This document shows, piece after piece, positions 1-64,000 of a stretch of 64,000 bases of DNA. The position numbers and the translations under genes are program-made. Positions within the stretch are counted from its first letter, which is position 1. Each line of letters starts with the position of its first letter. The notes below the pieces were generated by a model that worked only from the letters and a program-made list of their open reading frames with translations, was not told where the DNA came from and did no database searches. This stretch comes from Mycolicibacterium baixiangningiae (GTDB taxonomy: Bacteria > Actinomycetota > Actinomycetes > Mycobacteriales > Mycobacteriaceae): the NCBI RefSeq assembly GCF_016313185.1, contig NZ_CP066218.1, positions 3,162,001-3,226,000 of the forward strand. The letters are read 5' to 3'.

Positions 1-77
1 GCGGCAAACCGCCGAGCGGTAGCCGCCCCGACGCTCGGCCCCGCGCCGACAACAATCAGTGCGCCGGCGCTCGTCAT
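1..77 (-). CDS. SDR-family oxidoreductase, N-terminal part only
   Basis: The first 25 residues of a short-chain dehydrogenase lie on the minus strand and run off the left edge. They begin MTSAGALIVVGAGPSVGAAT, showing the first beta strand and a glycine-rich GxGPSVG dinucleotide-binding turn. The start ATG at 75-77 overlaps the stop codon of the upstream SDR gene (ATGA), so the two are translationally coupled. The substrate cannot be judged from this piece. Confidence 0.75.
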   Translation of the reverse strand, partial: MTSAGALIVVGAGPSVGAATARRFA

Positions 78-940
78 GCGGATTGTCTGTCGGTGCTGAT
101 GGTGAGTGCTTCGTTGGTGTCGATTTCTGCGCGGAGGCGGTCGAGGCGGGCGCGGATGCCGCCGAGTGCATCGGAGCCCAGTAACAGGCGTAGTGGCGGG
201 TTGGGGGAGTCGACGATGGCGGCGATGGCTGCTGCGGCTCGTGCGGGGTCGCCGGGTTGATTGCCGGAGACTGCCAGCGTGCTGTGTCGACGTTTGCCGG
301 CCGTGTCGTCGTAGTCAGGGATGCGTATTGGTGATTGCTGCATGGATGCGCCGGCCCACTGGGTGCGCATCCCGCCTGGTTCGATGATGGTGACATGTAT
401 GCCGAGGGGGGAGAGCTCGGCGGCGAGGGATTCCGAGAGACCTTCGAGAGCGAACTTGGTGGCGTGGTAGTAGCCGGTGGCCGGAAAGGCGGCGAGGCCG
501 CCGAACGAGGACACGTTGAGGATGCGGCCGCTGCGGCGTGCCCGCATGCCGGGCAGCACTGCTTTCATCATGGTGGTGACTCCGTGCACGTTGGTGTCGA
601 AGAGTTGGCGCACGGCGGCGTCCTCGCCCTCTTCGATGGCTGACAGGTATCCGTAGCCGGCGTTGTTCACCAGGAAATCGATGTGCCCGAACACGTTTCG
701 GGTCTCGGTCACTGCGGCGGCAACCGACTCTGGATCGGTGACGTCGAGCGCCAGGGGTAGTGCGCGGTCGCCGTGGGCGTGGGCCAGTGCGGTGACGGTG
801 TCGCGGTCTCGGGCGGTCACCGCCACGCGGTCGCCGCGTTGGAGGGCGTGCGTGGCTAGGGCATGGCCCAGGCCGCTGGAACAGCCGGTGATGAGCCAGA
901 CGGGTGTAGATGAATCATTCGGTGATGTCACGCCTTTCAT
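74..940 (-). CDS. SDR-family NAD(P)-dependent oxidoreductase
   Basis: Cytosolic short-chain dehydrogenase of 288 residues. The Rossmann glycine motif TGCSSGLG sits near residue 18, NNAG near residue 93, and the catalytic pair is seen as YYHATK. The C-terminal extension and the phrase GGMRTQWAG are typical of the 'classical' SDRs often labelled oxidoreductase/ketoreductase. I start it at 940 (MKGVTSPND) rather than further upstream because the extra N-terminal residues resemble no SDR. It is followed by a second SDR gene with a 4-base overlap, and a MmyB-like regulator is divergently transcribed 81 bp away and is the likely regulator. Substrate unknown. Confidence 0.88.
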   Translation of the reverse strand: MKGVTSPNDSSTPVWLITGCSSGLGHALATHALQRGDRVAVTARDRDTVTALAHAHGDRALPLALDVTDPESVAAAVTETRNVFGHIDFLVNNAGYGYLSAIEEGEDAAVRQLFDTNVHGVTTMMKAVLPGMRARRSGRILNVSSFGGLAAFPATGYYHATKFALEGLSESLAAELSPLGIHVTIIEPGGMRTQWAGASMQQSPIRIPDYDDTAGKRRHSTLAVSGNQPGDPARAAAAIAAIVDSPNPPLRLLLGSDALGGIRARLDRLRAEIDTNEALTISTDRQSA

Positions 941-1021
941 GGTGGCGAGGACCGTTTGTCGGTGCCACGCCTTGTCAGGGGTGGCACTGACAGGGCCAGC
1001 TAGGGGCGAGGCACCACTACG

Positions 1022-1855
1022 GTGGGAAAGATGGAAACAGAGGTGCATTCTCTGGGCGCATTCCTGCGCAGTCGCCGTGAGCGGGCCGATCCACGGGCGG
1101 CGGGGGTTGTTCTTGTCGGTCGTCGTCGTGTGCCCGGACTGCGTCGCGAGGAGTTGGCGACGTTGGCGGGTGTCAGCGCCACCTACTATGCCCGCCTTGA
1201 GCAGGGTCGTGACCGCAATCCCTCACCTGAGGTGCTCGACGCCATCGCCGACGCACTGCGACTCGACACCGCTGAGCGCGACCACCTGCACCGGCTGGGG
1301 TCTCCCACGTCGCGGCGCACCACCGCGGACCGCTCGGTGACCGAAACCGTTCGCCCCGGCGTGAACGAACTGCTTGCACTTTGGTCGAACCTCCCCGCCT
1401 TCGTCGTCAACGCCCGCCGAGACGTCCTCGCCTCGACTGACCTTGCGGAGCGTGTCAACCCGGGCTGGCGCCAGGGTGGCAATCTCGCCGTTTTCACCTT
1501 CCTCGACCCTCGCGCCAAGGAGACCTACCCGGACTGGGACGTGATCGCCGGTCAGGTCGTCGCCGGGCTGCGCAGCGCGTCCGCGACCTACCCCGGTGGT
1601 GACGTCGGCCGGCTCATCGAGTACCTCGCCGGCGAAGACGCCACTTTCGCCGAGCTGTGGTCCACCCATGATGTGTACGCCCGCACGATCGGTCAGAAGC
1701 GGTTCGCAGTCAAGGGATTTGGTGTTATCACGCTCCAATTCGAGGCCTTCAGCGTCGACGGGGCGCCCGGCCAGACGCTGTTCGTCTACTTCCCGTCACG
1801 GGGCAGTTCTGACGAGATCGCGTTCGCACGCCTGCAGGCGCGACCAGCTATGTGA
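1022..1855 (+). CDS. XRE-family regulator with MmyB-like ligand-binding domain
   Basis: Transcriptional regulator of 277 residues. An N-terminal helix-turn-helix (about residues 10-75) carries the diagnostic sequences RRRVPGLRREELATLAGVS and YYARLEQGRDRNPS, followed by a PAS-like MmyB ligand-binding domain (about 105-270) in which PAFVVNARRDVLA and the terminal VYFP region are conserved. GTG at 1022 is used; ATG at 1031 is an equally possible start and removes only three residues. Members of this family typically control an adjacent oxidoreductase, and here an SDR gene is divergent, so regulation of that gene is inferred. Confidence 0.88.
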   Translation: MGKMETEVHSLGAFLRSRRERADPRAAGVVLVGRRRVPGLRREELATLAGVSATYYARLEQGRDRNPSPEVLDAIADALRLDTAERDHLHRLGSPTSRRTTADRSVTETVRPGVNELLALWSNLPAFVVNARRDVLASTDLAERVNPGWRQGGNLAVFTFLDPRAKETYPDWDVIAGQVVAGLRSASATYPGGDVGRLIEYLAGEDATFAELWSTHDVYARTIGQKRFAVKGFGVITLQFEAFSVDGAPGQTLFVYFPSRGSSDEIAFARLQARPAM

Positions 1856-1909
1856 CCGCCGGTGCAGATGCACCTGCATGCTGAAGCTGAGGAATACGGG
1901 CAGATGTCG

Positions 1910-2518
1910 CTACGCGGACAACAGTCCCGCTCGTGCGGCGGTGAGGGCGATGCGTACTGCTTGGGTGAGCAGCCCGCCGTCGATGGGGTCACCCGTGGTG
2001 ACCATGGGATAGAAGAGCTGCGCGCGGATCGTGGCGAACAAGGCATTGGCGTCGGTGCCGGCTGGAAGTTCGCCGCGATCGATCGCTCGGTCGACCACGG
2101 GTGCCGCGCGCGTCGCCTGATGGTCGAAGTAATGCCGAGCCGCCTCACCTAGCTGCGCCGACCGCAGCCCGGCGGTGAGGACGATCGCTGCCAGCTCGCG
2201 TCCGACACCTCCGTTGAGTTGACCCGCTAATTCCTTACCCACCGCCAGCAGATCGGTCTCGATGCTGCCGGTGTCGGGGAGGGGGAAAGCGTCACTTCCC
2301 CAAGCCATTAGCGCATCGAGCAGAAGTTCGTCGAGTGTGGGCCACCTTCGGTACACGGTCGTCTTGTTGACACCGGCGCGGACGGCCACCGCCTCCACGC
2401 TCAACGCTGCGTACCCGCGCTCGATCAGCTCGTCTAGGACGGCGGCAAGTATCGCCTCACGAATCCGCGCGCTGCGGCCGCCTGTCCGTACGCCGTGAAC
2501 AACCTGTCGGTTCGCCAC
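1910..2518 (-). CDS. TetR/AcrR-family transcriptional regulator
   Basis: DNA-binding repressor-type protein of 202 residues. The N-terminal TetR helix-turn-helix spans about residues 18-65 with the recognition segment GVNKTTVYRRWPTLDELL. The C-terminal part (AGQLNGGVGRELAAIVLTAG and the following D-x-R-A-x-x-R-G-E-L segment) is of the TetR_C_11/16 type. It is divergent from the alpha/beta-hydrolase operon that begins at 2608, with about 90 bp between the starts, so it probably controls that operon. Its effector would be a substrate or intermediate of that pathway (inference). Confidence 0.88.
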   Translation of the reverse strand: MANRQVVHGVRTGGRSARIREAILAAVLDELIERGYAALSVEAVAVRAGVNKTTVYRRWPTLDELLLDALMAWGSDAFPLPDTGSIETDLLAVGKELAGQLNGGVGRELAAIVLTAGLRSAQLGEAARHYFDHQATRAAPVVDRAIDRGELPAGTDANALFATIRAQLFYPMVTTGDPIDGGLLTQAVRIALTAARAGLLSA

Positions 2519-2607
2519 TAATCGCCCCTAACTGTTGCGTTAAAGCGCCGGTAGTGCCACTGTCACAATATCGCAACGTGAAGTTGCTTTTGCAGAGGGG
2601 AGTGGCC

Positions 2608-3798
2608 ATGCATTTCATCTTCGACACCGACGAATCATTCTCGTTCGAGACGTTACGCGCCGTCGGTTTCACGGCCTACGGAGGAGCCGACATCGGTGAG
2701 GTCATCACCACCGCGGAACGGATCACGCCTGGCGACTGGGAGTCCTGGCACCGTGAATGGCTGGCGCTCGCCGACCGAGTCGCCGGCATCGCCGATCGAT
2801 GCGCAGCGGCCGGGCATGCGGTGAGTGCCGCCGATGCCTACCTACGCGCCTCCAACTACTACCGGACCGCCGAGTTCTTCCTTCGCGATGATCCGCGCAA
2901 CGATCCGCGCGTCGCCGACACCTCTGCCCGCGCCATTGAGACTTTCCGAAGCGCGGCTCGGATCCAAGGGCGGTGGGAACGGGTGCGCATCCCCTATGAG
3001 AGGGTCTTGCTGGAGGGTTACTACCTCAACGTCAGCGGCCACAATCCCGGACCAACTCTGTTGGCGCACGGCGGTTTTGACTCCACGGTCGAGGAGTTGT
3101 TCTACGTTCTCGGTGAGGCCGCGGGCCGGTACGGGTGGAACTGCCTGATCTTCGAGGGTCCGGGACAGGGATCAGCCCTGCGCGTGGAGCACTTGCCCTT
3201 CCGGCACGACTGGGAGGCCGTCGTGAGCCCGGTGGTGGATTTCGCCCTCACTCTGCGCGGGGTGGATGCCGATCGGCTCGCACTGGTCGGGATGAGCATG
3301 GGGGGTTACCTGGCTCCGCGCGCCGCCGCGTTCGAGCACCGGCTCGCCGCCTGCATTGCCTACGACGGCCTACTCAACTTCAACTTCGCAGCGTTGATAG
3401 AACGGCAGCAGGGCCACCATGATTCGACGCAACCGATCGCAGCGATAGACCAAATCATGGACAATCTCGCAGCAGCGCCAAGCGAGCTGCGATGGATTCT
3501 GTCGAACGCCCGGTGGGCGTTCGACGTAGCCACCGCCCAGGAACTGCTTGCCGAGGTGGCCAAGTACGACCTCACCGACGTCGCGGCGCAGATCACCTGC
3601 CCAACCCTGGTGTGCGAGGCTGAAAACGACCAGTTCTCATCGGACGGGCCGGCCAAACTCTACGAGGCGCTGCACTGCCCGAAGACATACTTGAAGTTCG
3701 CCGCCGCCGAGGGAGCCGGCGAGCACTGCTCCGAGGGCGCGCTGACGTTGGTCCATCAACGAATGTTCGACTGGCTCGACGACACCGTCCGGATTTGA
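2608..3798 (+). CDS. FrsA/DHPON-hydrolase-like alpha/beta hydrolase (copy 1)
   Basis: Alpha/beta hydrolase of 396 residues with an alpha-helical N-terminal cap region (residues 1-130) and a hydrolase core. HGGFDS (about 155) is the oxyanion region, GMSMGGYLA (near 229) the nucleophile elbow, and AENDQ and GEHC near the end supply the acid and histidine. The layout matches the family containing 2,6-dihydroxypseudooxynicotine hydrolase, which cleaves C-C bonds, and FrsA-like esterases. I start at 2608 because an AGAGGGG ribosome-binding site lies 7 bp upstream; the 18 residues before it look non-coding. It is the first gene of an operon and is followed by a clear paralogue. The exact reaction is unknown. 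Confidence 0.87.
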   Translation: MHFIFDTDESFSFETLRAVGFTAYGGADIGEVITTAERITPGDWESWHREWLALADRVAGIADRCAAAGHAVSAADAYLRASNYYRTAEFFLRDDPRNDPRVADTSARAIETFRSAARIQGRWERVRIPYERVLLEGYYLNVSGHNPGPTLLAHGGFDSTVEELFYVLGEAAGRYGWNCLIFEGPGQGSALRVEHLPFRHDWEAVVSPVVDFALTLRGVDADRLALVGMSMGGYLAPRAAAFEHRLAACIAYDGLLNFNFAALIERQQGHHDSTQPIAAIDQIMDNLAAAPSELRWILSNARWAFDVATAQELLAEVAKYDLTDVAAQITCPTLVCEAENDQFSSDGPAKLYEALHCPKTYLKFAAAEGAGEHCSEGALTLVHQRMFDWLDDTVRI

Positions 3799-3905
3799 AC
3801 AACCGCCTTTGTCACTCAGGAACTCGACGCTGCAAAAGAGCCCGAGTACCGCCACATTCCTTGCGGCCGATTGCCCTGCGCCACCGCCTACAGATGGAAA
3901 ACGTC

Positions 3906-5111
3906 ATGAAAATAGGCTTCAAAGACGACTCGTTCGCGTTCGAGTTGGTACGGAATTTAGGTTTCATCTACTACGGGGGCGCCGACCTCGGTGACATGAT
4001 GGCCACCGCCGAGCAGATCACCGAAGGTGACTTCGAAAGCTGGTACGTCAACTGGCATGCCCGCGGAGAACGGGTCGCCACCCGTGCCGGCGACTACCTG
4101 GCCGCTGGGCACGAGAACAGCGCCCGAGAGAGCTTTCTGCGGGCGTCGACCTACTTTCGAATGGCGGAGTTCTACCTTCACGGAAACCCCAGCGACCCGC
4201 GGATCCTGCAGGAGTCACGGGCGTCACGGGAGGCATACGCCAAAGCCGCAGAACTGACCGGACCAACGTGGGAACCCATCGAAATCCCCTACGAGGGTAC
4301 GACCTTGCCTGGCTACTTCTACAAGGTCGACGACTCCGACCAACCCCGACCCACCCTCATCTTTCATGGCGGTTACGACTCCAGCATCGAGGAGCTCTTC
4401 TATTACGGTGGCGCAGCGGCCATAAGGCGGGGTTACAACTGCCTGACCTTCGATGGCCCGGGTCAAGGTAGGCCCCTTCGTGAGCAGCAGCTGGTCTTTC
4501 GCCATGACTGGGAGAATGTCGTCAGCCCGGCCGTGGACTATGCCCTTTCCCGCAGGGATGTCGACGGTGATCGTCTGGCGCTCAAGGGCTTGAGTCTGGG
4601 TGGGTACCTCGCGGCACGCGCGGCGGCCTTCGAACCGAGGTTCAAGGCGGCGATCTTCTTCGACGGGGTCTACAGCCTCTACGACAGCTTGCGCGGTGTC
4701 CTGTCGTCGCATGTCCTGGATGCCTTCGATGCCGAAGATGCGTCGCGCTTCAACGAACTCGTCGGCAAGGAGATGCAAACCAACACCCAGCTGCGGTGGA
4801 CGTTCGACCAGGGGGTGTTCAGCTTCGGCTCGAACTCCTTCTACGACTTCGTCGTGTCCACACAGAAGATGATGTTGGACGGCGGTGTGGCAGAACGCAT
4901 CACGTGTCCGACTCTGGTGATGGAGGCCGACGGGGACCAGTTCTTCCGCGGGCAGCCACAACATGTCTTCTCTGCCCTGCGATCGCCCAAAGCGTTCGCT
5001 CGATTCACCGACGAGGACGGTGCTGAGAATCATTGCCAGTCTGGTGCATTGGCCTACAAGGACGAAGTGGCGTTCAACTGGCTCGACGACACCTTGCGGG
5101 GAAATCAGTAG
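3906..5111 (+). CDS. FrsA/DHPON-hydrolase-like alpha/beta hydrolase (copy 2)
   Basis: Paralogue of the preceding gene (401 residues) with the same order of elements: an N-terminal SFAFELVRNLGFIYYGGAD-type helical region, HGGYDS, GLSLGGYLAARAAAF with the nucleophilic serine, EADGDQ and ENHC near the C-terminus. The two proteins align over their whole length and probably arose by tandem duplication, then diverged in the 340-400 (3' third) substrate region. Start chosen at 3906 (MKIGFKDD) because it aligns with copy 1; ATG at 3894 is an alternative. Gap to copy 1 is about 107 bp. Two such hydrolases in a row suggests successive cleavages or two substrates (inference). Confidence 0.87.
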   Translation: MKIGFKDDSFAFELVRNLGFIYYGGADLGDMMATAEQITEGDFESWYVNWHARGERVATRAGDYLAAGHENSARESFLRASTYFRMAEFYLHGNPSDPRILQESRASREAYAKAAELTGPTWEPIEIPYEGTTLPGYFYKVDDSDQPRPTLIFHGGYDSSIEELFYYGGAAAIRRGYNCLTFDGPGQGRPLREQQLVFRHDWENVVSPAVDYALSRRDVDGDRLALKGLSLGGYLAARAAAFEPRFKAAIFFDGVYSLYDSLRGVLSSHVLDAFDAEDASRFNELVGKEMQTNTQLRWTFDQGVFSFGSNSFYDFVVSTQKMMLDGGVAERITCPTLVMEADGDQFFRGQPQHVFSALRSPKAFARFTDEDGAENHCQSGALAYKDEVAFNWLDDTLRGNQ

Positions 5112-5174
5112 AGCCGCTTCCGCATCACCCCGATGTCAAATTCCCTGAACCCCAGCCCGTTTGCGAGGAAACAC

Positions 5175-5822
5175 ATGACCGAATCAGTATCGACACTCGG
5201 CGGACGCCTGCCGTTGATCGATCCCCAGACATTGGCCGGCGATCAACGACGCCTCTATGAGACGATGCGAACGACCCTGATTCCGTGGGCTGAATCGAAC
5301 GGCTTCCGAGGAATGACCGACGACGGGCAGCTCATCGGCCCGTTCAATCCTTACCTGTACAGCACGGGCATCACCCCCGGCTTCCTGGCCTGGATGCAGG
5401 CCGACTCGGCCCACACCACGCTGGACAAGCAGACCCATGAAGTGGTCATCCTCACCGTCGGAGCGGTGTGGCAATCGCCCTACGAGATGTACGCCCATTC
5501 CGCCGTCGGGCGACACGTCGGACTTCCCGAAGCCGCCATCGAGGGACTATGCCGCGGTGAGGCACCCGACGAACTGACCCCAGGGCAACTACTGGCGCAC
5601 AAAGTCGCTCGACAACTCGTCCGCGAATACAAGGTCGACGAACAGCTCTACCGCGAAGCCGAAGGCCATTTCGGCTCCGCCACCCTGGTCGATCTGGTCT
5701 ACCTCGTCGGTTTGTATCTCCTCACCTGTGCGCTACTCAACGCCTTCGAAATTCCGAAACCTGAATCGGCGTCGTCACATCCGCGCGAAGGAGAGTTACA
5801 TGGCACCGAAGATCGTCATTGA
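5175..5822 (+). CDS. Carboxymuconolactone decarboxylase-like (AhpD-fold) protein
   Basis: Protein of 215 residues with an all-helical CMD/AhpD fold. The region HEVVILTVGAVWQSPYEMYA followed by HSAVGRHVGLP fits the conserved segment of this superfamily. The Cys-x-x-Cys pair of the peroxidase AhpD is absent, so it is closer to decarboxylase/isomerase-type members. Start at 5175 is preceded by GAGGAA with 4 bp spacing from the AAAC stretch. It lies 63 bp after the second hydrolase and its 3' end overlaps the next gene by 23 bp, so it is part of the operon. Likely acts on a ring or lactone intermediate (inference). Confidence 0.84.
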   Translation: MTESVSTLGGRLPLIDPQTLAGDQRRLYETMRTTLIPWAESNGFRGMTDDGQLIGPFNPYLYSTGITPGFLAWMQADSAHTTLDKQTHEVVILTVGAVWQSPYEMYAHSAVGRHVGLPEAAIEGLCRGEAPDELTPGQLLAHKVARQLVREYKVDEQLYREAEGHFGSATLVDLVYLVGLYLLTCALLNAFEIPKPESASSHPREGELHGTEDRH

Positions 5823-6627
5823 GCACACCACCTTTGGGATGATGGGACCCCTGGTGCACACCTCGACGACGTCAATGTCCATCCACTGCGTCATCTTCCA
5901 CATCGGTGACCGCGTGATCCTGCTCGACACGGGGTTCGGCACCCAAGAGATGCAGGACCCGCAACACCTCCTCGGCCAGGATGCGCTATTCAGGCTGGGG
6001 ATTCTCATAGACCCACGACTGACTGCCTTGCACCGTCTGCGGGTTCGCGGCATCGAAGTTGATCAGGTCACCGATATCGTGCTCACCCACCTCGACAACG
6101 ATCACGTAGGGGGACTGCACGACTTTCCCAACGCGGTCGTGCACATCGCCGCTGAAGAGCTGCAGGCCTACGACGGCACTCAGCAGCGCGGGCCGTACCA
6201 GCCATACCAGGTGTCGCATCAAACGCGTTTCAAGACCTACGGGCCGACCGAGGAACGTTGGTTCGGATTGCCTGCGCGCGGCATCGACCTGCCCGACGTC
6301 CTCGACGCGAAGCTCATTCCTCTACCGGGTCACACCGTGGGGCATTGCGGTGTTGCGTACCGGGAGAACGGCACATGGTCCTTGCACTGCGGCGACGCCT
6401 ACTTCGACCACAGCATGAATTTCCTCGCCCACCCGCCGGGACTTCCGCTGGAAATCGCCTTTCAGACCGACTTCGACAGCCGGGTGGCGACCCTGGCCAA
6501 GCTGCGCGAGCTACGCCTTACCCACTCTGCGGACATCCAGATGTTCTGCACGCACGACCAGAGCGAGTTCCTCAGCTGGACCAGAGATCGCGGTCAGCCC
6601 GACCTGCTGACTCGATATCAGCATTGA
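5800..6627 (+). CDS. MBL-fold metallo-hydrolase (AHL-lactonase-like)
   Basis: Metallo-beta-lactamase-fold hydrolase, 275 residues. Metal ligands are visible: THLDNDHVGG (H-x-D-x-D-H type) near residue 98, a later HTVGH, and GDAYF. These resemble AHL-lactonase/GumP-like members rather than beta-lactamases. A strong AAGGAGAG ribosome-binding site sits inside the end of the upstream gene and fixes the start at 5800; the genes overlap by 23 bp. In the operon context a lactone or thioester hydrolysis step is likely. Substrate not determinable from sequence. Confidence 0.86.
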   Translation: MAPKIVIEHTTFGMMGPLVHTSTTSMSIHCVIFHIGDRVILLDTGFGTQEMQDPQHLLGQDALFRLGILIDPRLTALHRLRVRGIEVDQVTDIVLTHLDNDHVGGLHDFPNAVVHIAAEELQAYDGTQQRGPYQPYQVSHQTRFKTYGPTEERWFGLPARGIDLPDVLDAKLIPLPGHTVGHCGVAYRENGTWSLHCGDAYFDHSMNFLAHPPGLPLEIAFQTDFDSRVATLAKLRELRLTHSADIQMFCTHDQSEFLSWTRDRGQPDLLTRYQH

Positions 6628-6696
6628 CGGTCAGCATGTCCCGGCTCTGGCCGTGATCCGCACCACCGTGTCGACCAACGAAAGGTAACGATAGCG

Positions 6697-7599
6697 ATGT
6701 CTGACCAAAGGATTGGGTGGCTGGGTACCGGTCGCCTGGGCACCGCAATGGCGACCAGGCTGCTGGAAGGCGGCACCACGAACCTCACCGTGTGGAACCG
6801 CACCGCGTCGAAGGCCGCGGCACTGGTGTCGACCGGCGCCCAACAGGTCGACACCATCGACGACCTGACTGGCTGTGACATCGTCTTCACCACGGTGATG
6901 TCATCCCCGGACCTGCTCGCCGTCACTCTGGGTCCCGGCGGGTTGTTGACCGGCAAGACGGCACCAAAGGTGATCGTGGACTGTTCCACCGTGTCAGAGG
7001 ACGCGGCCAAGGAGGTGCGCAACGCTGCCGCCGAACGTGGCACTGCAATGCTTTCGGCACCGGTGAGTGGCAATGCAAGCATGGTCGCGGCGGGTCGAGC
7101 AGCCATCGTCGCGTCCGGTCCGGATGAAGCCTTCGAGGCGGCTCGCGGCTATCTGGAGTCAATGGCGGTCAGCGTGGTGCACTGCGGGCCGAACGAAGAG
7201 GCCCCCCTGGTGAAGTTGTGCCACAACTTGCTGCTCGGCATGATCACCGAAGCGCTGGCTGAAGTCGTCACCCTATCCGAGAAGGGTGGCGTCGCCCCGG
7301 CGGTGTTCCTGGACTTCATCAACGGATCGGTCTTGGCGTCGACGTTCATCGGAAACAAGGGCGAAGCCATCCGGTCCCGTGACTATGCACCCACGTTCAC
7401 CTCCAAGAGCCTTCGCAAGGACTTCGACCTCGGGTTGGCCGCGGCTCGCGCCCTGGAGGTCCCGCTGCCGCTGGCGGCAGCCACCCACCATCTCATTCAG
7501 ACCGCGATCGGCTACGGGTACGGGGATGACGACTACGTGACGCTGTACGAACTCGCAGCGCGGGCAGCCGGAATCGAACGAGGGGAGCAGGGCGCATGA
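6697..7599 (+). CDS. 3-hydroxyisobutyrate-dehydrogenase-family NAD(P)-dependent oxidoreductase
   Basis: Beta-hydroxyacid dehydrogenase family member, 300 residues. The N-terminal Rossmann motif GWLGTGRLGTAMATRLL (residues 7-23), the substrate signature APVSGNASMVAAG (about 121-133) and the catalytic lysine segment EAPLVKLCHNLLLG (near 170) are all present. These enzymes oxidise or reduce beta-hydroxy or tartronate-type acids. It sits 69 bp after the MBL gene and overlaps the next gene by four bases (ATGA), so it is co-expressed with the hydrolase set. Confidence 0.9.
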   Translation: MSDQRIGWLGTGRLGTAMATRLLEGGTTNLTVWNRTASKAAALVSTGAQQVDTIDDLTGCDIVFTTVMSSPDLLAVTLGPGGLLTGKTAPKVIVDCSTVSEDAAKEVRNAAAERGTAMLSAPVSGNASMVAAGRAAIVASGPDEAFEAARGYLESMAVSVVHCGPNEEAPLVKLCHNLLLGMITEALAEVVTLSEKGGVAPAVFLDFINGSVLASTFIGNKGEAIRSRDYAPTFTSKSLRKDFDLGLAAARALEVPLPLAAATHHLIQTAIGYGYGDDDYVTLYELAARAAGIERGEQGA

Positions 7600-8246
7600 C
7601 CGTCGAGGAAGAATCGCGTGCACCGCAGGGTGGCACGGGTACCGACCATGGCGGCACTGTCGGAATCGACGACGCAGCGCGCTGCTCGGCGCCGTTGCAG
7701 CCGTCGGCGCCGTGGGCGATCAACCACGTGGGCGTGACGGTGCCCGATCTGTTCGCCGCAATCGATTGGTATGGAAAGGTATTCGGGTTCCGCTGCATCA
7801 CGGGGCCGAGGCTGCTGGAGTCCGCCGGTCACCGCGAAGCGGGTTCCTCGCTGGGCTCGAGCTTTCGACGCGCGTGGCAGGCGCATCTATTGAGCGGCAA
7901 CAGTGTTGGCATCGAACGGTTTCAATTCATCGACCCGCCGGTACGGGACCGAGACTGTGAAACGCCGATCGACTATTCCCGCCGGGGCCCATGGCACGTG
8001 TGCATGACCTACCCGGACGTGTCGGAAGCAATCCGTGTCATCGTGGCCAATGGCGGCGAGATGCTGTCGGAGCCGACAGCCTTCGTACCGGGACGTCCCT
8101 GGACCCTGGCCTACGCAGCAGATCCGTGGGGGACCGTGCTGGAGGTCATGAGCCACAGCTACGCCGAGGCCTTCTCCAACTGGCCGCAGCCCGGGCACCT
8201 AGACCCACCCACGTTCATAGAACGTTCGCAAAGCCTTTTCGACTAG
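7596..8246 (+). CDS. VOC-family (glyoxalase/dioxygenase-fold) protein
   Basis: Protein of 216 residues with a vicinal-oxygen-chelate domain beginning about residue 38 ([20 protein letters not shown]) and ending with [16 protein letters not shown], which contains a typical metal-ligand glutamate. The long central insert and [11 protein letters not shown] segment fit lactoylglutathione-lyase-like members. The start ATG overlaps the upstream stop (ATGA). It is the last intact gene of the operon; just after it the sequence turns into gene debris. Could be an epimerase, isomerase or ring-cleavage enzyme. Confidence 0.86.
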
Positions 8247-8763
8247 GGGTTCGGGGTCGGCTGATATGCCAACAATCGCGACTTGTCGCCCTCGAGTACG
8301 TCTCTGGGCCCCGTTCCATGGGTTTGCCGCTGTCCCCGTATCCGCGGAGGTCGGCTGCGATGACGGTGTGTCGAGCAGCGAGTTCCCGCGCGACGTCCCG
8401 CCACATGTAGTGGGTCTGGGGGAATCCGTGCAGCAGAATCACGGCTGGCCCGCTGCCGGCGACTGCGACGTTCAAGTCGACGACCTGGGGAAGCTCGCCG
8501 CGGCGGACGGCGGCCCCAATGACGGCCCTGGGGAGCCGAGCGCCGGTCGGGCCGACGGTTCGTTCGATCTCCTCGCACAACTCCGGGTCTTCGAGACCTG
8601 CTTGGAGAAGGACCAACGCCGCCTGGCTGTCCGAAGAGCGCAACGACTGCACCAGCCGTTGACAGAGCGCAAGGAGATTGCCCCGCAGATTGCCGGTATC
8701 GATCTCTTCCTGCCCGTCCCGACGCGCGGGGATAATGGAACCATAGGCGCGCGCCGCGCAAGG
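8215..8763 (-). pseudogene. Chimeric remnant: TetR C-terminal half joined to alpha/beta-hydrolase N-terminus
   Basis: Reading leftwards, about 8760-8490 encodes the second half of a TetR regulator ([14 protein letters not shown] helix, then [20 protein letters not shown] and [12 protein letters not shown]) without its DNA-binding domain; a stop lies just upstream at 8764-8766. At about 8490 the frame passes directly into an alpha/beta-hydrolase start ([20 protein letters not shown], then [13 protein letters not shown]), which stops matching after ETYS. The remaining codons overlap the 3' end of the VOC gene. Neither half could be functional; this is a deletion scar fusing two genes. Confidence 0.7.
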
Positions 8764-8858
8764 CTAGCCCTGCGAGTGCCACCCTTGGCAGGGCGTGGCG
8801 CCACCGTCCATGCGGTGGCCACCATAAACACATGACGTCACCAGCCGATGTGCGACCG

Positions 8859-8938
8859 TCCCTGATCTTCGAGGGCCCCAGACCGGATGGCATTGGGTCC
8901 GGACATCTTCCCTTCCGGCACGACTGGGAGGCGGTATG
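8859..8938 (+). pseudogene. Scrap of a third FrsA-like hydrolase gene
   Basis: About 80 bp translate to LIFEGP and then LPFRHDWEAV followed by a stop, matching a segment of the copy-1 hydrolase at 3150-3220 both in protein and in DNA (the block TTCCCTTCCGGCACGACTGG is nearly the same in both). The middle is scrambled and both flanks are lost. It is either an old partial duplication of the operon or the trace of a deleted third paralogue. Confidence 0.6.
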
Positions 8939-9094
8939 AGTCGGCAGCCCGTGGCGGGGATCTCGGCCGTCGGTTTCGTCGCTCAACCCGACTGACCGGT
9001 GGACCCGCCATCGCCGCTTCATGCCCAGTACATCGCCTCCGCCCGCGGGATACGGACCGCCGATGCCACCCACAACCAGAGGAGATCGATCCGC

Positions 9095-10078
9095 ATGACC
9101 CTCGACTCGCAGATCAAGGTATTGCTCAACCGAGTGGCCGAAGGCGGGGGACAAAGTCCGGAAAGCCTTACAGTGGCGGAAAACCGCGCCGTCGTAGGTG
9201 CGCTTGCCCCGCTGGGCGGGGAACCCGAACCCATGGCGGCGGTACTGGATTGCGCCGCCGATCTCGACGGCCGCACAGTGACGGTGCGCATCTACACGCC
9301 GACAGGTACAAGTGCTGGAACCCTGCCCATCACAGTGTTCTTCCACGGCGGCGGCTGGGTGACGGGCGACTTGGACAGCCAGGACCCAATGGCACGTAGC
9401 CTGGCCAAGCAGTCGCGCTCCATTGTCGTGTCGGTCGACTACCGTCTCGCACCGGAGCACCGCTTCCCGGCCGCTGTCGATGATGCGTATGACGTTCTGA
9501 CTTGGGTTCACACCAACGCAAGCATCTTCCACGGGGACAGAGATCGCCTGGTGGTGTTCGGTGAAAGCGCCGGAGCGAATCTCGCGGCAGTGACAGCTCA
9601 GCTAGCGCACCGCCGCGGCGGGCCGAAGATCCTCCTGCAGGTGCTGGCGTACCCGGCTGTCGACCGGTTCGATGACAGCCCGTCGATGATCCAGAATGCG
9701 GCGGGACCACTTCTCACACGGTCCTGGCTCGAGTGGTTTTGGGGTTGCTACCTCAACTCCCCGGACGAGGGCGCAGATCCGCGGGTGTCCCCCGCGAGAG
9801 CCGGGGATCTCACCGGCCTGCCCCCGGCGATTGTAGTGACCGCTCAGCACGATCCTCTGCGCGACCAGGGCGACAAGTACGCCGCACTCCTTCGCGATGC
9901 CGGTGTCGAGGTCAAACATTCGCCGGTGAAGGGAGCGACCCACGGATTCCTCGCCTTTGCGGGTTCGGTGGATCTGTCGCGAAATGTCCTCAGCCAGCTC
10001 GGCGAAGCAATCGCGACGGCGGTGGGCTCATCCACGACCGGAAGCGGAGAGATGTCCGAACCCGGAGTGCACCAGTAG
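9095..10078 (+). CDS. HSL-family alpha/beta-hydrolase (esterase)
   Basis: Carboxylesterase of the hormone-sensitive-lipase family, 327 residues. HGGGW (residues 83-87) is the oxyanion-hole motif, DYRLAPEHRFPAAVDD follows, GESAG (near 157) carries the nucleophilic serine, and ATHGF near the end supplies the histidine. Start 9095 follows an AGAGGAGA ribosome-binding site with 10 bp spacing. A 25-codon proline-rich ORF (9021-9098) ends with an ATGA overlap at this start and may only be residue from a lost gene. Likely the surviving distal member of the catabolic cluster. Confidence 0.9.
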   Translation: MTLDSQIKVLLNRVAEGGGQSPESLTVAENRAVVGALAPLGGEPEPMAAVLDCAADLDGRTVTVRIYTPTGTSAGTLPITVFFHGGGWVTGDLDSQDPMARSLAKQSRSIVVSVDYRLAPEHRFPAAVDDAYDVLTWVHTNASIFHGDRDRLVVFGESAGANLAAVTAQLAHRRGGPKILLQVLAYPAVDRFDDSPSMIQNAAGPLLTRSWLEWFWGCYLNSPDEGADPRVSPARAGDLTGLPPAIVVTAQHDPLRDQGDKYAALLRDAGVEVKHSPVKGATHGFLAFAGSVDLSRNVLSQLGEAIATAVGSSTTGSGEMSEPGVHQ

Positions 10079-10142
10079 GCATCACTCTAATCGTGCCCCG
10101 ACGCCCGACTGCATACTCGACCAGCAAGCTCATCGGAGAACA

Positions 10143-10244
10143 ATGAAGATCACCGACGTCATCGGACTTGACGAATCAATGCGGAATAGTTGCGTGTCCG
10201 GTCTCAAAATGGTTAGCGGTCAAATCCTCGTAAGCGCCAGCTAG
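10143..10244 (+). pseudogene. Possible 5' remnant of an enolase-superfamily (tartrate-dehydratase-like) gene
   Basis: A GGAGAACA ribosome-binding site precedes a 33-codon ORF starting MKITDVIGLDESMRNSC and ending shortly afterwards. The opening resembles the N-terminus of mandelate-racemase/D(-)-tartrate-dehydratase-like proteins (MKITDV..., then a conserved MRN motif). The gene is cut off next to an IS256 fragment. The match is short, so the identity is tentative. Confidence 0.35.
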
Positions 10245-10440
10245 ATTGAGCCGCTCCTGGGATTGTTGGACCAGATCTTGCTCCAGATCTGTTTGGGGAA
10301 CGCGGTAAACGCCAGCAGATCCGGGCGGGCGTCTTCGAGCTGTTCAGCGACCTTGGGCAGATTGTCGGCGACCGCGTCGATTATTCGATCATATTGCGCG
10401 GCAATCGATTCAGCGTCAGGCTGGTCGAGCAGCGACCGCC
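10241..10440 (-). pseudogene. IS256-family (mutator) transposase fragment
   Basis: The minus strand reads LLDQPDAESIAAQYDRIID, then PKVAEQLEDARPDLLAFTAF and WSNNP, a well-conserved stretch of the DDE transposase of IS256-type elements. After WSNNP the frame is lost by a single missing base (restoring it gives the family's QERLN) and the sequence then diverges. About 65 residues of a roughly 400-residue protein remain, so this is a dead relic. It abuts the truncated gene at 10143, suggesting that the insertion or its deletion removed that gene. Confidence 0.7.
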
Positions 10441-10624
10441 GACTCCGCGCTGCTGCGCAGTTCCGCAAATCAACTTGCTGTATTGGCAAAGTAGGCGGTG
10501 GACGCGGACCTTGGGGGATGTGACGGGGATCGGCGCGTCGTGGGGGAAGGTATTCGAGGATTACGTCCGAGAGTTGCCGAACCCCGCCAACCACCCGGTG
10601 TTCACCCGGCCGCGTTGTGACGGT
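10441..10624. other. Unassigned stretch between the IS256 relic and the small membrane protein gene
   Basis: No convincing gene. A plus-strand open stretch (WGKVFEDYVRELPNPANHPV) looks protein-like, but I cannot assign it and it has no start, so it may be another fragment. Confidence 0.3.
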
Positions 10625-10834
10625 TCACGCGACACTGCTGACGATCGCCACAACCAGCCCGCCCAGGGTCAGCACGCCGACCATTACCGCGGCGGCGGTC
10701 GCCCGGCCTCGTCGGTGCCGGCGTGCGTCGAAGATGGCCACAGCGATGCCGGCGAAGATCAACGCTGCATAGGCCGCCAGCCCCACGGTCAGCGCCGCCG
10801 TTGACGCGGCGTTGGCCAGGGTCACGTAGTGCAC
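10625..10834 (-). CDS. Small two-segment membrane protein
   Basis: Hypothetical protein of 69 residues. Two hydrophobic stretches, about residues 9-32 and 46-68, are separated by a short basic loop (DARRHRRGRATAA), predicting a helical hairpin in the membrane with the loop in the cytoplasm. No family recognised. It stands alone between the IS256 debris and a DUF3297 gene. The hydrophobicity pattern and codon use support it as a real gene, but the function is unknown. Confidence 0.65.
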   Translation of the reverse strand: MHYVTLANAASTAALTVGLAAYAALIFAGIAVAIFDARRHRRGRATAAAVMVGVLTLGGLVVAIVSSVA

Positions 10835-11002
10835 GCCGTGAGCCTACGGCGAGAACGGAAGCGTCGCTCCAGGCAATGATGGCATTCCTCGGCCTTGTTC
10901 GATGAATGAATGTGAGGGGCCTTCCAAGGCCTACGCGCAACCCGCTAGGGCACGGTCGCGTAGATTCTTCGGGAACACTCCGAGCATTCAACGAAGGCCA
11001 TC

Positions 11003-11251
11003 ATGTCCGAGGATCAGTACACAGACGTTCCACCGAATCACCTCTCCATCGATCCACGCAGCGCGTTCTATAGCGAAGAGGTGCTTCGCCGTGATGTGGG
11101 TATTCGCTTTAATGGCGCCGAGAAAACCAATGTTCACGAATACAACGTGGCCGAGGGTTGGGTGCGTGTTGAAGTCCCCACCGCGAAGGATCGCCACGGA
11201 AATCCGATGGTCGTCAAGCTCAGTGGCACGGTTGAACCTTATTTCCGCTGA
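11003..11251 (+). CDS. DUF3297 family protein
   Basis: Small cytosolic protein of 82 residues that matches DUF3297 along its full length: PPNHLSIDPRSAFYSEEVL, the central GIRFNGAEKTNV, and the C-terminal VKLSGTVEPYF are all family-typical. The family has no established function. The start at 11003 follows a purine-rich GAAGG. It appears monocistronic. Confidence 0.85.
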   Translation: MSEDQYTDVPPNHLSIDPRSAFYSEEVLRRDVGIRFNGAEKTNVHEYNVAEGWVRVEVPTAKDRHGNPMVVKLSGTVEPYFR

Positions 11252-11358
11252 GCGAGATGGCTGACGCCCAGCAGCTACGACGAGTACTGGTTCGCGAAGG
11301 CCCAGAGACGCTCGGCGCATCCGCGCGAGCCAAGTGAGAATTGAACCAGCCGAATCTC

Positions 11359-11384
11359 CTGGTAGCCCGCCATATTCGATCCCG
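11359..11384. repeat. Dispersed repeat family 1, copy a (partial)
   Basis: The core GGTAGCCCGCCATATTCGAT matches the family described in the findings (other copies at 23212, 24411, 25602 and 29191). The left arm containing TTACYGGTAA is degenerate here. On the minus strand it reads SNMAGYQ within a 50-60-codon open stretch that may start with GTG near 11433. Confidence 0.55.
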
Positions 11385-11470
11385 CGACGAGCCCACTCAC
11401 CCCGGTCGGGGAGTTCGCGTTGGGGGTGTTCACGTCTGCTCCTGTCGAAATTTCGCTGGCACGGTGGCGT

Positions 11471-12439
11471 CTACGATCCGCCGTCGTCGACATCGGCGAC
11501 TCGCTGCGCTCCGCTGACGCGATATGGCGCCAGAAAGTCCTCGAGTGCGGCGAGCACCTCGGTGGGCGCTTCCTCGGCGGGGAAGTGTCCGCACCCGGCG
11601 ATGACGACGTGCGCGTGCACGTTGTCCGCAACCGGGTCCATGGTCGCGGCCACCACATCCCCGGTGGACCGCTCTCCGGCGATCGTCAACACCGGCAAGG
11701 ACAACCGCTGCTGTTTGCGCCGCGCGTTCTGCTCAATGGTGGTGCCGATCTCCTGGTAGGGAGCAAACCCCCCGTGCAGAGCGTCGCGCCCCGTGGTGAG
11801 CGCGGCCAAGTAGACCTCGATCACCTCTGGCGGCAGCGGGGTGGCCGCCTTGTGGGCGAACTGCCAGCCGAAGAACAAGCGTTCGCGGCCCTCGACGAGC
11901 TCCTCGCTCAAATCGGCCACCCGATTGAACCCCCAATGCCACAGTGCATTCGACCTGTCCTGAACTTCAGCGATTTCCGGGGCGGGGGTAAGGCCGGGAA
12001 CTGCGGCTTCGACGACGGTGAGGCACTCTATTCTGCCGGGGTGATCTGCGGCCAGCGCGTAGGCGATCCACATGCCCACGTCGTGTCCAACCACGGCGAA
12101 CCGTTCGTAGTGAAGCGCAGCCATGAGCTCGACCATGTCGTTGGCCAGGGTGGCGCTGTCATATCCGTCGAATGGCTTGTCGGACAGACCGCTACCTCGT
12201 CGATCGACGGCGACCACCGTGAAGTGTCGCGCCAAGGCGGGCATGACCAGGCGCCACGCATACCAGGTTTCGGGCCAGCCGTGCACTAGCAGCAGCGGCG
12301 GGCCGTTGCCACCCACGACGGCGTGTAGACGTAGCTCGCCGAGGTCGACCCAGCGGCTGGCGAAGACACTGTCGAAGCCGTCGGGGAGGCAGGGGGACCC
12401 GGAGGCGGTCCCGGCTCCGCTAGGTGCCGCATCGGACAT
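11471..12439 (-). CDS. Epoxide-hydrolase-like alpha/beta hydrolase
   Basis: Alpha/beta hydrolase of 322 residues. HGWPETWYAW is the oxyanion motif with the HGxP signature of epoxide hydrolases, and GHDVGMWIA places an aspartate (near residue 119) at the nucleophile position. These features favour an epoxide hydrolase or dehalogenase over an esterase. GCGHFPAEEAP near the C-terminus contains the catalytic histidine. A 280 bp gap separates it from the transporter operon, and the gene is probably its own transcription unit. Natural substrate unknown. Confidence 0.88.
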   Translation of the reverse strand: MSDAAPSGAGTASGSPCLPDGFDSVFASRWVDLGELRLHAVVGGNGPPLLLVHGWPETWYAWRLVMPALARHFTVVAVDRRGSGLSDKPFDGYDSATLANDMVELMAALHYERFAVVGHDVGMWIAYALAADHPGRIECLTVVEAAVPGLTPAPEIAEVQDRSNALWHWGFNRVADLSEELVEGRERLFFGWQFAHKAATPLPPEVIEVYLAALTTGRDALHGGFAPYQEIGTTIEQNARRKQQRLSLPVLTIAGERSTGDVVAATMDPVADNVHAHVVIAGCGHFPAEEAPTEVLAALEDFLAPYRVSGAQRVADVDDGGS

Positions 12440-12632
12440 GCGCGTGCTCCCTACCTATCCTCATCGGCCGACCGACCCGTCCCGCGGGCCGACGCGCCCA
12501 CCTCACCCAAGTTGCCGCGGGCACACCTACTGCGAGAACGTCGCAATGCGGTCGGGCCATGCCCCGAGCCCCGCGGCTTAAAGCCGTTGGCGTCAATTGG
12601 TTTCATCGAGCCCCCGAGGAATCCTTCGGACT

Positions 12633-12725
12633 CTACTTGCAACCGTTCGATATACATTTCTTGTACTTCCGGTCTCTCGACGAATCGTCGACGTACGCGG
12701 CGCCGTTGGTAAGCGTCGTGCTCAT
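12633..12725 (-). pseudogene. Truncated or small fifth ORF of the transporter operon
   Basis: An ATG at 12723-12725 overlaps the stop codon of the potC-like gene (ATGA), exactly like the other junctions in this operon, and opens a 30-codon frame starting MSTTLTNGAAYVDD and ending in TAG. The beginning looks like the N-terminus of a larger enzyme; the sequence after residue 14 looks random. I infer that a downstream operon gene was deleted, leaving its coupled start. A genuine small protein is the alternative. Confidence 0.4.
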
Positions 12726-13621
12726 CGCCCCACCATCGCGTCTGTCAGGCCGGCGGCCCCGCTGCCCGACCCCGCCGGATCCCGGCGCAGTACCAGGGCG
12801 ACGATGCCCAGCACGATCAGTGTGAGCACCAGCATCAACGTGGACATCGCTGCGATCTCCGGCCGCAGCGATGCCTTGAGCGACGCGAAAATGTACACCG
12901 GCCAGGGCGTCGACCCCGCGACGGAGACGAACGACGAGACAACCGTGTTGTCGAGACTGAGGGTGAAGGAAAGTAGCGCACCCGAGATGACCGCGGGTCG
13001 GATGAGGGGCAGCGTGATGTCGGTGAACCGACGGAAGGGCGGAGCGTACAGGTCGGCGGCGGCCTCTTCGAGGGTCTCGTTCATCCCGGACATCCGGGCC
13101 CGCACGATGAAAGTGACTACCGCGCTTGCGAAGAGGGAGTTGGCGATGATGAGGCGCACCTGACCGATGTTGAAGCCGGTGAAACCCCAGTCGACTCCCA
13201 GGGTGACAAACCAGGGGAGCAGCGAGATTGCACTGACGATCTCCGGAGTCACCATCACCAGCCCCAGCAACACAAGCAGGCCGGGTGCCCACCGGCCGGG
13301 TCGCCGGGTCAGCGCGATTCCGGCGAAGGTGCCGAGCAGGGTGGCTACCACCGCGGTGCCGGCGGCGGTGACCAACGAGACGACGATCGAGTTGGTGATC
13401 GCCGGATTGGTCAGGGCCGCGACGTAGGGCTGGATGCTGAATCCCTCGAACGTCTGCAGGGACCGGCCGGAGTTGAACGAGAAGACGACGATGACGGCGA
13501 TCGGGAAGAAGAGGAACAGCAGGCCAAGCATTCCCCAGACATTCAGGAAGGCGTCGGCGGGACGGATCTTGCGGCGACTGCGCCGCCGGGGGGAACCTGC
13601 GACCTGCGCCGTAACCGTCAT
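12722..13621 (-). CDS. potC: Polyamine-type ABC transporter permease (PotC-like)
   Basis: Inner-membrane permease of 299 residues with about six transmembrane segments. The first is near residues 32-55 (MLGLLFLFFPIAVIVVFSF). The cytoplasmic EAA-type loop ETLEEAAADLYAPPFRRF, which contacts the ATPase, is well conserved. It overlaps the second permease gene by four bases (ATGA). Together with the periplasmic-binding lipoprotein and ATPase upstream it forms a PotABCD-type importer. Polyamine or related amine uptake is inferred from family, not shown. Confidence 0.87.
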   Translation of the reverse strand: MTVTAQVAGSPRRRSRRKIRPADAFLNVWGMLGLLFLFFPIAVIVVFSFNSGRSLQTFEGFSIQPYVAALTNPAITNSIVVSLVTAAGTAVVATLLGTFAGIALTRRPGRWAPGLLVLLGLVMVTPEIVSAISLLPWFVTLGVDWGFTGFNIGQVRLIIANSLFASAVVTFIVRARMSGMNETLEEAAADLYAPPFRRFTDITLPLIRPAVISGALLSFTLSLDNTVVSSFVSVAGSTPWPVYIFASLKASLRPEIAAMSTLMLVLTLIVLGIVALVLRRDPAGSGSGAAGLTDAMVGR

Positions 13622-14541
13622 GAGAGTTCCTTCACCGAGAGTTTCAGGGATGTCATCGCGGTGGCGATACGACCGATCACTTTGAGGAGCACGCCGACCA
13701 CGGCACTCGTTCCGAAGATGGCCAGCATGAGCAACACTGCCATCGCCGCCCCAAGCGCCCAGTTTTGTGCGCTCTGGAACTGGGCGGCCACCATCTGACC
13801 GACCATGCTGCCGCTGGCCCCACCGAGAACGGTTGGGGTGATGTAGTCACCCATCAGCGGGACGAACACCAGCAGCAACCCGGCGGCCACCCCAGGTGCG
13901 GCCAACGGAACGGTGATGCGCCAGAGCGTGTCCCACGCCGTGGCACCGAGGTCGCGGCTGGCTTCGAGCAGCTTGGGGTCAAGACGCTCCAGCGCCACGT
14001 ACAAGGGCAGGATCATCAACGGCAGATAGTTGTAGACCACGCCGAGCTGAACGGCGGCCGAGGTGTACAGCACGTGTAGCGGCCCCTCGGTCAGGTTGGC
14101 CCATTGCAGCGTCTTCGATGCAAAACCCTCGGGACTCAGCGAGATTTGCCAACCGATGGTGCGGACGAGGAAGTTGGTCCAGTACGGGATGAGGACCAAT
14201 GCCAACACGATACCGCGCCATCTCGGCGCCAGCTTGACGGCCATCCAGTAGGCCATCGGAAACGAAATCAGCAGGCAGAGCACAGTTCCGGTCATCGCGA
14301 TCTTCAGCGTGCGAACGAAGATCGCAAAGAATGCGGGAGAGGCCGCCTCGCTGTATCGATCCAACGACAGGATGTCGTTGGCGTGGGTCACGTAGAGACC
14401 GGGTTTGTAGCCGAAGCTGTACCAGACCACGAGACCAAAAGGCATGATGAAGAACAGCAGTATCCACACGCTGATCGGCAGGGCCCCGAGTCCTCCTGGC
14501 AGCCTTCTCAAGGCCAGAAGCCGTCGCCGCGAGGCGGTCAC
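13618..14541 (-). CDS. potB: Polyamine-type ABC transporter permease (PotB-like)
   Basis: Permease of 307 residues with six predicted membrane helices. The N-terminal one contains LPISVWILLFFIMPFGLVVW, and the EAA loop is seen as LEASRDLGATAWDTLWRITV. It pairs with the PotC-like permease. Start and stop codons overlap both neighbours by four bases, so expression is tightly coupled. Substrate assignment follows the PotD-like binding protein and is inferred. Confidence 0.88.
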   Translation of the reverse strand: MTASRRRLLALRRLPGGLGALPISVWILLFFIMPFGLVVWYSFGYKPGLYVTHANDILSLDRYSEAASPAFFAIFVRTLKIAMTGTVLCLLISFPMAYWMAVKLAPRWRGIVLALVLIPYWTNFLVRTIGWQISLSPEGFASKTLQWANLTEGPLHVLYTSAAVQLGVVYNYLPLMILPLYVALERLDPKLLEASRDLGATAWDTLWRITVPLAAPGVAAGLLLVFVPLMGDYITPTVLGGASGSMVGQMVAAQFQSAQNWALGAAMAVLLMLAIFGTSAVVGVLLKVIGRIATAMTSLKLSVKELS

Positions 14542-15683
14542 TGGCCCGCCGCCGCCTTGAGCTCGTCGTAAATGGCGATGATCGTGCCGTCTGCCGATGT
14601 CATCTCGCTGTAGACCAACTTTTGCATGATGTCATCGCTGATGAACACCATGTCGGGTCGCTCGATGTCGGCTTCTTTGGCTGCTTCCTCGATTCCTTCG
14701 ATCCCGGTGTTGTAGCCGATGTAGCTGAGTTCCTTGAGCGAGACGGCTGGGTCGAGCACGTAGTTGATGAACTCGTATGCCGCGTCTTCGTGTGGTGCAC
14801 CGTTGACAATGGCCCAGTTGTCCTGCCAGAGGTTGGCACCCTCCGAGGGCCACACCCACTTGTACCTGTCGGGCTCAGCGTTGCCGAGGATGCCGAGGCG
14901 GGCATCGCCGTTCCAGCAGTGAATCAGGGCGCGTGCCGAAGACGAGATGGAGGCGTTGGTCGACGACTCGAACGCCTGCACGTGCGGAGCGATCTTCTCG
15001 AGGATGAAGGTACGGTAGGCCGCGATGTCGCCGGGGTCCGTGGTGTTGGGGGTGATCCCGTTGGCGTAGAAGTAGGTGAACGCGACCTCGGCCTGATCTT
15101 CCAGGAGCGACAGGCTTCCGGATGCCTCCTTCTGTGCGGCGTCGAAAAAGTCGACCCACGAGGTCAGGTCGCGCTTGATGACAGTGGTGTCGTAGACGTA
15201 GCCGGTCGAGCCCCAGTCCTTACAGACGCTGTACTTGTTGCCGGGGTCGAACGGGGTGTCGACGACTTTTGCGTTGAGGTTCTTCATGTTTGGCAGCCTG
15301 GCGAGATCGAGCTCGGTCAGCAGACCGCCGGTCGCCATCTGCTGGACGGACGAGTGGGTGGGCACACAGATGTCGTAACCTGTAGTGCCCTTCGCCGCAC
15401 TGAGTTTGGCGATCATTTCGGGATTCGAACCGTAGGAGTCGAGGGTGATCTTGGGGCCTTTGGCGGAGGTGAACTCCGCCAGCACGTCGGGGTCGTCGTA
15501 CTCACCCCAGGTGTAGATGTTCAGGCTGTCGGATGACGACCCGCCACCGCCCGACGAACTGGAGCAGGCGGCGAGAAAGGCGCCCACCCCGAGCGCAGCG
15601 GTCCCGCCCAGGAAGGTCCGGCGGTTGAGCGACTTCTTCATCGCTTCGGGAACGAGAATGCGAACGGGCTTTTGCTGATTCAT
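14538..15683 (-). CDS. potD: Polyamine-type ABC transporter substrate-binding lipoprotein (PotD-like)
   Basis: Extracytoplasmic binding protein of 381 residues. The N-terminus has a twin-arginine-like NRRTFLGG (near residue 20) followed by a hydrophobic segment and a lipobox LAAC, so it is probably a Tat-exported lipoprotein. After the serine/glycine linker, LNIYTWGEYDDPDVLAEF is the start of a PotD/PotF-type fold. Sequences such as GYDICVPTHSSVQQM and DNWAIVNGAPHEDAAYEF fit this family. It lies between the ATPase and the permease genes; spermidine/putrescine-like ligands are inferred. Confidence 0.9.
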   Translation of the reverse strand: MNQQKPVRILVPEAMKKSLNRRTFLGGTAALGVGAFLAACSSSSGGGGSSSDSLNIYTWGEYDDPDVLAEFTSAKGPKITLDSYGSNPEMIAKLSAAKGTTGYDICVPTHSSVQQMATGGLLTELDLARLPNMKNLNAKVVDTPFDPGNKYSVCKDWGSTGYVYDTTVIKRDLTSWVDFFDAAQKEASGSLSLLEDQAEVAFTYFYANGITPNTTDPGDIAAYRTFILEKIAPHVQAFESSTNASISSSARALIHCWNGDARLGILGNAEPDRYKWVWPSEGANLWQDNWAIVNGAPHEDAAYEFINYVLDPAVSLKELSYIGYNTGIEGIEEAAKEADIERPDMVFISDDIMQKLVYSEMTSADGTIIAIYDELKAAAGQ

Positions 15684-15730
15684 GCGTAGCTTCCAGGTCG
15701 AGGGGAGACGGTGGGCGGGGGAGCGAGCGG

Positions 15731-16888
15731 CTACGACGTGAAGATGCGCACGGCGTCAGCCGACCACGAACACGTCACGGTTGATCCGAGTTCGGTGGGC
15801 GGATTGGCGGCGCGGGGAAGACGAGCCAGGATTTGGTCGTCGCTGGGCGTGTGGATGACCAACTGCAGGCTGTGGCCGAGTTCTGAGACCCCGAGCAGCG
15901 TGCCGGTGACGGCGTTGACCGGGGCGTCTGACCCAGGGGCGGGGGCGCCGCGCAGCGCCGCAGCGGTGACCATCACCGACTCCGGCCTGATGGCCGCGGT
16001 GACCTCGGCGCCACCCGAGGCCGGCACGCTGCCCTTCGTCGGGCGCGACGAGTGCAGCGAAAGGCCCGCTGTGCGCACGCTCACCCCCGCGCTGTCGAAC
16101 GACGAGATGGTGCCAGGGAAGGAGTTCTGCCGGCCGATGAACCCCGCCACGAAGGCCGATTCCGGTGAATCGTAAACGGTTGAGGCCGTGCCGATCTGCT
16201 CGATCCGGCCGTCTTTCATCACCGCGACCCGATCACTCATCGACAGCGCTTCCTCCTGGTCGTGCGTGACGAAGATGAACGTCGTTCCGAGTTCGCGCTG
16301 CAGCAGTTTCAGTTCGACCTGCATCTCCTCGCGCAGTTTGCGGTCCAGGGCGCTCATCGGCTCATCCAGCAGCAGAACAGCCGGTCGGTTCACCAATGCC
16401 CGAGCCAGGGCGATCCGTTGCTGCTGGCCACCTGAGAGTTGCGCGGGCTTGCGGGCCGCGAAAGCGGTCATCCTCACCATGTCGAGGGCATGGCTCACCC
16501 GGTCGGCTATCTCTGCCTTCGCCACGCCGGAAAGGCGCAGTCCGTAGGCGACGTTGTCGGCGACTTTCATGTGCGGGAACAGCGCGTAGGCCTGGAACAC
16601 GGTGTTGACCGGGCGTTTGTGCGGCGGAAGGTTCTCGACGTTGCGGCCGGAAATCTGGATGGAGCCGTCGTCGGGAAATTCGAATCCGCCGATCAAGCGA
16701 AGCGTCGTCGTCTTGCCACACCCGCTCGGTCCCAGCAGGCTGAGGAACTCACCGGCCTGTACGGTGAGACTGACGTTGTCCACAGCAACGGCCGCACCGT
16801 AAACCTTGGTCAACGAACGTAATTGAAGCGAACCAGGTGCGGAGGCCAGCGGCGCGTCCGCGTCGGCGCGCCGCTCGACGATGCTCAT
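15731..16888 (-). CDS. potA: Polyamine-type ABC transporter ATP-binding protein (PotA-like)
   Basis: ATPase of 385 residues. Walker [10 protein letters not shown] is at 53-61, the signature LSGGQQQR and Walker [12 protein letters not shown] are intact, and [18 protein letters not shown] gives the H-loop. A C-terminal TOBE-like domain (about 260-385) is present, as in PotA. I start at 16888 ([11 protein letters not shown]) because this ATG overlaps the stop of the amidohydrolase gene (ATGA), as at other junctions in the operon; the longer reading begins in unrelated frame. It energises the two permeases downstream. Confidence 0.9.
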
Positions 16889-18536
16889 GCCGATACCAAG
16901 GTTGCGGTTGCGTCGTAGACGATCTCGCCGCCAATAATTGTGTAGATCACGCTGGCAGAGCCGATCTCGCAAACCGGAGCGGCGAAGATGTCGCGGTCGA
17001 GAATCACGATGTCGGCCGCCTTACCGACCTCGATGCTTCCCGAGCGCTGCTCGTCGTGGTTGAGGTAGGCCGTGCCGAGGCTGTGCGCGATCAGCGCGTC
17101 GGCCAGTGAAAGTGCCTGCTCGCCGAGGAAAGGCAGAGCTGCCGGGCCGGTCGCTCCGGCGGGGGCACGGTTGACGGCGGTGTGGATGATCTCCAGCGGA
17201 TTCGCCGTGCTCACCGGCCAGTCGCTTCCAGAAGCCAACAGCGCCCCGGCCCGCTGCAGGGAACCGAACGGGTACTGCCAGGCGGCTCGGCGGGTGCCGA
17301 GGAACGGGATGGTCAGAACGTCCATCTGGGCCTCATGCCTGGCCCAGAGCGGTTGCATGTTGGCGACCACTCCGAGTTGGGCGAACCGGGCGATATCGTC
17401 GGGGTGGATCACCTGAATGTGGGCAGAGTGTGCCGAAGATCGCTGTCGCCGTTGGCCGCGCGGGCCGCCTCGACCGCATCGAGGGACTCGCGCACGGCGC
17501 GGTCACCCAAGGCGTGATAGTGCAGCTGGAAGCCCAGGGCGTCGAGTTGGATCGAGATCTCTTTGAGCGTGGTCGGGTCGACGAAACTTTTGCCCATGTT
17601 TTCACCGGGGCAGCCGCACGTATCAAGATAGGGCTCGAGCATTCCGGCGGTGAAGTTTTCGGCGACGCCGTCCTGCATGATCTTGACCGTGGTGGCCGCG
17701 AACCCACCGGCCAGCGCGCGCTCGCGCTTTGCGACGAGCTCGGGAATCTGCTCGAGCCCACGGTTGCGGTCCCACCACAGTGCGCCGACGACGCGCGCCT
17801 TCAGCACGCCGGATGCGGTGGCACGCAGGTACGAGTCGAGCGGGTCGGGGGTGTCGTTCGTGGCACCGACGATGGCGTCTTGCCAGGCAGTCACCCCCCA
17901 GGAAAACAGTTGTTGCTGCGCAATTTTGAGCGCCTCATCCAAGTCGTGCTGGGTTGGCAGCGGAATGTGCCGGGCAACGAGGCCCATGGCGCCTTCCTGC
18001 AACGTCCCGATCGCGTGGCCGTCGGCGTCGCGTTCGATGCGACCGTCGAACGGGTCGGGCGTGGTGTCGTCGATTCCGCCGATTTCAAGGGCTTTCGTGT
18101 TGACCCAGGCGCCGTGCCCGTCGCGGTTGGGAAAGAACGCAGGCCGGTCAGCGACGATGGCGTCGAGCGCCGCCGCGGTCGGCAACCCGCCGGGAAATGA
18201 GTCCATCGACCAGCCGCCGCCGCTGATCCACGGCAGCTCAGGGCTGGCCGCCGCGTACTCGGCGATGCGCGTGAGGTAGCCCTCAGCGGTGACGTACGGC
18301 GTCAGGTCGCACGCGATCATGTCCAGACCGGCGTGATACGGGTGAATGTGGCTGTCTTGAAAGCCGGCGGAGACCAGGCCGCCGGCCGCATCGATCTCGA
18401 CGGCACCGGATGCAGTGAGCGCGTCTACACCGATAACGGTGATGACGCCGTCCTCGATCAGGACGGGTTCTTCGACGATTCCGGCGGGGGTGAAGACGTG
18501 CCCTCCGGTGATCAACATTCGTTCGCCGTTAGCCAT
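16885..18536 (-). pseudogene. YtcJ-like amidohydrolase (amidohydrolase family 3), frameshifted
   Basis: Metal-dependent amidohydrolase that would be about 550 residues. The N-terminal part (SAGFQDSHIHPYHAGLD, with the metal-binding H-x-H) runs to DLRHTL and then stops. The C-terminal part resumes one frame over with HPDDIARFAQLG and ends normally with [11 protein letters not shown]. Restoring one base in the run near 17421-17424 rejoins the two into a normal-length protein. It starts 4 bp after the XRE-cupin regulator gene and ends in a 4-base overlap with potA. Either a recent mutation or a sequencing error. The wild-type would probably hydrolyse an amide or carbamate linked to the transported compound. 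Confidence 0.8.
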
Positions 18537-18540
18537 GGTG

Positions 18541-19194
18541 TCATTCCTTAATCTGGTGTCCGGATGGCGCATCCAGCGGGTTCGTGTCGATCGGCAGGGT
18601 GAAATGCGATGTGATCCACATGGCCTGCGCCGGGGTTGCACCGATGTTGACGGCCCGGTGCGGAACCGACGAGAGGTACTCGACGCTGTCGCGTGGCCCG
18701 AGGATGAATCTCTCAGCAGCGACCGAGATTTCGATGTGCCCGCTGAGCACGTAGAACAACTCCTGCGCATCGTCGTGGGCGTACGCCTCGGGTCCGGTCG
18801 AGCCGCCCACCTCGAACGTGCCTTCATACACTTCGAGCTGGCGGATCGGTGGTCGCGAGAGCAGCAGCTTCCGCAGTCCGACGTCGCTGGTAAAAACGGG
18901 TCGCTCGTCCGCGCGCAGCACGGGTCGAGCGACGGGCGCCTCGTCGGCGAGCAGGTCGGCCACCGAGACGCCGACGGCCGCAGAAATGCGTTTCAGCACT
19001 CCCACGGATACTCCGCACTTGCCGTTCTCCAGCTGGCTGATGAAGCCTGCGCTCACCCCGGCCCGAGCCGCAGCATCCCGGGTGGACAGTCGGGCACGTT
19101 CGCGGGCCGCCCGGAGCCGAGCGCCGAGCATGGCTCGAGCCGGCCTGTCGATATCGGTCACGGCAATCGTGGGCTCAGGAAGCACGTGCCTCAT
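18541..19194 (-). CDS. XRE-family regulator with C-terminal cupin domain
   Basis: Regulator of 217 residues. An XRE helix-turn-helix (about 22-78) with LSTRDAAARAGVSAGFISQL and SVGVLKRISAAVGVSVADLL is followed by a cupin domain (about 120-200), seen in EAYAHDDAQELFYVLSGHIE and PHRAVNIGATPAQAMWI. The architecture is that of PuuR-type regulators of polyamine and amine catabolism. It is the first gene of the operon with the amidohydrolase and potA-D-B-C genes, which supports amine-responsive control (inference). Confidence 0.88.
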   Translation of the reverse strand: MRHVLPEPTIAVTDIDRPARAMLGARLRAARERARLSTRDAAARAGVSAGFISQLENGKCGVSVGVLKRISAAVGVSVADLLADEAPVARPVLRADERPVFTSDVGLRKLLLSRPPIRQLEVYEGTFEVGGSTGPEAYAHDDAQELFYVLSGHIEISVAAERFILGPRDSVEYLSSVPHRAVNIGATPAQAMWITSHFTLPIDTNPLDAPSGHQIKE

Positions 19195-19392
19195 TTCGCT
19201 AAGAGCTACTTAACAGATCGCTAACTGCGAAGGTATGGCCAGGGACGTCACGGTGCAAGAGGTGGCGCGCCGGAACGCAAACTGTTAACACCCCGGAAAT
19301 GCAGATTCGGTCACGCGGTAGTTGCTCGCAAATCCGTTGTGACATCGAATATTCGAAGCTCGTGGACGTTGCTTCGCGCATAATCACGGTTC

Positions 19393-19548
19393 ATGAAGTG
19401 CATAGTGATCGGTGCGGGCGCCTGGGGTTTGCCAACGGCGGCCGAAATGGCGCGCCGTGGTCACCAGGTCACCGTGGTGGATCGGCACGGTCCGCTCAAC
19501 ACACTGTCGTCGTCCAGTGGGCATCGTCGAGAGCTTCCACCAACGTGA
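19393..19548 (+). pseudogene. Truncated FAD-dependent amino-acid/sarcosine-oxidase-like gene
   Basis: A 51-codon ORF begins MKCIVIGAGAWGLPTAAEMA and continues into RGHQVTVVDRHGPLN and SSSSGH, an excellent FAD-binding N-terminus of the DadA/monomeric sarcosine-oxidase family, then ends at a stop. About 300 residues are missing. It is divergent from the transporter operon, so it may once have degraded the imported amine. Confidence 0.75.
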
Positions 19549-20114
19549 GGACGCGAGGGACCAGGCCGGCGTTGTTATGTCTTCCGCGCGAGCGATGAGG
19601 GCATAGTCTTCCGCGACCGTCGCCGGACTGGCGCAACCTGGAGACGGCGATCAGGGCGTGGTCCAGGGGAGTGTCCGCGTACTGAGACGACCGGACGTAG
19701 TAGCGCGCTGGTCCCTCCTTGCGGCGCTCAGCCCGGTCTTCGCCCGGGTGCTCGGCCCACTCCGGCCTGTAAAAGGAACCAGAGTCCGCTGCTCACAGAT
19801 CACGAGCGTGGGGTTCGCGTCACGCCAGCGGTGCAACTGGTGAGTCACATTGCACCCTGCGGCTTCCGCCGAGGCGGCCGCGCTGCGCGCCGGCTCACCT
19901 GTAAGGGGACTGCTAGGGTGAGTCGTGTTGCGCCACCGCAGACTTCGCTCCCGCGCGGTTCGCAAGGTTTTTGTTGGCCGCGGGTGACTTTCACCGGCAG
20001 AGTGGTGCGCGTCGTACATTCGTACATCTCTTGAATCATCAGAGATAAGGTGGCCCAACGCGGAGCATGGTGGACACCAGTCCGTGGGCACAACTTTTCA
20101 AAGGAAACCGCACA
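19549..20114. other. Gene-free stretch, probably decayed
   Basis: Between the truncated oxidase and the amine oxidase I find no frame with recognisable protein sequence. Sense reading gives short stretches interrupted by stops. The last ~90 bp hold the ribosome-binding site of the next gene. No RNA gene or repeat is seen. Confidence 0.5.
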
Positions 20115-21374
20115 ATGCGACACGGCACATCGGTTGACAACCCGGCAGAGGTCATCGACGTCATTGTCGTCGGTGCAGGCCTTGCCGGGCTTGTCGCTGC
20201 CCGTGACCTCACGGACAAGGGATTCCAGGTCGCCGTCCTCGAGGGAAGGAACCGGATCGGCGGGCGGACCTTTGCGCGGGAAGTAGTCAGCACTACCCAG
20301 AAAGTGGACTTCGGTGGAACTTGGGTCATTCCAGCCGAACACACCGCAGTGATGGCCGAGTTGCAGCACTACGCGATCCGGAGCGTACCAACGCCCTTGC
20401 CAACACATTTCATCACCGAACTGGACGGAATGCTGTCTGACAAGGGCTTTCTCTTCGAGAGTGAAATCGGTGAGATGACACGCGCATTCGACGTCATCGC
20501 GAGGCGGGCTGAGCCTGACGCAACCGCGGACGGTGCACTCCGCTCAATCGGACTCGACGCTGGTTTGCTCGCCTGGGTACAGGCAACCCAGCGCTATCTC
20601 TCCGGAGCGCCCTTGACGGACCTCTCCGGAGTCGACTGCTCGGGTATGTCGCCGAGCGATCTCGCCAACCCCGACCATTACACGCACACCATCGACGGCA
20701 CCTCGCAGAGACTCGTCGACGCCATCGCCGGCAGCTCGCAGGCCACCTTGCTGCTCAACACCGAAGTCGCTGCCGTCCACACGACCGTCGATGGCTTCGC
20801 CGTACTCGACAGGGCGCGAAACAGATTGGTGGCACGAAACGTCGTGATTGCGGTGCCGCTCAATATGCTGGTCGACATCGATTTTAGGCCTCGCATCCCG
20901 GCGGCGACGGCGCTCGGAGAGTCACGACATGCAGGCCATTCAGTGAAGCTATGGATGACCGTCCGAAATGTCGTTGGCTGGCCCAGGCTCTTCAGCGCGT
21001 CCGGTCCCATCGCCTATGCGCGATTGGAGCGACAACTCGACTCCGGGGACGCGTTCCTCGTAGGCTTCTCCGACGATCCCGCGATGGCCAATGCATCAGC
21101 GAGCGAGGTGCAAACGGCGTTGCAAGCCTTTCTGCCAGACATCGAGGTACTCGGTGTCGACGCACACGATTGGAACGCCGATCACTTCGCCAGAGGTACG
21201 TGGATGGCACCGCGGCCCGGTCAGCTTCAGCAGGTCGGTGCACTCGCTGATCTCAGTTACACAAATGGCATCCACTTCTCCGGTGCAGACCTGTGCGTCG
21301 GCAATTACGGCACCATCGAAGGTGCCATTGTCTCCGGTAGGCAAGCCGCAGCCCGGATCAGTGACCAACCGTAG
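20115..21374 (+). CDS. Flavin-containing amine oxidase family protein
   Basis: FAD-dependent oxidase of 419 residues. The dinucleotide-binding motif VIVVGAGLAGLVAARDL is near residues 16-32 and is followed by GRNRIGGRT, the family's second FAD contact. The C-terminal FAD region ends with YGTIEGAIVSGRQAAARI. Start at 20115 (MRHGTSVDN) has AAAGGAAA 9 bp upstream; the upstream in-frame start is poorer. Together with the truncated oxidase next door it suggests an amine-degrading neighbourhood. Substrate unknown. It appears to be transcribed alone. Confidence 0.87.
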   Translation: MRHGTSVDNPAEVIDVIVVGAGLAGLVAARDLTDKGFQVAVLEGRNRIGGRTFAREVVSTTQKVDFGGTWVIPAEHTAVMAELQHYAIRSVPTPLPTHFITELDGMLSDKGFLFESEIGEMTRAFDVIARRAEPDATADGALRSIGLDAGLLAWVQATQRYLSGAPLTDLSGVDCSGMSPSDLANPDHYTHTIDGTSQRLVDAIAGSSQATLLLNTEVAAVHTTVDGFAVLDRARNRLVARNVVIAVPLNMLVDIDFRPRIPAATALGESRHAGHSVKLWMTVRNVVGWPRLFSASGPIAYARLERQLDSGDAFLVGFSDDPAMANASASEVQTALQAFLPDIEVLGVDAHDWNADHFARGTWMAPRPGQLQQVGALADLSYTNGIHFSGADLCVGNYGTIEGAIVSGRQAAARISDQP

Positions 21375-21436
21375 CGCCCTGGCTTCATGATGACGTGCAG
21401 TCGCTAATGAAGAGGGTGGCCGGTGAGGACGAATAT

Positions 21437-21868
21437 ATGGAGAGAAACTGTGACGCATGCGCTCGTATCGTTGCATTGGCGAAGAGGCAAGGAGCGCAAC
21501 ATAGTGACCCGCGCGCCTTCTTGATGGCCTTCGGACGCCAAGGCGCAGGCATCCGCGGCGGCGTACTCGGTGTCTGGGACCTTGCCCGCGGCGGACGAGA
21601 TGTGCTGTCAGGGGGCGGGTTCAACGGCGAGTTCGATGATGGCTCTGGCGGGCAGGCGCGCCACTTTTGCGGCATCATCGTGTCGGCATGTTGGTTCGGG
21701 CGGCGCTTGACACGCTTCGTCTCGGTGCTCATTCGTCGCGACCGGCACGATTCTGCCGACGGGCGCCTGTCCGATGCCGCCTTAGATTTCGTCCGACTAG
21801 TTCGGGCAGGAGAAGTGTCGGTGGATGCGGCACATGTCTGGATCGCGGCACAGCTCTGTAAGGGTTAG
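21437..21868 (+). CDS. Hypothetical protein
   Basis: Hypothetical protein of 143 residues. No family is recognised with confidence. The C-terminal half (GQARHFCGIIVSACWFGRRL, then RRDRHDSADGRLSDAALDF) has a periodic pattern of charged and hydrophobic residues that looks genuine rather than antisense noise. The N-terminus includes NCDACARIVALAKRQG with two closely spaced cysteines. No signal peptide or long membrane segment. GTGAGGA upstream favours the ATG at 21437. It follows the amine oxidase by 60 bp and could be co-transcribed. Confidence 0.5.
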   Translation: MERNCDACARIVALAKRQGAQHSDPRAFLMAFGRQGAGIRGGVLGVWDLARGGRDVLSGGGFNGEFDDGSGGQARHFCGIIVSACWFGRRLTRFVSVLIRRDRHDSADGRLSDAALDFVRLVRAGEVSVDAAHVWIAAQLCKG

Positions 21869-22246
21869 AAGCCCTCCGCGATTGCAGTCCAGGCCCGGCA
21901 ACCTGCGCACCGGAAAGAGGTAGTCCGAAACTGGCGCAATTTGCTAATCCCCTTGGCGTCAATTCGATTGGGCAACTCGGTCTAACTACACAGCGGGGTG
22001 AGGCCCGTTCAAAGCTGTCCTGTGCCAATGAATATGACGGTCTCGTGCTGGGAACCGCCAACGTGATCAAGACACCGCGGGGTGGTGCCGTCTTATCTCG
22101 ACTGGCGGATCCGGTCTGCATCGCATGATCGCTGACCGGAACGCGGAGTCGACCGCGCCGAGGTAGCCGCTCGGGTGATGCCATCGCGTGCCCGGGGCCC
22201 GGGGTTGAGCGCATCAACACCTACCGACACCTCTGACTACGCGCCA
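21869..22246. other. Gene-free stretch
   Basis: Nothing recognisable. A minus-strand open stretch through here is compositionally biased and resembles no protein family. A short plus-strand piece, LGTANVIKTPRGGAVLSRLA near 22046-22105, looks protein-like but has no identifiable parent. Confidence 0.4.
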
Positions 22247-23005
22247 TCACGCGGGTGTGCCGTCTTGCCCGGCCGGGAGCCGGCTGGGACGCCCGAACCG
22301 GACGCGGACCCCCGGCGAGAACAGAGCGCGCAGACGCGGCCCCGCACACTCGATGCCCGCAGCGGCGACGAGTTCATCCTCGAATTCGGTGATCTCCGCG
22401 GCGTGCAAAGGCCACATCAGGTGCGCGATGGGCACCCACACGGTGTGCCCGGCCGTGCGGGTGTGCGCACCCCATCGCCCGGTCAGCCAGACCTCCAGCG
22501 GCGTCGGTTCCACCGGTGCACCCACGGCTACCACCGCACGGCTGCGCAGGCCTCGCTGCGGCCAGCGGCGGGTGCTGGCGTAGCAGACTCCGCCGGCAGA
22601 GCGCGTGACGCTCATCTTGGCCCAGGTATACGGCACCCCCAGTCCGATGCGGGTCACCGGCAGAACCGCCAGACGTTCGGTTTCCAGAGAACGGAACAGC
22701 ACGCCGTGCCTGCCGTCGAGGTCGACCGAGTACAGCCGCAAGTTGAACTCGGCGAACGACCCAAAGTACGGAATCGGTACCGCTGCAACGACCCTGGTGT
22801 AGCGAAGATGGAATGGCAGCAGGCCGACGTAGGTGCGGCCCTCGAAGAGGTCGGGACGGGTGCCGGGTGGGTAGAAGTGTGCCACGGCGGCGGGGTCGAC
22901 CGGCCAGTGCAGAAACGTCAGATCCGCCCAAAACTGGTCGATCAGCACGGGATGCGGCAGGCTCGGAGCGTCTTCCGGGAAGCCCGCCGGCACCTGATCA
23001 GTCAC
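22247..23005 (-). CDS. DUF2071 (YqjF-like) family protein
   Basis: Protein of 252 residues matching DUF2071. The opening QFWADLTFLHWPVDPAAVA, the segment GRTYVGLLPFHLRYTRV, and SFAEFNLRLYSVD are typical, as is PHPVL upstream. The family's function is not established (a beta-barrel fold related to acetoacetate decarboxylase has been proposed). It ends at 22247 and is on the opposite strand to its neighbours, probably a single-gene unit. Confidence 0.85.
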   Translation of the reverse strand: MTDQVPAGFPEDAPSLPHPVLIDQFWADLTFLHWPVDPAAVAHFYPPGTRPDLFEGRTYVGLLPFHLRYTRVVAAVPIPYFGSFAEFNLRLYSVDLDGRHGVLFRSLETERLAVLPVTRIGLGVPYTWAKMSVTRSAGGVCYASTRRWPQRGLRSRAVVAVGAPVEPTPLEVWLTGRWGAHTRTAGHTVWVPIAHLMWPLHAAEITEFEDELVAAAGIECAGPRLRALFSPGVRVRFGRPSRLPAGQDGTPA

Positions 23006-23211
23006 CCGTCCATCGTGGCAGGCTTAGCCTCGATCCACCGACGAGTTGGGGTAGTCCTGGGGTAGGGCCGACCGTGGTTGCTATTGGCGGTTGTGAGCAG
23101 CAGTTATCCGCTCGTCTGTCGAGCTTTTCCTGCGTGTTCCGCCATGCTGACCGAAACTAACCGAGGCGGCGGGTGAGTGGTCCACATTCAACAGGGCACC
23201 ACCGGCAACCG

Positions 23212-23249
23212 ATTAGTGGTAACCCGCGATATTCAATCCCGCCGTATTC
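23212..23249. repeat. Dispersed repeat family 1, copy b
   Basis: Contains GGTAACCCGCGATATTCAAT followed by CCCGCCGTATTC, differing from copies c and d at only a few positions. On the minus strand it reads LNIAGYH and then a stop, in the same phase as the other copies. A relic IS21-like end (23296-23313) lies 47 bp to the right. Confidence 0.7.
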
Positions 23250-23295
23250 CTCACATGCGCAGCACCGAAGCGGGTGAAAGATGACAGGGGAGAGG

Positions 23296-23313
23296 CGCTC
23301 ATCGAAAGTCCCC
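23296..23313. mobile_element. Relic of an IS21-type terminal sequence
   Basis: CGCTCATCGAAAGTCCCC matches the left end of the complete IS21 element at 25824 (CGCTCATCGAAATTCCCC) in 17 of 18 bases. No transposase gene is nearby, so this looks like the scar of an excised or deleted copy. Confidence 0.5.
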
Positions 23314-23345
23314 GGGGCAAGGCTCCCCGTCGAGGTTGATGACCC

Positions 23346-24312
23346 ATGGATCGGTGTTACCTTAAATTTGTGAGCGGTGATACTAGAGTGCGGAACATCG
23401 CGCTGGGTGACGTCGAGGTCACCCGTGTCATTGAATGGCATGAGCCGTTCTTGCTGACAACTGAGTTTCTCCCCCGAGGTCGATACCGAGCTATGGACGC
23501 GCAACGCCAACTGGCTGGCTCCAGACCACTGGCAGCCCGAATCTGACCGGATGGTCATCGCGCTCCAGACGTGGGTAATGCGAAGCGGCGACCGCACGAT
23601 CCTGCTCTACACGGGCGCGGGAAGTGAGCGCGAGCGACCGGGAATGGCGCCCTGGTTCCACCAACGTGAGAGCGATCTGCTCGCGGTGCTCGCTGAAGCC
23701 GGTGTCCAACCGCAAGACGTCGACGTAGTTGTCAACACGCATCTGCACGTCGATCACGTAGGCGGCAACACCGTCGACGCAGGCGGTCAGTGGATGCCCG
23801 CGTTCCCCAACGCCGAGTATCTGATTCCCGCCGCCGACGACGCCCACTATGGCCCGAACAATGCGAGCGGAGAAGGGTTGGGAGAGGTCGACCGCTTGGT
23901 CTACGAGGACAGTATCGCCCCGATCCACGAGGCGGGACAGGCCGTGCTGTGGGAAGGGCTGTACACCATCGACGAACACATCACCTTGGAATCGGCACCC
24001 GGCCACACGCCCGGTGCGTCGGTTCTCAGGCTCGCGTCCGGGAGTGATCGGGCTGTGTTCTCCGGAGATGTATTGCATAGCCCGGTGCAGATTCTCGATC
24101 CCTGTTGCAACAGCGCTTACTGCCATTCGCCGCAACAAGCAGCTGACAGCCGCCGCCGCATACTGGAGCGGGCCGCCGATGAACGCGAGTTGCTCATCCC
24201 CGGACACTTCGGCGGTGCAGGCGCACTGGAAGTCCGGCGGAGCAATGGCGAATTTGCCCTCGGCCAGTGGGCTACCTTCAGCCCGGGGTCGGCGAAAAGC
24301 AGAACCGACTAA
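23346..24312 (+). pseudogene. MBL-fold metallo-hydrolase, frameshifted
   Basis: An N-terminal frame (GDVEVTRVIEWHEPFLLTTE) ends in stops, but after removing one C from the five-C run near 23471-23475 it reads through into the following frame (NANWLAPDHW, then MVIALQTWVM), giving one protein of about 320 residues. The metal motif NTHLHVDHVGG, AYCHSP and GHTPGAS are intact. The frequent LLDTG segment reads LLYTG, a loss of a conserved aspartate, consistent with relaxed selection. Either a real pseudogene or a homopolymer error. It may form a pair with the HSL esterase downstream, as in the first catabolic cluster. Confidence 0.75.
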
Positions 24313-24619
24313 GCGGCCTCGACCTAGTCGATTCGGACACAAAGGAACTCGACTATCGGGTTCGCACCGACCCATCTAAGAATCCGGGCGATATCGGAAG
24401 AAGATGAAAACGACGTACCTTACTGGTAACCCGCCATATTCGATTCCGCCGTATTTCAGGGCCTCAGCGCGTCGGTACATGTGGTCCGGTCGAGCCGGGG
24501 AGAGCCCGGGATGCTTGTCGCAATCAACCTCAGTAGGGTGCAAGTGCGCGCAGCAAGGGGCGTAGTCGCGCAGTTTGCTGATTTCCTCGGGAAGTACCGG
24601 TTGATCGATCGGAGGATTT
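24313..24619. other. Intergenic region with family-1 repeat c
   Basis: No gene seen. It holds repeat copy c and then about 160 bp of unassigned sequence leading to the GGAGG ribosome-binding site of the next gene at 24611-24615. Confidence 0.5.
24411..24455. repeat. Dispersed repeat family 1, copy c
   Basis: Reads CGACGTACCTTACTGGTAAC then CCGCCATATTCGATTCCGCC GTATT, with GATGAAAA immediately to the left. TTACTGGTAA is a near-palindrome. The minus strand reads SNMAGYQ then a stop. Confidence 0.75.
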
Positions 24620-25621
24620 GTGGTCGGGCTCGGGCATCTGTTGGTCGACGTGTCTGCCGAGCTTCTTCAGGACGCCCGACATTTCTACGCCGTCAGGCCG
24701 GCCGGGCGCGGGCCACGCACCGCTGAGAAGTTGAGCGCAGCCAGGTCAGCCAGGATTGCACCAGCCCCGTCGGATCCGCCAGCGGATGAGTGTGCAGTGC
24801 GGGTTGGGGGAGTCACAGTCCCCATCAGGATCTTTACCCCCGCCCATAATCGGGCGCGAGGCGTCTATATGGACATTCACGGCGGTGGGTTCTACATGGA
24901 CTGCGCCGCCCGCGATGACGTCCGCAATCGCGCGCTTGCAGACGCGCTGAATATTGCAGTGGTCAGCGTCGACTATCGACTGGCACCTGAACATCCGTGG
25001 CCAGCGGCACCCAGCGACTGTGAAGCCGTTGCGCGCTGGCTCATCGCACACGCGCAGGACCGATTTGGGTCACCACAATTGGTCATTGGGGGCCGTTCAG
25101 CAGGAGCGACTCTGGCGACGACCACATTGCTACGACTGCGCGATACCGGACATGCACAGAGGGTCGCTGGTGCCGCGCTTCAGTTTGGGACATTCGACCT
25201 GAGCGCACTGACGCCCGCTGGTCGCCGTATCGCCGATGAGTACTTCCTTGAGGCCTATGTGGGCCATGTGACTGATCGTACGGACCCGGATATCTCGCCG
25301 GTCTACGGTGATCTGGATCGGCTGCCGCCCGTTCTGATGGTCGTGGGGGCCCAGGACGTGCTTTTGGAAGACAACTTGGCAATGGCCAGTCGACTCTGGG
25401 CCGCCGGCAACGATGTCGAAATTCGGATATATCCCGAGTCGCCCCACGGCTTCACAGGACATTCAACCGAGATCGCCCAACTGGCGCTCGATGGCATCAG
25501 TTCGTGGGTACTTGATCGAATTGACTCACCAACGGTCGGGCGATGCCTTCCGCTAATTCGTGCGAAACCGGCTGCGGCGAGTGGTGATTCATCAGTCGAA
25601 AACAGCGTACTTTACTGGTAA
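24620..25621 (+). CDS. HSL-family alpha/beta-hydrolase (esterase)
   Basis: Esterase of the hormone-sensitive-lipase family, 333 residues. IHGGGFYMD contains the oxyanion motif HGGGF, DYRLAPEHPWPAAPSD follows, GGRSAG carries the nucleophile serine, and SPHGF the histidine. It starts at a GTG (24620) only five bases after GGAGG, so a TTG at 24618 or another nearby start is possible. The last ~25 codons lie within repeat family 1 copy d, which suggests that the natural C-terminus was replaced. Related to the esterase at 9095 but not a close copy. Confidence 0.84.
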   Translation: MVGLGHLLVDVSAELLQDARHFYAVRPAGRGPRTAEKLSAARSARIAPAPSDPPADECAVRVGGVTVPIRIFTPAHNRARGVYMDIHGGGFYMDCAARDDVRNRALADALNIAVVSVDYRLAPEHPWPAAPSDCEAVARWLIAHAQDRFGSPQLVIGGRSAGATLATTTLLRLRDTGHAQRVAGAALQFGTFDLSALTPAGRRIADEYFLEAYVGHVTDRTDPDISPVYGDLDRLPPVLMVVGAQDVLLEDNLAMASRLWAAGNDVEIRIYPESPHGFTGHSTEIAQLALDGISSWVLDRIDSPTVGRCLPLIRAKPAAASGDSSVENSVLYW

Positions 25622-25647
25622 CCCGCCATATTCGATTTCGCCGTATT
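25584..25647. repeat. Dispersed repeat family 1, copy d (with 5' arm)
   Basis: The arm GGTGATTCATCAGTCGAAAA is followed by CTTTACTGGTAACCCGCC and ATATTCGATTTCGCCGTATTC. This arm aligns without gaps to copy e and to the solo arm at 33061. The minus strand reads SNMAGYQ then a stop. It overlaps the end of the esterase gene and lies about 170 bp left of the IS21 element. Confidence 0.75.
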
Positions 25648-25932
25648 CTCCGCCGAAACGGGGCTGGAACGTACGACCAGGCGCGGATCGTGCCGAGCTG
25701 TGAGTGCAGGCGGCCAGCACACCTCGATGTCCCTCCGTCACGTGTCGTGCCGAGTGGGCGGGATTTGCTGCTGACGGCGTGCAGGGGAGTGGGGTTGACC
25801 GCGCTCGTTGAATTTCCTCGCTGACGCTCATCGAAATTCCCCACCCGTGTGGCTCCGCCGAGAAGGGCGGGCCTCCCTCGATGCTGCTGGTGTCTGACGC
25901 CAGTAGCTCTGTCGAAGGAGGCCCGCTTTCTC

Positions 25933-27294
25933 ATGCTCACATGGGAGGACGACATGGAAGTACACGCCCTACGAAAACGCGGTTGGTCGATCTCTGCGAT
26001 CGCCCGCCACACCGGGTTCGACCGGAAAACGGTCCGCAAGTATCTGGCCGGCGGCGCCGAGCCCGGGGTGCGGGCACGGCCGGGACCGAATCCGTTTGAT
26101 CCGTTCGTCGACTACGTGTCGGCGCGATTGGTCGAGGACCCGCATCTGTGGGCCCGCACCCTCTACGACGAACTCGAAGACCTGGGTTTCGGGCTGTCGT
26201 ATCAGAGCCTGACCCGCAACATCCGCACCCGTAATCTGCGCCCGGACTGTCAAGCCTGCCGCACCGCCACCGACCGGCCCAACGCGGTTATCGAGCACCC
26301 GCCCGGTGACGAAACCCAGTGGGACTGGCTGGAATTGCCCGATCCGCCCGAGTTCTGGGGCTGGGGCAAGAAAGCTTTCCTGCTGGTCGGCTCGCTGGCG
26401 CACTCCGGCAAGTGGCGGGCGGTGTTGTCACCGTCGATGGATCAACCCCACCTGGTCGCCGCCATCGACACGATCTGCCGCGGCCTCGGCGGCCTCACCC
26501 GGGTCTGGCGGTTCGACCGGATGGCCACCGTCTGCGATCCGGGCTCGGGACGGGTGACCGCCACGTTCGCCGGGGTCGCCAAGCACTACGGCGTATCGGT
26601 GGCGATCTGCCCACCGCGGCGCGGTAACCGCAAAGGCGTGGTGGAGAAGGTCAATCACACCGCGGCGCAACGCTGGTGGCGCACCTTGGATGACGACATG
26701 ACCGTCGAACAAGCACAGGCAAGTGTGGACCGCTTCGCCCGGGTCCGTGGCGACACCAGGATGCGCTTGACCGCCGACGGGCGGTCTTCGGTGGCTGTGG
26801 TAGCCAAGACCGAGCCGCTCAGGCCAGTGCCGCCGGCGCCGTATCCGATGATCGTGTCTGAGTCCCGGACAGCCTCGCGGCAGGCGTTGGTGTCCTACCG
26901 CGGCAACCGGTACTCGGTGCCCCCGGAGCTGGCCGCCGCGCAGGTGAGGGTCAGCCATCCGATTGGTGGCGGGTACCTCGACGTCGCCACCACGAACGGG
27001 ATCGTGGTCGCCCGTCACCGGTTGGCCGCTGACGGGTTGGGGGTGATGGTCCGCGACAGCGGCCACGTCATCGCCCTCGACACCGCCGCAATGGCCACCG
27101 CCAACACCGGGCGACCACATCGCCGCAAGGAACGCATCCCACCCGGGCCGGCCGCCAAAACCGCTGCCGCGCAACTTCTTAACTTCCCCGACAACGCCAA
27201 CAGTGCCGTCGAATCCCCAACTAGCTCACCTGATTCCGCTGTCATTGACATGTCCGTCTACGAGCGGGCCGCCCAGAAAAGGACCCTGCAATGA
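25933..27294 (+). CDS. istA: IS21-family transposase IstA
   Basis: Transposase of 453 residues. An N-terminal helix-turn-helix (GWSISAIARHTGFDRKTVRK) is followed by an integrase-core (DDE) catalytic domain, with acidic residues in ETQWDWLEL, RVWRFDRMATV and KGVVEKVNH, and a C-terminal beta domain (YRGNRYSVPPELAAAQVRV). Start at 25933 is supported by AAGGAGG about 11 bp upstream and by the family-typical MLTWEDDMEV opening. It cuts and joins the ends of the element with help from IstB, whose gene overlaps by four bases. Confidence 0.93.
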   Translation: MLTWEDDMEVHALRKRGWSISAIARHTGFDRKTVRKYLAGGAEPGVRARPGPNPFDPFVDYVSARLVEDPHLWARTLYDELEDLGFGLSYQSLTRNIRTRNLRPDCQACRTATDRPNAVIEHPPGDETQWDWLELPDPPEFWGWGKKAFLLVGSLAHSGKWRAVLSPSMDQPHLVAAIDTICRGLGGLTRVWRFDRMATVCDPGSGRVTATFAGVAKHYGVSVAICPPRRGNRKGVVEKVNHTAAQRWWRTLDDDMTVEQAQASVDRFARVRGDTRMRLTADGRSSVAVVAKTEPLRPVPPAPYPMIVSESRTASRQALVSYRGNRYSVPPELAAAQVRVSHPIGGGYLDVATTNGIVVARHRLAADGLGVMVRDSGHVIALDTAAMATANTGRPHRRKERIPPGPAAKTAAAQLLNFPDNANSAVESPTSSPDSAVIDMSVYERAAQKRTLQ

Positions 27295-28148
27295 CCCCCA
27301 CCACCCGCACCCCCAAAACCACCACCCGCACCACCGATGCCGACTCGCCAACCGTGGCCGCGAGCCGCTATCAGCAACTGCGTTCACACCTGGCCGAGCT
27401 CAAACTCACCGCCGCCGCTGAAGCCCTGCCGGCCGTGCTCGACCAGGCGACCGCCGAGGGCCTGTCGCTCACGGTGGCCCTCGAGCGACTGTTGGCCGTA
27501 GAAGTCGATGCCAGCACCGCCCGCCGACTGGCGGGGCGGCTTAGGTTCGCGTGCCTACCCACACCGGCTAGCCTGGCCGATTTCGATGTCGACGCCGCCG
27601 CCGGTATCGACCGCGCACTCATCGACGAACTCGGCACCTGCCGCTACCTGGAGTCAGCAACCAACATTTTGCTCATCGGGCCGCCGGGGACAGGCAAGAC
27701 GCACCTGTCGGTCGGATTAGCAAGGGCTGCAGCATATGCCGGATATCGGACCTACTTCACCACTGCCGCCGATCTGGCCGCCCGGTGCCACCGGGCCGCC
27801 ATCGAAGGACGCTGGGCCACCACCATGCGGTTCTACGCCGGACCGACGCTCCTGGTGATCGATGAACTGGGCTATCTACCACTGCCAGCCGAGGCCGCTT
27901 CAGCACTGTTTCAGGTTGTGTCCCAACGCTATCTGAAGACCAGCATCGTGATGACCACCAACCGCGGGGTCGGCGCCTGGGGCGACATCCTCGGTGACAC
28001 CACTGTGGCCGCCGCCATGCTCGACCGACTCCTACACCGGTCTGTGGTCATCAACCTCGACGGCGAGTCCTACCGGCTACGCGACCACCACGCCGCCGCA
28101 GACACCCTGCGCCGAGCCACCACCGGCACCCGCCAACCACTACACTGA
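27291..28148 (+). CDS. istB: IS21-family helper ATPase IstB
   Basis: DnaA-like AAA+ ATPase of 285 residues that assists IstA in target selection. Walker A GPPGTGKTHL (near 126-135), Walker B LLVIDELGYLPL, and sensor region VMTTNRGVGAW are intact, and the N-terminal LKLTAAAEALPAVLDQA is typical. Its ATG overlaps the istA stop (ATGA), the usual coupled arrangement. Length is normal with a short basic N-terminal extension. Confidence 0.93.
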   Translation: MTPTTRTPKTTTRTTDADSPTVAASRYQQLRSHLAELKLTAAAEALPAVLDQATAEGLSLTVALERLLAVEVDASTARRLAGRLRFACLPTPASLADFDVDAAAGIDRALIDELGTCRYLESATNILLIGPPGTGKTHLSVGLARAAAYAGYRTYFTTAADLAARCHRAAIEGRWATTMRFYAGPTLLVIDELGYLPLPAEAASALFQVVSQRYLKTSIVMTTNRGVGAWGDILGDTTVAAAMLDRLLHRSVVINLDGESYRLRDHHAAADTLRRATTGTRQPLH

Positions 28149-28183
28149 CCGCACCTCACAGGTGGGGAATTTCGGCGAGCACA

Positions 28184-28487
28184 CCTGAGGACGTTCGACG
28201 AGCGCGATCAGGGTCGGGGAGGCGACGTCGCGCTGGCGCCGAGTGCCCGCGAATCTGCGCCAGTTATTCGGTGAGGTCTTGGGTTGGGGGTCGTAAGCAG
28301 CCGTTGGTGAAGGCGGGAAGCACTTCGGTGAAGGCGGGCAGCAGCCGTTGCCGCCGCCGACTACCGCCCGCTGCGGGGAGCACCCCTGTTCCCGCGAATG
28401 GTCGACGAACGCGGCAGTAACCACCGTTCCGGGAGTCTTTCTGGATCCCGTTGACGAATGCCGGCGGGGGATGGCCGGCCGAGCGGC
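28184..28487. other. Gene-free flank of the IS21 element
   Basis: No recognisable gene. A short tandem-like pair, GTGAAGGCGGGAAGCA and GTGAAGGCGGGCAGCA near 28300-28342, is the only visible structure. Probably the remains of the locus the IS entered. Confidence 0.4.
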
Positions 28488-28916
28488 CTATCGGTGAGAC
28501 AGCGCCCGGCGCACCACCCCGAGGCGTCGGGCCATCTTTGGCCCGAGCATCGCCGCGAACACGATGATGGCAAGCAACGGCCGTAGATGCGGCCGGAGTT
28601 GCCGGATCCGCCCGACCCCGTCGAGTTCAAACACCATCGCATCCGTAAACCGAATGCCGGCGATCTTGCCCTCGCTCACCGCGACCCGCACCGTGCCATC
28701 GCCCAGTGCATCGGTCCATTTCAGCTCGTGCAGGCTTCCGTATATCGCCGCCAACAAAACCCGCAGATCGTCTCGCCCTCGGAACACCATTCGGCCGGAT
28801 AACGGCGACACCAGTTCGGCGTCGGGAGCCAAGGTCGCGACCATCCCGTCTACGTCACATGCCTCCGACGCAATGCAGAATGCCGCCACCGAGTTAGTCG
28901 GCTCAAGTGAACCCAT
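28488..28916 (-). CDS. SnoaL/NTF2-like fold protein
   Basis: Protein of 142 residues with an NTF2-like (nuclear transport factor 2/SnoaL) fold. CDVDGMVATLAPDAELVSPL and the following RMVFRGRDDLRVLLAAIYG are the signature helix-sheet start, and FTDAMVFELDGVGRIRQLR the later strands. It ends with a basic tail including a hydrophobic stretch (LLAIIVFAAMLGPK). The ATG at 28914-28916 is preceded by GGAGG on the minus strand. Such proteins act as isomerases, cyclases or ligand binders; no specific role can be given. Confidence 0.75.
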   Translation of the reverse strand: MGSLEPTNSVAAFCIASEACDVDGMVATLAPDAELVSPLSGRMVFRGRDDLRVLLAAIYGSLHELKWTDALGDGTVRVAVSEGKIAGIRFTDAMVFELDGVGRIRQLRPHLRPLLAIIVFAAMLGPKMARRLGVVRRALSHR

Positions 28917-29398
28917 GGTTACCCTCCAGCGATTGCTGGCTCTCAGCCTAGCCGACGGCACACCGGGCCGTCTGCGGTGACGTCGGCGGTTGTTGGAGCC
29001 GAGCGAATCGAATTACGATCTACGTCTTGGACGGCCCCGCACTACCGTCGAACTACGGCGCCCCAACGGATAACTTTCTGTGCCAGTGGCTGATTCACTC
29101 GACTTAGCTCGAAGAAACGAAAGGCGAGGTCAGTCGCGCGACGTGAAACACGTTGAGATACTTCTGGTTTGGTGATCCATCAGATGAAAGCGGCGACGTT
29201 TACCGGTAAGCTTGCATATTCGATTCCGTCGTATTCGCCCCTCAACGTGAGCATGGGATTGACGTCATGCCCGCTTGAGCCTGCGAAGAATGCCGGGGCA
29301 GTCTTCCACTGCAGGCGTTATGAAAGGGTAGGCGAGGTGGTGTCAGGGTTGTTTCCTAAGCGTCTGCGGACCTTGGTGGCTCCGCATCTCTTCTAAGT
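28917..29398. other. Intergenic region with family-1 repeat e
   Basis: No gene is convincing. A 75-codon plus-strand frame (29169-29396) is just the repeat plus following sequence and has no ribosome-binding site. The region separates the NTF2-like gene from the P450 gene. Confidence 0.5.
29171..29236. repeat. Dispersed repeat family 1, copy e (with 5' arm)
   Basis: Reads GGTGATCCATCAGATGAAAG then CGGCGACGTTTACCGGTAAG and CTTGCATATTCGATTCCGTC GTATTC. TTACCGGTAA is a perfect palindrome. It matches copy d over the first 39 bases without gaps, with nine substitutions. The minus strand reads SNMQAYR then a stop. Confidence 0.72.
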
Positions 29399-30580
29399 CT
29401 AAGTGGTGAACCTAGCTGGAACGGTGAGTGGGCCGCGGATAGCGGGGGTGTCGCGCCAGACGGGGGTGCCGGCGAGGACTGGCCATCGCCCCAGGATGTG
29501 GTGCAGGGCTGCGGCGATTTCCAGTCGCGCTAGGCTCGCGCCGAGACAGTAGTGCGCGCCATGGCCGAAGGCGATGGGCGTCGGTCCGGACCGGCCGGAC
29601 TCATAGTGATCCGGGTGGTCGTAGACGTGGGGATCGCGGTTAGCCGCGGCCACACACACCAAAACGGGGTCACCACAGGCGATATCGACGCCGGCGAGGG
29701 TCTGATCGGCAGTGGCGGTGCGCGCGGTGGCTTGCACGGGGGAGTCCAGGCGCAACAGCTCGGTGACGACGTCGGCATCATTGGGGTCGATCCGGTCGGC
29801 TAGCCGTTCACCGGCGGGGCCCGGGGTGAGTAGCCGGATCAGGCTGGCACCGAGCAGGTTTGCGGTGGTTTCGTGGCCGGCTACCGCGATGAGGATTGCG
29901 GTGACAACGACCTCGTCGAGACTCAGGTTAGGGTCAGCGGCAAGGTAGCTCAGCAGGTCGTCGCCGGGGTGGCTACGGCGGTCGGCGGCGGCGGGCAGGA
30001 AGTCTGCGATCAGCACGGCCGAGGCCGCGAGGCCGGCTTCTAGCTCGTCGTCGTCGGCGAAGCCGCCCAGGAGCCGGATGATGGCGGGGGAGTGCTCGCG
30101 CAGCCCGGCGCACTGGTCGGTGTCCAGGCCCAGCCATGCGCCGATGACGGCAATCGGCAGCGGCAGCGCGATCTGGGACATGACGTCGAAGTCCTCGCCG
30201 ATGGCCACGTCGGCCACCGCCGAGGCGCAGATCGACTCGATACCATCGCTGAGTCCGGCGATGAAGGAGCGGGTGAACACATCACGGACCGCGCCCCGGA
30301 GTCGATCGTGGGATAGTCCGTCGGTGAACAGCATGCTGGCATCGACAAACTGGGGATTGAGAAACCTCAAAGCCTCACTGGCGGTTGGGTTGGCGCGCGG
30401 ATCGCTGATCCAGGCCGGCCCGGCCAACACCTCGCGAGCGGCGTGGTAGCCCAGCACCAGCCAAGCCTGCGCGGCGGGATCCCAGACCACGTCGCCGCGG
30501 CGGCGGCAGGCCTCGTAGAACGGGTAGGGGTCGGCGGCATCCCACGGCAGCCGCGCGGCCGTCGTGTCAGACGTGGTCAT
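29399..30580 (-). CDS. Cytochrome P450
   Basis: Heme monooxygenase of 393 residues. The I-helix motif AVAGHETTANLLGAS (near 230), the K-helix ExxR in TELLRLDSP (E-x-x-R), and the heme-binding FGHGAHYCLGASLAR (Cys near 345) are intact. The substrate-facing regions give no clue to the compound oxidised. The ATG at 30578-30580 lies inside the end of the ABC1-kinase gene (14 bp overlap), so the two are transcribed together. Electron donors are not in this window. Confidence 0.92.
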   Translation of the reverse strand: MTTSDTTAARLPWDAADPYPFYEACRRRGDVVWDPAAQAWLVLGYHAAREVLAGPAWISDPRANPTASEALRFLNPQFVDASMLFTDGLSHDRLRGAVRDVFTRSFIAGLSDGIESICASAVADVAIGEDFDVMSQIALPLPIAVIGAWLGLDTDQCAGLREHSPAIIRLLGGFADDDELEAGLAASAVLIADFLPAAADRRSHPGDDLLSYLAADPNLSLDEVVVTAILIAVAGHETTANLLGASLIRLLTPGPAGERLADRIDPNDADVVTELLRLDSPVQATARTATADQTLAGVDIACGDPVLVCVAAANRDPHVYDHPDHYESGRSGPTPIAFGHGAHYCLGASLARLEIAAALHHILGRWPVLAGTPVWRDTPAIRGPLTVPARFTT

Positions 30581-31982
30581 GGTGATCCAATGCCGACGGC
30601 AAGCCGCGTTCACGGACCCAGGCGTGGTGCAGCTTGCCGAGCTCAGTGGTCGGTTCGGCGACTCCGTCCATGTCGTCTGCCATTGCCCGTGCCGGCAACG
30701 TGGCACGCAGGCTGGCCAACACGCTGGCGATCGCGAGTTGGACGCGCGACAGGAACACGAAGTCGTCGGGTGTGTTCATGCGGGCAATCGGATGGTTAGC
30801 GTCCCGCACGTCGAATATGCCGCGAATGGCGCGGCGGGTCGCCTCAGGTGTGAACGTCACCGGCTGAGGCATCACGGCGGTCTCGTAGAGGAGTTCCGAC
30901 TGCCACTGATATAGCTCGTCGGCGGTGAGGTCGGAGTCGAACGGGACGAAGTCCATCTCTACCAGGAGGTTGCGTAGGTCCTCTTTGCGACCCTCGAAGA
31001 CGGCGCGGACCATCGCGATCAGTCGCCAGCGCTGTGGCTCGGGCAGGACCTTCACGCAGCCGAAGTCGAGGAATCCGACGGTGCCGTCGGAGTTGAGACG
31101 GTAGTTGCCTGGGTGGGGGTCGGCATGCAACAGGTTGGCATGCCGGTAGCTGCCCCAGCAGAACCGCGCAATAGCTTCGGCCCAAGTATTTCTCAGGTCC
31201 TGATCGGCCTGTTGGGCAGCCGCCCAGTCCATTCCGTCGAGGAAGGTCATCGTCAGCACCCGGTCACCGGAGGCTTCAGGAATGACATCGGGGATTCGGA
31301 TGAACGGGTGACCTCGGTAAAGCTCACTGAAGGCCGCGATCATGGCCGCTTCGTGCCGATAGTCCACCTCTTCGGAGATCCGCGCCGCCGCCTCGCGCGC
31401 TACGGCCCGAACGTCGGCCGTCATCCCCGACGCCGACGTGGCGAACCGCAGAAACGTCGTCAACAGCTCGGTATTAGCCAGATCCTCGCGGATGGCTTGG
31501 GCCACACCGGGATACTGAATCTTGACGGCAACCTGGCGACCATCGCGCAGGAGGGCGCGGTGGACCTGACCGATCGATGCGGCGGCCATCGCCGTTTCAT
31601 CGAACTCGGCGAATTGCTCGACGGCGGAGCCGAGTTCGGCGTTAAGGACTTCACGTACCAATGCGGGATGCATCGGTGAAGCGTCGGCCTGCAGTCGGTT
31701 CATGGCCTTTTGGTAGGGCGAGAACCCGCCTGTGCCGAGTGCGCTGGCATCGATCATCGACATGATCTGCCCGACCTTCATCAACGCGCCCTTGGAGTGG
31801 CCGAGCAGCTCGGCATAGTGGTCGGCGGTGCGTTCGTGGAAGCGCTCGACGGCACCGTCGCTACCGGCCCTTTCCCGCAGGCCAGCGACGAGTCGACCGC
31901 CGGCAGCCCTGGCTGTGAACCCGGCCAGCGGCATCGTGCGACGGATCCGCCCACGCGGCACAGGCCTGTCTTGCTGCGGCAT
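30567..31982 (-). CDS. ABC1/AarF (UbiB-like) atypical kinase
   Basis: Protein of 471 residues in the ABC1/UbiB atypical kinase family. The family signature KGALMKVGQIMSM (KxGQ motif, about residues 62-74), a lysine in VAVKIQYPGV, and LHADPHPGNYRLNSDGTVGFLDFG (catalytic and metal-binding loop) are all visible. Start at 31982 (MPQQDRPVPRG) has GGGAG just upstream. It is divergent from a TetR gene with a 12-bp palindrome between them, and its stop overlaps the P450 start, so they form a regulated unit. Family members act in lipid or quinone metabolism; the role here is unclear. Confidence 0.88.
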   Translation of the reverse strand: MPQQDRPVPRGRIRRTMPLAGFTARAAGGRLVAGLRERAGSDGAVERFHERTADHYAELLGHSKGALMKVGQIMSMIDASALGTGGFSPYQKAMNRLQADASPMHPALVREVLNAELGSAVEQFAEFDETAMAAASIGQVHRALLRDGRQVAVKIQYPGVAQAIREDLANTELLTTFLRFATSASGMTADVRAVAREAAARISEEVDYRHEAAMIAAFSELYRGHPFIRIPDVIPEASGDRVLTMTFLDGMDWAAAQQADQDLRNTWAEAIARFCWGSYRHANLLHADPHPGNYRLNSDGTVGFLDFGCVKVLPEPQRWRLIAMVRAVFEGRKEDLRNLLVEMDFVPFDSDLTADELYQWQSELLYETAVMPQPVTFTPEATRRAIRGIFDVRDANHPIARMNTPDDFVFLSRVQLAIASVLASLRATLPARAMADDMDGVAEPTTELGKLHHAWVRERGLPSALDHHDHV

Positions 31983-32035
31983 CGAATCACTCCCACTCGA
32001 TCGGACGTGTAGTAAAGTGAACTCGTACAGAGGAT

Positions 32036-32047
32036 AAGTGATCACTT
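32036..32047. promoter_or_regulatory. Likely TetR operator between divergent genes
   Basis: AAGTGATCACTT is a perfect 12-bp palindrome located 54 bp upstream of the ABC1-kinase start and 15 bp upstream of the TetR start. Size and position suit autoregulation by the TetR protein. Confidence 0.6.
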
Positions 32048-32061
32048 GCGAGAGGTCAATC

Positions 32062-32661
32062 ATGACAGCGGCCCCCACGCGCGAACGGCTCGTGACCGAG
32101 GCGATGCGGTTGTTCAGCACCAAGGGATTCGAAGCGACCAGCGTTTCCCAGATTGAAGCCGCGGCCGGACTCTCGCCCGGGTCGGGAGCCCTCTACCGCC
32201 ATTTCGAATCCAAGGAAGCCCTCTTGGGCGCTGGCATCGACCGGCAACTCGATCGCAGACGCGCCATGCACGACATCCGGACACTGTTCGCGGGCCTGGA
32301 TGACCTACGCGCGGAATTGACCGTGCTCGGCCGCTACCTGCTCACCGTTATCGACCAAGAGCTCGAGCTGCTCCAGATCGCCGCCCGCACCCCCGCCGGC
32401 CTGTCGCCCCGACTCGACACGGCCTACGGCGCCCTCATCGACGGCCTGACCGCCGAACTCGCCGACTGGATCCGCGCGTGGGGACCGACACTGAAGAAGC
32501 GGCACTGCGTGGTGTTGGCCGCATTGGGAGTCAACGGCATCCTTGGCGCTCGCTTCGCAACCGGTCTGTTCCGCGAACCGGCTACTCACTTCCCCGACGA
32601 TGAATACCTCAACGAATGGACAGCAGTCCTTGCCGCCCGCATCGAAGCTCATCAGACATGA
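32062..32661 (+). CDS. TetR-family transcriptional regulator
   Basis: Regulator of 199 residues. The N-terminal HTH has RLVTEAMRLFSTKGFEATSV and the recognition helix in GSGALYRHFESKEALL. The C-terminal ligand domain contains IAARTPAGLSPRLDTAYG. ATG at 32062 has AGAGG 7 bp upstream and I prefer it to the earlier in-frame start at 32038. It is divergent from the ABC1-kinase/P450 pair and probably represses it. Confidence 0.87.
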   Translation: MTAAPTRERLVTEAMRLFSTKGFEATSVSQIEAAAGLSPGSGALYRHFESKEALLGAGIDRQLDRRRAMHDIRTLFAGLDDLRAELTVLGRYLLTVIDQELELLQIAARTPAGLSPRLDTAYGALIDGLTAELADWIRAWGPTLKKRHCVVLAALGVNGILGARFATGLFREPATHFPDDEYLNEWTAVLAARIEAHQT

Positions 32662-33492
32662 TCCAGCGAGATACCTCGACTCCCGCCCCGCGCCTCTTCA
32701 AGCTATCGGCCCCCCGTGGGGGAGCGGCGCTATTGGGCCCGCCCGGCGATGGATACCGTGGCACCCTTGACTTTCTGTGCAACACCGATTGATTCACCTG
32801 ATGAATCAACAGACACTGGCTTTGATCGCGAACTGCGTCGTCATCTAGTCGTGAAGTCGAGCGTCATTGCGTGCGCCGTGCCGCCCCTGTTGATCGTGAA
32901 TGCGAGCGTCACTTCGGTCCTCTGGCAGGTAGGGCCTCACCTGTGAATGACCCCCGTCGAAGCGGGATCGCTCCGTTAGCTCAGGGGAATTGCGCGAGGC
33001 TATCGCAGCCTTCGCACGTTGATATAGCCGGTGAAGCTTGTCGTCGGCGGTTGGTTGGGAGATGATTCATCTGATGAAAACGGGGACGTTTAGTTGACAT
33101 AATGTGGGTTATCGGCAAGTAGCCAATGCGAGTTGCATTAGGTGCAAGGACTCGCACCTCTGCGTGATAACAACGTTGGCGCAGCTGACAAGCTTGACCC
33201 CTCCGGTTTCTATCCACCGACCGGCAAGGCGTGTCATCTGTTAATCGTCGCCCCAGCTTGAACTAGATTTCAATCACTTAATGAACGATTTCGTTGTTCT
33301 GTGACGAGATGTCGATGCTGGTTTACTCAGGCCCACCCGGCAAGGCCGCGCCCGGCTGCCCTCCGTCCGCCAACAGCCCGCGAAAACGTCACAGTGACGA
33401 ATTAATATGTCCCGCTAGGTCATTGCCCATTCCCTGGTCAACGTCCCGGGCGGCACCCACGTGGTTGAGCCGACTATCAGACGGAGTCAGCG
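32662..33492. other. Long gene-free region with palindromic motifs
   Basis: No protein family is recognised in any frame over about 830 bp. It holds TTGATTCACCTGATGAATCAA (32786-32806) and the solo family-1 arm GATGATTCATCTGATGAAAA at 33061. A pair of similar blocks, GAGCGTCATTGCGTGCGC and GAGCGTCACTTCGGTC near 32860-32920, suggests an internal duplication. Probably degraded sequence bordering the integrase fragment. Confidence 0.5.
33061..33095. repeat. Family-1 repeat, solo 5' arm (copy f)
   Basis: GATGATTCATCTGATGAAAA then CGGGGACGTTTAG aligns to the first half of copies d and e; TTCATCTGATGAA is a perfect palindrome. The rest of the family core is missing, as if cut at the TTTA position. 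Confidence 0.55.
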
Positions 33493-33663
33493 ATGGCCGC
33501 TGAGCAGCTCCCGGGCTTCGTCCCTCGGATTCTGCGTGCCGACGATGTTTCGCTGCTGCGAGCAGACGAGACCGTCTTCGACGCAATGCTTGATGGCTGG
33601 CGAGCTCAGATGCTGGCTCGTGGCCTCGAGATCGACACGATCAAAGCACGGCGTGTCGCCTGA
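33493..33663 (+). pseudogene. Truncated site-specific integrase (tyrosine-recombinase N-terminus)
   Basis: A 56-codon frame beginning MAAEQLPGFVPRILRADDVS and containing VFDAMLDGWRAQMLARGL and DTIKAR matches the N-terminal core-binding region of phage/transposon integrases of actinobacteria. It ends abruptly where aminotransferase sequence begins on the other strand. The catalytic domain is absent. Confidence 0.7.
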
Positions 33664-33870
33664 GTAGATAGCTTCGTACATAGCACTAATGGCCGAGGTT
33701 CCCGAGTTGAACAGAAGTGCGTGCGTTCGCTGTACGGAGACCGCGAACTCTGCTTCGAACTCGCCAAAAATGCCAGAATTATCGTAGATTGATAGGGACT
33801 CATCGAGTTGACGCAACACAGCCTGACGGAGGTCGTTGTCGATCCTAGGCCACACAAACGGATCGGCTAC
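33656..33870 (-). pseudogene. Fragment of a DegT/DnrJ/EryC1-family aminotransferase
   Basis: The minus strand reads WPRIDNDLRQAVLRQLDESL, then SIYDNSGIFGEFEAEFA and THALLFNSGTSAISAMYEAI, the characteristic N-terminal part of sugar aminotransferases (the SGT motif contacts PLP phosphate). It ends at SGD where integrase sequence starts, and is cut at its 5' side by EcsC sequence. Only about 70 residues remain of some 380. Confidence 0.7.
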
Positions 33871-34191
33871 CCGATCGTCAAGGTCGCCGAGAGGTTCGCC
33901 GGGCAATTCGGGCAAAAGCTGACCAAGAAGAAGCTGGGCCAGTTCGTACCTATCGCGGGGATCGCCATAGGCGCGGCCCTGAACTGGAAGATGGTCGACG
34001 ACGTAGCGGACGCTGCCTACTGGGCCTACCGTGAACGGTTCCTTTACGAGAATGGCGGTGAACTGCCGCTGATCGTGCTCGACGCCGAAGTCGACAACAT
34101 AGCGCACGAAGACGCTGGCGAGGCACCCATCGATGTTCTTGGAATCCGCGAATCCGAAGGCATCGACATCCACAGCGGTGAACCCGAGTAG
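33808..34191 (+). pseudogene. EcsC-family protein, C-terminal part
   Basis: An open frame of 127 codons, of which about the last 105 (from IVKVAERFAGQFGQKLTKKK) match the C-terminus of actinobacterial EcsC-family proteins: PIAGIAIGAALNWKMVDDVA and AYWAYRERFLYE are the key segments. The N-terminal part is missing and replaced by DNA belonging to an aminotransferase gene on the other strand. Function of the family is unknown. Confidence 0.6.
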
Positions 34192-34615
34192 TTCAGCGCC
34201 CCATCGGCCTTCACTCGTTCGACCGGTGCGATCAGTGCCCTCTGGAGCGGGCGACGACTACACGGTGTCCGCGTGGCCATCGATTTCTGCCTCGGCCAAC
34301 CGCTCAGGTGACGTTGGCCCTTCATCCGTCGCGCGTGCTCGTGAACCGCGAGGGGTACAGCTGGTGCGCCACGGTGGGGTCTTCGTCGGCCCCATCTCGC
34401 ATCTAGGTGGCGAACCACTCAGACCGGACGCCGATGGAGCACCGTTGGTCGCCCGTTCGCTGCAGACGGGACAACGCCTGGACAACGAGCGCATCATGGA
34501 TAACCGGGATTATCCAGCGAACATGTGCTGGCAGGAGCCTAATCAGCCCCTCTCCCCCGAAGGCGATCGCAGGGGGCACACCGGTGGGTTCGGCTCATCC
34601 CGACGCCGCACCAAT
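34192..34615. other. Gene-free region downstream of nagE
   Basis: No recognisable gene. TGGATAA-CCGGGA-TTATCCA (34497-34516) is a perfect 7-bp inverted repeat, not followed by a T run on either strand, so it may be an operator or a weak terminator for nagE. Confidence 0.4.
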
Positions 34616-36187
34616 TCAGAGGATCTCGGCGATATCGTTCTTCAGTGCCTCGGCATGCGTGCCGAAGACCGCCTGAACGCTGTTGCCGACCTCTACGACG
34701 CCCGCCGCGCCGAGACTCTTCAGTCGCGCGTGGTCCACCTTGTCCTTGTCCACCACCTCCATGCGCAGACGCGTGATGCAGGCGTCGACGTTGACCAGGT
34801 TGTGTCGACCACCGAACGCCGAGATCAACTGCTCCGCCTTGCTCTCGACGGCGGTCGCTGTGGCAGTGGCGCCCCCGGTCCCGGTGGTGATGGTGGAGGT
34901 GGCGTCAACGCTCTCGCCCAGGTTGGCGCGCTCCTCTGCCTCGAACTCTTCCTCGGGTTCGCGACCGGGCGTGCGCATGTTCCACTTCTTGATCGCGAAC
35001 CGGAACAGCAGGTAGTAGACGGCGAAGAACACCACTCCCATGCCGATCAGTAGCGGGATGTTCTTCGCGGCCGGCGCCGTGCCGTACAGCAGGAGATCGA
35101 TGAGACCGGCCGAGAACGAGAAGCCGAGGTGAATGTCGAGTAGGTACGCGATCGCCAGCGAGAGACCGGTCAGCACCGCGTGGACCACGTAGAGCGGGAA
35201 CGCGACGAACATGAACGCGAATTCGAGCGGTTCGGTGATGCCGGTGACAAATGCGGTAAGGCCGGCGGCCGAGAGGATGCCGACCGCGACCTTGCGCTGC
35301 TTCTTGTTGGCCACGTGGATCATCGCCAGAGCGGCTGCGGGCAAACCGAACATCAGGATGGGATAGAACCCCGACGTGAGCAGACCGGCCGTTGGGTCGC
35401 CTGCAGCGAACCGGGTCAGTTCGCCGGTCACGACGTTGCCGTCCGGCGTCTGGTAGTCGCCGTAAATGAACCACACGTAGGAGTTCGGAATGTGGTGCAG
35501 CCCCAGCGGAATCAGCATTCTGTTGGCGAAGCCGTAGACGAAGGCGCCGAATGCGCCGGCACCGCCGATGAACTGGCCGAGGCTGGTCAGGCCTGCGTCG
35601 AAGATCGGGTAGAAGTAACTCATCGCGAAGGCTAGGAAGAGGCAGGCCAGTGACACGACGATCGGCACGAAGCGTCGACCGCCGAAGAAGCCGAGGTACG
35701 AGGGCAATTCGATGGTGTGATAGCGGTCGAACAGCCATGCCGTCAGCAACCCGACCACGATGCCCGCGAACACGCTGTAGTTGATCTGCGCCTGGTCACC
35801 GACCTTGTCCAGTTCGCCCGCCAGGACGATCGGCGACATCGTCTTGAAGACTGCCTGGACCACGAGATAGCCCACTACCGCTGCGAGCGCCGTGGATCCG
35901 TCGGCCTTCTTCGCGAAGCCGATCGCGACGCCAACCGCGAACAGCAGGGGCAGATTGGCAAACAGCGCGTCGCCGGCCGCGCTCATCGCCAGGAAGAACG
36001 GTCCGATCACCGGGGCGTCGATGCGCCCCAGCAAGTCCGGTTGCCCGAGTCGAAGCAGGATGCCTGCAGCGGGCAGCACTGCGATCGGCAGCATGAGGCT
36101 CTTGCCCAACCGTTGCAGTTGGGAGAACCCTGGTATCCGAAGTCCGGACTTCGATTGTGCCTCCGGGAATTTCGGCGCCTCACCCAT
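34616..36187 (-). CDS. nagE: PTS N-acetylglucosamine transporter subunit IICB
   Basis: Phosphotransferase membrane protein of 523 residues. The EIIC channel domain (about 20-380) has around ten membrane helices with the family segments LGLHHIPNSYVWFIYGDYQ and GITEPLEFAFMFVAFPLY. The C-terminal EIIB domain (about 450-523) has the phosphocysteine in DACITRLRMEV. It imports N-acetylglucosamine as the 6-phosphate and takes phosphate from the separate EIIA encoded divergently at 36326. I start at 36187 because GGAGGAG lies 7-8 bp upstream; the ATG two codons earlier is too close. A 13-bp-arm hairpin lies in the leader. Confidence 0.92.
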   Translation of the reverse strand: MGEAPKFPEAQSKSGLRIPGFSQLQRLGKSLMLPIAVLPAAGILLRLGQPDLLGRIDAPVIGPFFLAMSAAGDALFANLPLLFAVGVAIGFAKKADGSTALAAVVGYLVVQAVFKTMSPIVLAGELDKVGDQAQINYSVFAGIVVGLLTAWLFDRYHTIELPSYLGFFGGRRFVPIVVSLACLFLAFAMSYFYPIFDAGLTSLGQFIGGAGAFGAFVYGFANRMLIPLGLHHIPNSYVWFIYGDYQTPDGNVVTGELTRFAAGDPTAGLLTSGFYPILMFGLPAAALAMIHVANKKQRKVAVGILSAAGLTAFVTGITEPLEFAFMFVAFPLYVVHAVLTGLSLAIAYLLDIHLGFSFSAGLIDLLLYGTAPAAKNIPLLIGMGVVFFAVYYLLFRFAIKKWNMRTPGREPEEEFEAEERANLGESVDATSTITTGTGGATATATAVESKAEQLISAFGGRHNLVNVDACITRLRMEVVDKDKVDHARLKSLGAAGVVEVGNSVQAVFGTHAEALKNDIAEIL

Positions 36188-36205
36188 GGTCATGCTCCTC
36201 CCGTG

Positions 36206-36240
36206 CCGCATGGCTTCAGCCACTGGGTGAAGCCATGCGG
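36206..36240. promoter_or_regulatory. Large inverted repeat in the nagE leader
   Basis: CCGCATGGCTTCA, a 9-base spacer (GCCACTGGG), then TGAAGCCATGCGG form a perfect 13-bp inverted repeat ending 19 bp upstream of the nagE ATG and 85 bp upstream of the divergent EIIA gene. It could be a regulator-binding site (GlcNAc systems often use GntR-family DasR/NagR) or, as RNA, a hairpin directly before the ribosome-binding site. Confidence 0.65.
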
Positions 36241-36325
36241 AAGCTTAGACGAGAACCCATGAACGCGAGACCCTGTTGCGTGCGTTCGTATTGTTGAGGC
36301 AGTCGAAGACGAAGGGGCCATCACA

Positions 36326-36796
36326 GTGAGCACAACGTCAGTTTTCGCGCCGGTCACCGGTCGTGCCGTTGCACTGCAGGACGTGCCAGACCCCGTCTTC
36401 AGTCAGGGCATGGTCGGCCACGGCGCGGCGATCGACCCACCCCGGGGGGTGGTCGAGGCGGTGGCGCCCGTCGGCGGAAAGTTACTCAAGCTGATGCCGC
36501 ACGCGTTCGTGGTCCTCACGCCCGACAACGTCGGGATACTGGTGCACCTCGGTCTCGACACCGTGGCACTCGATGGTGAGGGTTTCACCGCACACGTCAG
36601 CCAGGGCGACGACGTCACCGCCGGACAGTTGATCATCACCTACGACGTACCGACGGTGGTGGCGAAGGGCCTGAATCCAATCGTGCCGGTCGTGGTCATG
36701 GACGAACGTGAGGCGGCCAACGTGGTGCCCGCCGAATCGGTGCTCGAGGGAGCCGACATCGCCTCTGGTGCAGCGTTGTTCACGGCGCGCCGGTAA
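36326..36796 (+). CDS. crr: PTS glucose-type subunit IIA
   Basis: Soluble PTS phosphocarrier of 156 residues. The glucose-family EIIA motif is seen as NVGILVHLGLDTVAL with the phosphorylated histidine near residue 73, and a second conserved histidine in PHAFVVLT. It transfers phosphate from HPr to the EIIB domain of NagE, whose gene lies divergently upstream. Starts with GTG. The next gene, nagB, starts on the last base of its stop codon, so they are coupled. The symbol crr is by family; it may be a GlcNAc-dedicated copy. Confidence 0.9.
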   Translation: MSTTSVFAPVTGRAVALQDVPDPVFSQGMVGHGAAIDPPRGVVEAVAPVGGKLLKLMPHAFVVLTPDNVGILVHLGLDTVALDGEGFTAHVSQGDDVTAGQLIITYDVPTVVAKGLNPIVPVVVMDEREAANVVPAESVLEGADIASGAALFTARR

Positions 36797-37581
36797 TGGA
36801 GGTCATCATTCTGGCCGACGCCGGAGAGATCGCCGCGCTCGCGTCGGATGCGATAGGGGCGCTCCTGTATCGCAAGCCCACCGCGGTGCTCGGCCTGGCC
36901 ACCGGCTCGTCGCCGCTGGCGATCTACGACGAACTGGCGAAGCGCTCCAAGGCCGGGGACGTCTCGTTCGCGCACGCCCAGGGCTTCACCCTCGATGAGT
37001 ACGTCGGTCTGCCCGCTGATCATCCCCAGCGCTACCGCACCGTGATCGACGAGGTCTTCGTCAAGCGCGTCAACTTCGGGCCGGACGCCGTGCAGAGCCC
37101 CGATGGACTGGCGGCCGACATACCCGCTGCTTGTGCCGCATACGAGGCGGCGATCCGCAACGCGGGCGGGGTCGACCTGCAGATCCTCGGGATCGGCACC
37201 GACGGCCACATCGCGTTCAACGAACCGGGGTCCTCACTGGCGTCGCGTACGCGGATCAAGACGCTGACTCGGCAGACCCGCGTCGACAACGCCCGCTTCT
37301 TCGGCGGCGACGTGGACGCCGTGCCGACGCACTGCCTGACCCAGGGATTGGCGACGATCATGGACGCTCGCCACGTCGTCCTCGTCGCAACGGGGCGCGG
37401 CAAGGCCGAGGCGGTGCATCAATTGGTGGAAGGTGCGGTCAGCGCGATGTGGCCCGCCACCATCCTGCAGCACCATCCGCACGTGACGGTGCTGCTTGAC
37501 GCCGCCGCCGCCCGACGGCTGCAGCTCATCGACTACTACCGCGAGACCCATCGGTCGAAACCGGATTGGCAGGGCATCTGA
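36796..37581 (+). CDS. nagB: Glucosamine-6-phosphate deaminase
   Basis: Hexameric sugar-phosphate isomerase/deaminase family, 261 residues. It converts glucosamine 6-phosphate to fructose 6-phosphate and ammonia. LGLATGSSPLAIYDEL (phosphate loop, near residue 35), FTLDEYVGL with the catalytic aspartate region, GIGTDGHIAFNEPGSSL (active-site histidine and glutamate), and TRGKAEAVHQL-like segment are intact. Length is normal. Sits between EIIA and nagA with one-base contact on both sides, so the three genes form one operon. Confidence 0.94.
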   Translation: MEVIILADAGEIAALASDAIGALLYRKPTAVLGLATGSSPLAIYDELAKRSKAGDVSFAHAQGFTLDEYVGLPADHPQRYRTVIDEVFVKRVNFGPDAVQSPDGLAADIPAACAAYEAAIRNAGGVDLQILGIGTDGHIAFNEPGSSLASRTRIKTLTRQTRVDNARFFGGDVDAVPTHCLTQGLATIMDARHVVLVATGRGKAEAVHQLVEGAVSAMWPATILQHHPHVTVLLDAAAARRLQLIDYYRETHRSKPDWQGI

Positions 37582-38757
37582 GTGCTGCTCACCGCCGGCA
37601 CGGTCGTGACGGGGCCGAATATGTTGCGTCCCGGGTGGATCGAGGTGGCCGGGGCCTGCGTGGTCGGTGCCGGTGAAGGCACGCCACCGGGTCCACCGGA
37701 CCGCGATCTCGGCGACGTCACCGTCGTGCCAGGGTTCGTCGACACGCACGTCCACGGTGGCGGCGGAGGAAACTTCTCCGCAGCGTCGTCCGACGAGACC
37801 GCAACGGCCGTGGCGCTGCACCGTGACCACGGCACCACCACCCTGGTCGCATCGCTGGTTACGGCGGCGCCGGAGGGCCTCATGCGCCAGGTCGCGGGAC
37901 TCGCGGTCGACGTGCGGGCCGGTCGACTCGACGGCATCCACCTCGAGGGCCCGTGGCTGTCGCCCCTGCGGTGCGGCGCCCACCAGCCGTCGTTGATGCG
38001 AGATCCCGACCCGGTCGAGATCGAGCGAGTGCTCGACGCGGGCGAGGGAGCGATACGCATGGTGACGATCGCGCCTGAGCGAGACGGCGCGGTCGCGGCG
38101 ATCCGCCTGCTGACGGACGCGGGAGTGGTTGCCGCAGTAGGGCATACGGAAGCCAGCTACCACCAGACCCGCGAGGCGATCGAGGCGGGAGCGCGCGTGG
38201 GCACGCACCTGTTCAACGCCATGCGTCCCATCGACCGGCGCGAACCCGGTCCGGTGATCGCCCTGCTCGAGGACCCGCGGGTGACGGTGGAACTGATCGC
38301 CGACGGCGTGCACGTCGACCCCGCGATCTATAGGCACGTCACGCGGTCGGCTGGTCCGGATCGAGTGTCGCTGATTACCGATGCCATGGCGGCAACCGGG
38401 ATGTCTGACGGGGTCTACCACCTGGGACCGCTGGCGGTCGACGTCGTCGCAGGCGTGGCGCGGGTTGCAGGTACCGACACCATCGCAGGAAGTACCGCCA
38501 CCATGGACGTGGTCTTCCGGTACGCGGTCACGCACAGCGGGTTGGCGCGCGAAGACGCCCTGCTGTCCGCCGTGCGGCAGGCGTCGATCAATCCGGCGCG
38601 CGCGCTGGGACTCCCAGCGTCGGGCCTTGTCCAGGGAGCGCCCGCCGATCTGGTGGTGCTGGGTCCCGCACTGGACGTCGAGGGGGTGCTACGTCGGGGT
38701 GAGTGGGTCGTGGAGCCGAACTGTCGAATCACAGCATATGAATCCTCGCCCGAATAA
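37582..38757 (+). CDS. nagA: N-acetylglucosamine-6-phosphate deacetylase
   Basis: Amidohydrolase-family enzyme of 391 residues that removes the acetyl group from N-acetylglucosamine 6-phosphate before NagB acts. Metal-binding segment GFVDTHVHGGGG (near 52), HLEGPWLSP (near 127), AVGHTEASY, GTHLFNAMRP and LITDAMAATG (catalytic aspartate) are all typical. It starts with GTG directly after the nagB stop. Together with NagE, EIIA and NagB it gives a complete uptake and catabolic route for GlcNAc. Confidence 0.94.
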   Translation: MLLTAGTVVTGPNMLRPGWIEVAGACVVGAGEGTPPGPPDRDLGDVTVVPGFVDTHVHGGGGGNFSAASSDETATAVALHRDHGTTTLVASLVTAAPEGLMRQVAGLAVDVRAGRLDGIHLEGPWLSPLRCGAHQPSLMRDPDPVEIERVLDAGEGAIRMVTIAPERDGAVAAIRLLTDAGVVAAVGHTEASYHQTREAIEAGARVGTHLFNAMRPIDRREPGPVIALLEDPRVTVELIADGVHVDPAIYRHVTRSAGPDRVSLITDAMAATGMSDGVYHLGPLAVDVVAGVARVAGTDTIAGSTATMDVVFRYAVTHSGLAREDALLSAVRQASINPARALGLPASGLVQGAPADLVVLGPALDVEGVLRRGEWVVEPNCRITAYESSPE

Positions 38758-38901
38758 TGGGACACCAAAGTGGGATCATCGCCGGGGGTTCGGTTCCTGT
38801 CGGCGCAGGTCCGATTGAGCGCCGCGCTGCTGGGAACACCGGCAGTGCATCGAGGCCATCGATGACGTGCGGTCCCGACTCAAGAAATCAGGTCTCACAC
38901 C

Positions 38902-39426
38902 ATGGCGGACATCATCGAGCTGATCTATGCCGACCACGACTGGCTGCGCCGGATGTTCTTCCGGCTGGACGACGCCACCACCCAGGAAGAGCTCGCCGCG
39001 ATCTGGGATGTGCTCGGCAAGCGGCTCGACACCCACGCCGACGCGGAGGAAGCGGTGTTCTATCCGGCGCTGCTCAAGCACGGTGGGAAGGACGACCCCG
39101 GAAACCCCGAAGGTGATCCCGAGGACGAGACCGAAGACGCCATTACCGACCACAACGCCATTCGTGACGCGGTCCGGCGATCCCGGCAGCGCGATGTGGG
39201 TACCGACGAATGGTTCGAGGCCGTGATCGCTGCGCGTAAGGAGAACGGCGAGCACCTCGACGAGGAAGAGCGCGAGGCCATGCCCGACTTCATCAAGAGC
39301 GCCTCGCTGGAATTGCGCCACGAGTTGGGCATGCAGTGGCTGCGTTTCTACGCCGAACATCAGGCGGGCCAGGGGATCAGTGGCGACGACAAAGACGCGG
39401 CCGATTACATCGAGCAACACTCCTGA
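38902..39426 (+). CDS. Hemerythrin-domain (HHE) protein
   Basis: Protein of 174 residues. An HHE cation-binding domain is seen, with ligands in IELIYADHDWLRRMFFRLDD, DTHADAEEAVFYPALL, ITDHNAIRDAV, and ENGEHLDEEEREAMPDF. Such proteins bind a di-iron centre and sense or buffer oxygen or NO. Acidic overall. Standalone gene, followed immediately by LLM-oxidoreductase debris. Confidence 0.88.
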   Translation: MADIIELIYADHDWLRRMFFRLDDATTQEELAAIWDVLGKRLDTHADAEEAVFYPALLKHGGKDDPGNPEGDPEDETEDAITDHNAIRDAVRRSRQRDVGTDEWFEAVIAARKENGEHLDEEEREAMPDFIKSASLELRHELGMQWLRFYAEHQAGQGISGDDKDAADYIEQHS

Positions 39427-39427
39427 G

Positions 39428-39606
39428 TGGCGGGCGCAGGAGGCTGAAGCCGCCGGATTTGACACCGTGTTCCTGATGGACCACTTCTACCAGCTGCCGG
39501 GGATGGGCGCACCGGACGAGCCAATACTGGAGGCCTACACGACATTGGGGCGTTGAGCGCCGTCACCGACCGCGTGCAGCTGGCGACGCTGGTCACCGGG
39601 GATACC
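39428..39606 (+). pseudogene. Fragment of an LLM-class (F420-dependent type) oxidoreductase
   Basis: Starting right after the hemerythrin stop, the frame reads RAQEAEAAGFDTVFLMDHFY, then LPGMGAPDEPILEAYTTLG, and after one missing base resumes as AVTDRVQLATLVTGDT. This is a core portion of luciferase-like F420-dependent oxidoreductases of mycobacteria. Both ends are gone. A single missing G near 39548 breaks the frame. Confidence 0.7.
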
Positions 39607-39735
39607 TGCGGTAAAGCCGCGGTCGGCGAACATCTTCAACCGTTGCTCCCAGGGCGCGTTGTTGCACTCGAAGGCAATGTGATGGATTCCCTCGCCATGC
39701 TGATCGAGGAATTCTCTTATGACGGTGCCGTTGGC
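39607..39735 (-). pseudogene. Fragment of a VOC-family gene
   Basis: The minus strand reads VIREFLDQHGEGIHHIAFEC, then PWEQRLKMFADRGF, a segment resembling methylmalonyl-CoA-epimerase/glyoxalase-type VOC proteins (GIHHIAF includes a metal-ligand histidine). Both ends are lost. It is wedged against the LLM fragment on one side and repeat family 2 on the other. Confidence 0.6.
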
Positions 39736-39773
39736 TCGATCAGAATTCATTTTCCTTCTTCGACACTGAGGCT

Positions 39774-39893
39774 GCGACCACTTCATCTAATTCCGAACCC
39801 GACCGGTGGTATCCAGCCCCGCCGCCCATCACCAAACGCTCACTTCACGAGCCCCCTCCGCTTACCGACGGCCGAGCCGACGAGGCACGCCCG
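39774..39893. repeat. Dispersed repeat family 2, copy g
   Basis: Roughly 105-120 bp about 90% like 54740-54860: both contain GAACCCGACCGG, GGTATCCAGCCCCGCCGCCC, GCTCACTTCA and GACGGCCGAGCCGA. On the minus strand both read ACL-(I/V)-GSAVGK-(W/R)-RGL-(M/V)-K and then a stop, with most differences silent or conservative. Confidence 0.7.
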
Positions 39894-39933
39894 CTATGAC
39901 GTGACACCAATGCCCGCGGAGTCGGCCGCTCGG

Positions 39934-40512
39934 CTAATCGCGGGATGCAACGCCGCGCACGGTCACCAGCCTGGCGACCGCGGTCTCGACGTCCGCCCGA
40001 CGATCGTCGGGCAGCCCCGCCGGACGTACGGCTCGCAACGACCACGACGCGTGGTCCCAACTCGTCACGATGGCGAGGACCATCGACATCATCGTGGCCG
40101 CATCGGGCTCGGAAGCTATCGCACCGCCTTGCTGCGCACGCTCGATCGACTCGACTTTCCCGCGGTAGGAGTCCATTTCGGCGTCGAGCGGACGCGGGCG
40201 CTCCAGTACCGCCCACGAGGTGAGCCGGAAGATGTCTGGGCGGCCCTGCAACGTGCTGTAGAGGTCACCCGCATACGACGGCATGGCGGTGACATCGAAC
40301 GGAACTGCTTCCGCCAGCTCGACCAGGCTCATAGAGACCACTAGGTCGAACAACTCCTCCTTGGTGCCGAAGTGCATGTAGATCGAACGCTTGTTGGCGT
40401 CGGCCCGTTCGGCGATTCGGTCCACTCGCGCACCGGCGAGGCCGTGCTCGGCGAACTCGGCGCGAGCGGCTTGCATGAGCCGGCGCTTGGTCTCCGTCGA
40501 ATCGGGTGGCAT
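39934..40512 (-). CDS. TetR-family transcriptional regulator
   Basis: Regulator of 192 residues. HTH region about 8-58 with RRLMQAARAEFAEHGLAGAR and NKRSIYMHFGTKEELF. The C-terminal part (IFRLTSWAVLERPRPLD) is of the TetR_C_17/33-like type. It is divergent from the SDR gene at 40681 and very likely controls it and the SDR that follows. Confidence 0.88.
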   Translation of the reverse strand: MPPDSTETKRRLMQAARAEFAEHGLAGARVDRIAERADANKRSIYMHFGTKEELFDLVVSMSLVELAEAVPFDVTAMPSYAGDLYSTLQGRPDIFRLTSWAVLERPRPLDAEMDSYRGKVESIERAQQGGAIASEPDAATMMSMVLAIVTSWDHASWSLRAVRPAGLPDDRRADVETAVARLVTVRGVASRD

Positions 40513-40680
40513 GCCCGGACTGTACTTAACTAACTAGATGGAGAGCAACCAGGTCCCACTGGCGCAGTGGTCCGGGGAGGCGTCCAAGGAACGTTTGTAA
40601 CCAAACAGTTGCATACGTCGGGACGGTCATGTAGAAACTATGTATATAACTGGTTGGTTACCTAACGAAAGGTTGTTGTC
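40513..40680. promoter_or_regulatory. Divergent promoter region with TetR-type operator candidates
   Basis: The near-palindrome GTTGGTTACCTAAC at 40653-40666 lies just before the SDR ribosome-binding site, and related AC-TTAAC-TAACTAG sequence lies next to the TetR start. GTAACCAAACAGTTGC at about 40598 is a third similar block. Position fits repression of both genes by TetR. Confidence 0.45.
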
Positions 40681-41538
40681 ATGTCCCTCACCTGGTTCAT
40701 CACCGGCACGTCGTCGGGCTTCGGTCGTCACCTCGTCGAGCAACTACTGGAGCGCGGCGACAGGGTCGCGGCAACCGCACGCCGGCCCGAGGTCCTCGAC
40801 GATCTCGCCACCGAGTACGGGGATCGCCTGTGGCGGGCTTCGCTCGACGTCACCGACACCGCGGAGACGCGCAATGTCGTCGGGAGGGCCTTCGGTGACC
40901 TCGGCAGGATCGAGGTGGTCGTCTCGAACGCGGGCTACGGACTGTTCGGCGCCGCCGAGGAGGTGTCCGACGACCAGATCGACCGCCAGATCGCGACCAA
41001 TCTCGTCGCGCCGATCCAGTTGGCGCGAGCCGTTATGCCCCACCTGCGCGCCCAGGGCGGCGGACGGATCGTGCAGGTCGCCAGCGTCGGCGGGCAGGTG
41101 GCGTTCCCGGCGATGAGCATGTACCACGCCACCAAATGGGGTATCGAGGGGTTCTGGGAATCGGCGGCCGCCGACATCGCCGGATTCGGCATCGGTGTCA
41201 CCCTGGTCGAACCCGGTGTCGCCCGGACGGGTTTCGGTGGCCCGAGCGCGGACATGGGTGCGGCGCTGGCCGCGTACGACGACGCCCCTCCGGGACAGCT
41301 GCGCCGCATGTTGGCCGGTGAACTCCCCCCGTTGCCCGCCCCCGGTGATCCCGCCAAGATCGCACAGGCGATCATCGCGTCCGTTGACAACCCGGTGGCG
41401 CCCAAGCGCCTCACACTGGGTTCGGATGCCTACGTGATGGCCACAGCCGCACTGCGGGAGCGCCTTTCGGCGCTCGAAGACGCGAAGGATCTCGCCTACT
41501 CCACCGACGCCGACGACTTCGTCGCCGACGCCCGGTAA
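40681..41538 (+). CDS. SDR-family oxidoreductase
   Basis: Short-chain dehydrogenase of 285 residues: ITGTSSGFGRHL (cofactor motif, residues 7-18), VVSNAGYGLFG, and the catalytic YHATKWG are seen. It resembles the SDR at 74-940 in layout. It begins 169 bp from the divergent TetR and is followed 38 bp later by another SDR gene, so both are probably in the same transcript. Substrate unknown. Confidence 0.88.
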   Translation: MSLTWFITGTSSGFGRHLVEQLLERGDRVAATARRPEVLDDLATEYGDRLWRASLDVTDTAETRNVVGRAFGDLGRIEVVVSNAGYGLFGAAEEVSDDQIDRQIATNLVAPIQLARAVMPHLRAQGGGRIVQVASVGGQVAFPAMSMYHATKWGIEGFWESAAADIAGFGIGVTLVEPGVARTGFGGPSADMGAALAAYDDAPPGQLRRMLAGELPPLPAPGDPAKIAQAIIASVDNPVAPKRLTLGSDAYVMATAALRERLSALEDAKDLAYSTDADDFVADAR

Positions 41539-41575
41539 TCGCGAACACACCCACCTGAGAGAAGGAGAATCGAGC

Positions 41576-42313
41576 ATGTCCGAGTTCGAAGGACGCACCG
41601 TCGTCATCACCGGCGCCGCCGGAGCGCTGGGGCGCACCCTGGTCGACAGGTTCGCGTCCGCAGGCGCCAACGTCGTGGTGGCCGCCCGCCACGACAGCGC
41701 GGTTATCGCAGAGCAGGCGCCCGGCGAAGCGGTCGGTGTCGCTTTGGACATCACCAGCGAGACCGGATGGGGCGCTTTGGTGCACACCGCGAACGAGAGG
41801 TACGGCGGCGTCGACATCCTGATCAACAACGCCGCTTACCTGCACGTCGGGACAACCCAGTCGATCGACGTCGATCAATGGCGAAAAGTACTCGACACCA
41901 ACGTAACCGGCACCCTGCTCGGCATACGGGCGGTCACCCCGTCGATGCGCACGCGCGGCGGCGGGGCGATTGTGAACGTGGGCTCGATATCCGGACTCAC
42001 CGCCGCGCCCGGCCTTGCCGCCTACAGCACCAGCAAGTGGGCCCTGCGGGGGCTGACGCGGAACGCGGCTCTCGATCTGGCTCCGGACAACATCCGCGTC
42101 AACGCGGTCGTTCCCGGCATCATTGACACTCCCCTCGCCTACGGGCCCGACGGTGAGGAGCTCGTCCCCACCGAGAGCTTCCCCATACCCCGTCAGGCAC
42201 AACCCGGGGAGATCGCCGAGTTCATCGAGTTCGCCGCCTCGCAGCGTGCGAGTTTCGCCACTGGCGCCGAACTCGTGGTGGACGGCGGCTTCGCGCTCGG
42301 CACCAGCCACTAG
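41576..42313 (+). CDS. SDR-family oxidoreductase (FabG-like)
   Basis: Short-chain dehydrogenase of 245 residues. VVITGAAGALGRTLVDRFA is the cofactor-binding start, DILINNAAYLHVG the central strand, YSTSKWALRGLTR the catalytic motif, and GAELVVDGGFALG the normal end of FabG/3-alpha(20-beta)-HSD-like enzymes. A purine-rich GAGAAGGAGAA precedes the ATG. The second gene of the pair with the SDR at 40681. Confidence 0.9.
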   Translation: MSEFEGRTVVITGAAGALGRTLVDRFASAGANVVVAARHDSAVIAEQAPGEAVGVALDITSETGWGALVHTANERYGGVDILINNAAYLHVGTTQSIDVDQWRKVLDTNVTGTLLGIRAVTPSMRTRGGGAIVNVGSISGLTAAPGLAAYSTSKWALRGLTRNAALDLAPDNIRVNAVVPGIIDTPLAYGPDGEELVPTESFPIPRQAQPGEIAEFIEFAASQRASFATGAELVVDGGFALGTSH

Positions 42314-42686
42314 AGGGCCGGTCATCGGCACCACTACGACCGGTCCCGTCGGCTGAAGGATTCAAACCCCACAGGACCGACAGTTCCCTGGCCCGAAAGG
42401 ATGGAAGACCTCCGCACTGAATATGCGCCCCGCCCAAAGGGCTGCAATGACTCGGAGGGCTTCTATCCGAGGATGCCCTGGATTACATCGCGCGAAGCGC
42501 GGCGTATTGCGGCCGACTTCGTTGACCTTCCCACTGAGCCCCGAAGTTCTTCCTCGCATCGGGCTGCGACACAACACGGTCGTAATCTGGCTGCCGCACA
42601 ACGAGATCCACGTTGGCGTGGGTCCAATGTACGAATCCGCAACTGACCATGGCCGCATCGCAGCCCGCCGCCTCTACTGCTGATGC
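42314..42686. other. Gene-free stretch
   Basis: No convincing gene. A plus-strand frame of 87 codons (42423-42683) contains RHNTVVIWLPHNEIHVGVGP, which I cannot assign. It ends just before the XRE regulator stop and may be another fragment. Confidence 0.35.
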
Positions 42687-43565
42687 CTAGTCACTTGCAC
42701 GGCGAGCCGGTGAGTGGTCGGTCCTGCGGCCCGTCTCGATCCCGAGCGCGGACGAGGCTAGGAGGGCCAACTTGTCGGCGTCTTCGGATCCGGCCTCGGG
42801 GTGATAGATGACGAGGTAGATGCCGTCAGCACCGCTGATGGCCAGCCTTTCGCGGTTGAGTCGCATTTCGCCGATCTGAGGGTGGTCGAACAGGGTTGAC
42901 GTCCCCCGCTGCGCCCCTACGTCGTGTCTTGACCACATTGCCCGGAACCGAGGGCTGGCCAGCGACAGCTCGCCAACGAGTTCGATGAAGCGCGGGTCAT
43001 CGATGTCTGTGCCGACCGACTGGCGCAGGCTTGAGATCAGGCACTCGGTGGTGCCGTCCCAGTCCGGGTGCAAAGCGATCTCCTCGGGATCGAGGAACAT
43101 GTCCCGTAACTGGTTGCGTCCCACCGTGAGGCGGGATGAAAGCGCTGTGGCCAAGGGGTTTACAGCCAGAACATCGAAGTAGCGGCCCTCGACGAAGGCG
43201 GGCTGCGTCAACGCCGACAGCAGCTTGAGCATGCCCGTCGGGACGGTCTCCATGGGTGCCCTGCGCCGCGTCCGTCGGGGTTTGTCTGCGGCGAGGCTCA
43301 GCAGGTAGATCATGTTTTCGTCGTCAAGCTGGAGCACCCGGGCGATGGATTCGAGAACCTGCACGGAAGGGTTCCGGTCACGTCCCCGCTCGAGGCGCAG
43401 GTAGTAGTCGGCACTGATGCCGGCCAGCATGGCAACCTCTTCGCGCCGCAGACCGGGCACCCTTCGCACACCGATCTCAGGGATGCCTGCCTGCGCAGGT
43501 GCGATGAGCCCGCGGCGGGCGCGCAGGTACTCACCGAGGTGGTTCAGCTTATCGGTCACAGTCAA
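42687..43565 (-). CDS. XRE-family regulator with MmyB-like ligand-binding domain
   Basis: Regulator of 292 residues with the same architecture as the one at 1022. The HTH (GVRRVPGLRREEVAMLAGIS, then DYYLRLERGRDRNPS) is followed by the MmyB domain (PAFVEGRYFDVLAVNP, then a C-terminal EAGSEDADKLALL). It is divergent from an NADP-dependent oxidoreductase, the usual arrangement for this family, and probably controls it. Confidence 0.88.
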   Translation of the reverse strand: MTVTDKLNHLGEYLRARRGLIAPAQAGIPEIGVRRVPGLRREEVAMLAGISADYYLRLERGRDRNPSVQVLESIARVLQLDDENMIYLLSLAADKPRRTRRRAPMETVPTGMLKLLSALTQPAFVEGRYFDVLAVNPLATALSSRLTVGRNQLRDMFLDPEEIALHPDWDGTTECLISSLRQSVGTDIDDPRFIELVGELSLASPRFRAMWSRHDVGAQRGTSTLFDHPQIGEMRLNRERLAISGADGIYLVIYHPEAGSEDADKLALLASSALGIETGRRTDHSPARRASD

Positions 43566-43699
43566 ACGCTATGCCCTTCAGACCGGGCGTGAGGGGTCCT
43601 GTCACTCCCCCGGAGCGCGAGGGCACTGGCAGGAGGCGCGCGCCGCGCGAAGTATCGGCTGTAATCAACCGCTCGACCACTACCAGAAAGACCAGAATC

Positions 43700-44728
43700 T
43701 TGAGTCAACAATTGAATCGTCGAATCCTCCTGGCGGCGCGGCCGCACGGAGACCCGAAGGTCAGCGATTTCGACGTCACGGAAGTGCCCGTGCCGGTCCC
43801 CGGCGACGGTCAGGTACTGATCCGGAACGTGCTGGTCTCGTTGGATCCCTACAACCGCATCATCATGGGCAACGCCAACAGCGACCAACCGCCGATCGAG
43901 ATTGGCGACCCCATGTTCGGCTTCACCATCGCAGTCGTCGAGCAGAGCAACAACCCCGCCTTCGCGGTGGGCGATCACGTGGGCAGCATGTCCGGCTGGC
44001 AGGACTACGCACTGTCCGACGGTTCGGACCTCAGGCCGATTGATCCGAAGACGGCCCCGCTGTCGGCGAATCTCGGCGTGTTGGGGATGACGGGTCTCAC
44101 GGCTTGGGTGGGACTCACCAAGATCATTGAACCGAAACCGGGCGGCACGCTCCTCGTCACCGCCGCCGCCGGTGCCGTCGGCTCCGCGGCAACCCAGATC
44201 GGCAAGCTGCGGGGCTATCGTGTCGTTGGTGTCGCTGGCGGTCCGGAAAAGTCACGCCACCTCCTGGAGGATCTCGGCCTGGACGCCGCGGTCGACTACA
44301 AGGCACCCGACTTCGCCGCACAGCTTGCTCGTGCAGTGCCTGACGGGATCGACACGGTCTACGAAAACGTGGGCGCCTCAATGGTCGTGGCGCTGCTGCC
44401 GCACCTGAACCTGAGGGCCCAGATCGCGGTGGGCGGCGTGATGTCGGCAATAACTGCGACGAAGAGCCCCGGGGGGCCAGACCGGTTGCCCGATCTGATG
44501 AGGGCGGTGCTCTACAAGGACCTCACGATTCGGGGCTTCTCGGTTCCTGACTACTTCGACAGCTACCCCGAGCTCCTTGCCGAGCTGGCTCCTGCGGTGG
44601 CGGACGGCAAGGTGCGTTACGCCGAGCACTTCGTCGAGGGGCTCGAGGCCATTCCTGCTGCGTTTCAGGACATGTTCCACGGCCGCGTCACGGGTAAGAT
44701 GATCGCCAAGATCGCCAAGATCGCCTAG
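43700..44728 (+). CDS. MDR-superfamily NADP-dependent oxidoreductase (CurA/leukotriene B4 dehydrogenase-like)
   Basis: Zinc-independent medium-chain reductase of 342 residues. ILLAARPHGDPKVSDFDVTE is the family's start, MTGLTAWVGLTKI the central helix, and TLLVTAAAGAVGSAATQIGK the NADP-binding loop. The C-terminal MIAKIAKIA is unremarkable. The start is a TTG at 43700 preceded by AGAAAG; the extra upstream codons (43571-43699) do not resemble the family. These enzymes reduce the C=C bond of alpha,beta-unsaturated ketones. Divergent from the MmyB-like regulator. Confidence 0.85.
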   Translation: MSQQLNRRILLAARPHGDPKVSDFDVTEVPVPVPGDGQVLIRNVLVSLDPYNRIIMGNANSDQPPIEIGDPMFGFTIAVVEQSNNPAFAVGDHVGSMSGWQDYALSDGSDLRPIDPKTAPLSANLGVLGMTGLTAWVGLTKIIEPKPGGTLLVTAAAGAVGSAATQIGKLRGYRVVGVAGGPEKSRHLLEDLGLDAAVDYKAPDFAAQLARAVPDGIDTVYENVGASMVVALLPHLNLRAQIAVGGVMSAITATKSPGGPDRLPDLMRAVLYKDLTIRGFSVPDYFDSYPELLAELAPAVADGKVRYAEHFVEGLEAIPAAFQDMFHGRVTGKMIAKIAKIA

Positions 44729-44752
44729 GGCCAGCACCATCCGGCGAGCGCC

Positions 44753-45487
44753 CTAAGTCGGTGATTCTGCCGGGTCAAGGTCGGGTGTCGTCCGAATGCC
44801 GAGCCGTTGTGCTACGGCGCGGGCGGTCTGCTCGCGCTGCTGCGTTACCGCCTGGGTAGCCTGCAATGCCTGCTTCAACACCGCGGCTGGCGCCGTCTCG
44901 GGCGTGCCGCTGTTGAATGGCGGTTCCGGCGCATAGGCCATATAGAGCTGAATTGTCTGGGCGATCTCGTCACCACGCAGCTGGGCCGCGACACGGAGGG
45001 CGCCGTCGATACCGGCGGTTACGCCCGCGGCGAAAACCATATTGCCGTCGACGACCACCCGTTCATTCACTGGCGTGGCACCGAAGAACGGCAGCAGGTG
45101 CATCGACGCCCAATGCGTTGTCGCGCGCCGACCGACGAGTAGCCCTGCCGCGCCACAGATCAACGCGCCGGTGCACACCGAGAACACACACCGTGCCGTT
45201 TCCGCTTGATCGCGCAACCAGGCGAGCAGCTCCTGGTCGTCCATGAGCGCTTCTTGACCATAACCGCCAGGCACATGAAGGACGTCGAGTCGGGGCACAT
45301 CTTCGAGGGCGCAGTCTGGCGTCAACCGCAACCCATTGACGTCCCGCACCGTCTCGCGGGTCTTACCGAATATGCGATAGGTCGAATTCGGTATGCGCGA
45401 AAGGATTTCGAACGGACCCGTCAGGTCGATCTGGTCTAGCCCATCGAACAGCAGTGAACCGATTTGGAGGTGCGCTTCGGTGTCCAT
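44753..45487 (-). CDS. DJ-1/PfpI-family protein (isonitrile-hydratase-like)
   Basis: DJ-1/PfpI fold protein of 244 residues. The nucleophile elbow is seen as FSVCTGALICGAAGLLVGRR (cysteine near 112) and the preceding DVLHVPGGYGQEAL supplies the glycine-rich turn. RRATTHWASMHLLPFFGATP follows. These match isonitrile-hydratase-type and AraC-type glutamine-amidotransferase-like domains. The C-terminal 30 residues are charged. Downstream of the MDR gene but on the opposite strand. Function inferred only at family level. Confidence 0.84.
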   Translation of the reverse strand: MDTEAHLQIGSLLFDGLDQIDLTGPFEILSRIPNSTYRIFGKTRETVRDVNGLRLTPDCALEDVPRLDVLHVPGGYGQEALMDDQELLAWLRDQAETARCVFSVCTGALICGAAGLLVGRRATTHWASMHLLPFFGATPVNERVVVDGNMVFAAGVTAGIDGALRVAAQLRGDEIAQTIQLYMAYAPEPPFNSGTPETAPAAVLKQALQATQAVTQQREQTARAVAQRLGIRTTPDLDPAESPT

Positions 45488-45766
45488 GGGTACTCTCTGG
45501 GGTTTGAAGGATGACCGATGTCGCCATCATACGCTCCGGCATTTGCCGGCTCCGTTGATCGCCGAAGCAAACATGACGTGGTCAGCACTGCGACCAGTTA
45601 CCTTCGCAAAATGGAGATGGCCGCGGCCAATCTAGCGCGCAGTGCCAGGAGGCGTTGTCCGTAACGTAGTTGCCACTCGGGTCACCCTCACCGGTCTCGG
45701 CCTGCTGGATCACGCGCGCCACTGGATGCTCACCGCGTTCGCCTCGTGTGACGGGCGCCCGGCTCG

Positions 45767-46110
45767 TTACGGGACGTTCCGGACCCACGGATCCACCGGC
45801 ACCATGCGCAGTGATCGGCCGGTGGTGTCGAGGACCCTGCCGTGATCTTATGCAGCTGCAGCACCAGTCGCTGATCCACGACCACCACGCTCGGGTGACG
45901 CGATTGCAGCTCCGACGCCATCGCGTGGATGTCCTCTGGTGCACGCAGACTCACGATCAGGATGAGATTGACGACCGAAGTCACTGTGGCGCAGAACCGC
46001 GTCTGGGGCAACCCGCCGAGTTCTCGGCCCACGCGGTCCACGCCGAGGGTGGACCCAACCGTGAGGACGTCGGGTTGGTCGCACAGTTGCGCTGCAGAAC
46101 GTTTGGACCG
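45767..46110 (-). pseudogene. Lrp/AsnC-family regulator, C-terminal fragment with frameshift
   Basis: Minus strand reads DRVGRELGGLPQTRFCATVT, then SVVNLILIVSLRAPEDIHAM and VVDQRLVLQLHKITAG, the ligand-binding RAM domain of Lrp/AsnC regulators. After TAG one missing base shifts the frame; restoring it gives VLDTTGRSLRMVPVDPWV and a TAA at 45767-45769, a family-like ending. The helix-turn-helix domain is lost where the GNAT gene ends. Confidence 0.7.
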
Positions 46111-46136
46111 GGTCGCATGGCAGAGACTTCGTCAGA

Positions 46137-46688
46137 TCAGATGGCTTTGTTGTAAATGATGAAGTCGCACGGCGTCGCCAGCTGCGGTGCGAGGTGCGGA
46201 TATTGATCTTCGAACCTGCCTTGGCGGACCACCTTGTAACCCGACCGTGCGTTCCAGTCCGCCATGAATGTCTTTGATTCTTGTGTCCAGTTTCGCGGGA
46301 CGAGGAGTTCGATCTGCAAGGTAGTGACCCCGTCGGCCCGGAGGAGGTCGGTGACGAAACGGCGTAGTTCTCGCCCTATCCCGATGCCCCGGTGGTTCGG
46401 ATCGCTCACCAACATTCCCGTCTCACCGGTGTGGGAGTCGAGGCGTTGAACGCGAATCGAACCCACGATGGTGCCGCCGAGCCGGGCGACGACGATCTGT
46501 CTGGCCTGCGTGAACTCGATGATCTCCTCAAGGGTGGTGCGGGTGGCGCCCTGCCGCCAAAAGCCCTCTTCTGCAACGGCATAGACCTGATTTACCAGGT
46601 CAACTATCCGCCTCATCGCATTCACATCGCTAGACGCCTCCGCAGGCAGAACTTCAATTTGTAACAATGATGAGGGCGAATCCTTCAT
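46137..46688 (-). CDS. GNAT-family N-acetyltransferase
   Basis: Acetyltransferase of 183 residues. The acetyl-CoA-binding motif is in DPNHRGIGIGRELRRFV (R-x-x-G-x-G/A, near 98-108), and VVARLGGTIVGSIRV precedes it. Starts at 46688 after AGGTAAGG. The AsnC-family remnant directly downstream may once have been its regulator. Substrate unknown. Confidence 0.86.
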   Translation of the reverse strand: MKDSPSSLLQIEVLPAEASSDVNAMRRIVDLVNQVYAVAEEGFWRQGATRTTLEEIIEFTQARQIVVARLGGTIVGSIRVQRLDSHTGETGMLVSDPNHRGIGIGRELRRFVTDLLRADGVTTLQIELLVPRNWTQESKTFMADWNARSGYKVVRQGRFEDQYPHLAPQLATPCDFIIYNKAI

Positions 46689-46839
46689 CCTTACCTATTC
46701 CTTTCGGACACGAACTTCCATGCACCAGCGCTGAACTCTTCCGTGTAATCAACGTATTCGATATGACTTACGTTCGGCCGAGGCCCCGCAGCGCCGGTCC
46801 GATTTACGCACGCCGACCGCGAAGAATCACCGAGGGAAC

Positions 46840-47304
46840 CTAGAGTAGATCTGCGGGCACCATTCCCGGCGGACCTAGGAGTTGATCGCCCAGTTCGGCG
46901 GACACGGCGGCGAAGAGCTCGGCGTCCATCTCGGCACCGGCACCCGAGCCGTCATCGGGCGTCGCCGTCCGCGCGATCAGCTCCGCGAAGCCGGCGGGTG
47001 ACGTCATCAGAAACGAACGGCAGCCGCGCGGGCCCGACTTGACCGCATGGGGAACGTTCAGCGGTATCGTCGCGAAGTCCCCGACCCTCAACTGCAACGT
47101 GTCCGAACCTACCCAAATCGTGCAACTGCCCTCGACGATGGCAAGGCGCTCCTCGTAGCGGGTGTGCAAGTGCAAGGACGTCGCAGTGTTGGGGAACTGA
47201 TAAGCGTCGACGACATCGTGGCGGCCGTCCGTGTCCTCGCTGGTGGTCAGGATGCGGACGTGGAGCGCGTTGCCGAGTAGATAGCGGCCGGGTGCATCGT
47301 TCAT
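46840..47304 (-). CDS. Cupin-domain protein
   Basis: Single-domain cupin of 154 residues. The two cupin motifs are seen: FPNTATSLHLHTRYEERLAI with two histidines and a glutamate, and GDFATIPLNVPHAVKSG with the third histidine. The C-terminal 45 residues contain an acidic tail and GPPGMVPADLL. No catalytic extension. It lies downstream of an operator-like palindrome shared with the divergent aldo/keto reductase. Confidence 0.84.
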   Translation of the reverse strand: MNDAPGRYLLGNALHVRILTTSEDTDGRHDVVDAYQFPNTATSLHLHTRYEERLAIVEGSCTIWVGSDTLQLRVGDFATIPLNVPHAVKSGPRGCRSFLMTSPAGFAELIARTATPDDGSGAGAEMDAELFAAVSAELGDQLLGPPGMVPADLL

Positions 47305-47322
47305 CGAGGATCGTCTTTCTCG

Positions 47323-47520
47323 TCAAGTCCGTTCCCCCTCGTCGTAGGCAACGTCGCGTAGCGCGTGACGATTCGGTCGGGTGCCGGTTCCAGGGTCATG
47401 GGCATCGAGTTCTACAGCGGGGTCCCCGTGGACAAACCCTTCCAGATCGTCCCAGTCCCGCTCGTTGACACTGAAGGTCTGGGGATAGTTGGCGTCGAAA
47501 TCGGGGGCATCGGGGTACAA
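47323..47520 (-). CDS. Small acidic hypothetical protein
   Basis: Open frame of 65 codons beginning with TTG (47518-47520) immediately inside the operator palindrome at 47527-47556 and ending 19 bp before the cupin gene. Sequence is rich in aspartate and glutamate (FDANYPQTFSVNERDWDDLE) and resembles no family I recognise. It could be a real leader gene for the cupin or the truncated end of another protein. Confidence 0.3.
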   Translation of the reverse strand: MYPDAPDFDANYPQTFSVNERDWDDLEGFVHGDPAVELDAHDPGTGTRPNRHALRDVAYDEGERT

Positions 47521-47526
47521 GTGGAG

Positions 47527-47556
47527 AGCCTATCCAATACTATAAGTGGATAGGCT
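47527..47556. promoter_or_regulatory. 10-bp-arm inverted repeat (operator) upstream of aldo/keto reductase
   Basis: AGCCTATCCA, a 10-base spacer ATACTATAAG, and TGGATAGGCT form a perfect inverted repeat. It lies 68 bp upstream of the aldo/keto-reductase ATG and next to the divergent small ORF. The AT-rich spacer could hold a -10 element. Confidence 0.65.
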
Positions 47557-47623
47557 GTCCGCTGTCTCGGCAGCTTATCCCGTCCGCCCGGCGCTGTGGA
47601 TGGTGACGAGCAGAGGAGCCACC

Positions 47624-48682
47624 ATGGACTACCGCACGTTGGGCCGGACCGGCATGAGAGTCAGCCCGTATTGCCTTGGAGCGATGATGTTCGGCGCCCA
47701 GGGCAACCCCGACCACGACGAGTCGATCCGCATCATCCACAAGGCGCTCGACACCGGGATCAACTTCATCGACACCGCGGACTTCTACTCTGGCGGCGAG
47801 TCGGAGGAGATCGTCGGCAAGGCCCTCAAGGGTCGCCGGGACAATGTCGTGCTCGCCACCAAGGCGTACTTGTCGATGGGCGAGGATCCCAATCAACAAG
47901 GCAACTCGCGGCGCTGGCTCCTCACCGAGGTCGAGAACTCGTTGCGCCGCCTGCAAACCGATTATCTGGATCTCTACCAAGTCCACCGGCCAGACCCCTT
48001 GGTCGACGTGGAGGAAACGCTCTCGGCCCTCTCGGACCTGGTGCACAGCGGCAAGGTTCGGGCCATCGGCGCGTCGTCCTTTCCCGCATCGGAGATCGTC
48101 GAGGCGCAGTGGGTGGCTGAGCGGCGCGGTTTGCAGCGGTTCCGCAGCGAGCAGCCGCCGTATTCGATCCTCAACCGCGGCATCGAACGCGAGGTGCTGC
48201 CGGTGTGTCAGCGCTACGGGATGGGCACCCTGGTGTGGAGCCCGCTTGCCCAGGGCATGCTCACCGGCCGGTACCGCAAGGGTCAGCACACCGACAGTAA
48301 GCGCGCGAGCGCCGGCTTCGCACACCTGACCGACGAGCGGCGCCTCGATGCCGTCGAGGCGCTCATCCCCGTGGCCGAGGATGCGGGGATGTCGCTCACC
48401 CACATGGCGATGGCCTTCGCGATCGCCCACCCCGGTGTTACCTCCGCCATCGTCGGGCCACGCACCATGGAGCACCTCGACGACACCCTCGCCGGCCTAG
48501 AGATCAGCCTCGACGACGAAGTCCTCGACCGGATCGACGCCATCGTTGCGCCCGGCACCGACATCGGAGCCCTCGACATGGCCTACGCACCACCGGCTCT
48601 GCAGCAGCCGAGCCTGCGCCGCCGACCCGCTGACGAACGGGCCGCTTCGGCACCCGCGACACCCACTACCGCAAGCTCGTAG
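47624..48682 (+). CDS. Aldo/keto reductase
   Basis: NADPH-dependent reductase of 352 residues in the aldo-keto reductase superfamily. DTADFYSGGESEEIVGKAL carries the catalytic aspartate and tyrosine, LATKAYL the lysine, and LYQVHRPDP the histidine. The cofactor end VTSAIVGPRTMEHLDDTL is intact. Starts at 47624 after CAGAGGAG. The last ~20 residues (AASAPATPTTASS) are out-of-frame reading of a decayed M24-peptidase gene, so the native C-terminus may have been a little shorter. Confidence 0.9.
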   Translation: MDYRTLGRTGMRVSPYCLGAMMFGAQGNPDHDESIRIIHKALDTGINFIDTADFYSGGESEEIVGKALKGRRDNVVLATKAYLSMGEDPNQQGNSRRWLLTEVENSLRRLQTDYLDLYQVHRPDPLVDVEETLSALSDLVHSGKVRAIGASSFPASEIVEAQWVAERRGLQRFRSEQPPYSILNRGIEREVLPVCQRYGMGTLVWSPLAQGMLTGRYRKGQHTDSKRASAGFAHLTDERRLDAVEALIPVAEDAGMSLTHMAMAFAIAHPGVTSAIVGPRTMEHLDDTLAGLEISLDDEVLDRIDAIVAPGTDIGALDMAYAPPALQQPSLRRRPADERAASAPATPTTASS

Positions 48683-48996
48683 AGGACGATTACGTTACCG
48701 AGATACCCGGAACGTTCGTACCGACGTACTCCTGGGCCGAACGCGAACGTCGCTGGAATCTGGCCCGCGCCTTCATGGATCGAGAGGGCGTCGACGCGCT
48801 GCTCGTCTACGGGGAGCACGCAGACTCCGCCCGCGGCGTTTTACTTCGACACCTGGGTCACCAACGACCGTCCCGGCTCGATCATCGTCTCCCACGGACC
48901 GGCGAGCCCATCGTGTACCTGCCGATCTCCACATTCGTCAACGACCACATGGCCTCCTCGCGCCACGGTGACGACATGTGGATCCCGAGGGCCTAG
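48631..48996 (+). pseudogene. M24-family (Xaa-Pro dipeptidase-like) peptidase, N-terminal remnant
   Basis: Reads RDTHYRKLVEDDYVTEIPGT, FVPTYSWAERERRWNLARAF and MDREGVDALLVYGEHAD, an N-terminal creatinase-type domain. Between about 48830 and 48895 the frame is shifted (correct reading PAAFYFDTWVTNDRPGS) and then returns to EPIVYLPISTFVNDHMASSR before TAG. Two compensating indels in 60 bp plus loss of the catalytic domain mark a pseudogene. It overlaps the 3' end of the aldo/keto reductase gene. Confidence 0.65.
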
Positions 48997-49092
48997 ACGA
49001 CGAGCGCGGCCTTCTGCCCGGCGATGGGCGTGCCTCGTAGACCACCCGACTGGATCCATCGGTAACTTTGACTGCACCCAAAGGAGGCGAAC

Positions 49093-49689
49093 GTGGCAGC
49101 TGACCCGCAGGCAATTCCTCAGCGCAGAGCTGATGCCACTCGCAATCGCGAGAAGATCTTGGTGGCAGCCCGTCGCGCCTTCGACGATCCCGGGGCCGGT
49201 GACGTGTCGATGGCCGAGGTCGCGCGGCGAGCCGGTGTGGGGATGGCCACGCTTTACCGGAACTTCCCGGGCAGACGACAGCTACTCGAAGCCGTGTTGA
49301 CCGACGAGGTCGGCGAGGTGTGCGCGGCGGCGGCAGGGATCAACGGGCAGACCTCTGGTGGTTCCTTCGCGATCTGGACCCGCCGTTTCTTCGATTTCGC
49401 GTTCGCGCGCAACGCCATTGCCACCGAGCTGATCTTCGAGTCCGGGGCCGTCCAGAACGCGTTCTTTACCAACGACCGGGCAAGGCTGTGTGCCGCGGGC
49501 TTGCCCTTGCTCGCGGCCGCCCAAGCATCGGGTGAGTTCCGCAGTGACCTCAACATCGGCCAAATGCTCGATCTGATAGCTGCGGTGGCCCGAGTCCGTG
49601 GCGATGCCGACCACGTGCGCCCGATCGCCGAGGCAGCCCTCGACGGCCTGCGTACGCAGCCACCTACACCCAAACGAGCATCGAATTGA
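49093..49689 (+). CDS. TetR-family transcriptional regulator (SbtR-like)
   Basis: Regulator of 198 residues. HTH about 12-60 with NREKILVAARRAFDDPGAGD and MATLYRNFPGRRQLLEAVL. The C-terminal region (FDFAFARNAIATELIFESGA) is of the SbtR-like TetR type. Starts at a GTG (49093) after AAAGGAGG, a strong site. It lies beside debris of a lost M24-peptidase gene and has no obvious target nearby. Confidence 0.86.
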   Translation: MAADPQAIPQRRADATRNREKILVAARRAFDDPGAGDVSMAEVARRAGVGMATLYRNFPGRRQLLEAVLTDEVGEVCAAAAGINGQTSGGSFAIWTRRFFDFAFARNAIATELIFESGAVQNAFFTNDRARLCAAGLPLLAAAQASGEFRSDLNIGQMLDLIAAVARVRGDADHVRPIAEAALDGLRTQPPTPKRASN

Positions 49690-49884
49690 GCACGAGTAGC
49701 TCGTTTGCCTATGCGACGACGACATGCAGAGGCAAGGAGACTGGAGTTGTCGGTGACGGTGTCGACGGTGCCGGCATCAAGGCCTGAGCGGCTGGTCGCG
49801 CAACGCAATTTCCTTATCCCGTCGGCACTCTCGGGCTTTTCTGGGCTGCGTCCGGCCACTGTCATATCCTCCCGGGCAGACGAG

Positions 49885-50064
49885 TCAGATCAGTTCACAA
49901 CTACCTGAGCGCCGTGCACCGCGGTCGATGTCGTCCTGCTTGATCCATTTGGACAACGTAACTGGATGAATACCGAGATCATCAGCAGTCTGCTTCTGGG
50001 GCTTGCCGGCGCGTACGAGCGCGATCGCGCGGGCACGGAACTCGGCCGGATAGGGGCGGGGCAT
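49885..50064 (-). pseudogene. IS3-family transposase OrfA, N-terminal fragment
   Basis: Minus strand begins MPRPYPAEFRARAIALVRAG, then QTADDLGIHPVTLSKWIKQD, the helix-turn-helix (IS3/IS911 OrfA) N-terminus with IDRG, then stops within about 59 codons. The coiled-coil part of OrfA and all of OrfB are missing. A 35-bp stretch upstream (GGCTGTCAGTTAGTCATCGA) could be the remaining IS end. Confidence 0.75.
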
Positions 50065-50565
50065 GGCTGTCAGCCTTTCGTACAGGCTGTCAGTTAGTCA
50101 TCGAATCTGGAACCTAAACGGTAGGGCAGGTCACCTTACTTTCCAGGACCATCTGACACCGTCCTTGTTCCAGTCCACGCGCAGTCTTCGCCGCGTGATC
50201 GGGCCGACCTGACCGAAGTAACGTCACAGGGACGAACCTATGTCGTGGGACTGGATGGACGGGAACGAAGCAAGGTACGTGAAATACCCTCCTACACAGG
50301 GCTTTCAGCCCACGAAGTGGGCCGGCGGCGCGCCGTCGTGAAACCTCAACGTAGGACGCACAGGACCAGTCAGCGCGAAAGCAACTCTGCAATCATGAAA
50401 TGATGCCGCCTTAACCGAGATCTCGCGGACCTCCTGAAATATGCTCACAGGACACTTGATCCGACACGCGCTGGCTTACGACGCGCCGCCGACCATCCAT
50501 CACAGGCCAACGTTTGGCGGCGTTGTCACCGCCTTGAACGGACACCCCACGAGAGGAAAGCACCG
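50065..50565. other. Gene-free stretch upstream of the alcohol dehydrogenase gene
   Basis: No recognisable gene in any frame. The end (ACGAGAGGAAAGCACC) supplies the ribosome-binding site of the next gene. I see no repeat or RNA. Confidence 0.4.
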
Positions 50566-51663
50566 ATGCGTGCTGCAATTTACTATGGAAACCGCGACAT
50601 TCGCTGGGAAGACGTGCCAGAGCCGCAGACTCAAGCCGGTCAGGTCAAAGTCAAGGTCGCACACAATGGCATCTGCGGCACCGACATTCACGAATATTAC
50701 GACGGACCCATGTTCGCTCCTGTCTGGCCCCACCTACTCACTGGCGTCAAGCTGCCTGTCCCGTTCGGACACGAGTTTTCAGGAACCGTAGTCGAGGTAG
50801 GACATGGAGTAACCGGGGTCGCCGAGGGAGATCGGGTAGCCGTGGAACCCGTGATCAACTGCGGCGACTGCCATCCGTGTCGGCGAGGTGACTACAACTT
50901 GTGCGACATCACCGCCTTCCTTGGTCTGGCCAGCCACGACGGAGGTGGCCTCAGTGAGTACGTCGTGGTAGCCGCGAACCGCGTCCATGCCCTTCCTTCG
51001 AACGTGAGTCTCGAGTATGGCGCCGTTGTTGAACCACTATCGGTGGCGATGCACGCCGTGCGGCGCGGTCGACCATCACCCGCCGAACGAGTCGTGGTCC
51101 ACGGCGCTGGCCCCGTTGGCATCGGGGTCGTTCAGGCCCTTGCAGCCGAAAAACTCGGAGGAATCATCGTCACAGAAATCTCCCCGATGCGACGCGCGGT
51201 GCTTCAGTCGATGGCCATCCCCGCCGTCGTGGCCGTCATCGACCCGACAGTGGTTGACGTTGCTGAAGCCGTTGCCGACCTGGTGGACGATACCGGCGCC
51301 GATCTGACTTTTGAGGTAGCGGGCGCATCCGCTTCTTCGAATGGCCCGGACGGTCGCCCCCTTGTATCGTTGAACGACGCGATCGCCAGCACTCGGCGCG
51401 GCGGACGGATCGTCTGCGTTGCAACGCATCCGGCGACTACGATCGAGCCGAACGCCTTCGTGTTCAAGGAACTCACAATCGTCGGCACCGCCGCCTACAC
51501 GGCCACGGATTTCAGGCGAGTCATCGCACTCATGGGCCAAGGGCATTATGAAGTGAGTCCGTGGATTGAGCACCGAACGCCCGATCAACTCATCACTGCG
51601 ATGAACGACATGCGGAGAGGCCTCGCAGCCAAGGTTCTTATCGACGTTGCCGGCAATCCGTAA
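50566..51663 (+). CDS. Zinc-dependent alcohol/butanediol dehydrogenase family protein
   Basis: Medium-chain zinc dehydrogenase of 365 residues. Catalytic zinc ligands appear in NGICGTDIHEY (Cys) and FGHEFSG (His, Glu), and the structural zinc cluster in NCGDCHPCRRGDYNLC with four cysteines. The NAD loop is VVHGAGPVGIGVVQAL. DIHEYYDGP and the overall length are like 2,3-butanediol or sorbitol dehydrogenases. Starts at 50566 after AGAGGAAAG. No obvious operon partners; a hydrolase fragment follows. Confidence 0.9.
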   Translation: MRAAIYYGNRDIRWEDVPEPQTQAGQVKVKVAHNGICGTDIHEYYDGPMFAPVWPHLLTGVKLPVPFGHEFSGTVVEVGHGVTGVAEGDRVAVEPVINCGDCHPCRRGDYNLCDITAFLGLASHDGGGLSEYVVVAANRVHALPSNVSLEYGAVVEPLSVAMHAVRRGRPSPAERVVVHGAGPVGIGVVQALAAEKLGGIIVTEISPMRRAVLQSMAIPAVVAVIDPTVVDVAEAVADLVDDTGADLTFEVAGASASSNGPDGRPLVSLNDAIASTRRGGRIVCVATHPATTIEPNAFVFKELTIVGTAAYTATDFRRVIALMGQGHYEVSPWIEHRTPDQLITAMNDMRRGLAAKVLIDVAGNP

Positions 51664-52364
51664 GGTGACCGAAGATGCCTGCGCCCGTTCATCGATGAGC
51701 GGAGCGGTTGGCGTACTCGATGTCACCGCTCACAAAGAGGCTGCAACGGGTCCTCAGATCATCAGCGGCATGATCACCCACGCAGGTATCGCGCTCGCCG
51801 AGCCCCGAACCGTCAGCGCACACACATCCGACGCGAATTCAAGATCGTCGTGATGTGTTGCTGGATGGCCGAAAGCCTAAGACATGCGCATTTTCATCGC
51901 GCGTTGATGCGAATACTCGGCTACGAGCGCTTCACGACCGTCGCCCATGACGTTGGCGGGTGGACCGCCTTCGCCATGGCCGCGGACGATCCCGGCGCCA
52001 TCACCAAACTGGTGATCGCCGAGACGATTATCCGCGGCATCTCGCCCTCGCCACCAGTTCGCCACCAAGGCCGCGACGTACGCTGATCGAGCTTGGGTCG
52101 ACTCTCGCAGGCGGCCATGCGGGCGGTGCCTAATAGGACAGTCACAACAGTATCCCGTGCGCACATTTGCATCTCCTATGCGTCCGACCGATGTCCTTGA
52201 CCCCCTTCTCTTCCGATAAATACTCTCGCACTTGTGAATTCAGACGCACTCATACCGAGCGACTGCTGAAGCAGCACCTCCATAGTCTCGAACTGAAGCG
52301 GCAATCGACCCCAGCCCGAAGAGCCGGACACTGAGGCCGCCATCACCAATAGGAGTACGACATT
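51664..52364. other. Degenerate region between the alcohol dehydrogenase and SulP genes
   Basis: Holds the alpha/beta-hydrolase fragment listed separately. A plus-strand open stretch at 51690-51850 (VGVLDVTAHKEAATGPQIIS) looks protein-like but cannot be assigned. The last ~275 bp have no gene; AATAGGAG at about 52350 belongs to the next gene. Confidence 0.45.
51850..52086 (+). pseudogene. Alpha/beta-hydrolase (epoxide-hydrolase-like) internal fragment
   Basis: About 55 codons (LGYERFTTVAHDVGGWTAFA, then AADDPGAITKLVIAETII and GISPSPP) match the nucleophile-elbow region of epoxide-hydrolase-like enzymes, with aspartate in the HDVGG elbow. Neither end is present. Confidence 0.6.
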
Positions 52365-54602
52365 TTGCAACGCTCAGAGAGCTCACTCCCCCAACGGATC
52401 GGTCCACTACTTCGCTACGACCTTCCCGCGTCGCTCGTGGTGTTTCTCGTCGCTCTGCCGCTATCACTGGGCATCGCGATAGCCTCGGGCGCGCCTGCGC
52501 TGGCAGGTCTGATCGCTGCAGTCGTGGGCGGCGTCGTAGTAGGCGCGCTCGGCGGATCGCCGCTACAGGTCAGTGGACCGGCAGCCGGACTCACCGTGGT
52601 GGTGGCCGGCCTCGTCGCCCAGTTCGGCTGGAAGGTGACCTGCGCGATTACCGTCGCGGCCGGTGTCCTGCAGGTTCTCTTCGGATTGAGCCGGGTAGCC
52701 AGGGCGGCGCTGGCGATCTCGCCGGTCGTGGTTCACGCGATGCTCGCGGGCATCGGGATCACGATCGCACTGCAACAGATTCACGTGTTACTTGGCGGCG
52801 ACTCGCAGAGTTCCGCGTGGCGCAACGTGGCGGAACTGCCAGAGCAGGTCTTGGCTGCGCACGGACCTGGCGTCATCCTCGGCGTACTCGTCATCGTCAT
52901 CCTGGTCGGATGGCGTTGGGTGCCAGGACGAATCGGCAAGGTACCGGGCCCGCTTGTCGCCATCCTGGTGGCGACTCTGGTTGCGATCGTATTCAGGTTC
53001 GACGTGGAGCGCGTCACGCTAGACGGTTCGTTGCTGGACGCCATCGCGCTCCCGAGTCTTCCCGACGGCAACTGGGGTGCCTTCGCCACCGGCGTACTCA
53101 CGGTTGCGTTGATCGCGAGTATCGAGAGTCTGCTGTCAGCGGTGTCGGTCGATCGGATGCAAAACGGCCCACGCACCAACTTCGATCGCGAGCTCATCGG
53201 TCAGGGAACGGCCAATATCGCCTCGGGCACCATTGGCGGCCTTCCTGTCACCGGTGTCATTGTGCGCAGTACTGCCAACGTGAGCGCGGGTGCGAGGTCC
53301 AGCGCCTCTGCCATCATGCACGGCATCTGGGTACTGATTTTCGCGCTGCCCTTCGCTGGACTTGCCGAACGAATTCCCATGGCCGCGCTGGCAGGCCTGC
53401 TGATCGTCATCGGGTTCCAGCTGGTCAAACGGGCCCACATCGAAACTGCCAGGCGCACAGGAGACATCGCGGTGTACGTCGTGACGGTCTTGGGCGTCGT
53501 CTTCTCCAACCTGCTGGAAGGCGTGCTGACCGGTCTCGCGTTGTCCATCGCACTGACAGTGTGGCGGGTGGTGCGTGCACGGATCGTGGCCGAACCCATC
53601 GACGACGGTAGCTGGCGGGTCGTCATCGAAGGTTCCTGCAGCTTCTTGTCGTTACCGCGCCTCACCAGCGTGCTGACGTCGGTACCGCCGAGAGCCGACG
53701 CGACAGTTGAGCTTTCGGTCGACTTCATTGACAATGCAGCCCGTGAAGCAATCGACGACTGGCGGCGCCAGCACTGTGCGACCGGCGGCACGGTCCACAT
53801 CCGCCATCTCGGCTCGGTTGAGATGGATAGCGCACTCGATGGTCCTCCCTCCCGCGACATCCAGGCCATCGACGCCCGTTCCGGCGTCATGCCGTGGAGT
53901 TCGTGGCAGCGTGAGGGTGCCAATTGTGGCGGCGACCGGAGCGATTCACCTACGGTGCTGAGCGGCCTTGCGGTCTATCAGCGCCGGACGGCACAGCACA
54001 TGCGGCCACACTTGGCGAAGCTGGCGCATGTGCAGCGGCCGGAGAGCTTGTTCATCACCTGCACCGACTCCCGCGTCTTACCCAATGTCATCACCAGTAG
54101 TGGACCCGGAGATCTGTTCACAGTGCGCAACGTCGGCAACCTGGTCCCCGCGGACCAGCGGGACGCCTCAATCGAGGCGGCAATCGCCTTCGCCGTCGAG
54201 AAGCTCGACGTCTCGTCGATCGTCGTGTGCGGACACTCCAGTTGTGGGGCGATGCACACGCTACTGGCTGGCGAGGGGGCACGCAGCGCTGGTGAGAAAC
54301 ACCTGTCCACCTGGCTGTCCAATGGAGATCCCGCCCTTGCGGCATTCGACGGGGGGAATCACCCGATCGCGCGGGCCGTGGCTACGGCTGGCTTCGGTGT
54401 TGTCGACCAGCTGAGCATGGTGAACGTCGCCCTGCAGGTCGGGACGTTGACAACTCACCCGCTCGTGAAAGATGCGCATCGCCAAGGCGCGCTCGACGTG
54501 ATCGGGGTCTTCTACGACATCCCCAGCGCGGCCGTACTGCGCATCACGCCGACCACCATCGACTCTTTCGAAGTGGCGGGCGCCAGCACCCAGAGCACGT
54601 AA
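52365..54602 (+). CDS. SulP-family anion transporter fused to beta-carbonic anhydrase
   Basis: Two-domain protein of 745 residues. Residues about 15-420 form a SulP transporter with roughly ten or more membrane helices (LVVFLVALPLSLGIAIASGA near the start and GSPLQVSGPAAGLTVVVAG). Residues about 545-745 form a beta-class carbonic anhydrase, with zinc and catalytic residues in CTDSRVLPN (Cys near 565) and VVCGHSSCGAM (His and Cys near 622). This layout is known from mycobacteria (Rv3273-type) and would couple bicarbonate/CO2 interconversion to anion transport. TTG start at 52365 after AATAGGAG. Confidence 0.92.
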   Translation: MQRSESSLPQRIGPLLRYDLPASLVVFLVALPLSLGIAIASGAPALAGLIAAVVGGVVVGALGGSPLQVSGPAAGLTVVVAGLVAQFGWKVTCAITVAAGVLQVLFGLSRVARAALAISPVVVHAMLAGIGITIALQQIHVLLGGDSQSSAWRNVAELPEQVLAAHGPGVILGVLVIVILVGWRWVPGRIGKVPGPLVAILVATLVAIVFRFDVERVTLDGSLLDAIALPSLPDGNWGAFATGVLTVALIASIESLLSAVSVDRMQNGPRTNFDRELIGQGTANIASGTIGGLPVTGVIVRSTANVSAGARSSASAIMHGIWVLIFALPFAGLAERIPMAALAGLLIVIGFQLVKRAHIETARRTGDIAVYVVTVLGVVFSNLLEGVLTGLALSIALTVWRVVRARIVAEPIDDGSWRVVIEGSCSFLSLPRLTSVLTSVPPRADATVELSVDFIDNAAREAIDDWRRQHCATGGTVHIRHLGSVEMDSALDGPPSRDIQAIDARSGVMPWSSWQREGANCGGDRSDSPTVLSGLAVYQRRTAQHMRPHLAKLAHVQRPESLFITCTDSRVLPNVITSSGPGDLFTVRNVGNLVPADQRDASIEAAIAFAVEKLDVSSIVVCGHSSCGAMHTLLAGEGARSAGEKHLSTWLSNGDPALAAFDGGNHPIARAVATAGFGVVDQLSMVNVALQVGTLTTHPLVKDAHRQGALDVIGVFYDIPSAAVLRITPTTIDSFEVAGASTQST

Positions 54603-55251
54603 GCAGTCGATTCCAGTCATCGTGGCGATTGCCCCCGCCATCGAGTAGACCGACGCAGTCGACCTCGCTCCGGGGCACATCGGGGCTGTCGGAAGCGGGC
54701 ACCGACACCATACGCCGTGCCCATATTCACTTCCCCGACGACTTCATTTATCCTGAACCCGACCGGCGGTATCCAGCCCCGCCGCCCAATATCAGAGGCT
54801 CACTTCATGAGTCCCCTCCACTTTCCGACGGCCGAGCCGATGAGGCACGCCGATACCCCGGTGACTGAACGCCCGATCACTCGAGTCCTCCTCGCCACCT
54901 CGAAAGGCTCCGGCGGCAGTTCACAGCGCCTGACAAGTTCACGGCTGTGATACCAGTGGAGCCGCACAGCCGCGATACCGGACAACGAACCCCAGGCGGC
55001 GATAGTCGCGGCGCTGTCGCGCATAGTCGGGCAACACGATATGGGCCTGCGGACAGCCGGCCACGCGACACCCGGGAAGCATGTCGGCCCGCTCCCCCGA
55101 GAGTCGGGCCGCTACAACACATTGCGTCACGGTGACGAAATCGCTCCCTTCCGGTCAGACTGATCCGAACCGTCGCATCTACCGGAAAGTCGACATCTAC
55201 TGAGGTGGATCCGTGACCCGCCACGGAAAGACCCCTCTCGGAGGCTCACCC
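54603..55251. other. Gene-free stretch with repeat family 2 copy h
   Basis: Holds repeat copy h (54740-54860). A minus-strand 63-codon frame (54939-55130, MTQCVVAARLSGERADMLPG) is cysteine-rich and free of stops, but unproven. A 40-codon plus frame starting at 55039 may be chance. CGGAGG ends the region as the next gene's ribosome-binding site. Confidence 0.4.
54740..54860. repeat. Dispersed repeat family 2, copy h
   Basis: About 90% identical to 39774-39893 over at least 100 bp. Reads TCCTGAACCCGACCGGCGG then TATCCAGCCCCGCCGCCC and CACTTCATGAGTCCCCTCCA. See copy g. Confidence 0.7.
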
Positions 55252-56211
55252 ATGCTTCGCCCTCTCCTGCGCACAGCCCTGACCCTTGCCGTCTTCGCCT
55301 CGGCCATCGCCTGCGGCAGTAATGACGACGGTGCAGGCGGTTACACGCTGCGCATCGGCGCAACATCTCCGACCGGCACTCCCGCCGGGTCGCTCGGCTG
55401 GGGCGACAAACAGGGCATCCTCACCGAACAGCTCAAGGACGCCGGCGTCGACAAAATCGAGTACTCGTTCTTCCAGTCCGGCAGCGACGTCGCATCGGCA
55501 CTGTTCGCCGGCGCGATCGACGTCGCCGCCATCGGCGACAACCCCGCCCTGCGTGCGCGCAGCAGAGATCCCAAAGTTGTTCTACTGGCCCTTGATTCGA
55601 TCAACAGCGACGCCTGGCTGGTGGGCGCCAAAGGCGGACCGACTGACATCCAGGGGCTGGTCGGCAAATCCGTCACAGCGCCTCAGGGCACCATCCGGGA
55701 CCGCGCAGCAAAGCAGCTGATCGACGCGGCCGGACTCACCGGAAAGATCCAGGTTCGCGATGTACCCACCCCTGAATCCATCGCCGGCCTGAGCTCGGGC
55801 CAGATCGACGCCACCGTCGTGACAGGGTCGAGCGCTATTGAGCTGCAACACAAGGGATTCCCGATCATTGACAGCTTGTCCAGACACGGGCTCGGTAGCA
55901 CGGGCACCAACATCGCACTCTCGACATTCACCGACGGGCACCCCGACTTCGCCGACACCTGGCGTCACGCGGTCACCGCGGTCAACCGCGACATCACCGA
56001 GAACTTCGACGACTACCTCGCCTGGGTGGCCCAGACCGACGGAACCCAGCTCGAATTCGTGAAGGAGTCAACGCAGGCCGACGAGTTCAACACCGAACCA
56101 TTCCCCGAGCAGGGCGTCGACCAACTCCAGGCCGCCTACGAGTTCCTCAACGCCGACGGCTCCCTGGAGAACCAGTACTCGGTACGTGAATGGGCCGGTG
56201 CGCAGTCGTGA
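55252..56211 (+). CDS. ABC transporter substrate-binding lipoprotein (SsuA/TauA/NitT-type)
   Basis: Binding protein of 319 residues. The N-terminal hydrophobic segment ends at a lipobox ASAIAC (cysteine at residue 21), giving a predicted lipoprotein. The mature part GYTLRIGATSPTGTPAGSLG and DVASALFAGAIDVAAIGDNP are typical of aliphatic-sulfonate/taurine/nitrate-type binding proteins. Start at 55252 follows GGAGG. It is the first gene of a five-gene coupled operon. A sulfonate or similar organosulfur ligand is inferred from family only. Confidence 0.87.
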   Translation: MLRPLLRTALTLAVFASAIACGSNDDGAGGYTLRIGATSPTGTPAGSLGWGDKQGILTEQLKDAGVDKIEYSFFQSGSDVASALFAGAIDVAAIGDNPALRARSRDPKVVLLALDSINSDAWLVGAKGGPTDIQGLVGKSVTAPQGTIRDRAAKQLIDAAGLTGKIQVRDVPTPESIAGLSSGQIDATVVTGSSAIELQHKGFPIIDSLSRHGLGSTGTNIALSTFTDGHPDFADTWRHAVTAVNRDITENFDDYLAWVAQTDGTQLEFVKESTQADEFNTEPFPEQGVDQLQAAYEFLNADGSLENQYSVREWAGAQS

Positions 56212-57077
56212 CCGCCGTCGTTCCAGCGGTACGTCCCGGCGCCGTCACGCCAGAACTGATCGACGTCGTCGCTGGGCACCGCCGTCGACGCAGCGTCTGG
56301 GCGCGGATTCCGCGCCCGGTGCGCCGCATGATGAGTCCGGTGCTGATCCTGGCGGCGTGGGCAATCGGTTCCGCCACCGGACTGCTCAACGCCGACCTGT
56401 TTCCACCTCCGGCTCACGTCGCCGCCACCGCGTGGCGACTGCTGACAGACGGCCAACTCGCCCTACATGTCGGAGCCTCGGCGACCCGGGTGCTGACCGG
56501 CACCGTTCTGGGGATCCTCCTCGGTGTGTCACTGGCGGTGCTGGCCGGCCTGACCCGCACCGGTGAGGACCTGCTCGACTGGACCATGCAGATCCTCAAA
56601 GCCGTGCCGAACTTCGCGCTCACGCCGCTGCTCATCATCTGGATGGGCATCGGCGAAGGTCCCAAGATCGTGCTCATCACCCTCGGCGTCGCGATCGCCA
56701 TCTACATCAACACCTACTCCGGCATCCGCGGCGTGGACCAACAGCTGGTGGAGATGGCCCAGACGCTCGAGGCTCGCCGGTCCACGTTGATCACACAGGT
56801 GATCCTGCCGGGTGCGATGCCGAACTTCCTTGTGGGCCTTCGCCTTGGACTGTCCAGCGCATGGCTGAGCTTGATCTTCGCCGAGATGATCAACACCACG
56901 GAAGGCATCGGCTTCTTGATGTCGCGCGCACAAACCAATCTGCAGTTCGACGTCTCCCTCCTGGTGATCGTGATCTATGCGGTGGCCGGCCTGGCGTCCT
57001 ACTCGCTGGTGCGACTCCTGGAACGGCTGTTGCTGTCCTGGCGCAACGGCTTCGCCGGTTTCGAAGGCGCAGTATGA
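56208..57077 (+). CDS. ABC transporter permease (SsuC/TauC-type)
   Basis: Permease of 289 residues with about six membrane helices. The cytoplasmic EAA motif is seen as VEMAQTLEARRSTLITQVIL. It begins with a GTG whose last bases overlap the stop codon of the binding-protein gene (GTGA), which I prefer over an upstream start. It works with the ATPase next to it. The family is that of nitrate/sulfonate/bicarbonate importers. Confidence 0.87.
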   Translation: MTAVVPAVRPGAVTPELIDVVAGHRRRRSVWARIPRPVRRMMSPVLILAAWAIGSATGLLNADLFPPPAHVAATAWRLLTDGQLALHVGASATRVLTGTVLGILLGVSLAVLAGLTRTGEDLLDWTMQILKAVPNFALTPLLIIWMGIGEGPKIVLITLGVAIAIYINTYSGIRGVDQQLVEMAQTLEARRSTLITQVILPGAMPNFLVGLRLGLSSAWLSLIFAEMINTTEGIGFLMSRAQTNLQFDVSLLVIVIYAVAGLASYSLVRLLERLLLSWRNGFAGFEGAV

Positions 57078-57811
57078 GCGCGCAGGTGGTGACGGTGCGT
57101 GGCCTGCGGCGCGCATTCGATGTGCAGCAGGTGCTCGACGACCTCGACCTGGACATCGCCGACGGCGAGTTCGTCGCGATGCTGGGCCGGTCGGGATCGG
57201 GCAAGAGCACGCTGTTGCGGATTCTGGCCGGTCTCGACAACCAGGCCGACGGTTCGGTGGTGGTGCCCCGGTCCCGCGCGGTGGTCTTCCAGAGTCCCCG
57301 CCTGCTGCCCTGGCGTCGCGCCCTGGCCAACGTCACCTTTGCGCTCCGCGACGCCGGCCCCGACGCACCCAGTCGGGCCGCCCGCGGACAAGCCGCCCTG
57401 GACGAAGTGGGGTTGGCCGACAAGGCCCGTTCGTGGCCACTGTCGCTGTCCGGCGGTGAGGCGCAACGGGTTGCACTGGCCAGAGCGCTGGTGCGCGAGC
57501 CCGACCTTCTCCTGCTCGACGAACCCTTCGGTGCGCTTGACGCCCTGACCCGGCTCAAGATGTACCGCCTGCTGCACGACCTCTGGGCGCGTCGGAAGAT
57601 GGCCGTCCTGCACGTCACACACGACGTCGACGAGGCGATCCTGCTGGCCGACCGGGTCGTGGTGCTCTCCGAGGGCAAGGTCTCGTTGGACCGCCGTGTG
57701 GGTCTGCCGTTCCCGCGCAGCCGTGGCGACGAGGGTTTCGACGATCTGCGCCGCGTCCTGCTCGCCGAACTGGGTGTCCGGGAGGAGGTCGGGCATGACA
57801 ACAGCCGGTGA
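57074..57811 (+). CDS. ABC transporter ATP-binding protein (SsuB/TauB-type)
   Basis: ATPase of 245 residues. Walker A GRSGSGKSTLL (near 40-50), Q-loop VVFQSPRLLPWRRA, signature SLSGGEAQRVALARAL, Walker B LLLLDEPFGALD and H-loop VLHVTHDVDEA are complete. The ATG overlaps the permease stop (ATGA). The gene's last 17 bp overlap the flavoprotein start. It powers uptake together with the permease and binding lipoprotein. Confidence 0.9.
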   Translation: MSAQVVTVRGLRRAFDVQQVLDDLDLDIADGEFVAMLGRSGSGKSTLLRILAGLDNQADGSVVVPRSRAVVFQSPRLLPWRRALANVTFALRDAGPDAPSRAARGQAALDEVGLADKARSWPLSLSGGEAQRVALARALVREPDLLLLDEPFGALDALTRLKMYRLLHDLWARRKMAVLHVTHDVDEAILLADRVVVLSEGKVSLDRRVGLPFPRSRGDEGFDDLRRVLLAELGVREEVGHDNSR

Positions 57812-59393
57812 CGTCGGAGTGCACAGCACTGACGTCCTGGTGATCGGCGGCGGCCCTGCGGCCACCTGGGCCGCGATCGCGGCCGCCGAGACCGGTAGCC
57901 GGGTAGCGTTGGTGGACAAGGGTTATTGCGGCACGAGCGGCGCGACCGCCGCGGGCGGGAACAATCTGTGGCTGATCCCGCCCGGCCCTCGTCGGGAGGA
58001 ATCCGTGCGCGAACGTGAGGCCGCCGCGGGTGGCCTGACCGACGCCGACTGGATGCTGCAGGTGCTGTCCGCGTCGTGGGACCGGATCGACGAGCTCGCA
58101 CAGTGGGGCTATCCGTTCCCGGTGGGAGACGACGGCCGGCAGCTGCGCAGCAGCCTGCAGGGTCCCGAGTACATGCGGCGGATGCGCCGGAAAGCGCACC
58201 GCAGCGGCGTTCGCATCCTCGACCATCATCCGGCCACCGCGCTCACCTCCGATGCGGAGGGAGTCGTCAACGGGGCAACCGGGATTGCGCGGCAGGAGGG
58301 CGGGCGGCCGTGGCGTATCTCGGCCGGTTCGGTGGTTCTGGCCACCGGCGGCACCGCGTTCCTGTCCGGGACGTTCGGCACCAACGTCAACACCGGTGAC
58401 GGGTTGTTGATGGCCGCCGAGGTGGGTGCCGAGTTGTCGGGTATGGAGTTCTGCACCGCCTACGCGCTGGCTCCGGAGTGGGGCATTCACACCAAGGGTC
58501 GAATGCTGCAGTGGGCCAGTTTCTACGACGAACACGGCCGCCCGTTCTCCACCGAACGCGGCCTGGGTGGACGTAAGGACGCGCAATGGGCGCTGACGCA
58601 CGGACATCGGGTGTTCGCCAGGCTCGACCGCGCACCCGAGCACATCCGGCAGACCATGCGCGATGCCCAGCCCAACTACTTCCTTCCCCTCGACAAGGCC
58701 GGTATCGATCCGTTCGTCACGGCCTACCCCGTGCGGATGGTCTACGAGGGTTCCGTCCGCGGCACCGGGGGCCTGCGGTTGACCGCACCAGACTGCGCGA
58801 CCACAGTGCCCGGCCTGTTCGCCGCGGGTGACGCGGCGACGAGGGAACTCATCACCGGTTCGATCAGCGGGGGCGGCAGCCACAACGGGTCGTGGGCGAT
58901 CGCCTCGGGCGCCTTCGCGGGGCGCGGCGCGGCGGAGTTCAGTCGCAGGCGCGCGGCAGGTGATTCTGCGCAGAGCGACCACGTCGGCCTGAGGCCGGGC
59001 CCGGCCGGCGCGCCGACCGTCGACGAAGTGGTGCGCGCCGCACAGGACCACGTCCTGCCGCCACTGCGCAGTCACCTCAAATCGCGGGAGAGACTGACCG
59101 AATCCGCCGAGGCGCTCGACCGGTTGTGGCGTGAGATCGCCGGCGGGCTGGCACCGGTGCCGGCGCGGGAAGCCTACAAGCCGCGGCAGGCCACCGCTAT
59201 GGTCGCCGCAGCACGTTGGATCACCGCAGCCTCGCTCGCGCGCACCGAAACCCGGGGCCTGCACCGCCGAGAGGACATGCCCGATATCGATCACCGGCTG
59301 AGTCACCGAATCCTGGTCGGCGGGCTCGACTCGGTGTGGACCGCCACCGATCCCGCGTCGCCGCAACTCATGTCGTCGGAGGCGGTGGCATGA
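57795..59393 (+). CDS. AprA/fumarate-reductase-like FAD-binding protein
   Basis: Flavoprotein of 532 residues in the succinate-dehydrogenase/fumarate-reductase/APS-reductase flavoprotein family. The FAD motif VLVIGGGPAATWAAIAAAE is at 14-32, then TSGATAAGGNNLW, SVVLATGG, and the C-terminal GLFAAGDAATRELITGSISG. Length is typical of AprA-type proteins. It starts inside the end of the ATPase gene and ends overlapping the ferredoxin gene (ATGA). It likely oxidises or reduces the imported compound with the ferredoxin as electron carrier. Substrate unknown. Confidence 0.85.
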   Translation: MTTAGDVGVHSTDVLVIGGGPAATWAAIAAAETGSRVALVDKGYCGTSGATAAGGNNLWLIPPGPRREESVREREAAAGGLTDADWMLQVLSASWDRIDELAQWGYPFPVGDDGRQLRSSLQGPEYMRRMRRKAHRSGVRILDHHPATALTSDAEGVVNGATGIARQEGGRPWRISAGSVVLATGGTAFLSGTFGTNVNTGDGLLMAAEVGAELSGMEFCTAYALAPEWGIHTKGRMLQWASFYDEHGRPFSTERGLGGRKDAQWALTHGHRVFARLDRAPEHIRQTMRDAQPNYFLPLDKAGIDPFVTAYPVRMVYEGSVRGTGGLRLTAPDCATTVPGLFAAGDAATRELITGSISGGGSHNGSWAIASGAFAGRGAAEFSRRRAAGDSAQSDHVGLRPGPAGAPTVDEVVRAAQDHVLPPLRSHLKSRERLTESAEALDRLWREIAGGLAPVPAREAYKPRQATAMVAAARWITAASLARTETRGLHRREDMPDIDHRLSHRILVGGLDSVWTATDPASPQLMSSEAVA

Positions 59394-59797
59394 TCGAAAT
59401 CGTCAGCGCCACCGCGTGCATCGCCTGCGATGTGTGCGTCAAGGTCTGCCCCACCGACGTCTTCGAACGCGGCGAGGACGGCATTCCGGTGATCGCCCGC
59501 CAGTCGGACTGCCAGACCTGCTTCATGTGTGAGGCGTACTGCCCCGTCGATGCGTTGTACGTCTCCCCCGTGTCGGCGCCGGTCGGCGCGGACAGCCCGC
59601 ACGCCGACGAGGACGCGGTGGCCCGCGCCGGTCTGCTTGGCGGGTATCGCGAAATGATCGGCTGGGGCCGCGGGCGGACCGCAGGAGCGCGGCTCGACCG
59701 CAACCCGATTCTCAAAGCTGTTCCCCCACTTGCAGAGTCGCGGCTTCCCTCGCCGGCAACCCTGGCAGATTCGCCGTGGAACCACCCGGCTGACTGA
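59390..59797 (+). CDS. Ferredoxin-type protein with two [4Fe-4S] clusters (AprB-like)
   Basis: Protein of 135 residues. Residues 1-60 contain two 4Fe-4S motifs: CIACDVCVKVCP and CQTCFMCEAYCP, the usual 8-cysteine arrangement. The C-terminal part (about 65-135) is basic then ordinary, without further cysteines. Its ATG overlaps the flavoprotein stop (ATGA). This pairing of flavoprotein and ferredoxin resembles AprA/AprB, which makes it the likely electron partner. Last gene of the operon. Confidence 0.88.
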   Translation: MIEIVSATACIACDVCVKVCPTDVFERGEDGIPVIARQSDCQTCFMCEAYCPVDALYVSPVSAPVGADSPHADEDAVARAGLLGGYREMIGWGRGRTAGARLDRNPILKAVPPLAESRLPSPATLADSPWNHPAD

Positions 59798-59798
59798 T

Positions 59799-60683
59799 TC
59801 ACAGCATCCAGACCGTGGTCTCGTCCACCGAGCGACGACCGAGCGCCGGCGGCGGATCGCCGTCATCAGGTGCCCAGCCCACGCGGATGAGCACCTGCGG
59901 ATACGCCTCGCCGTCGAAGACCTCGCACGCCAGCGACAGACGACTGCGCGTATCGCTCAGTGGCGTCGTCAGCGGACAGGTCGCCAATCCCATCGACGTG
60001 GCCGCGAGCACGATGTCGCTCATCGTCTCGCCGGCACGCACCCGCATCAGGTCGTCGTCGATCTCAGTACCGAGCACCAACAACACCGCGTCATCGGCCG
60101 GCACGTCGGCCGGCCCGCTGTACTGCAGCACGACGTCGCCCTCGGACGACCTGCCCCAGTTGGCCTTCGGGACCACACCGAACCGGAGACCGTCACGCTC
60201 CGCGCGTACGTGCAACAACTCCAGAGACCCCGCCGGAAGTGAATCCGGCCGGTAGGGCCGGCGGTCGGCCCGACGCCGATCGATGGCCGAAGCCAGTTCG
60301 GTATCGGCCGGCCTCGGCGCTGCCTCGATCAGCTCGATCAGCGCCAGGTGATCAGCGTCGTCTCGTTCGGGGAACCGGCGTACCCGCGGAGCCCACCCGT
60401 TGGCCGCCAACGCCACCGCACAGTGATGCAGGACGGCTCCGCAGCTGAGCAGCACGTCGCGGCGGTCATTGTCCCTGTCGCCCAGTCGGCGACTCCAATC
60501 CGCGTAGAGATCGACGCCGCCCGGGGTGACACGCCACCGCCAGGGCTGCGCGTTCTGCGCCGAGGGTGCACGCGCGGCAGTGTCGAAGGCGCGCTCGATC
60601 GTGGCGACATCGGGAAAGGAACCCGCCAGCTGTCTCACCTCCGCCGAAGGCCGTCGTTCGAGAGAAATGATAGTGCTCGTCAC
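59799..60683 (-). CDS. Acg-type nitroreductase family protein
   Basis: Nitroreductase-fold protein of 294 residues resembling the mycobacterial Acg proteins. ARAPSAQNAQPWRWRVT (near 36-52) is the FMN/phosphate region and VLAATSMGLATCPLTTPLSD the C-terminal flavin-contact region. Acg-type proteins often retain the fold but lose redox activity and may store flavin. Divergent from the MarR/OhrR-like gene with a palindrome between them. Only one base separates its end from the ferredoxin stop, so the operon and this gene converge. Confidence 0.85.
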   Translation of the reverse strand: MTSTIISLERRPSAEVRQLAGSFPDVATIERAFDTAARAPSAQNAQPWRWRVTPGGVDLYADWSRRLGDRDNDRRDVLLSCGAVLHHCAVALAANGWAPRVRRFPERDDADHLALIELIEAAPRPADTELASAIDRRRADRRPYRPDSLPAGSLELLHVRAERDGLRFGVVPKANWGRSSEGDVVLQYSGPADVPADDAVLLVLGTEIDDDLMRVRAGETMSDIVLAATSMGLATCPLTTPLSDTRSRLSLACEVFDGEAYPQVLIRVGWAPDDGDPPPALGRRSVDETTVWML

Positions 60684-60727
60684 CGATGGGCGGGCGGGGC
60701 TGTGTGACCACTAACATATTACTATCG

Positions 60728-60742
60728 CCCTAACAATTAGGG
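60728..60742. promoter_or_regulatory. MarR/OhrR-type operator
   Basis: CCCTAACAATTAGGG is a perfect inverted repeat (6-bp arms, 3-base spacer) located between the divergent nitroreductase (start 60683) and regulator (start 60755). Its position 13 bp before the regulator ATG suits autorepression and co-control of the nitroreductase. Confidence 0.65.
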
Positions 60743-60754
60743 TACGATGCAATC

Positions 60755-61240
60755 ATGTCGACGACCGCCACGGACCTGGATCCGCTCGCCCTGGAGCGCC
60801 AGGTCTGTTTCGCGCTGGCGGTCGCCAACCGGGCTGTCCTGGGCGTCTACCGCCCGTTGCTCGAGCCACTCGGGCTGACACACCCGCAGTACCTGGTGAT
60901 GCTGGCACTGTGGGATCACCGAAAGACGACGTCGGAGTCCTCCGCACTGTCGGTCAAGCAGATCGCCAATGCGCTGCAACTCGATTCGGCGACGCTCTCC
61001 CCCATGCTCAAACGCTTGGAGACCCTCGGTCTGATCACCCGCACGAGAAGCACCGTCGACGAGCGTTCCACGAACGTCGAACTGACCGACGCCGGGATCG
61101 CGCTCCGGGAACGGGCGCTGGCGATACCCCCGGCCGTTGTCGCCCGCCTGGGTGGCGATCTCGCTGAACTCGAAGAGTTGCACCGCTGCCTGACCCGCAT
61201 CAACACTGCCGCTCAGGCGGCCGGCGCACTCGACCTTTGA
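60755..61240 (+). CDS. MarR-family regulator, OhrR-like (organic-peroxide sensor)
   Basis: Winged-helix regulator of 161 residues. LERQVCFALAVANRAVLGVY contains the single conserved N-terminal cysteine of OhrR, followed by YRPLLEPLGLTHPQYLVMLA. The DNA-binding wing includes LDSATLSPMLKRLETLGLIT. Oxidation of that cysteine is known in OhrR proteins to release DNA. The typical partner, ohr, is not next to it; instead an Acg-type nitroreductase is divergent. So an oxidative or nitrosative stress response is inferred. Confidence 0.87.
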   Translation: MSTTATDLDPLALERQVCFALAVANRAVLGVYRPLLEPLGLTHPQYLVMLALWDHRKTTSESSALSVKQIANALQLDSATLSPMLKRLETLGLITRTRSTVDERSTNVELTDAGIALRERALAIPPAVVARLGGDLAELEELHRCLTRINTAAQAAGALDL

Positions 61241-61266
61241 CTACCCCACGACCCACAGGAGCCACC

Positions 61267-61686
61267 ATGGCCGACGACGCCCACCCCTCCTTCTTCCAGC
61301 GCATCACCTACGCCTACGGGCGGCGTCTGCCCGCCTCGATGAACAGGTGGGTCGCCGAGGACCTGGCCGGTCAGGGGGCTGTTCGCCGGCACATGATCCG
61401 GATGGCGATTCCGCCGCTGCTCATACTCGCTCCCTTCTGGCTCCTTCCCACGTCCTTCTACGTGCGTCTCGAGATGACGGCCCCGATCTACATCTGGGCG
61501 CTGCTGATGGCGCTCGCGCTGAACAAGGTGTGGCGCCGCCACCGGTTGGCGCAACACAACCTGGACCCCAAGCTGGTCGACGTGATCCAGCGGAAGAAGG
61601 ACCAGCACATCCACGACGACTACGCTCGCCGATTCGGGCCTCGCCCCGAGGAGGCCAAGTGGCAGCAGAACAGCAGCCCGTTCTGA
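61267..61686 (+). CDS. DUF5313 family membrane protein
   Basis: Protein of 139 residues with two membrane segments near residues 45-62 and 72-92 (PPLLILAPFWLLPTSFYV, then IYIWALLMALALNKVW). FQRITYAYGRRLPASMNRWV and HDDYARRFGPRPEEAK are typical of the actinobacterial DUF5313 family. Role unknown. It follows the MarR gene by 26 bp with AGGAG before the ATG and may be co-expressed. Confidence 0.85.
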   Translation: MADDAHPSFFQRITYAYGRRLPASMNRWVAEDLAGQGAVRRHMIRMAIPPLLILAPFWLLPTSFYVRLEMTAPIYIWALLMALALNKVWRRHRLAQHNLDPKLVDVIQRKKDQHIHDDYARRFGPRPEEAKWQQNSSPF

Positions 61687-61873
61687 CCGTTTGAGCAGTG
61701 ATCAACGCTGCAGGTACGGCGATTTGGCGCAGGATCCCGCCGGGCAGTACATTGGCCGACGGCCCGATCCCCGCTGCAGAAAGCCCACGAACATGCCTGC
61801 CACGATTCGTAGCAGCCACGGATGCCGCCGTCGGACGATCTCCCGCGGCGCACGTCACCGGACCCTCCCACCC

Positions 61874-62059
61874 ATGGCGGGACAGGCCTTCGAGATCGTC
61901 GTGACCCAAGACGCGACCGGGTGCACCGTGACGGTCCCCGAGCTCAACGCCGTGGCCCACCGCCGCGATCGCGCCGATGCGGAGATGGCGGCCCGTGAGC
62001 TCATCTCCCGCCACACCGGCATTCCGCACGGATTCGTCGCCGTCTGGTCGCGCGACTGA
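61874..62059 (+). CDS. Small HicB-like fold protein
   Basis: Protein of 61 residues. FEIVVTQDATGCTVTVPELN and the following helix (DAEMAARELISRHTGIPHGF) fit the short alpha-beta HicB-like proteins found across actinobacteria. No HicA toxin gene is next to it, so a toxin-antitoxin role is not supported. The start at 61874 is within a region without obvious Shine-Dalgarno. Confidence 0.6.
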   Translation: MAGQAFEIVVTQDATGCTVTVPELNAVAHRRDRADAEMAARELISRHTGIPHGFVAVWSRD

Positions 62060-62195
62060 TCCTGCCGCGGCGCTAAAGACCCGGAGCACAACAGATCCCG
62101 CGTGCAGAACCGGTGACCCAACCGTGGCGGAATCGTGACGTGGCACGCCCGCCGGTCGCACTCCCCCCGGACATCGGCGCCCGTACTGTCGCGCC

Positions 62196-62612
62196 ATGCG
62201 GGTTGCCCTGTTCGCCGCCGTGGCGTCCTCACTGTTCAGCATCGGATTCGCACCGGGAGTCGCCTCGGCTGCGCCGAGCACCGCCGAACCCGTTGAGCGG
62301 CCACTGAGTTCGACCGAAGTCCTGTTCACCGGGCGCTCGGACATCGTGCACACCGAACCCCTCGCCTTCGACACGTGGAGCCCGCTCGACAGCGCCACCG
62401 GGATCCGCGTCTACTTCCTCGCGGGCACTCCCGCGTGTCACGGCGTCCGGGCGGTCACCACAGAGACCGCCGACGCCGTTACCGTCGAACTGCAGTCGGG
62501 CCTTCTTCCCGAAGCGGTCGATCGCATGTGCACAGCCAAGGCCGTGCTCGGCGCCACCGATATCCCCCTGGACGCGCCGGTCGGTGACCGCCAGGTGCTC
62601 ACCCGCTACTGA
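62196..62612 (+). CDS. Secreted hypothetical protein
   Basis: Protein of 138 residues with a Sec signal peptide: MRVALFAAVASSLFSIGFAP followed by GVASAAP, predicted cleavage after ASA. The mature part has two cysteines (in TPACHGVRAV and RMCTAKAVLG) that could form a disulfide. The pattern STEVLFTGRSDIVHTEP looks like a mycobacterial exported protein, but I recognise no family. Probably monocistronic. Confidence 0.72.
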   Translation: MRVALFAAVASSLFSIGFAPGVASAAPSTAEPVERPLSSTEVLFTGRSDIVHTEPLAFDTWSPLDSATGIRVYFLAGTPACHGVRAVTTETADAVTVELQSGLLPEAVDRMCTAKAVLGATDIPLDAPVGDRQVLTRY

Positions 62613-62670
62613 CACCCGAGCCGGTACGGCACACTGAAGGTCAACCCGATCAGAAAGGTGCCGTACCCGT

Positions 62671-63753
62671 ATGTCAGTGGAGCATCCTTTGCGGCTGGGG
62701 GTGCTGGCCGGTGACGGCATCGGACCCGAGATCGTCTCGGCGACAGTGCAGATCAGCGAACGAGCATTGGCGGCGGTGTCGGTACCCGTGGACTGGCGGC
62801 GGCTGCGAATGGGCAGCGAGGCCATCACCAGCGACGGCACCCCGTTGCCGCAACACACCCTCGACGAACTCGACCGCCTCGACGCGTGGGTGCTCGGTCC
62901 GCACGACAACGCGAGCTATCCCGCGCCGTTCCGCGACGAGCTCTCGCCCGGCGGCACCATCCGCAAGCGTTACGGGCTGTACGCCAACATCCGACCGGCC
63001 CGCCGGTTGAGCGACACGATCCCGGCGGTGTGCCCCGCACTCGACGCCGTCGTGGTCCGCGAGAACACCGAGGGGTTCTACTCCGACCGGAACATGTACG
63101 ACGGCGCCGGCGAGTTCATGCCCACCGCAGACGTCGCGATGGCCATCGCGGTGTTCACGCGGGAAGCATGTGAACGCATTGCGCACCAAGCCTTTCGGCT
63201 CGCACGCACCCGGCGCCGCTCGGTCACCGTCGCCCACAAGGCCAACGTGCTGTCCAAGACCACCGGGTTGTTCCGCGACAGCTGTGTGCGAATCGGCGAA
63301 CAGTATCCCGAGGTGACGGTCCGGCTCGAACACATCGACGCGCTCGCCGCTTTACTGGTGGCCCGTCCCGCCGAGTTCGACGTCATCGTCGCCGAGAACA
63401 TGTTCGGCGACATCCTGTCCGACCTCACTGGGCAGCTTGCCGGTTCGCTGGGGATGGCGCCGTCGATCAACCTCTCAGACAGCAAGGCGATGGCCCAGGC
63501 CGCTCACGGTTCCGCACCGGACCTCGCGGGCAGAAACACTGCCAACCCGGTCGCGATGATCCTGTCCACGGCGATGCTGCTCGAATGGCTGGCGAACAAA
63601 CACGGTCGTGCGGCGTTGGCGGAGGCCGCGTCGTCGATACGGGATGCGGTGCGGCGCAGCCTCGATGACGGTGTCCACACCGCCGACCTCGGCGGCGCCG
63701 CGACCACCACCGGCTTCACCGAACACGTGCTCTCGGTGCTGGCCGCGGGCTGA
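62671..63753 (+). CDS. Isocitrate/isopropylmalate dehydrogenase family protein
   Basis: Decarboxylating beta-hydroxyacid dehydrogenase of 360 residues. GVLAGDGIGPEIVSATVQIS is the conserved start, VVRENTEGFYS and VIVAENMFGDILSDLTGQLA (substrate and metal aspartates), and GSAPDLAGRNTANPVAMILS the cofactor region. The details (VREN-TEGFYS) point to tartrate/isopropylmalate-type enzymes rather than citrate-cycle ICDH. Starts after AGAAAGG. Could be leuB or a paralogue; no other leucine genes are near. Confidence 0.88.
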   Translation: MSVEHPLRLGVLAGDGIGPEIVSATVQISERALAAVSVPVDWRRLRMGSEAITSDGTPLPQHTLDELDRLDAWVLGPHDNASYPAPFRDELSPGGTIRKRYGLYANIRPARRLSDTIPAVCPALDAVVVRENTEGFYSDRNMYDGAGEFMPTADVAMAIAVFTREACERIAHQAFRLARTRRRSVTVAHKANVLSKTTGLFRDSCVRIGEQYPEVTVRLEHIDALAALLVARPAEFDVIVAENMFGDILSDLTGQLAGSLGMAPSINLSDSKAMAQAAHGSAPDLAGRNTANPVAMILSTAMLLEWLANKHGRAALAEAASSIRDAVRRSLDDGVHTADLGGAATTTGFTEHVLSVLAAG

Positions 63754-63756
63754 GCG

Positions 63757-64000
63757 CTACGTCACGGCGAGTCCGTCCTTGTTGTCAGCGGCGTCTTCGC
63801 CGGCATCGTCGGTGTCTCGACGCCGCTCACGTAGAACGAACGCCGCCAAGGCCAACACGAGTACCACCCCACCGAGGACGCCGATCTCGACGACTGCCCT
63901 GGCGAACTCAGGTCCCTTCTCCAGCAGCGTGGCGGCTTCCACGGAGAGCACCACGATCTCCTTTATGCCGGCCAGGATCCCGACGATGAGAAACGGTTCG
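63757..64000 (-). CDS. PsiE-family protein (3' part; 5' end outside the window)
   Basis: Minus-strand frame open through the right edge, reading EPFLIVGILAGIKEIVVLSV and then LEKGPEFARAVVEIGVLGG before a hydrophobic segment and charged tail (RERRRDTDDAGE). This fits the last helices of the phosphate-starvation-inducible PsiE family, a small inner-membrane protein. Only about the C-terminal 80 residues are inside the window. Convergent with the dehydrogenase gene; 3 bp between the stops. Confidence 0.75.
   Translation of the reverse strand, partial: EPFLIVGILAGIKEIVVLSVEAATLLEKGPEFARAVVEIGVLGGVVLVLALAAFVLRERRRDTDDAGEDAADNKDGLAVT

Follow-up and report, generated by a model that had tools for sequence, protein, structure and literature searches.

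What the short repeats dispersed through one part of a Mycolicibacterium baixiangningiae genome mark is the question that this locus raises. The window, by which we mean the whole 64,000-nucleotide stretch that was analysed, holds five copies (a to e) and what had looked like a lone arm (f), and the first-pass annotation offered three readings: the ends of a small mobile element, the operators of a regulator, or the tail of a decayed gene family. Inspection of the sequence confirmed copies a to e at their positions, all on the + strand, and a profile refined on relatives scored them at 25.8, 34.8, 59.0, 59.7 and 45.0 bits, respectively, while the best score in 50 dinucleotide shuffles of the window was 9.5 bits. 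Searching the source genome with the neighbourhood of copy d returned d, c, e, b and a as the top five matches (E 5e-47 to 0.006), all less than 22 kb from dif and on the same side of it; the sixth match had an E value of only 0.16. These are not the only copies: with up to three candidates scored per genome, the repeat was matched in 138 of 297 sampled genomes of the genus (E <= 0.01) and absent from 159, and many genomes had two or three matches a few kilobases apart in the same orientation. Phage records gave no match to the repeat, an Rfam search of the window gave nothing at the gathering score for it, and a tRNA search of the window found none. The window also contains a 102-bp direct repeat, 87% identical between 39790-39891 and 54750-54851, which lies outside this family.

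The site dif, at which chromosome dimers are resolved and duplicated chromosomes separate, is the anchor of the array. Copy f is the left half of the repeat only, followed by dif (AGTTGACATAATGTGGGTTATCGGCAAG, 33092-33119, + strand), which comprises the XerD arm AGTTGACATAA (33092-33102), the centre TGTGGG (33103-33108) and the XerC arm TTATCGGCAAG (33109-33119). This dif has no second match in the genome when as many as three mismatches are allowed, lies at 3.195 of 6.18 Mb, close to where the window's cumulative GC skew levels off, and has a match in 257 of the 297 genus genomes; the Frankia alni dif printed in the available part of PMC3025954 matches its reverse complement. A full copy of the repeat joins the right end (RE) of one unit to the left end (LE) of its successor, so that the inserting DNA is the stretch between the copies and the copies themselves are joints. 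Copy f, described earlier as a solo arm, is actually the RE of the last unit (TGATTCATCTGATGAAAACGGGGACGTT, 33063-33090), one base from dif, and the same RE type stands before dif in relatives: a recognised RE directly precedes dif in 41 of 61 distinct dif contexts (20 of class I, 20 of class II and 1 of class III). Among the three readings, the ends of a small mobile element came nearest, but each repeat is a joint of two insertions anchored on dif.

The LE reads TACTGGTAACC and then a direct repeat, CGCCRTATTC or CTGCATATTC, with about 15 bp between its copies, the forms that follow TACTGGTAACC being CGCCRTATTCGATTCCGCCGTATTC or CTGCATATTCGATTCCTGCATATTC. The RE is mostly TGATTCATC-N-GATG...AATACGGCG or ATGCAG...TT; class I has TTCATC-N-GATGAA...ACGGCGTACTT, class II has GCAATACGGCG or GCAATATGCAG...TT, and class III is a form with TTCGCA-N5-TGCGAA. 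The minus-strand peptide (S/L)N(M/I)AGYQ, which the first-pass annotation pointed out, is a by-product of this conserved DNA, and the idea of a coding tail was dropped because unrelated genes flank the joints.

All features of the array in the window are on the + strand. Nearest to dif is a unit of 3,890 bp (29201-33090), which begins at joint e (29173-29237; RE 29173-29200, LE 29201-29237) and carries, by Pfam, genes for a P450 (-), an ABC1 kinase-like protein (-) and a TetR protein (+). The unit from d to e (25613-29200, 3,588 bp) starts at joint d (25585-25649; RE 25585-25612, LE 25613-25649) and holds an IS21-family insertion that has inverted repeats of its own (25796-28210; istA 25849-27294, istB 27291-28148). 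Next to it, the unit from c to d (24421-25612, 1,192 bp) begins at joint c (24403-24457; RE 24403-24420, degenerate in its outer part, and LE 24421-24457) and contains an Abhydrolase_3 gene (24620-25621). This reading frame crosses the RE of joint d and ends in the LE of the following unit, which supplies its stop codon, the TAA of GGTAACC; the insertion may thus have altered the protein's C-terminus. Copy d is thereby an exception to the earlier placement of the copies in intergenic scars. The unit from b to c (23214-24420, 1,207 bp) carries a metallo-beta-lactamase-fold gene (23551-24312), and joint b (23214-23250) is an LE with no recognisable RE. The stretch from a to b (11357-23213, 11,857 bp), with genes for an alpha/beta hydrolase, an ABC transporter, an amidohydrolase and an amine oxidase, could be one large unit, as we infer, or several with lost joints. 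Joint a (11357-11385), a weak LE without an RE, presumably marks the first insertion.

Across the fetched loci, the units are discrete and exchangeable and have a common site. The 133 units include 34 pairs whose homology covers at least 80% of each member, and none of these 34 has a match of 100 bp or more in either of its 600-bp flanks. With unrelated flanks on both sides of every recurrent pair, an operator set and the tail of a decayed gene family are both poor fits. In the 45 fetched single-dif loci, each of the 91 joints that score at least 30 points the same way as dif and sits on the side of its XerD arm; the sequence examined for this count came to 781 kb on the RE side but just 137 kb on the opposite one. 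Since the loci were picked mostly for repeat matches or dif, frequencies within them are not population frequencies.

The site and dif are less than 20 kb apart in 23 of the 28 genomes that have both on one large contig (counted by hand, among the matches listed, on contigs C1 or C2). They are more than 20 kb apart in G087, G151, G229, G241 and G260, and on different contigs in G203 and G227. Some of the distant sites relate to other dif-like sites: the left flank of L126 resembles that of the dif-like site of L129, and in L128 and L136 degenerate dif-like sites lie further to the right. Plasmid-like or degenerate dif sites (e.g., TTGACATAATCTCGGTTATCGGC), seen in L129 (near 355), L128 (oriented 16207), L313 and L314, also take units or have left flanks common to unit-bearing sites.

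Insertion at dif leaves dif whole, as seen by comparing dif contexts, an empty and an occupied site, and one element at several sites. The dif of genome G092 is empty, and G088 has 18.7 kb inserted before its own dif; their common flank is 98.2% identical across 6,968 bp and reaches the dif edge. In the L215 genome (Mycobacterium sp. MBM), two contigs that carry different dif-like sites start with one and the same 77-bp RE, and two contigs that differ in their left flank finish with one and the same LE, which by sequence comparison is one element integrated at two dif-like sites; the L214 genome (M. llatzerense) has this element at a further dif-like site. The four bases from RE to TGAC are GAGT, AGGT and AGGT at the three sites and therefore belong to the target. 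The target duplications that the first-pass annotation proposed to look for were not visible beyond one or two bases, either in the G088/G092 pair, where one or two duplicated bases are possible, or at the three dif-like sites. Seven stand-alone contigs from seven assemblies, three of them the same element, extend, give or take a few bases, from the edge of an RE to that of an LE and amount to one unit each. They gave a first impression of excised circles; the L215 genome instead has two integrated copies, and for this reason such contigs are no proof of circles.

The crossover point can be read from the bases next to the core. In a set of 136 joints scoring at least 25 bits, base -4 is T in 32 of 34 class I joints, as compared to T in 11, A in 7 and G in 2 of the 20 class I dif contexts, while the bases from -5 leftwards are alike in joints and dif contexts. 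Positions -4 to -1 follow the LE or dif, and the crossover therefore falls between -5 and -4 of TGACATAA, beyond the 11 bp of the XerD arm. Unit pairs agree with this placement: the similarity between L109 and L183 starts at -4 at the left end and stops at -5 at the right, and L111 and L118, with 98.2% identity along 11.5 kb, have left flanks that are unrelated. Histograms of HSP ends mark the right end of the joint and cannot place the crossover, because the core is common to all joints. Within units, the arm types of LE and RE (TGCA or CGCC) agree, with a TGCA RE in 10 of 21 units with a TGCA LE versus 9 of 73 with a CGCC LE (39 of 133 dropped as untyped; p 0.001, a rough value because related sequences are not independent). 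Across joints there is no such agreement (3 of 15 versus 11 of 62, p 1; 56 dropped). Agreement within units only is expected if a unit's LE and RE are processed jointly, as they would be in a circle.

A candidate for the enzyme adjoins dif. In 10 of 54 fetched dif-bearing loci, a tyrosine recombinase gene (int, product Int) is found within 600 bp of dif on the RE side, and the remaining 44 have no such Int adjoining dif. Int reads away from dif and is followed by an HTH_26 protein of about 115 aa and then by a Cys-rich protein of about 440-530 aa. It matches PF00589 above the cut-off, and residues R186, K219, H293-x-x-R296, H319 and Y328 of the L111 Int, which we take to be catalytic, are invariant in 15 relatives. 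Its matches to the XerC/D models are far below their cut-offs, and against the integron integrase model TIGR02249 the L111 Int scores 39.2 bits and two others 46.3 and 37.6 (cut-off 265); relatives by sequence with solved structures include XerD, IntI4, XerA and XerH.

The linkage extends well beyond the genus. In a scan of one genome per species, the best 80 of 325 Int relatives were kept, from Mycobacterium, Rhodococcus, Nocardia, Gordonia, Amycolatopsis, Arthrobacter, Nocardioides, Cellulomonas and others. Of these 80 loci, 57 have a dif-like site (16 positions, at most 3 of them mismatched) upstream of Int at a distance of 262-483 bp, which is 262-306 bp in 55; 13 of the 70 loci with at least 330 bp upstream have no dif-like site there, and four further dif-like matches occur elsewhere in the loci. 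An RE follows dif in most loci with the upstream site, the three-gene operon is complete in 70 of the 73 loci with room for it, and LE sites are present behind the operon in 34 of the 80 loci, 41 of 42 on the expected strand. At 3,294 bp, L219 is the smallest unit and consists of just the Int, HTH and Cys-rich genes. Int is tied to dif by position only, and a catalytic role is probable.

The Cys-rich partner has no match in Pfam, NCBIfam or PHROGs and nothing convincing among solved structures (sole match E 0.19), and its predicted structure is of low confidence (pLDDT 66, pTM 0.40). A profile comparison aligned it colinearly with the catalytic domain of Int at E 0.17, and because this is not significant, calling it a degenerate recombinase is a mere guess. 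The source genome contains no close Int, its best own integrase being 24.6% identical, and the array may therefore be a relic or depend on visiting elements. Inside the insertion of G088, an Int-family member split over two frames (L121, 6842-8768) reads as an earlier unit since displaced from dif.

On the XerC side of dif, the window has two further features. One is an imperfect palindrome, AATGCGAGTTGCATTAGGTGCAAGGACTCGCACC (33122-33160), present in 24 of 144 distinct dif contexts; the other, at 33469-33660, is what remains of an Int N-terminus, which points away from dif and shares 48.6% identity with the L111 Int over 35 aa. Perhaps a mirror-image family exists there. In genome G172, the XerC side of dif has another kind of tyrosine recombinase (L184, 15898-17130), which shares 24.7% identity with Int over 219 aa and likewise points away from dif.

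Units of up to 6 kb encode 183 distinct proteins in 121 clusters, 123 of the proteins being on the joint's strand (genes in fetched loci were called with a simple codon-usage script). Toxin-antitoxin-type families were matched by 13 of 20 hand-picked, mostly recurrent, unit proteins: PIN (5), PemK/MazF (2), Phd/YefM (2, one of them below the Pfam cut-off), RHH (1), Zeta (1), ParD-like (1) and ParE (1). The L111 unit encodes ApeA-HEPN and NACHT proteins, which suggests defence. In the window, the cargo consists of the metallo-beta-lactamase-fold protein, the Abhydrolase_3 protein, the IS21-family insertion and the P450/ABC1/TetR group.

The repeats are most probably the joints of a dif-anchored integrative system, with the XerC/D-like Int as the likely catalyst and int-less units probably acted on in trans. 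RE and LE would meet in a circular form of the unit, and conservative recombination of RE-LE with the outer edge of dif's XerD arm would insert the unit in a single orientation, leaving dif whole, presumably still functional, and with a new RE beside it. Repeated insertion would then build a tandem array on one side of dif, its inner joints being RE+LE. Int, encoded with the HTH and Cys-rich proteins at the RE end of larger units, would catalyse these steps, and units without int, like those in the window, would probably be moved in trans. The system probably consists of dif-targeting integrative elements plus integrase-less cassettes that they serve in trans.

Host XerC and XerD could instead integrate the units at dif, as in IMEX and dif/pdif modules, the Int operon being a mere passenger. 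This is consistent with a target that is dif on chromosomes and at plasmid-like sites, with small units that lack a recombinase, with the Xer-like relatives of Int, and with genomes G147 and G155, which have the site yet only two tyrosine recombinases each. We nevertheless consider it unlikely: Xer recombinases cut at the central region of dif, whereas the crossover here falls beyond dif, at the XerD arm's outer edge, and Int keeps a fixed position beside dif across many genera (best 80 of 325 relatives). The joints also contain no dif copy, whereas IMEX carry a dif mimic according to the available part of PMC9765430. A DDE transposase such as the IstA of the window's IS21 is a very improbable inserter of units beside dif; a rough inverted repeat is common to LE and RE when compared by eye and IS21-type genes occur in a few arrays, but no target duplication extends beyond one or two bases, the window's IS21 lies inside unit d-e, and no transposase recurs beside dif among the loci listed. 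IS21 was rejected as the mover on its own inverted repeats and its occurrence in either orientation in arrays. There is hardly any chance that the repeats are regulatory or structural terminus DNA (operators, FtsK- or terminus-protein sites) with incidental genes. Their palindromic pieces, single orientation and terminus location would suit such a role, but the reading is contradicted as the main one by whole units that swap neighbours precisely at joints, by RE and LE found apart at dif and at unit edges, and by the absence of joints from 159 of 297 genomes (E <= 0.01), even if a bound protein at the joints could still exist.

For mycobacteria and other Actinobacteria, the dif-anchored system maps a gene-gain hot spot at the replication terminus. 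Units insert at dif and keep it whole, by a route that seems unlike Xer hijacking, and insertion on one side of dif would account for the toxin-antitoxin and defence genes gathered at the terminus. Because the ends, the target and the candidate enzyme are defined to the base, gene capture is directly testable, and the unit ends can be used for finding such cargo. In a broader interpretation, for and against which our judgement is evenly balanced, Actinobacteria would possess a separately arisen integron-like gene-capture platform anchored on dif, in which a dedicated recombinase and two partners insert at the XerD-arm edge and integrase-less cassettes are captured, stacked and traded in trans between chromosomal and plasmid dif sites, perhaps coupled to FtsK/Xer at cell division. 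A literature search through titles and abstract openings, mostly open-access and without bioRxiv preprints, found no description of such a dif-edge system among the entries listed.

Among known systems, the array works like an integron and resembles IMEX in its target, and it fails a defining test of each. Integrons share the arrays of small units, the many toxin-antitoxin genes, the single orientation, the anchor site and a Xer-related recombinase; however, the Int found here scores far below the integron-integrase cut-off (39 versus 265 bits), the anchor is dif and the int operon travels on units. The identity of the joints as integron attC was rejected, since attC boxes (RYYYAAC...GTTRRRY) occur in 0 of 140 joints on either strand and the 60 of 140 joints that were folded have no folding excess (DNA-fold z -0.31 for the top and -0.61 for the bottom strand, genomic control -0.59). 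IMEX, as portrayed in the accessible text of PMC9765430, likewise integrate at dif and keep it whole, whereas here the unit holds no dif mimic, the crossover is outside dif and a dedicated recombinase is linked. Genomic islands that bear a Xer-like "simple" tyrosine recombinase are likewise mobile elements with site-specific insertion, and are set apart by their description, as the accessible portion of PMC8138268 describes neither a dif-edge target nor an Int-HTH-Cys operon. The dif/pdif modules of Acinetobacter, in the part of PMC12907356 available, are similar in that their gene units form modular arrays linked to Xer sites, both chromosomal and plasmid-borne; dif-like sites flank each of those modules, whereas the joints described here are RE+LE and dif is touched only by the end of the array.
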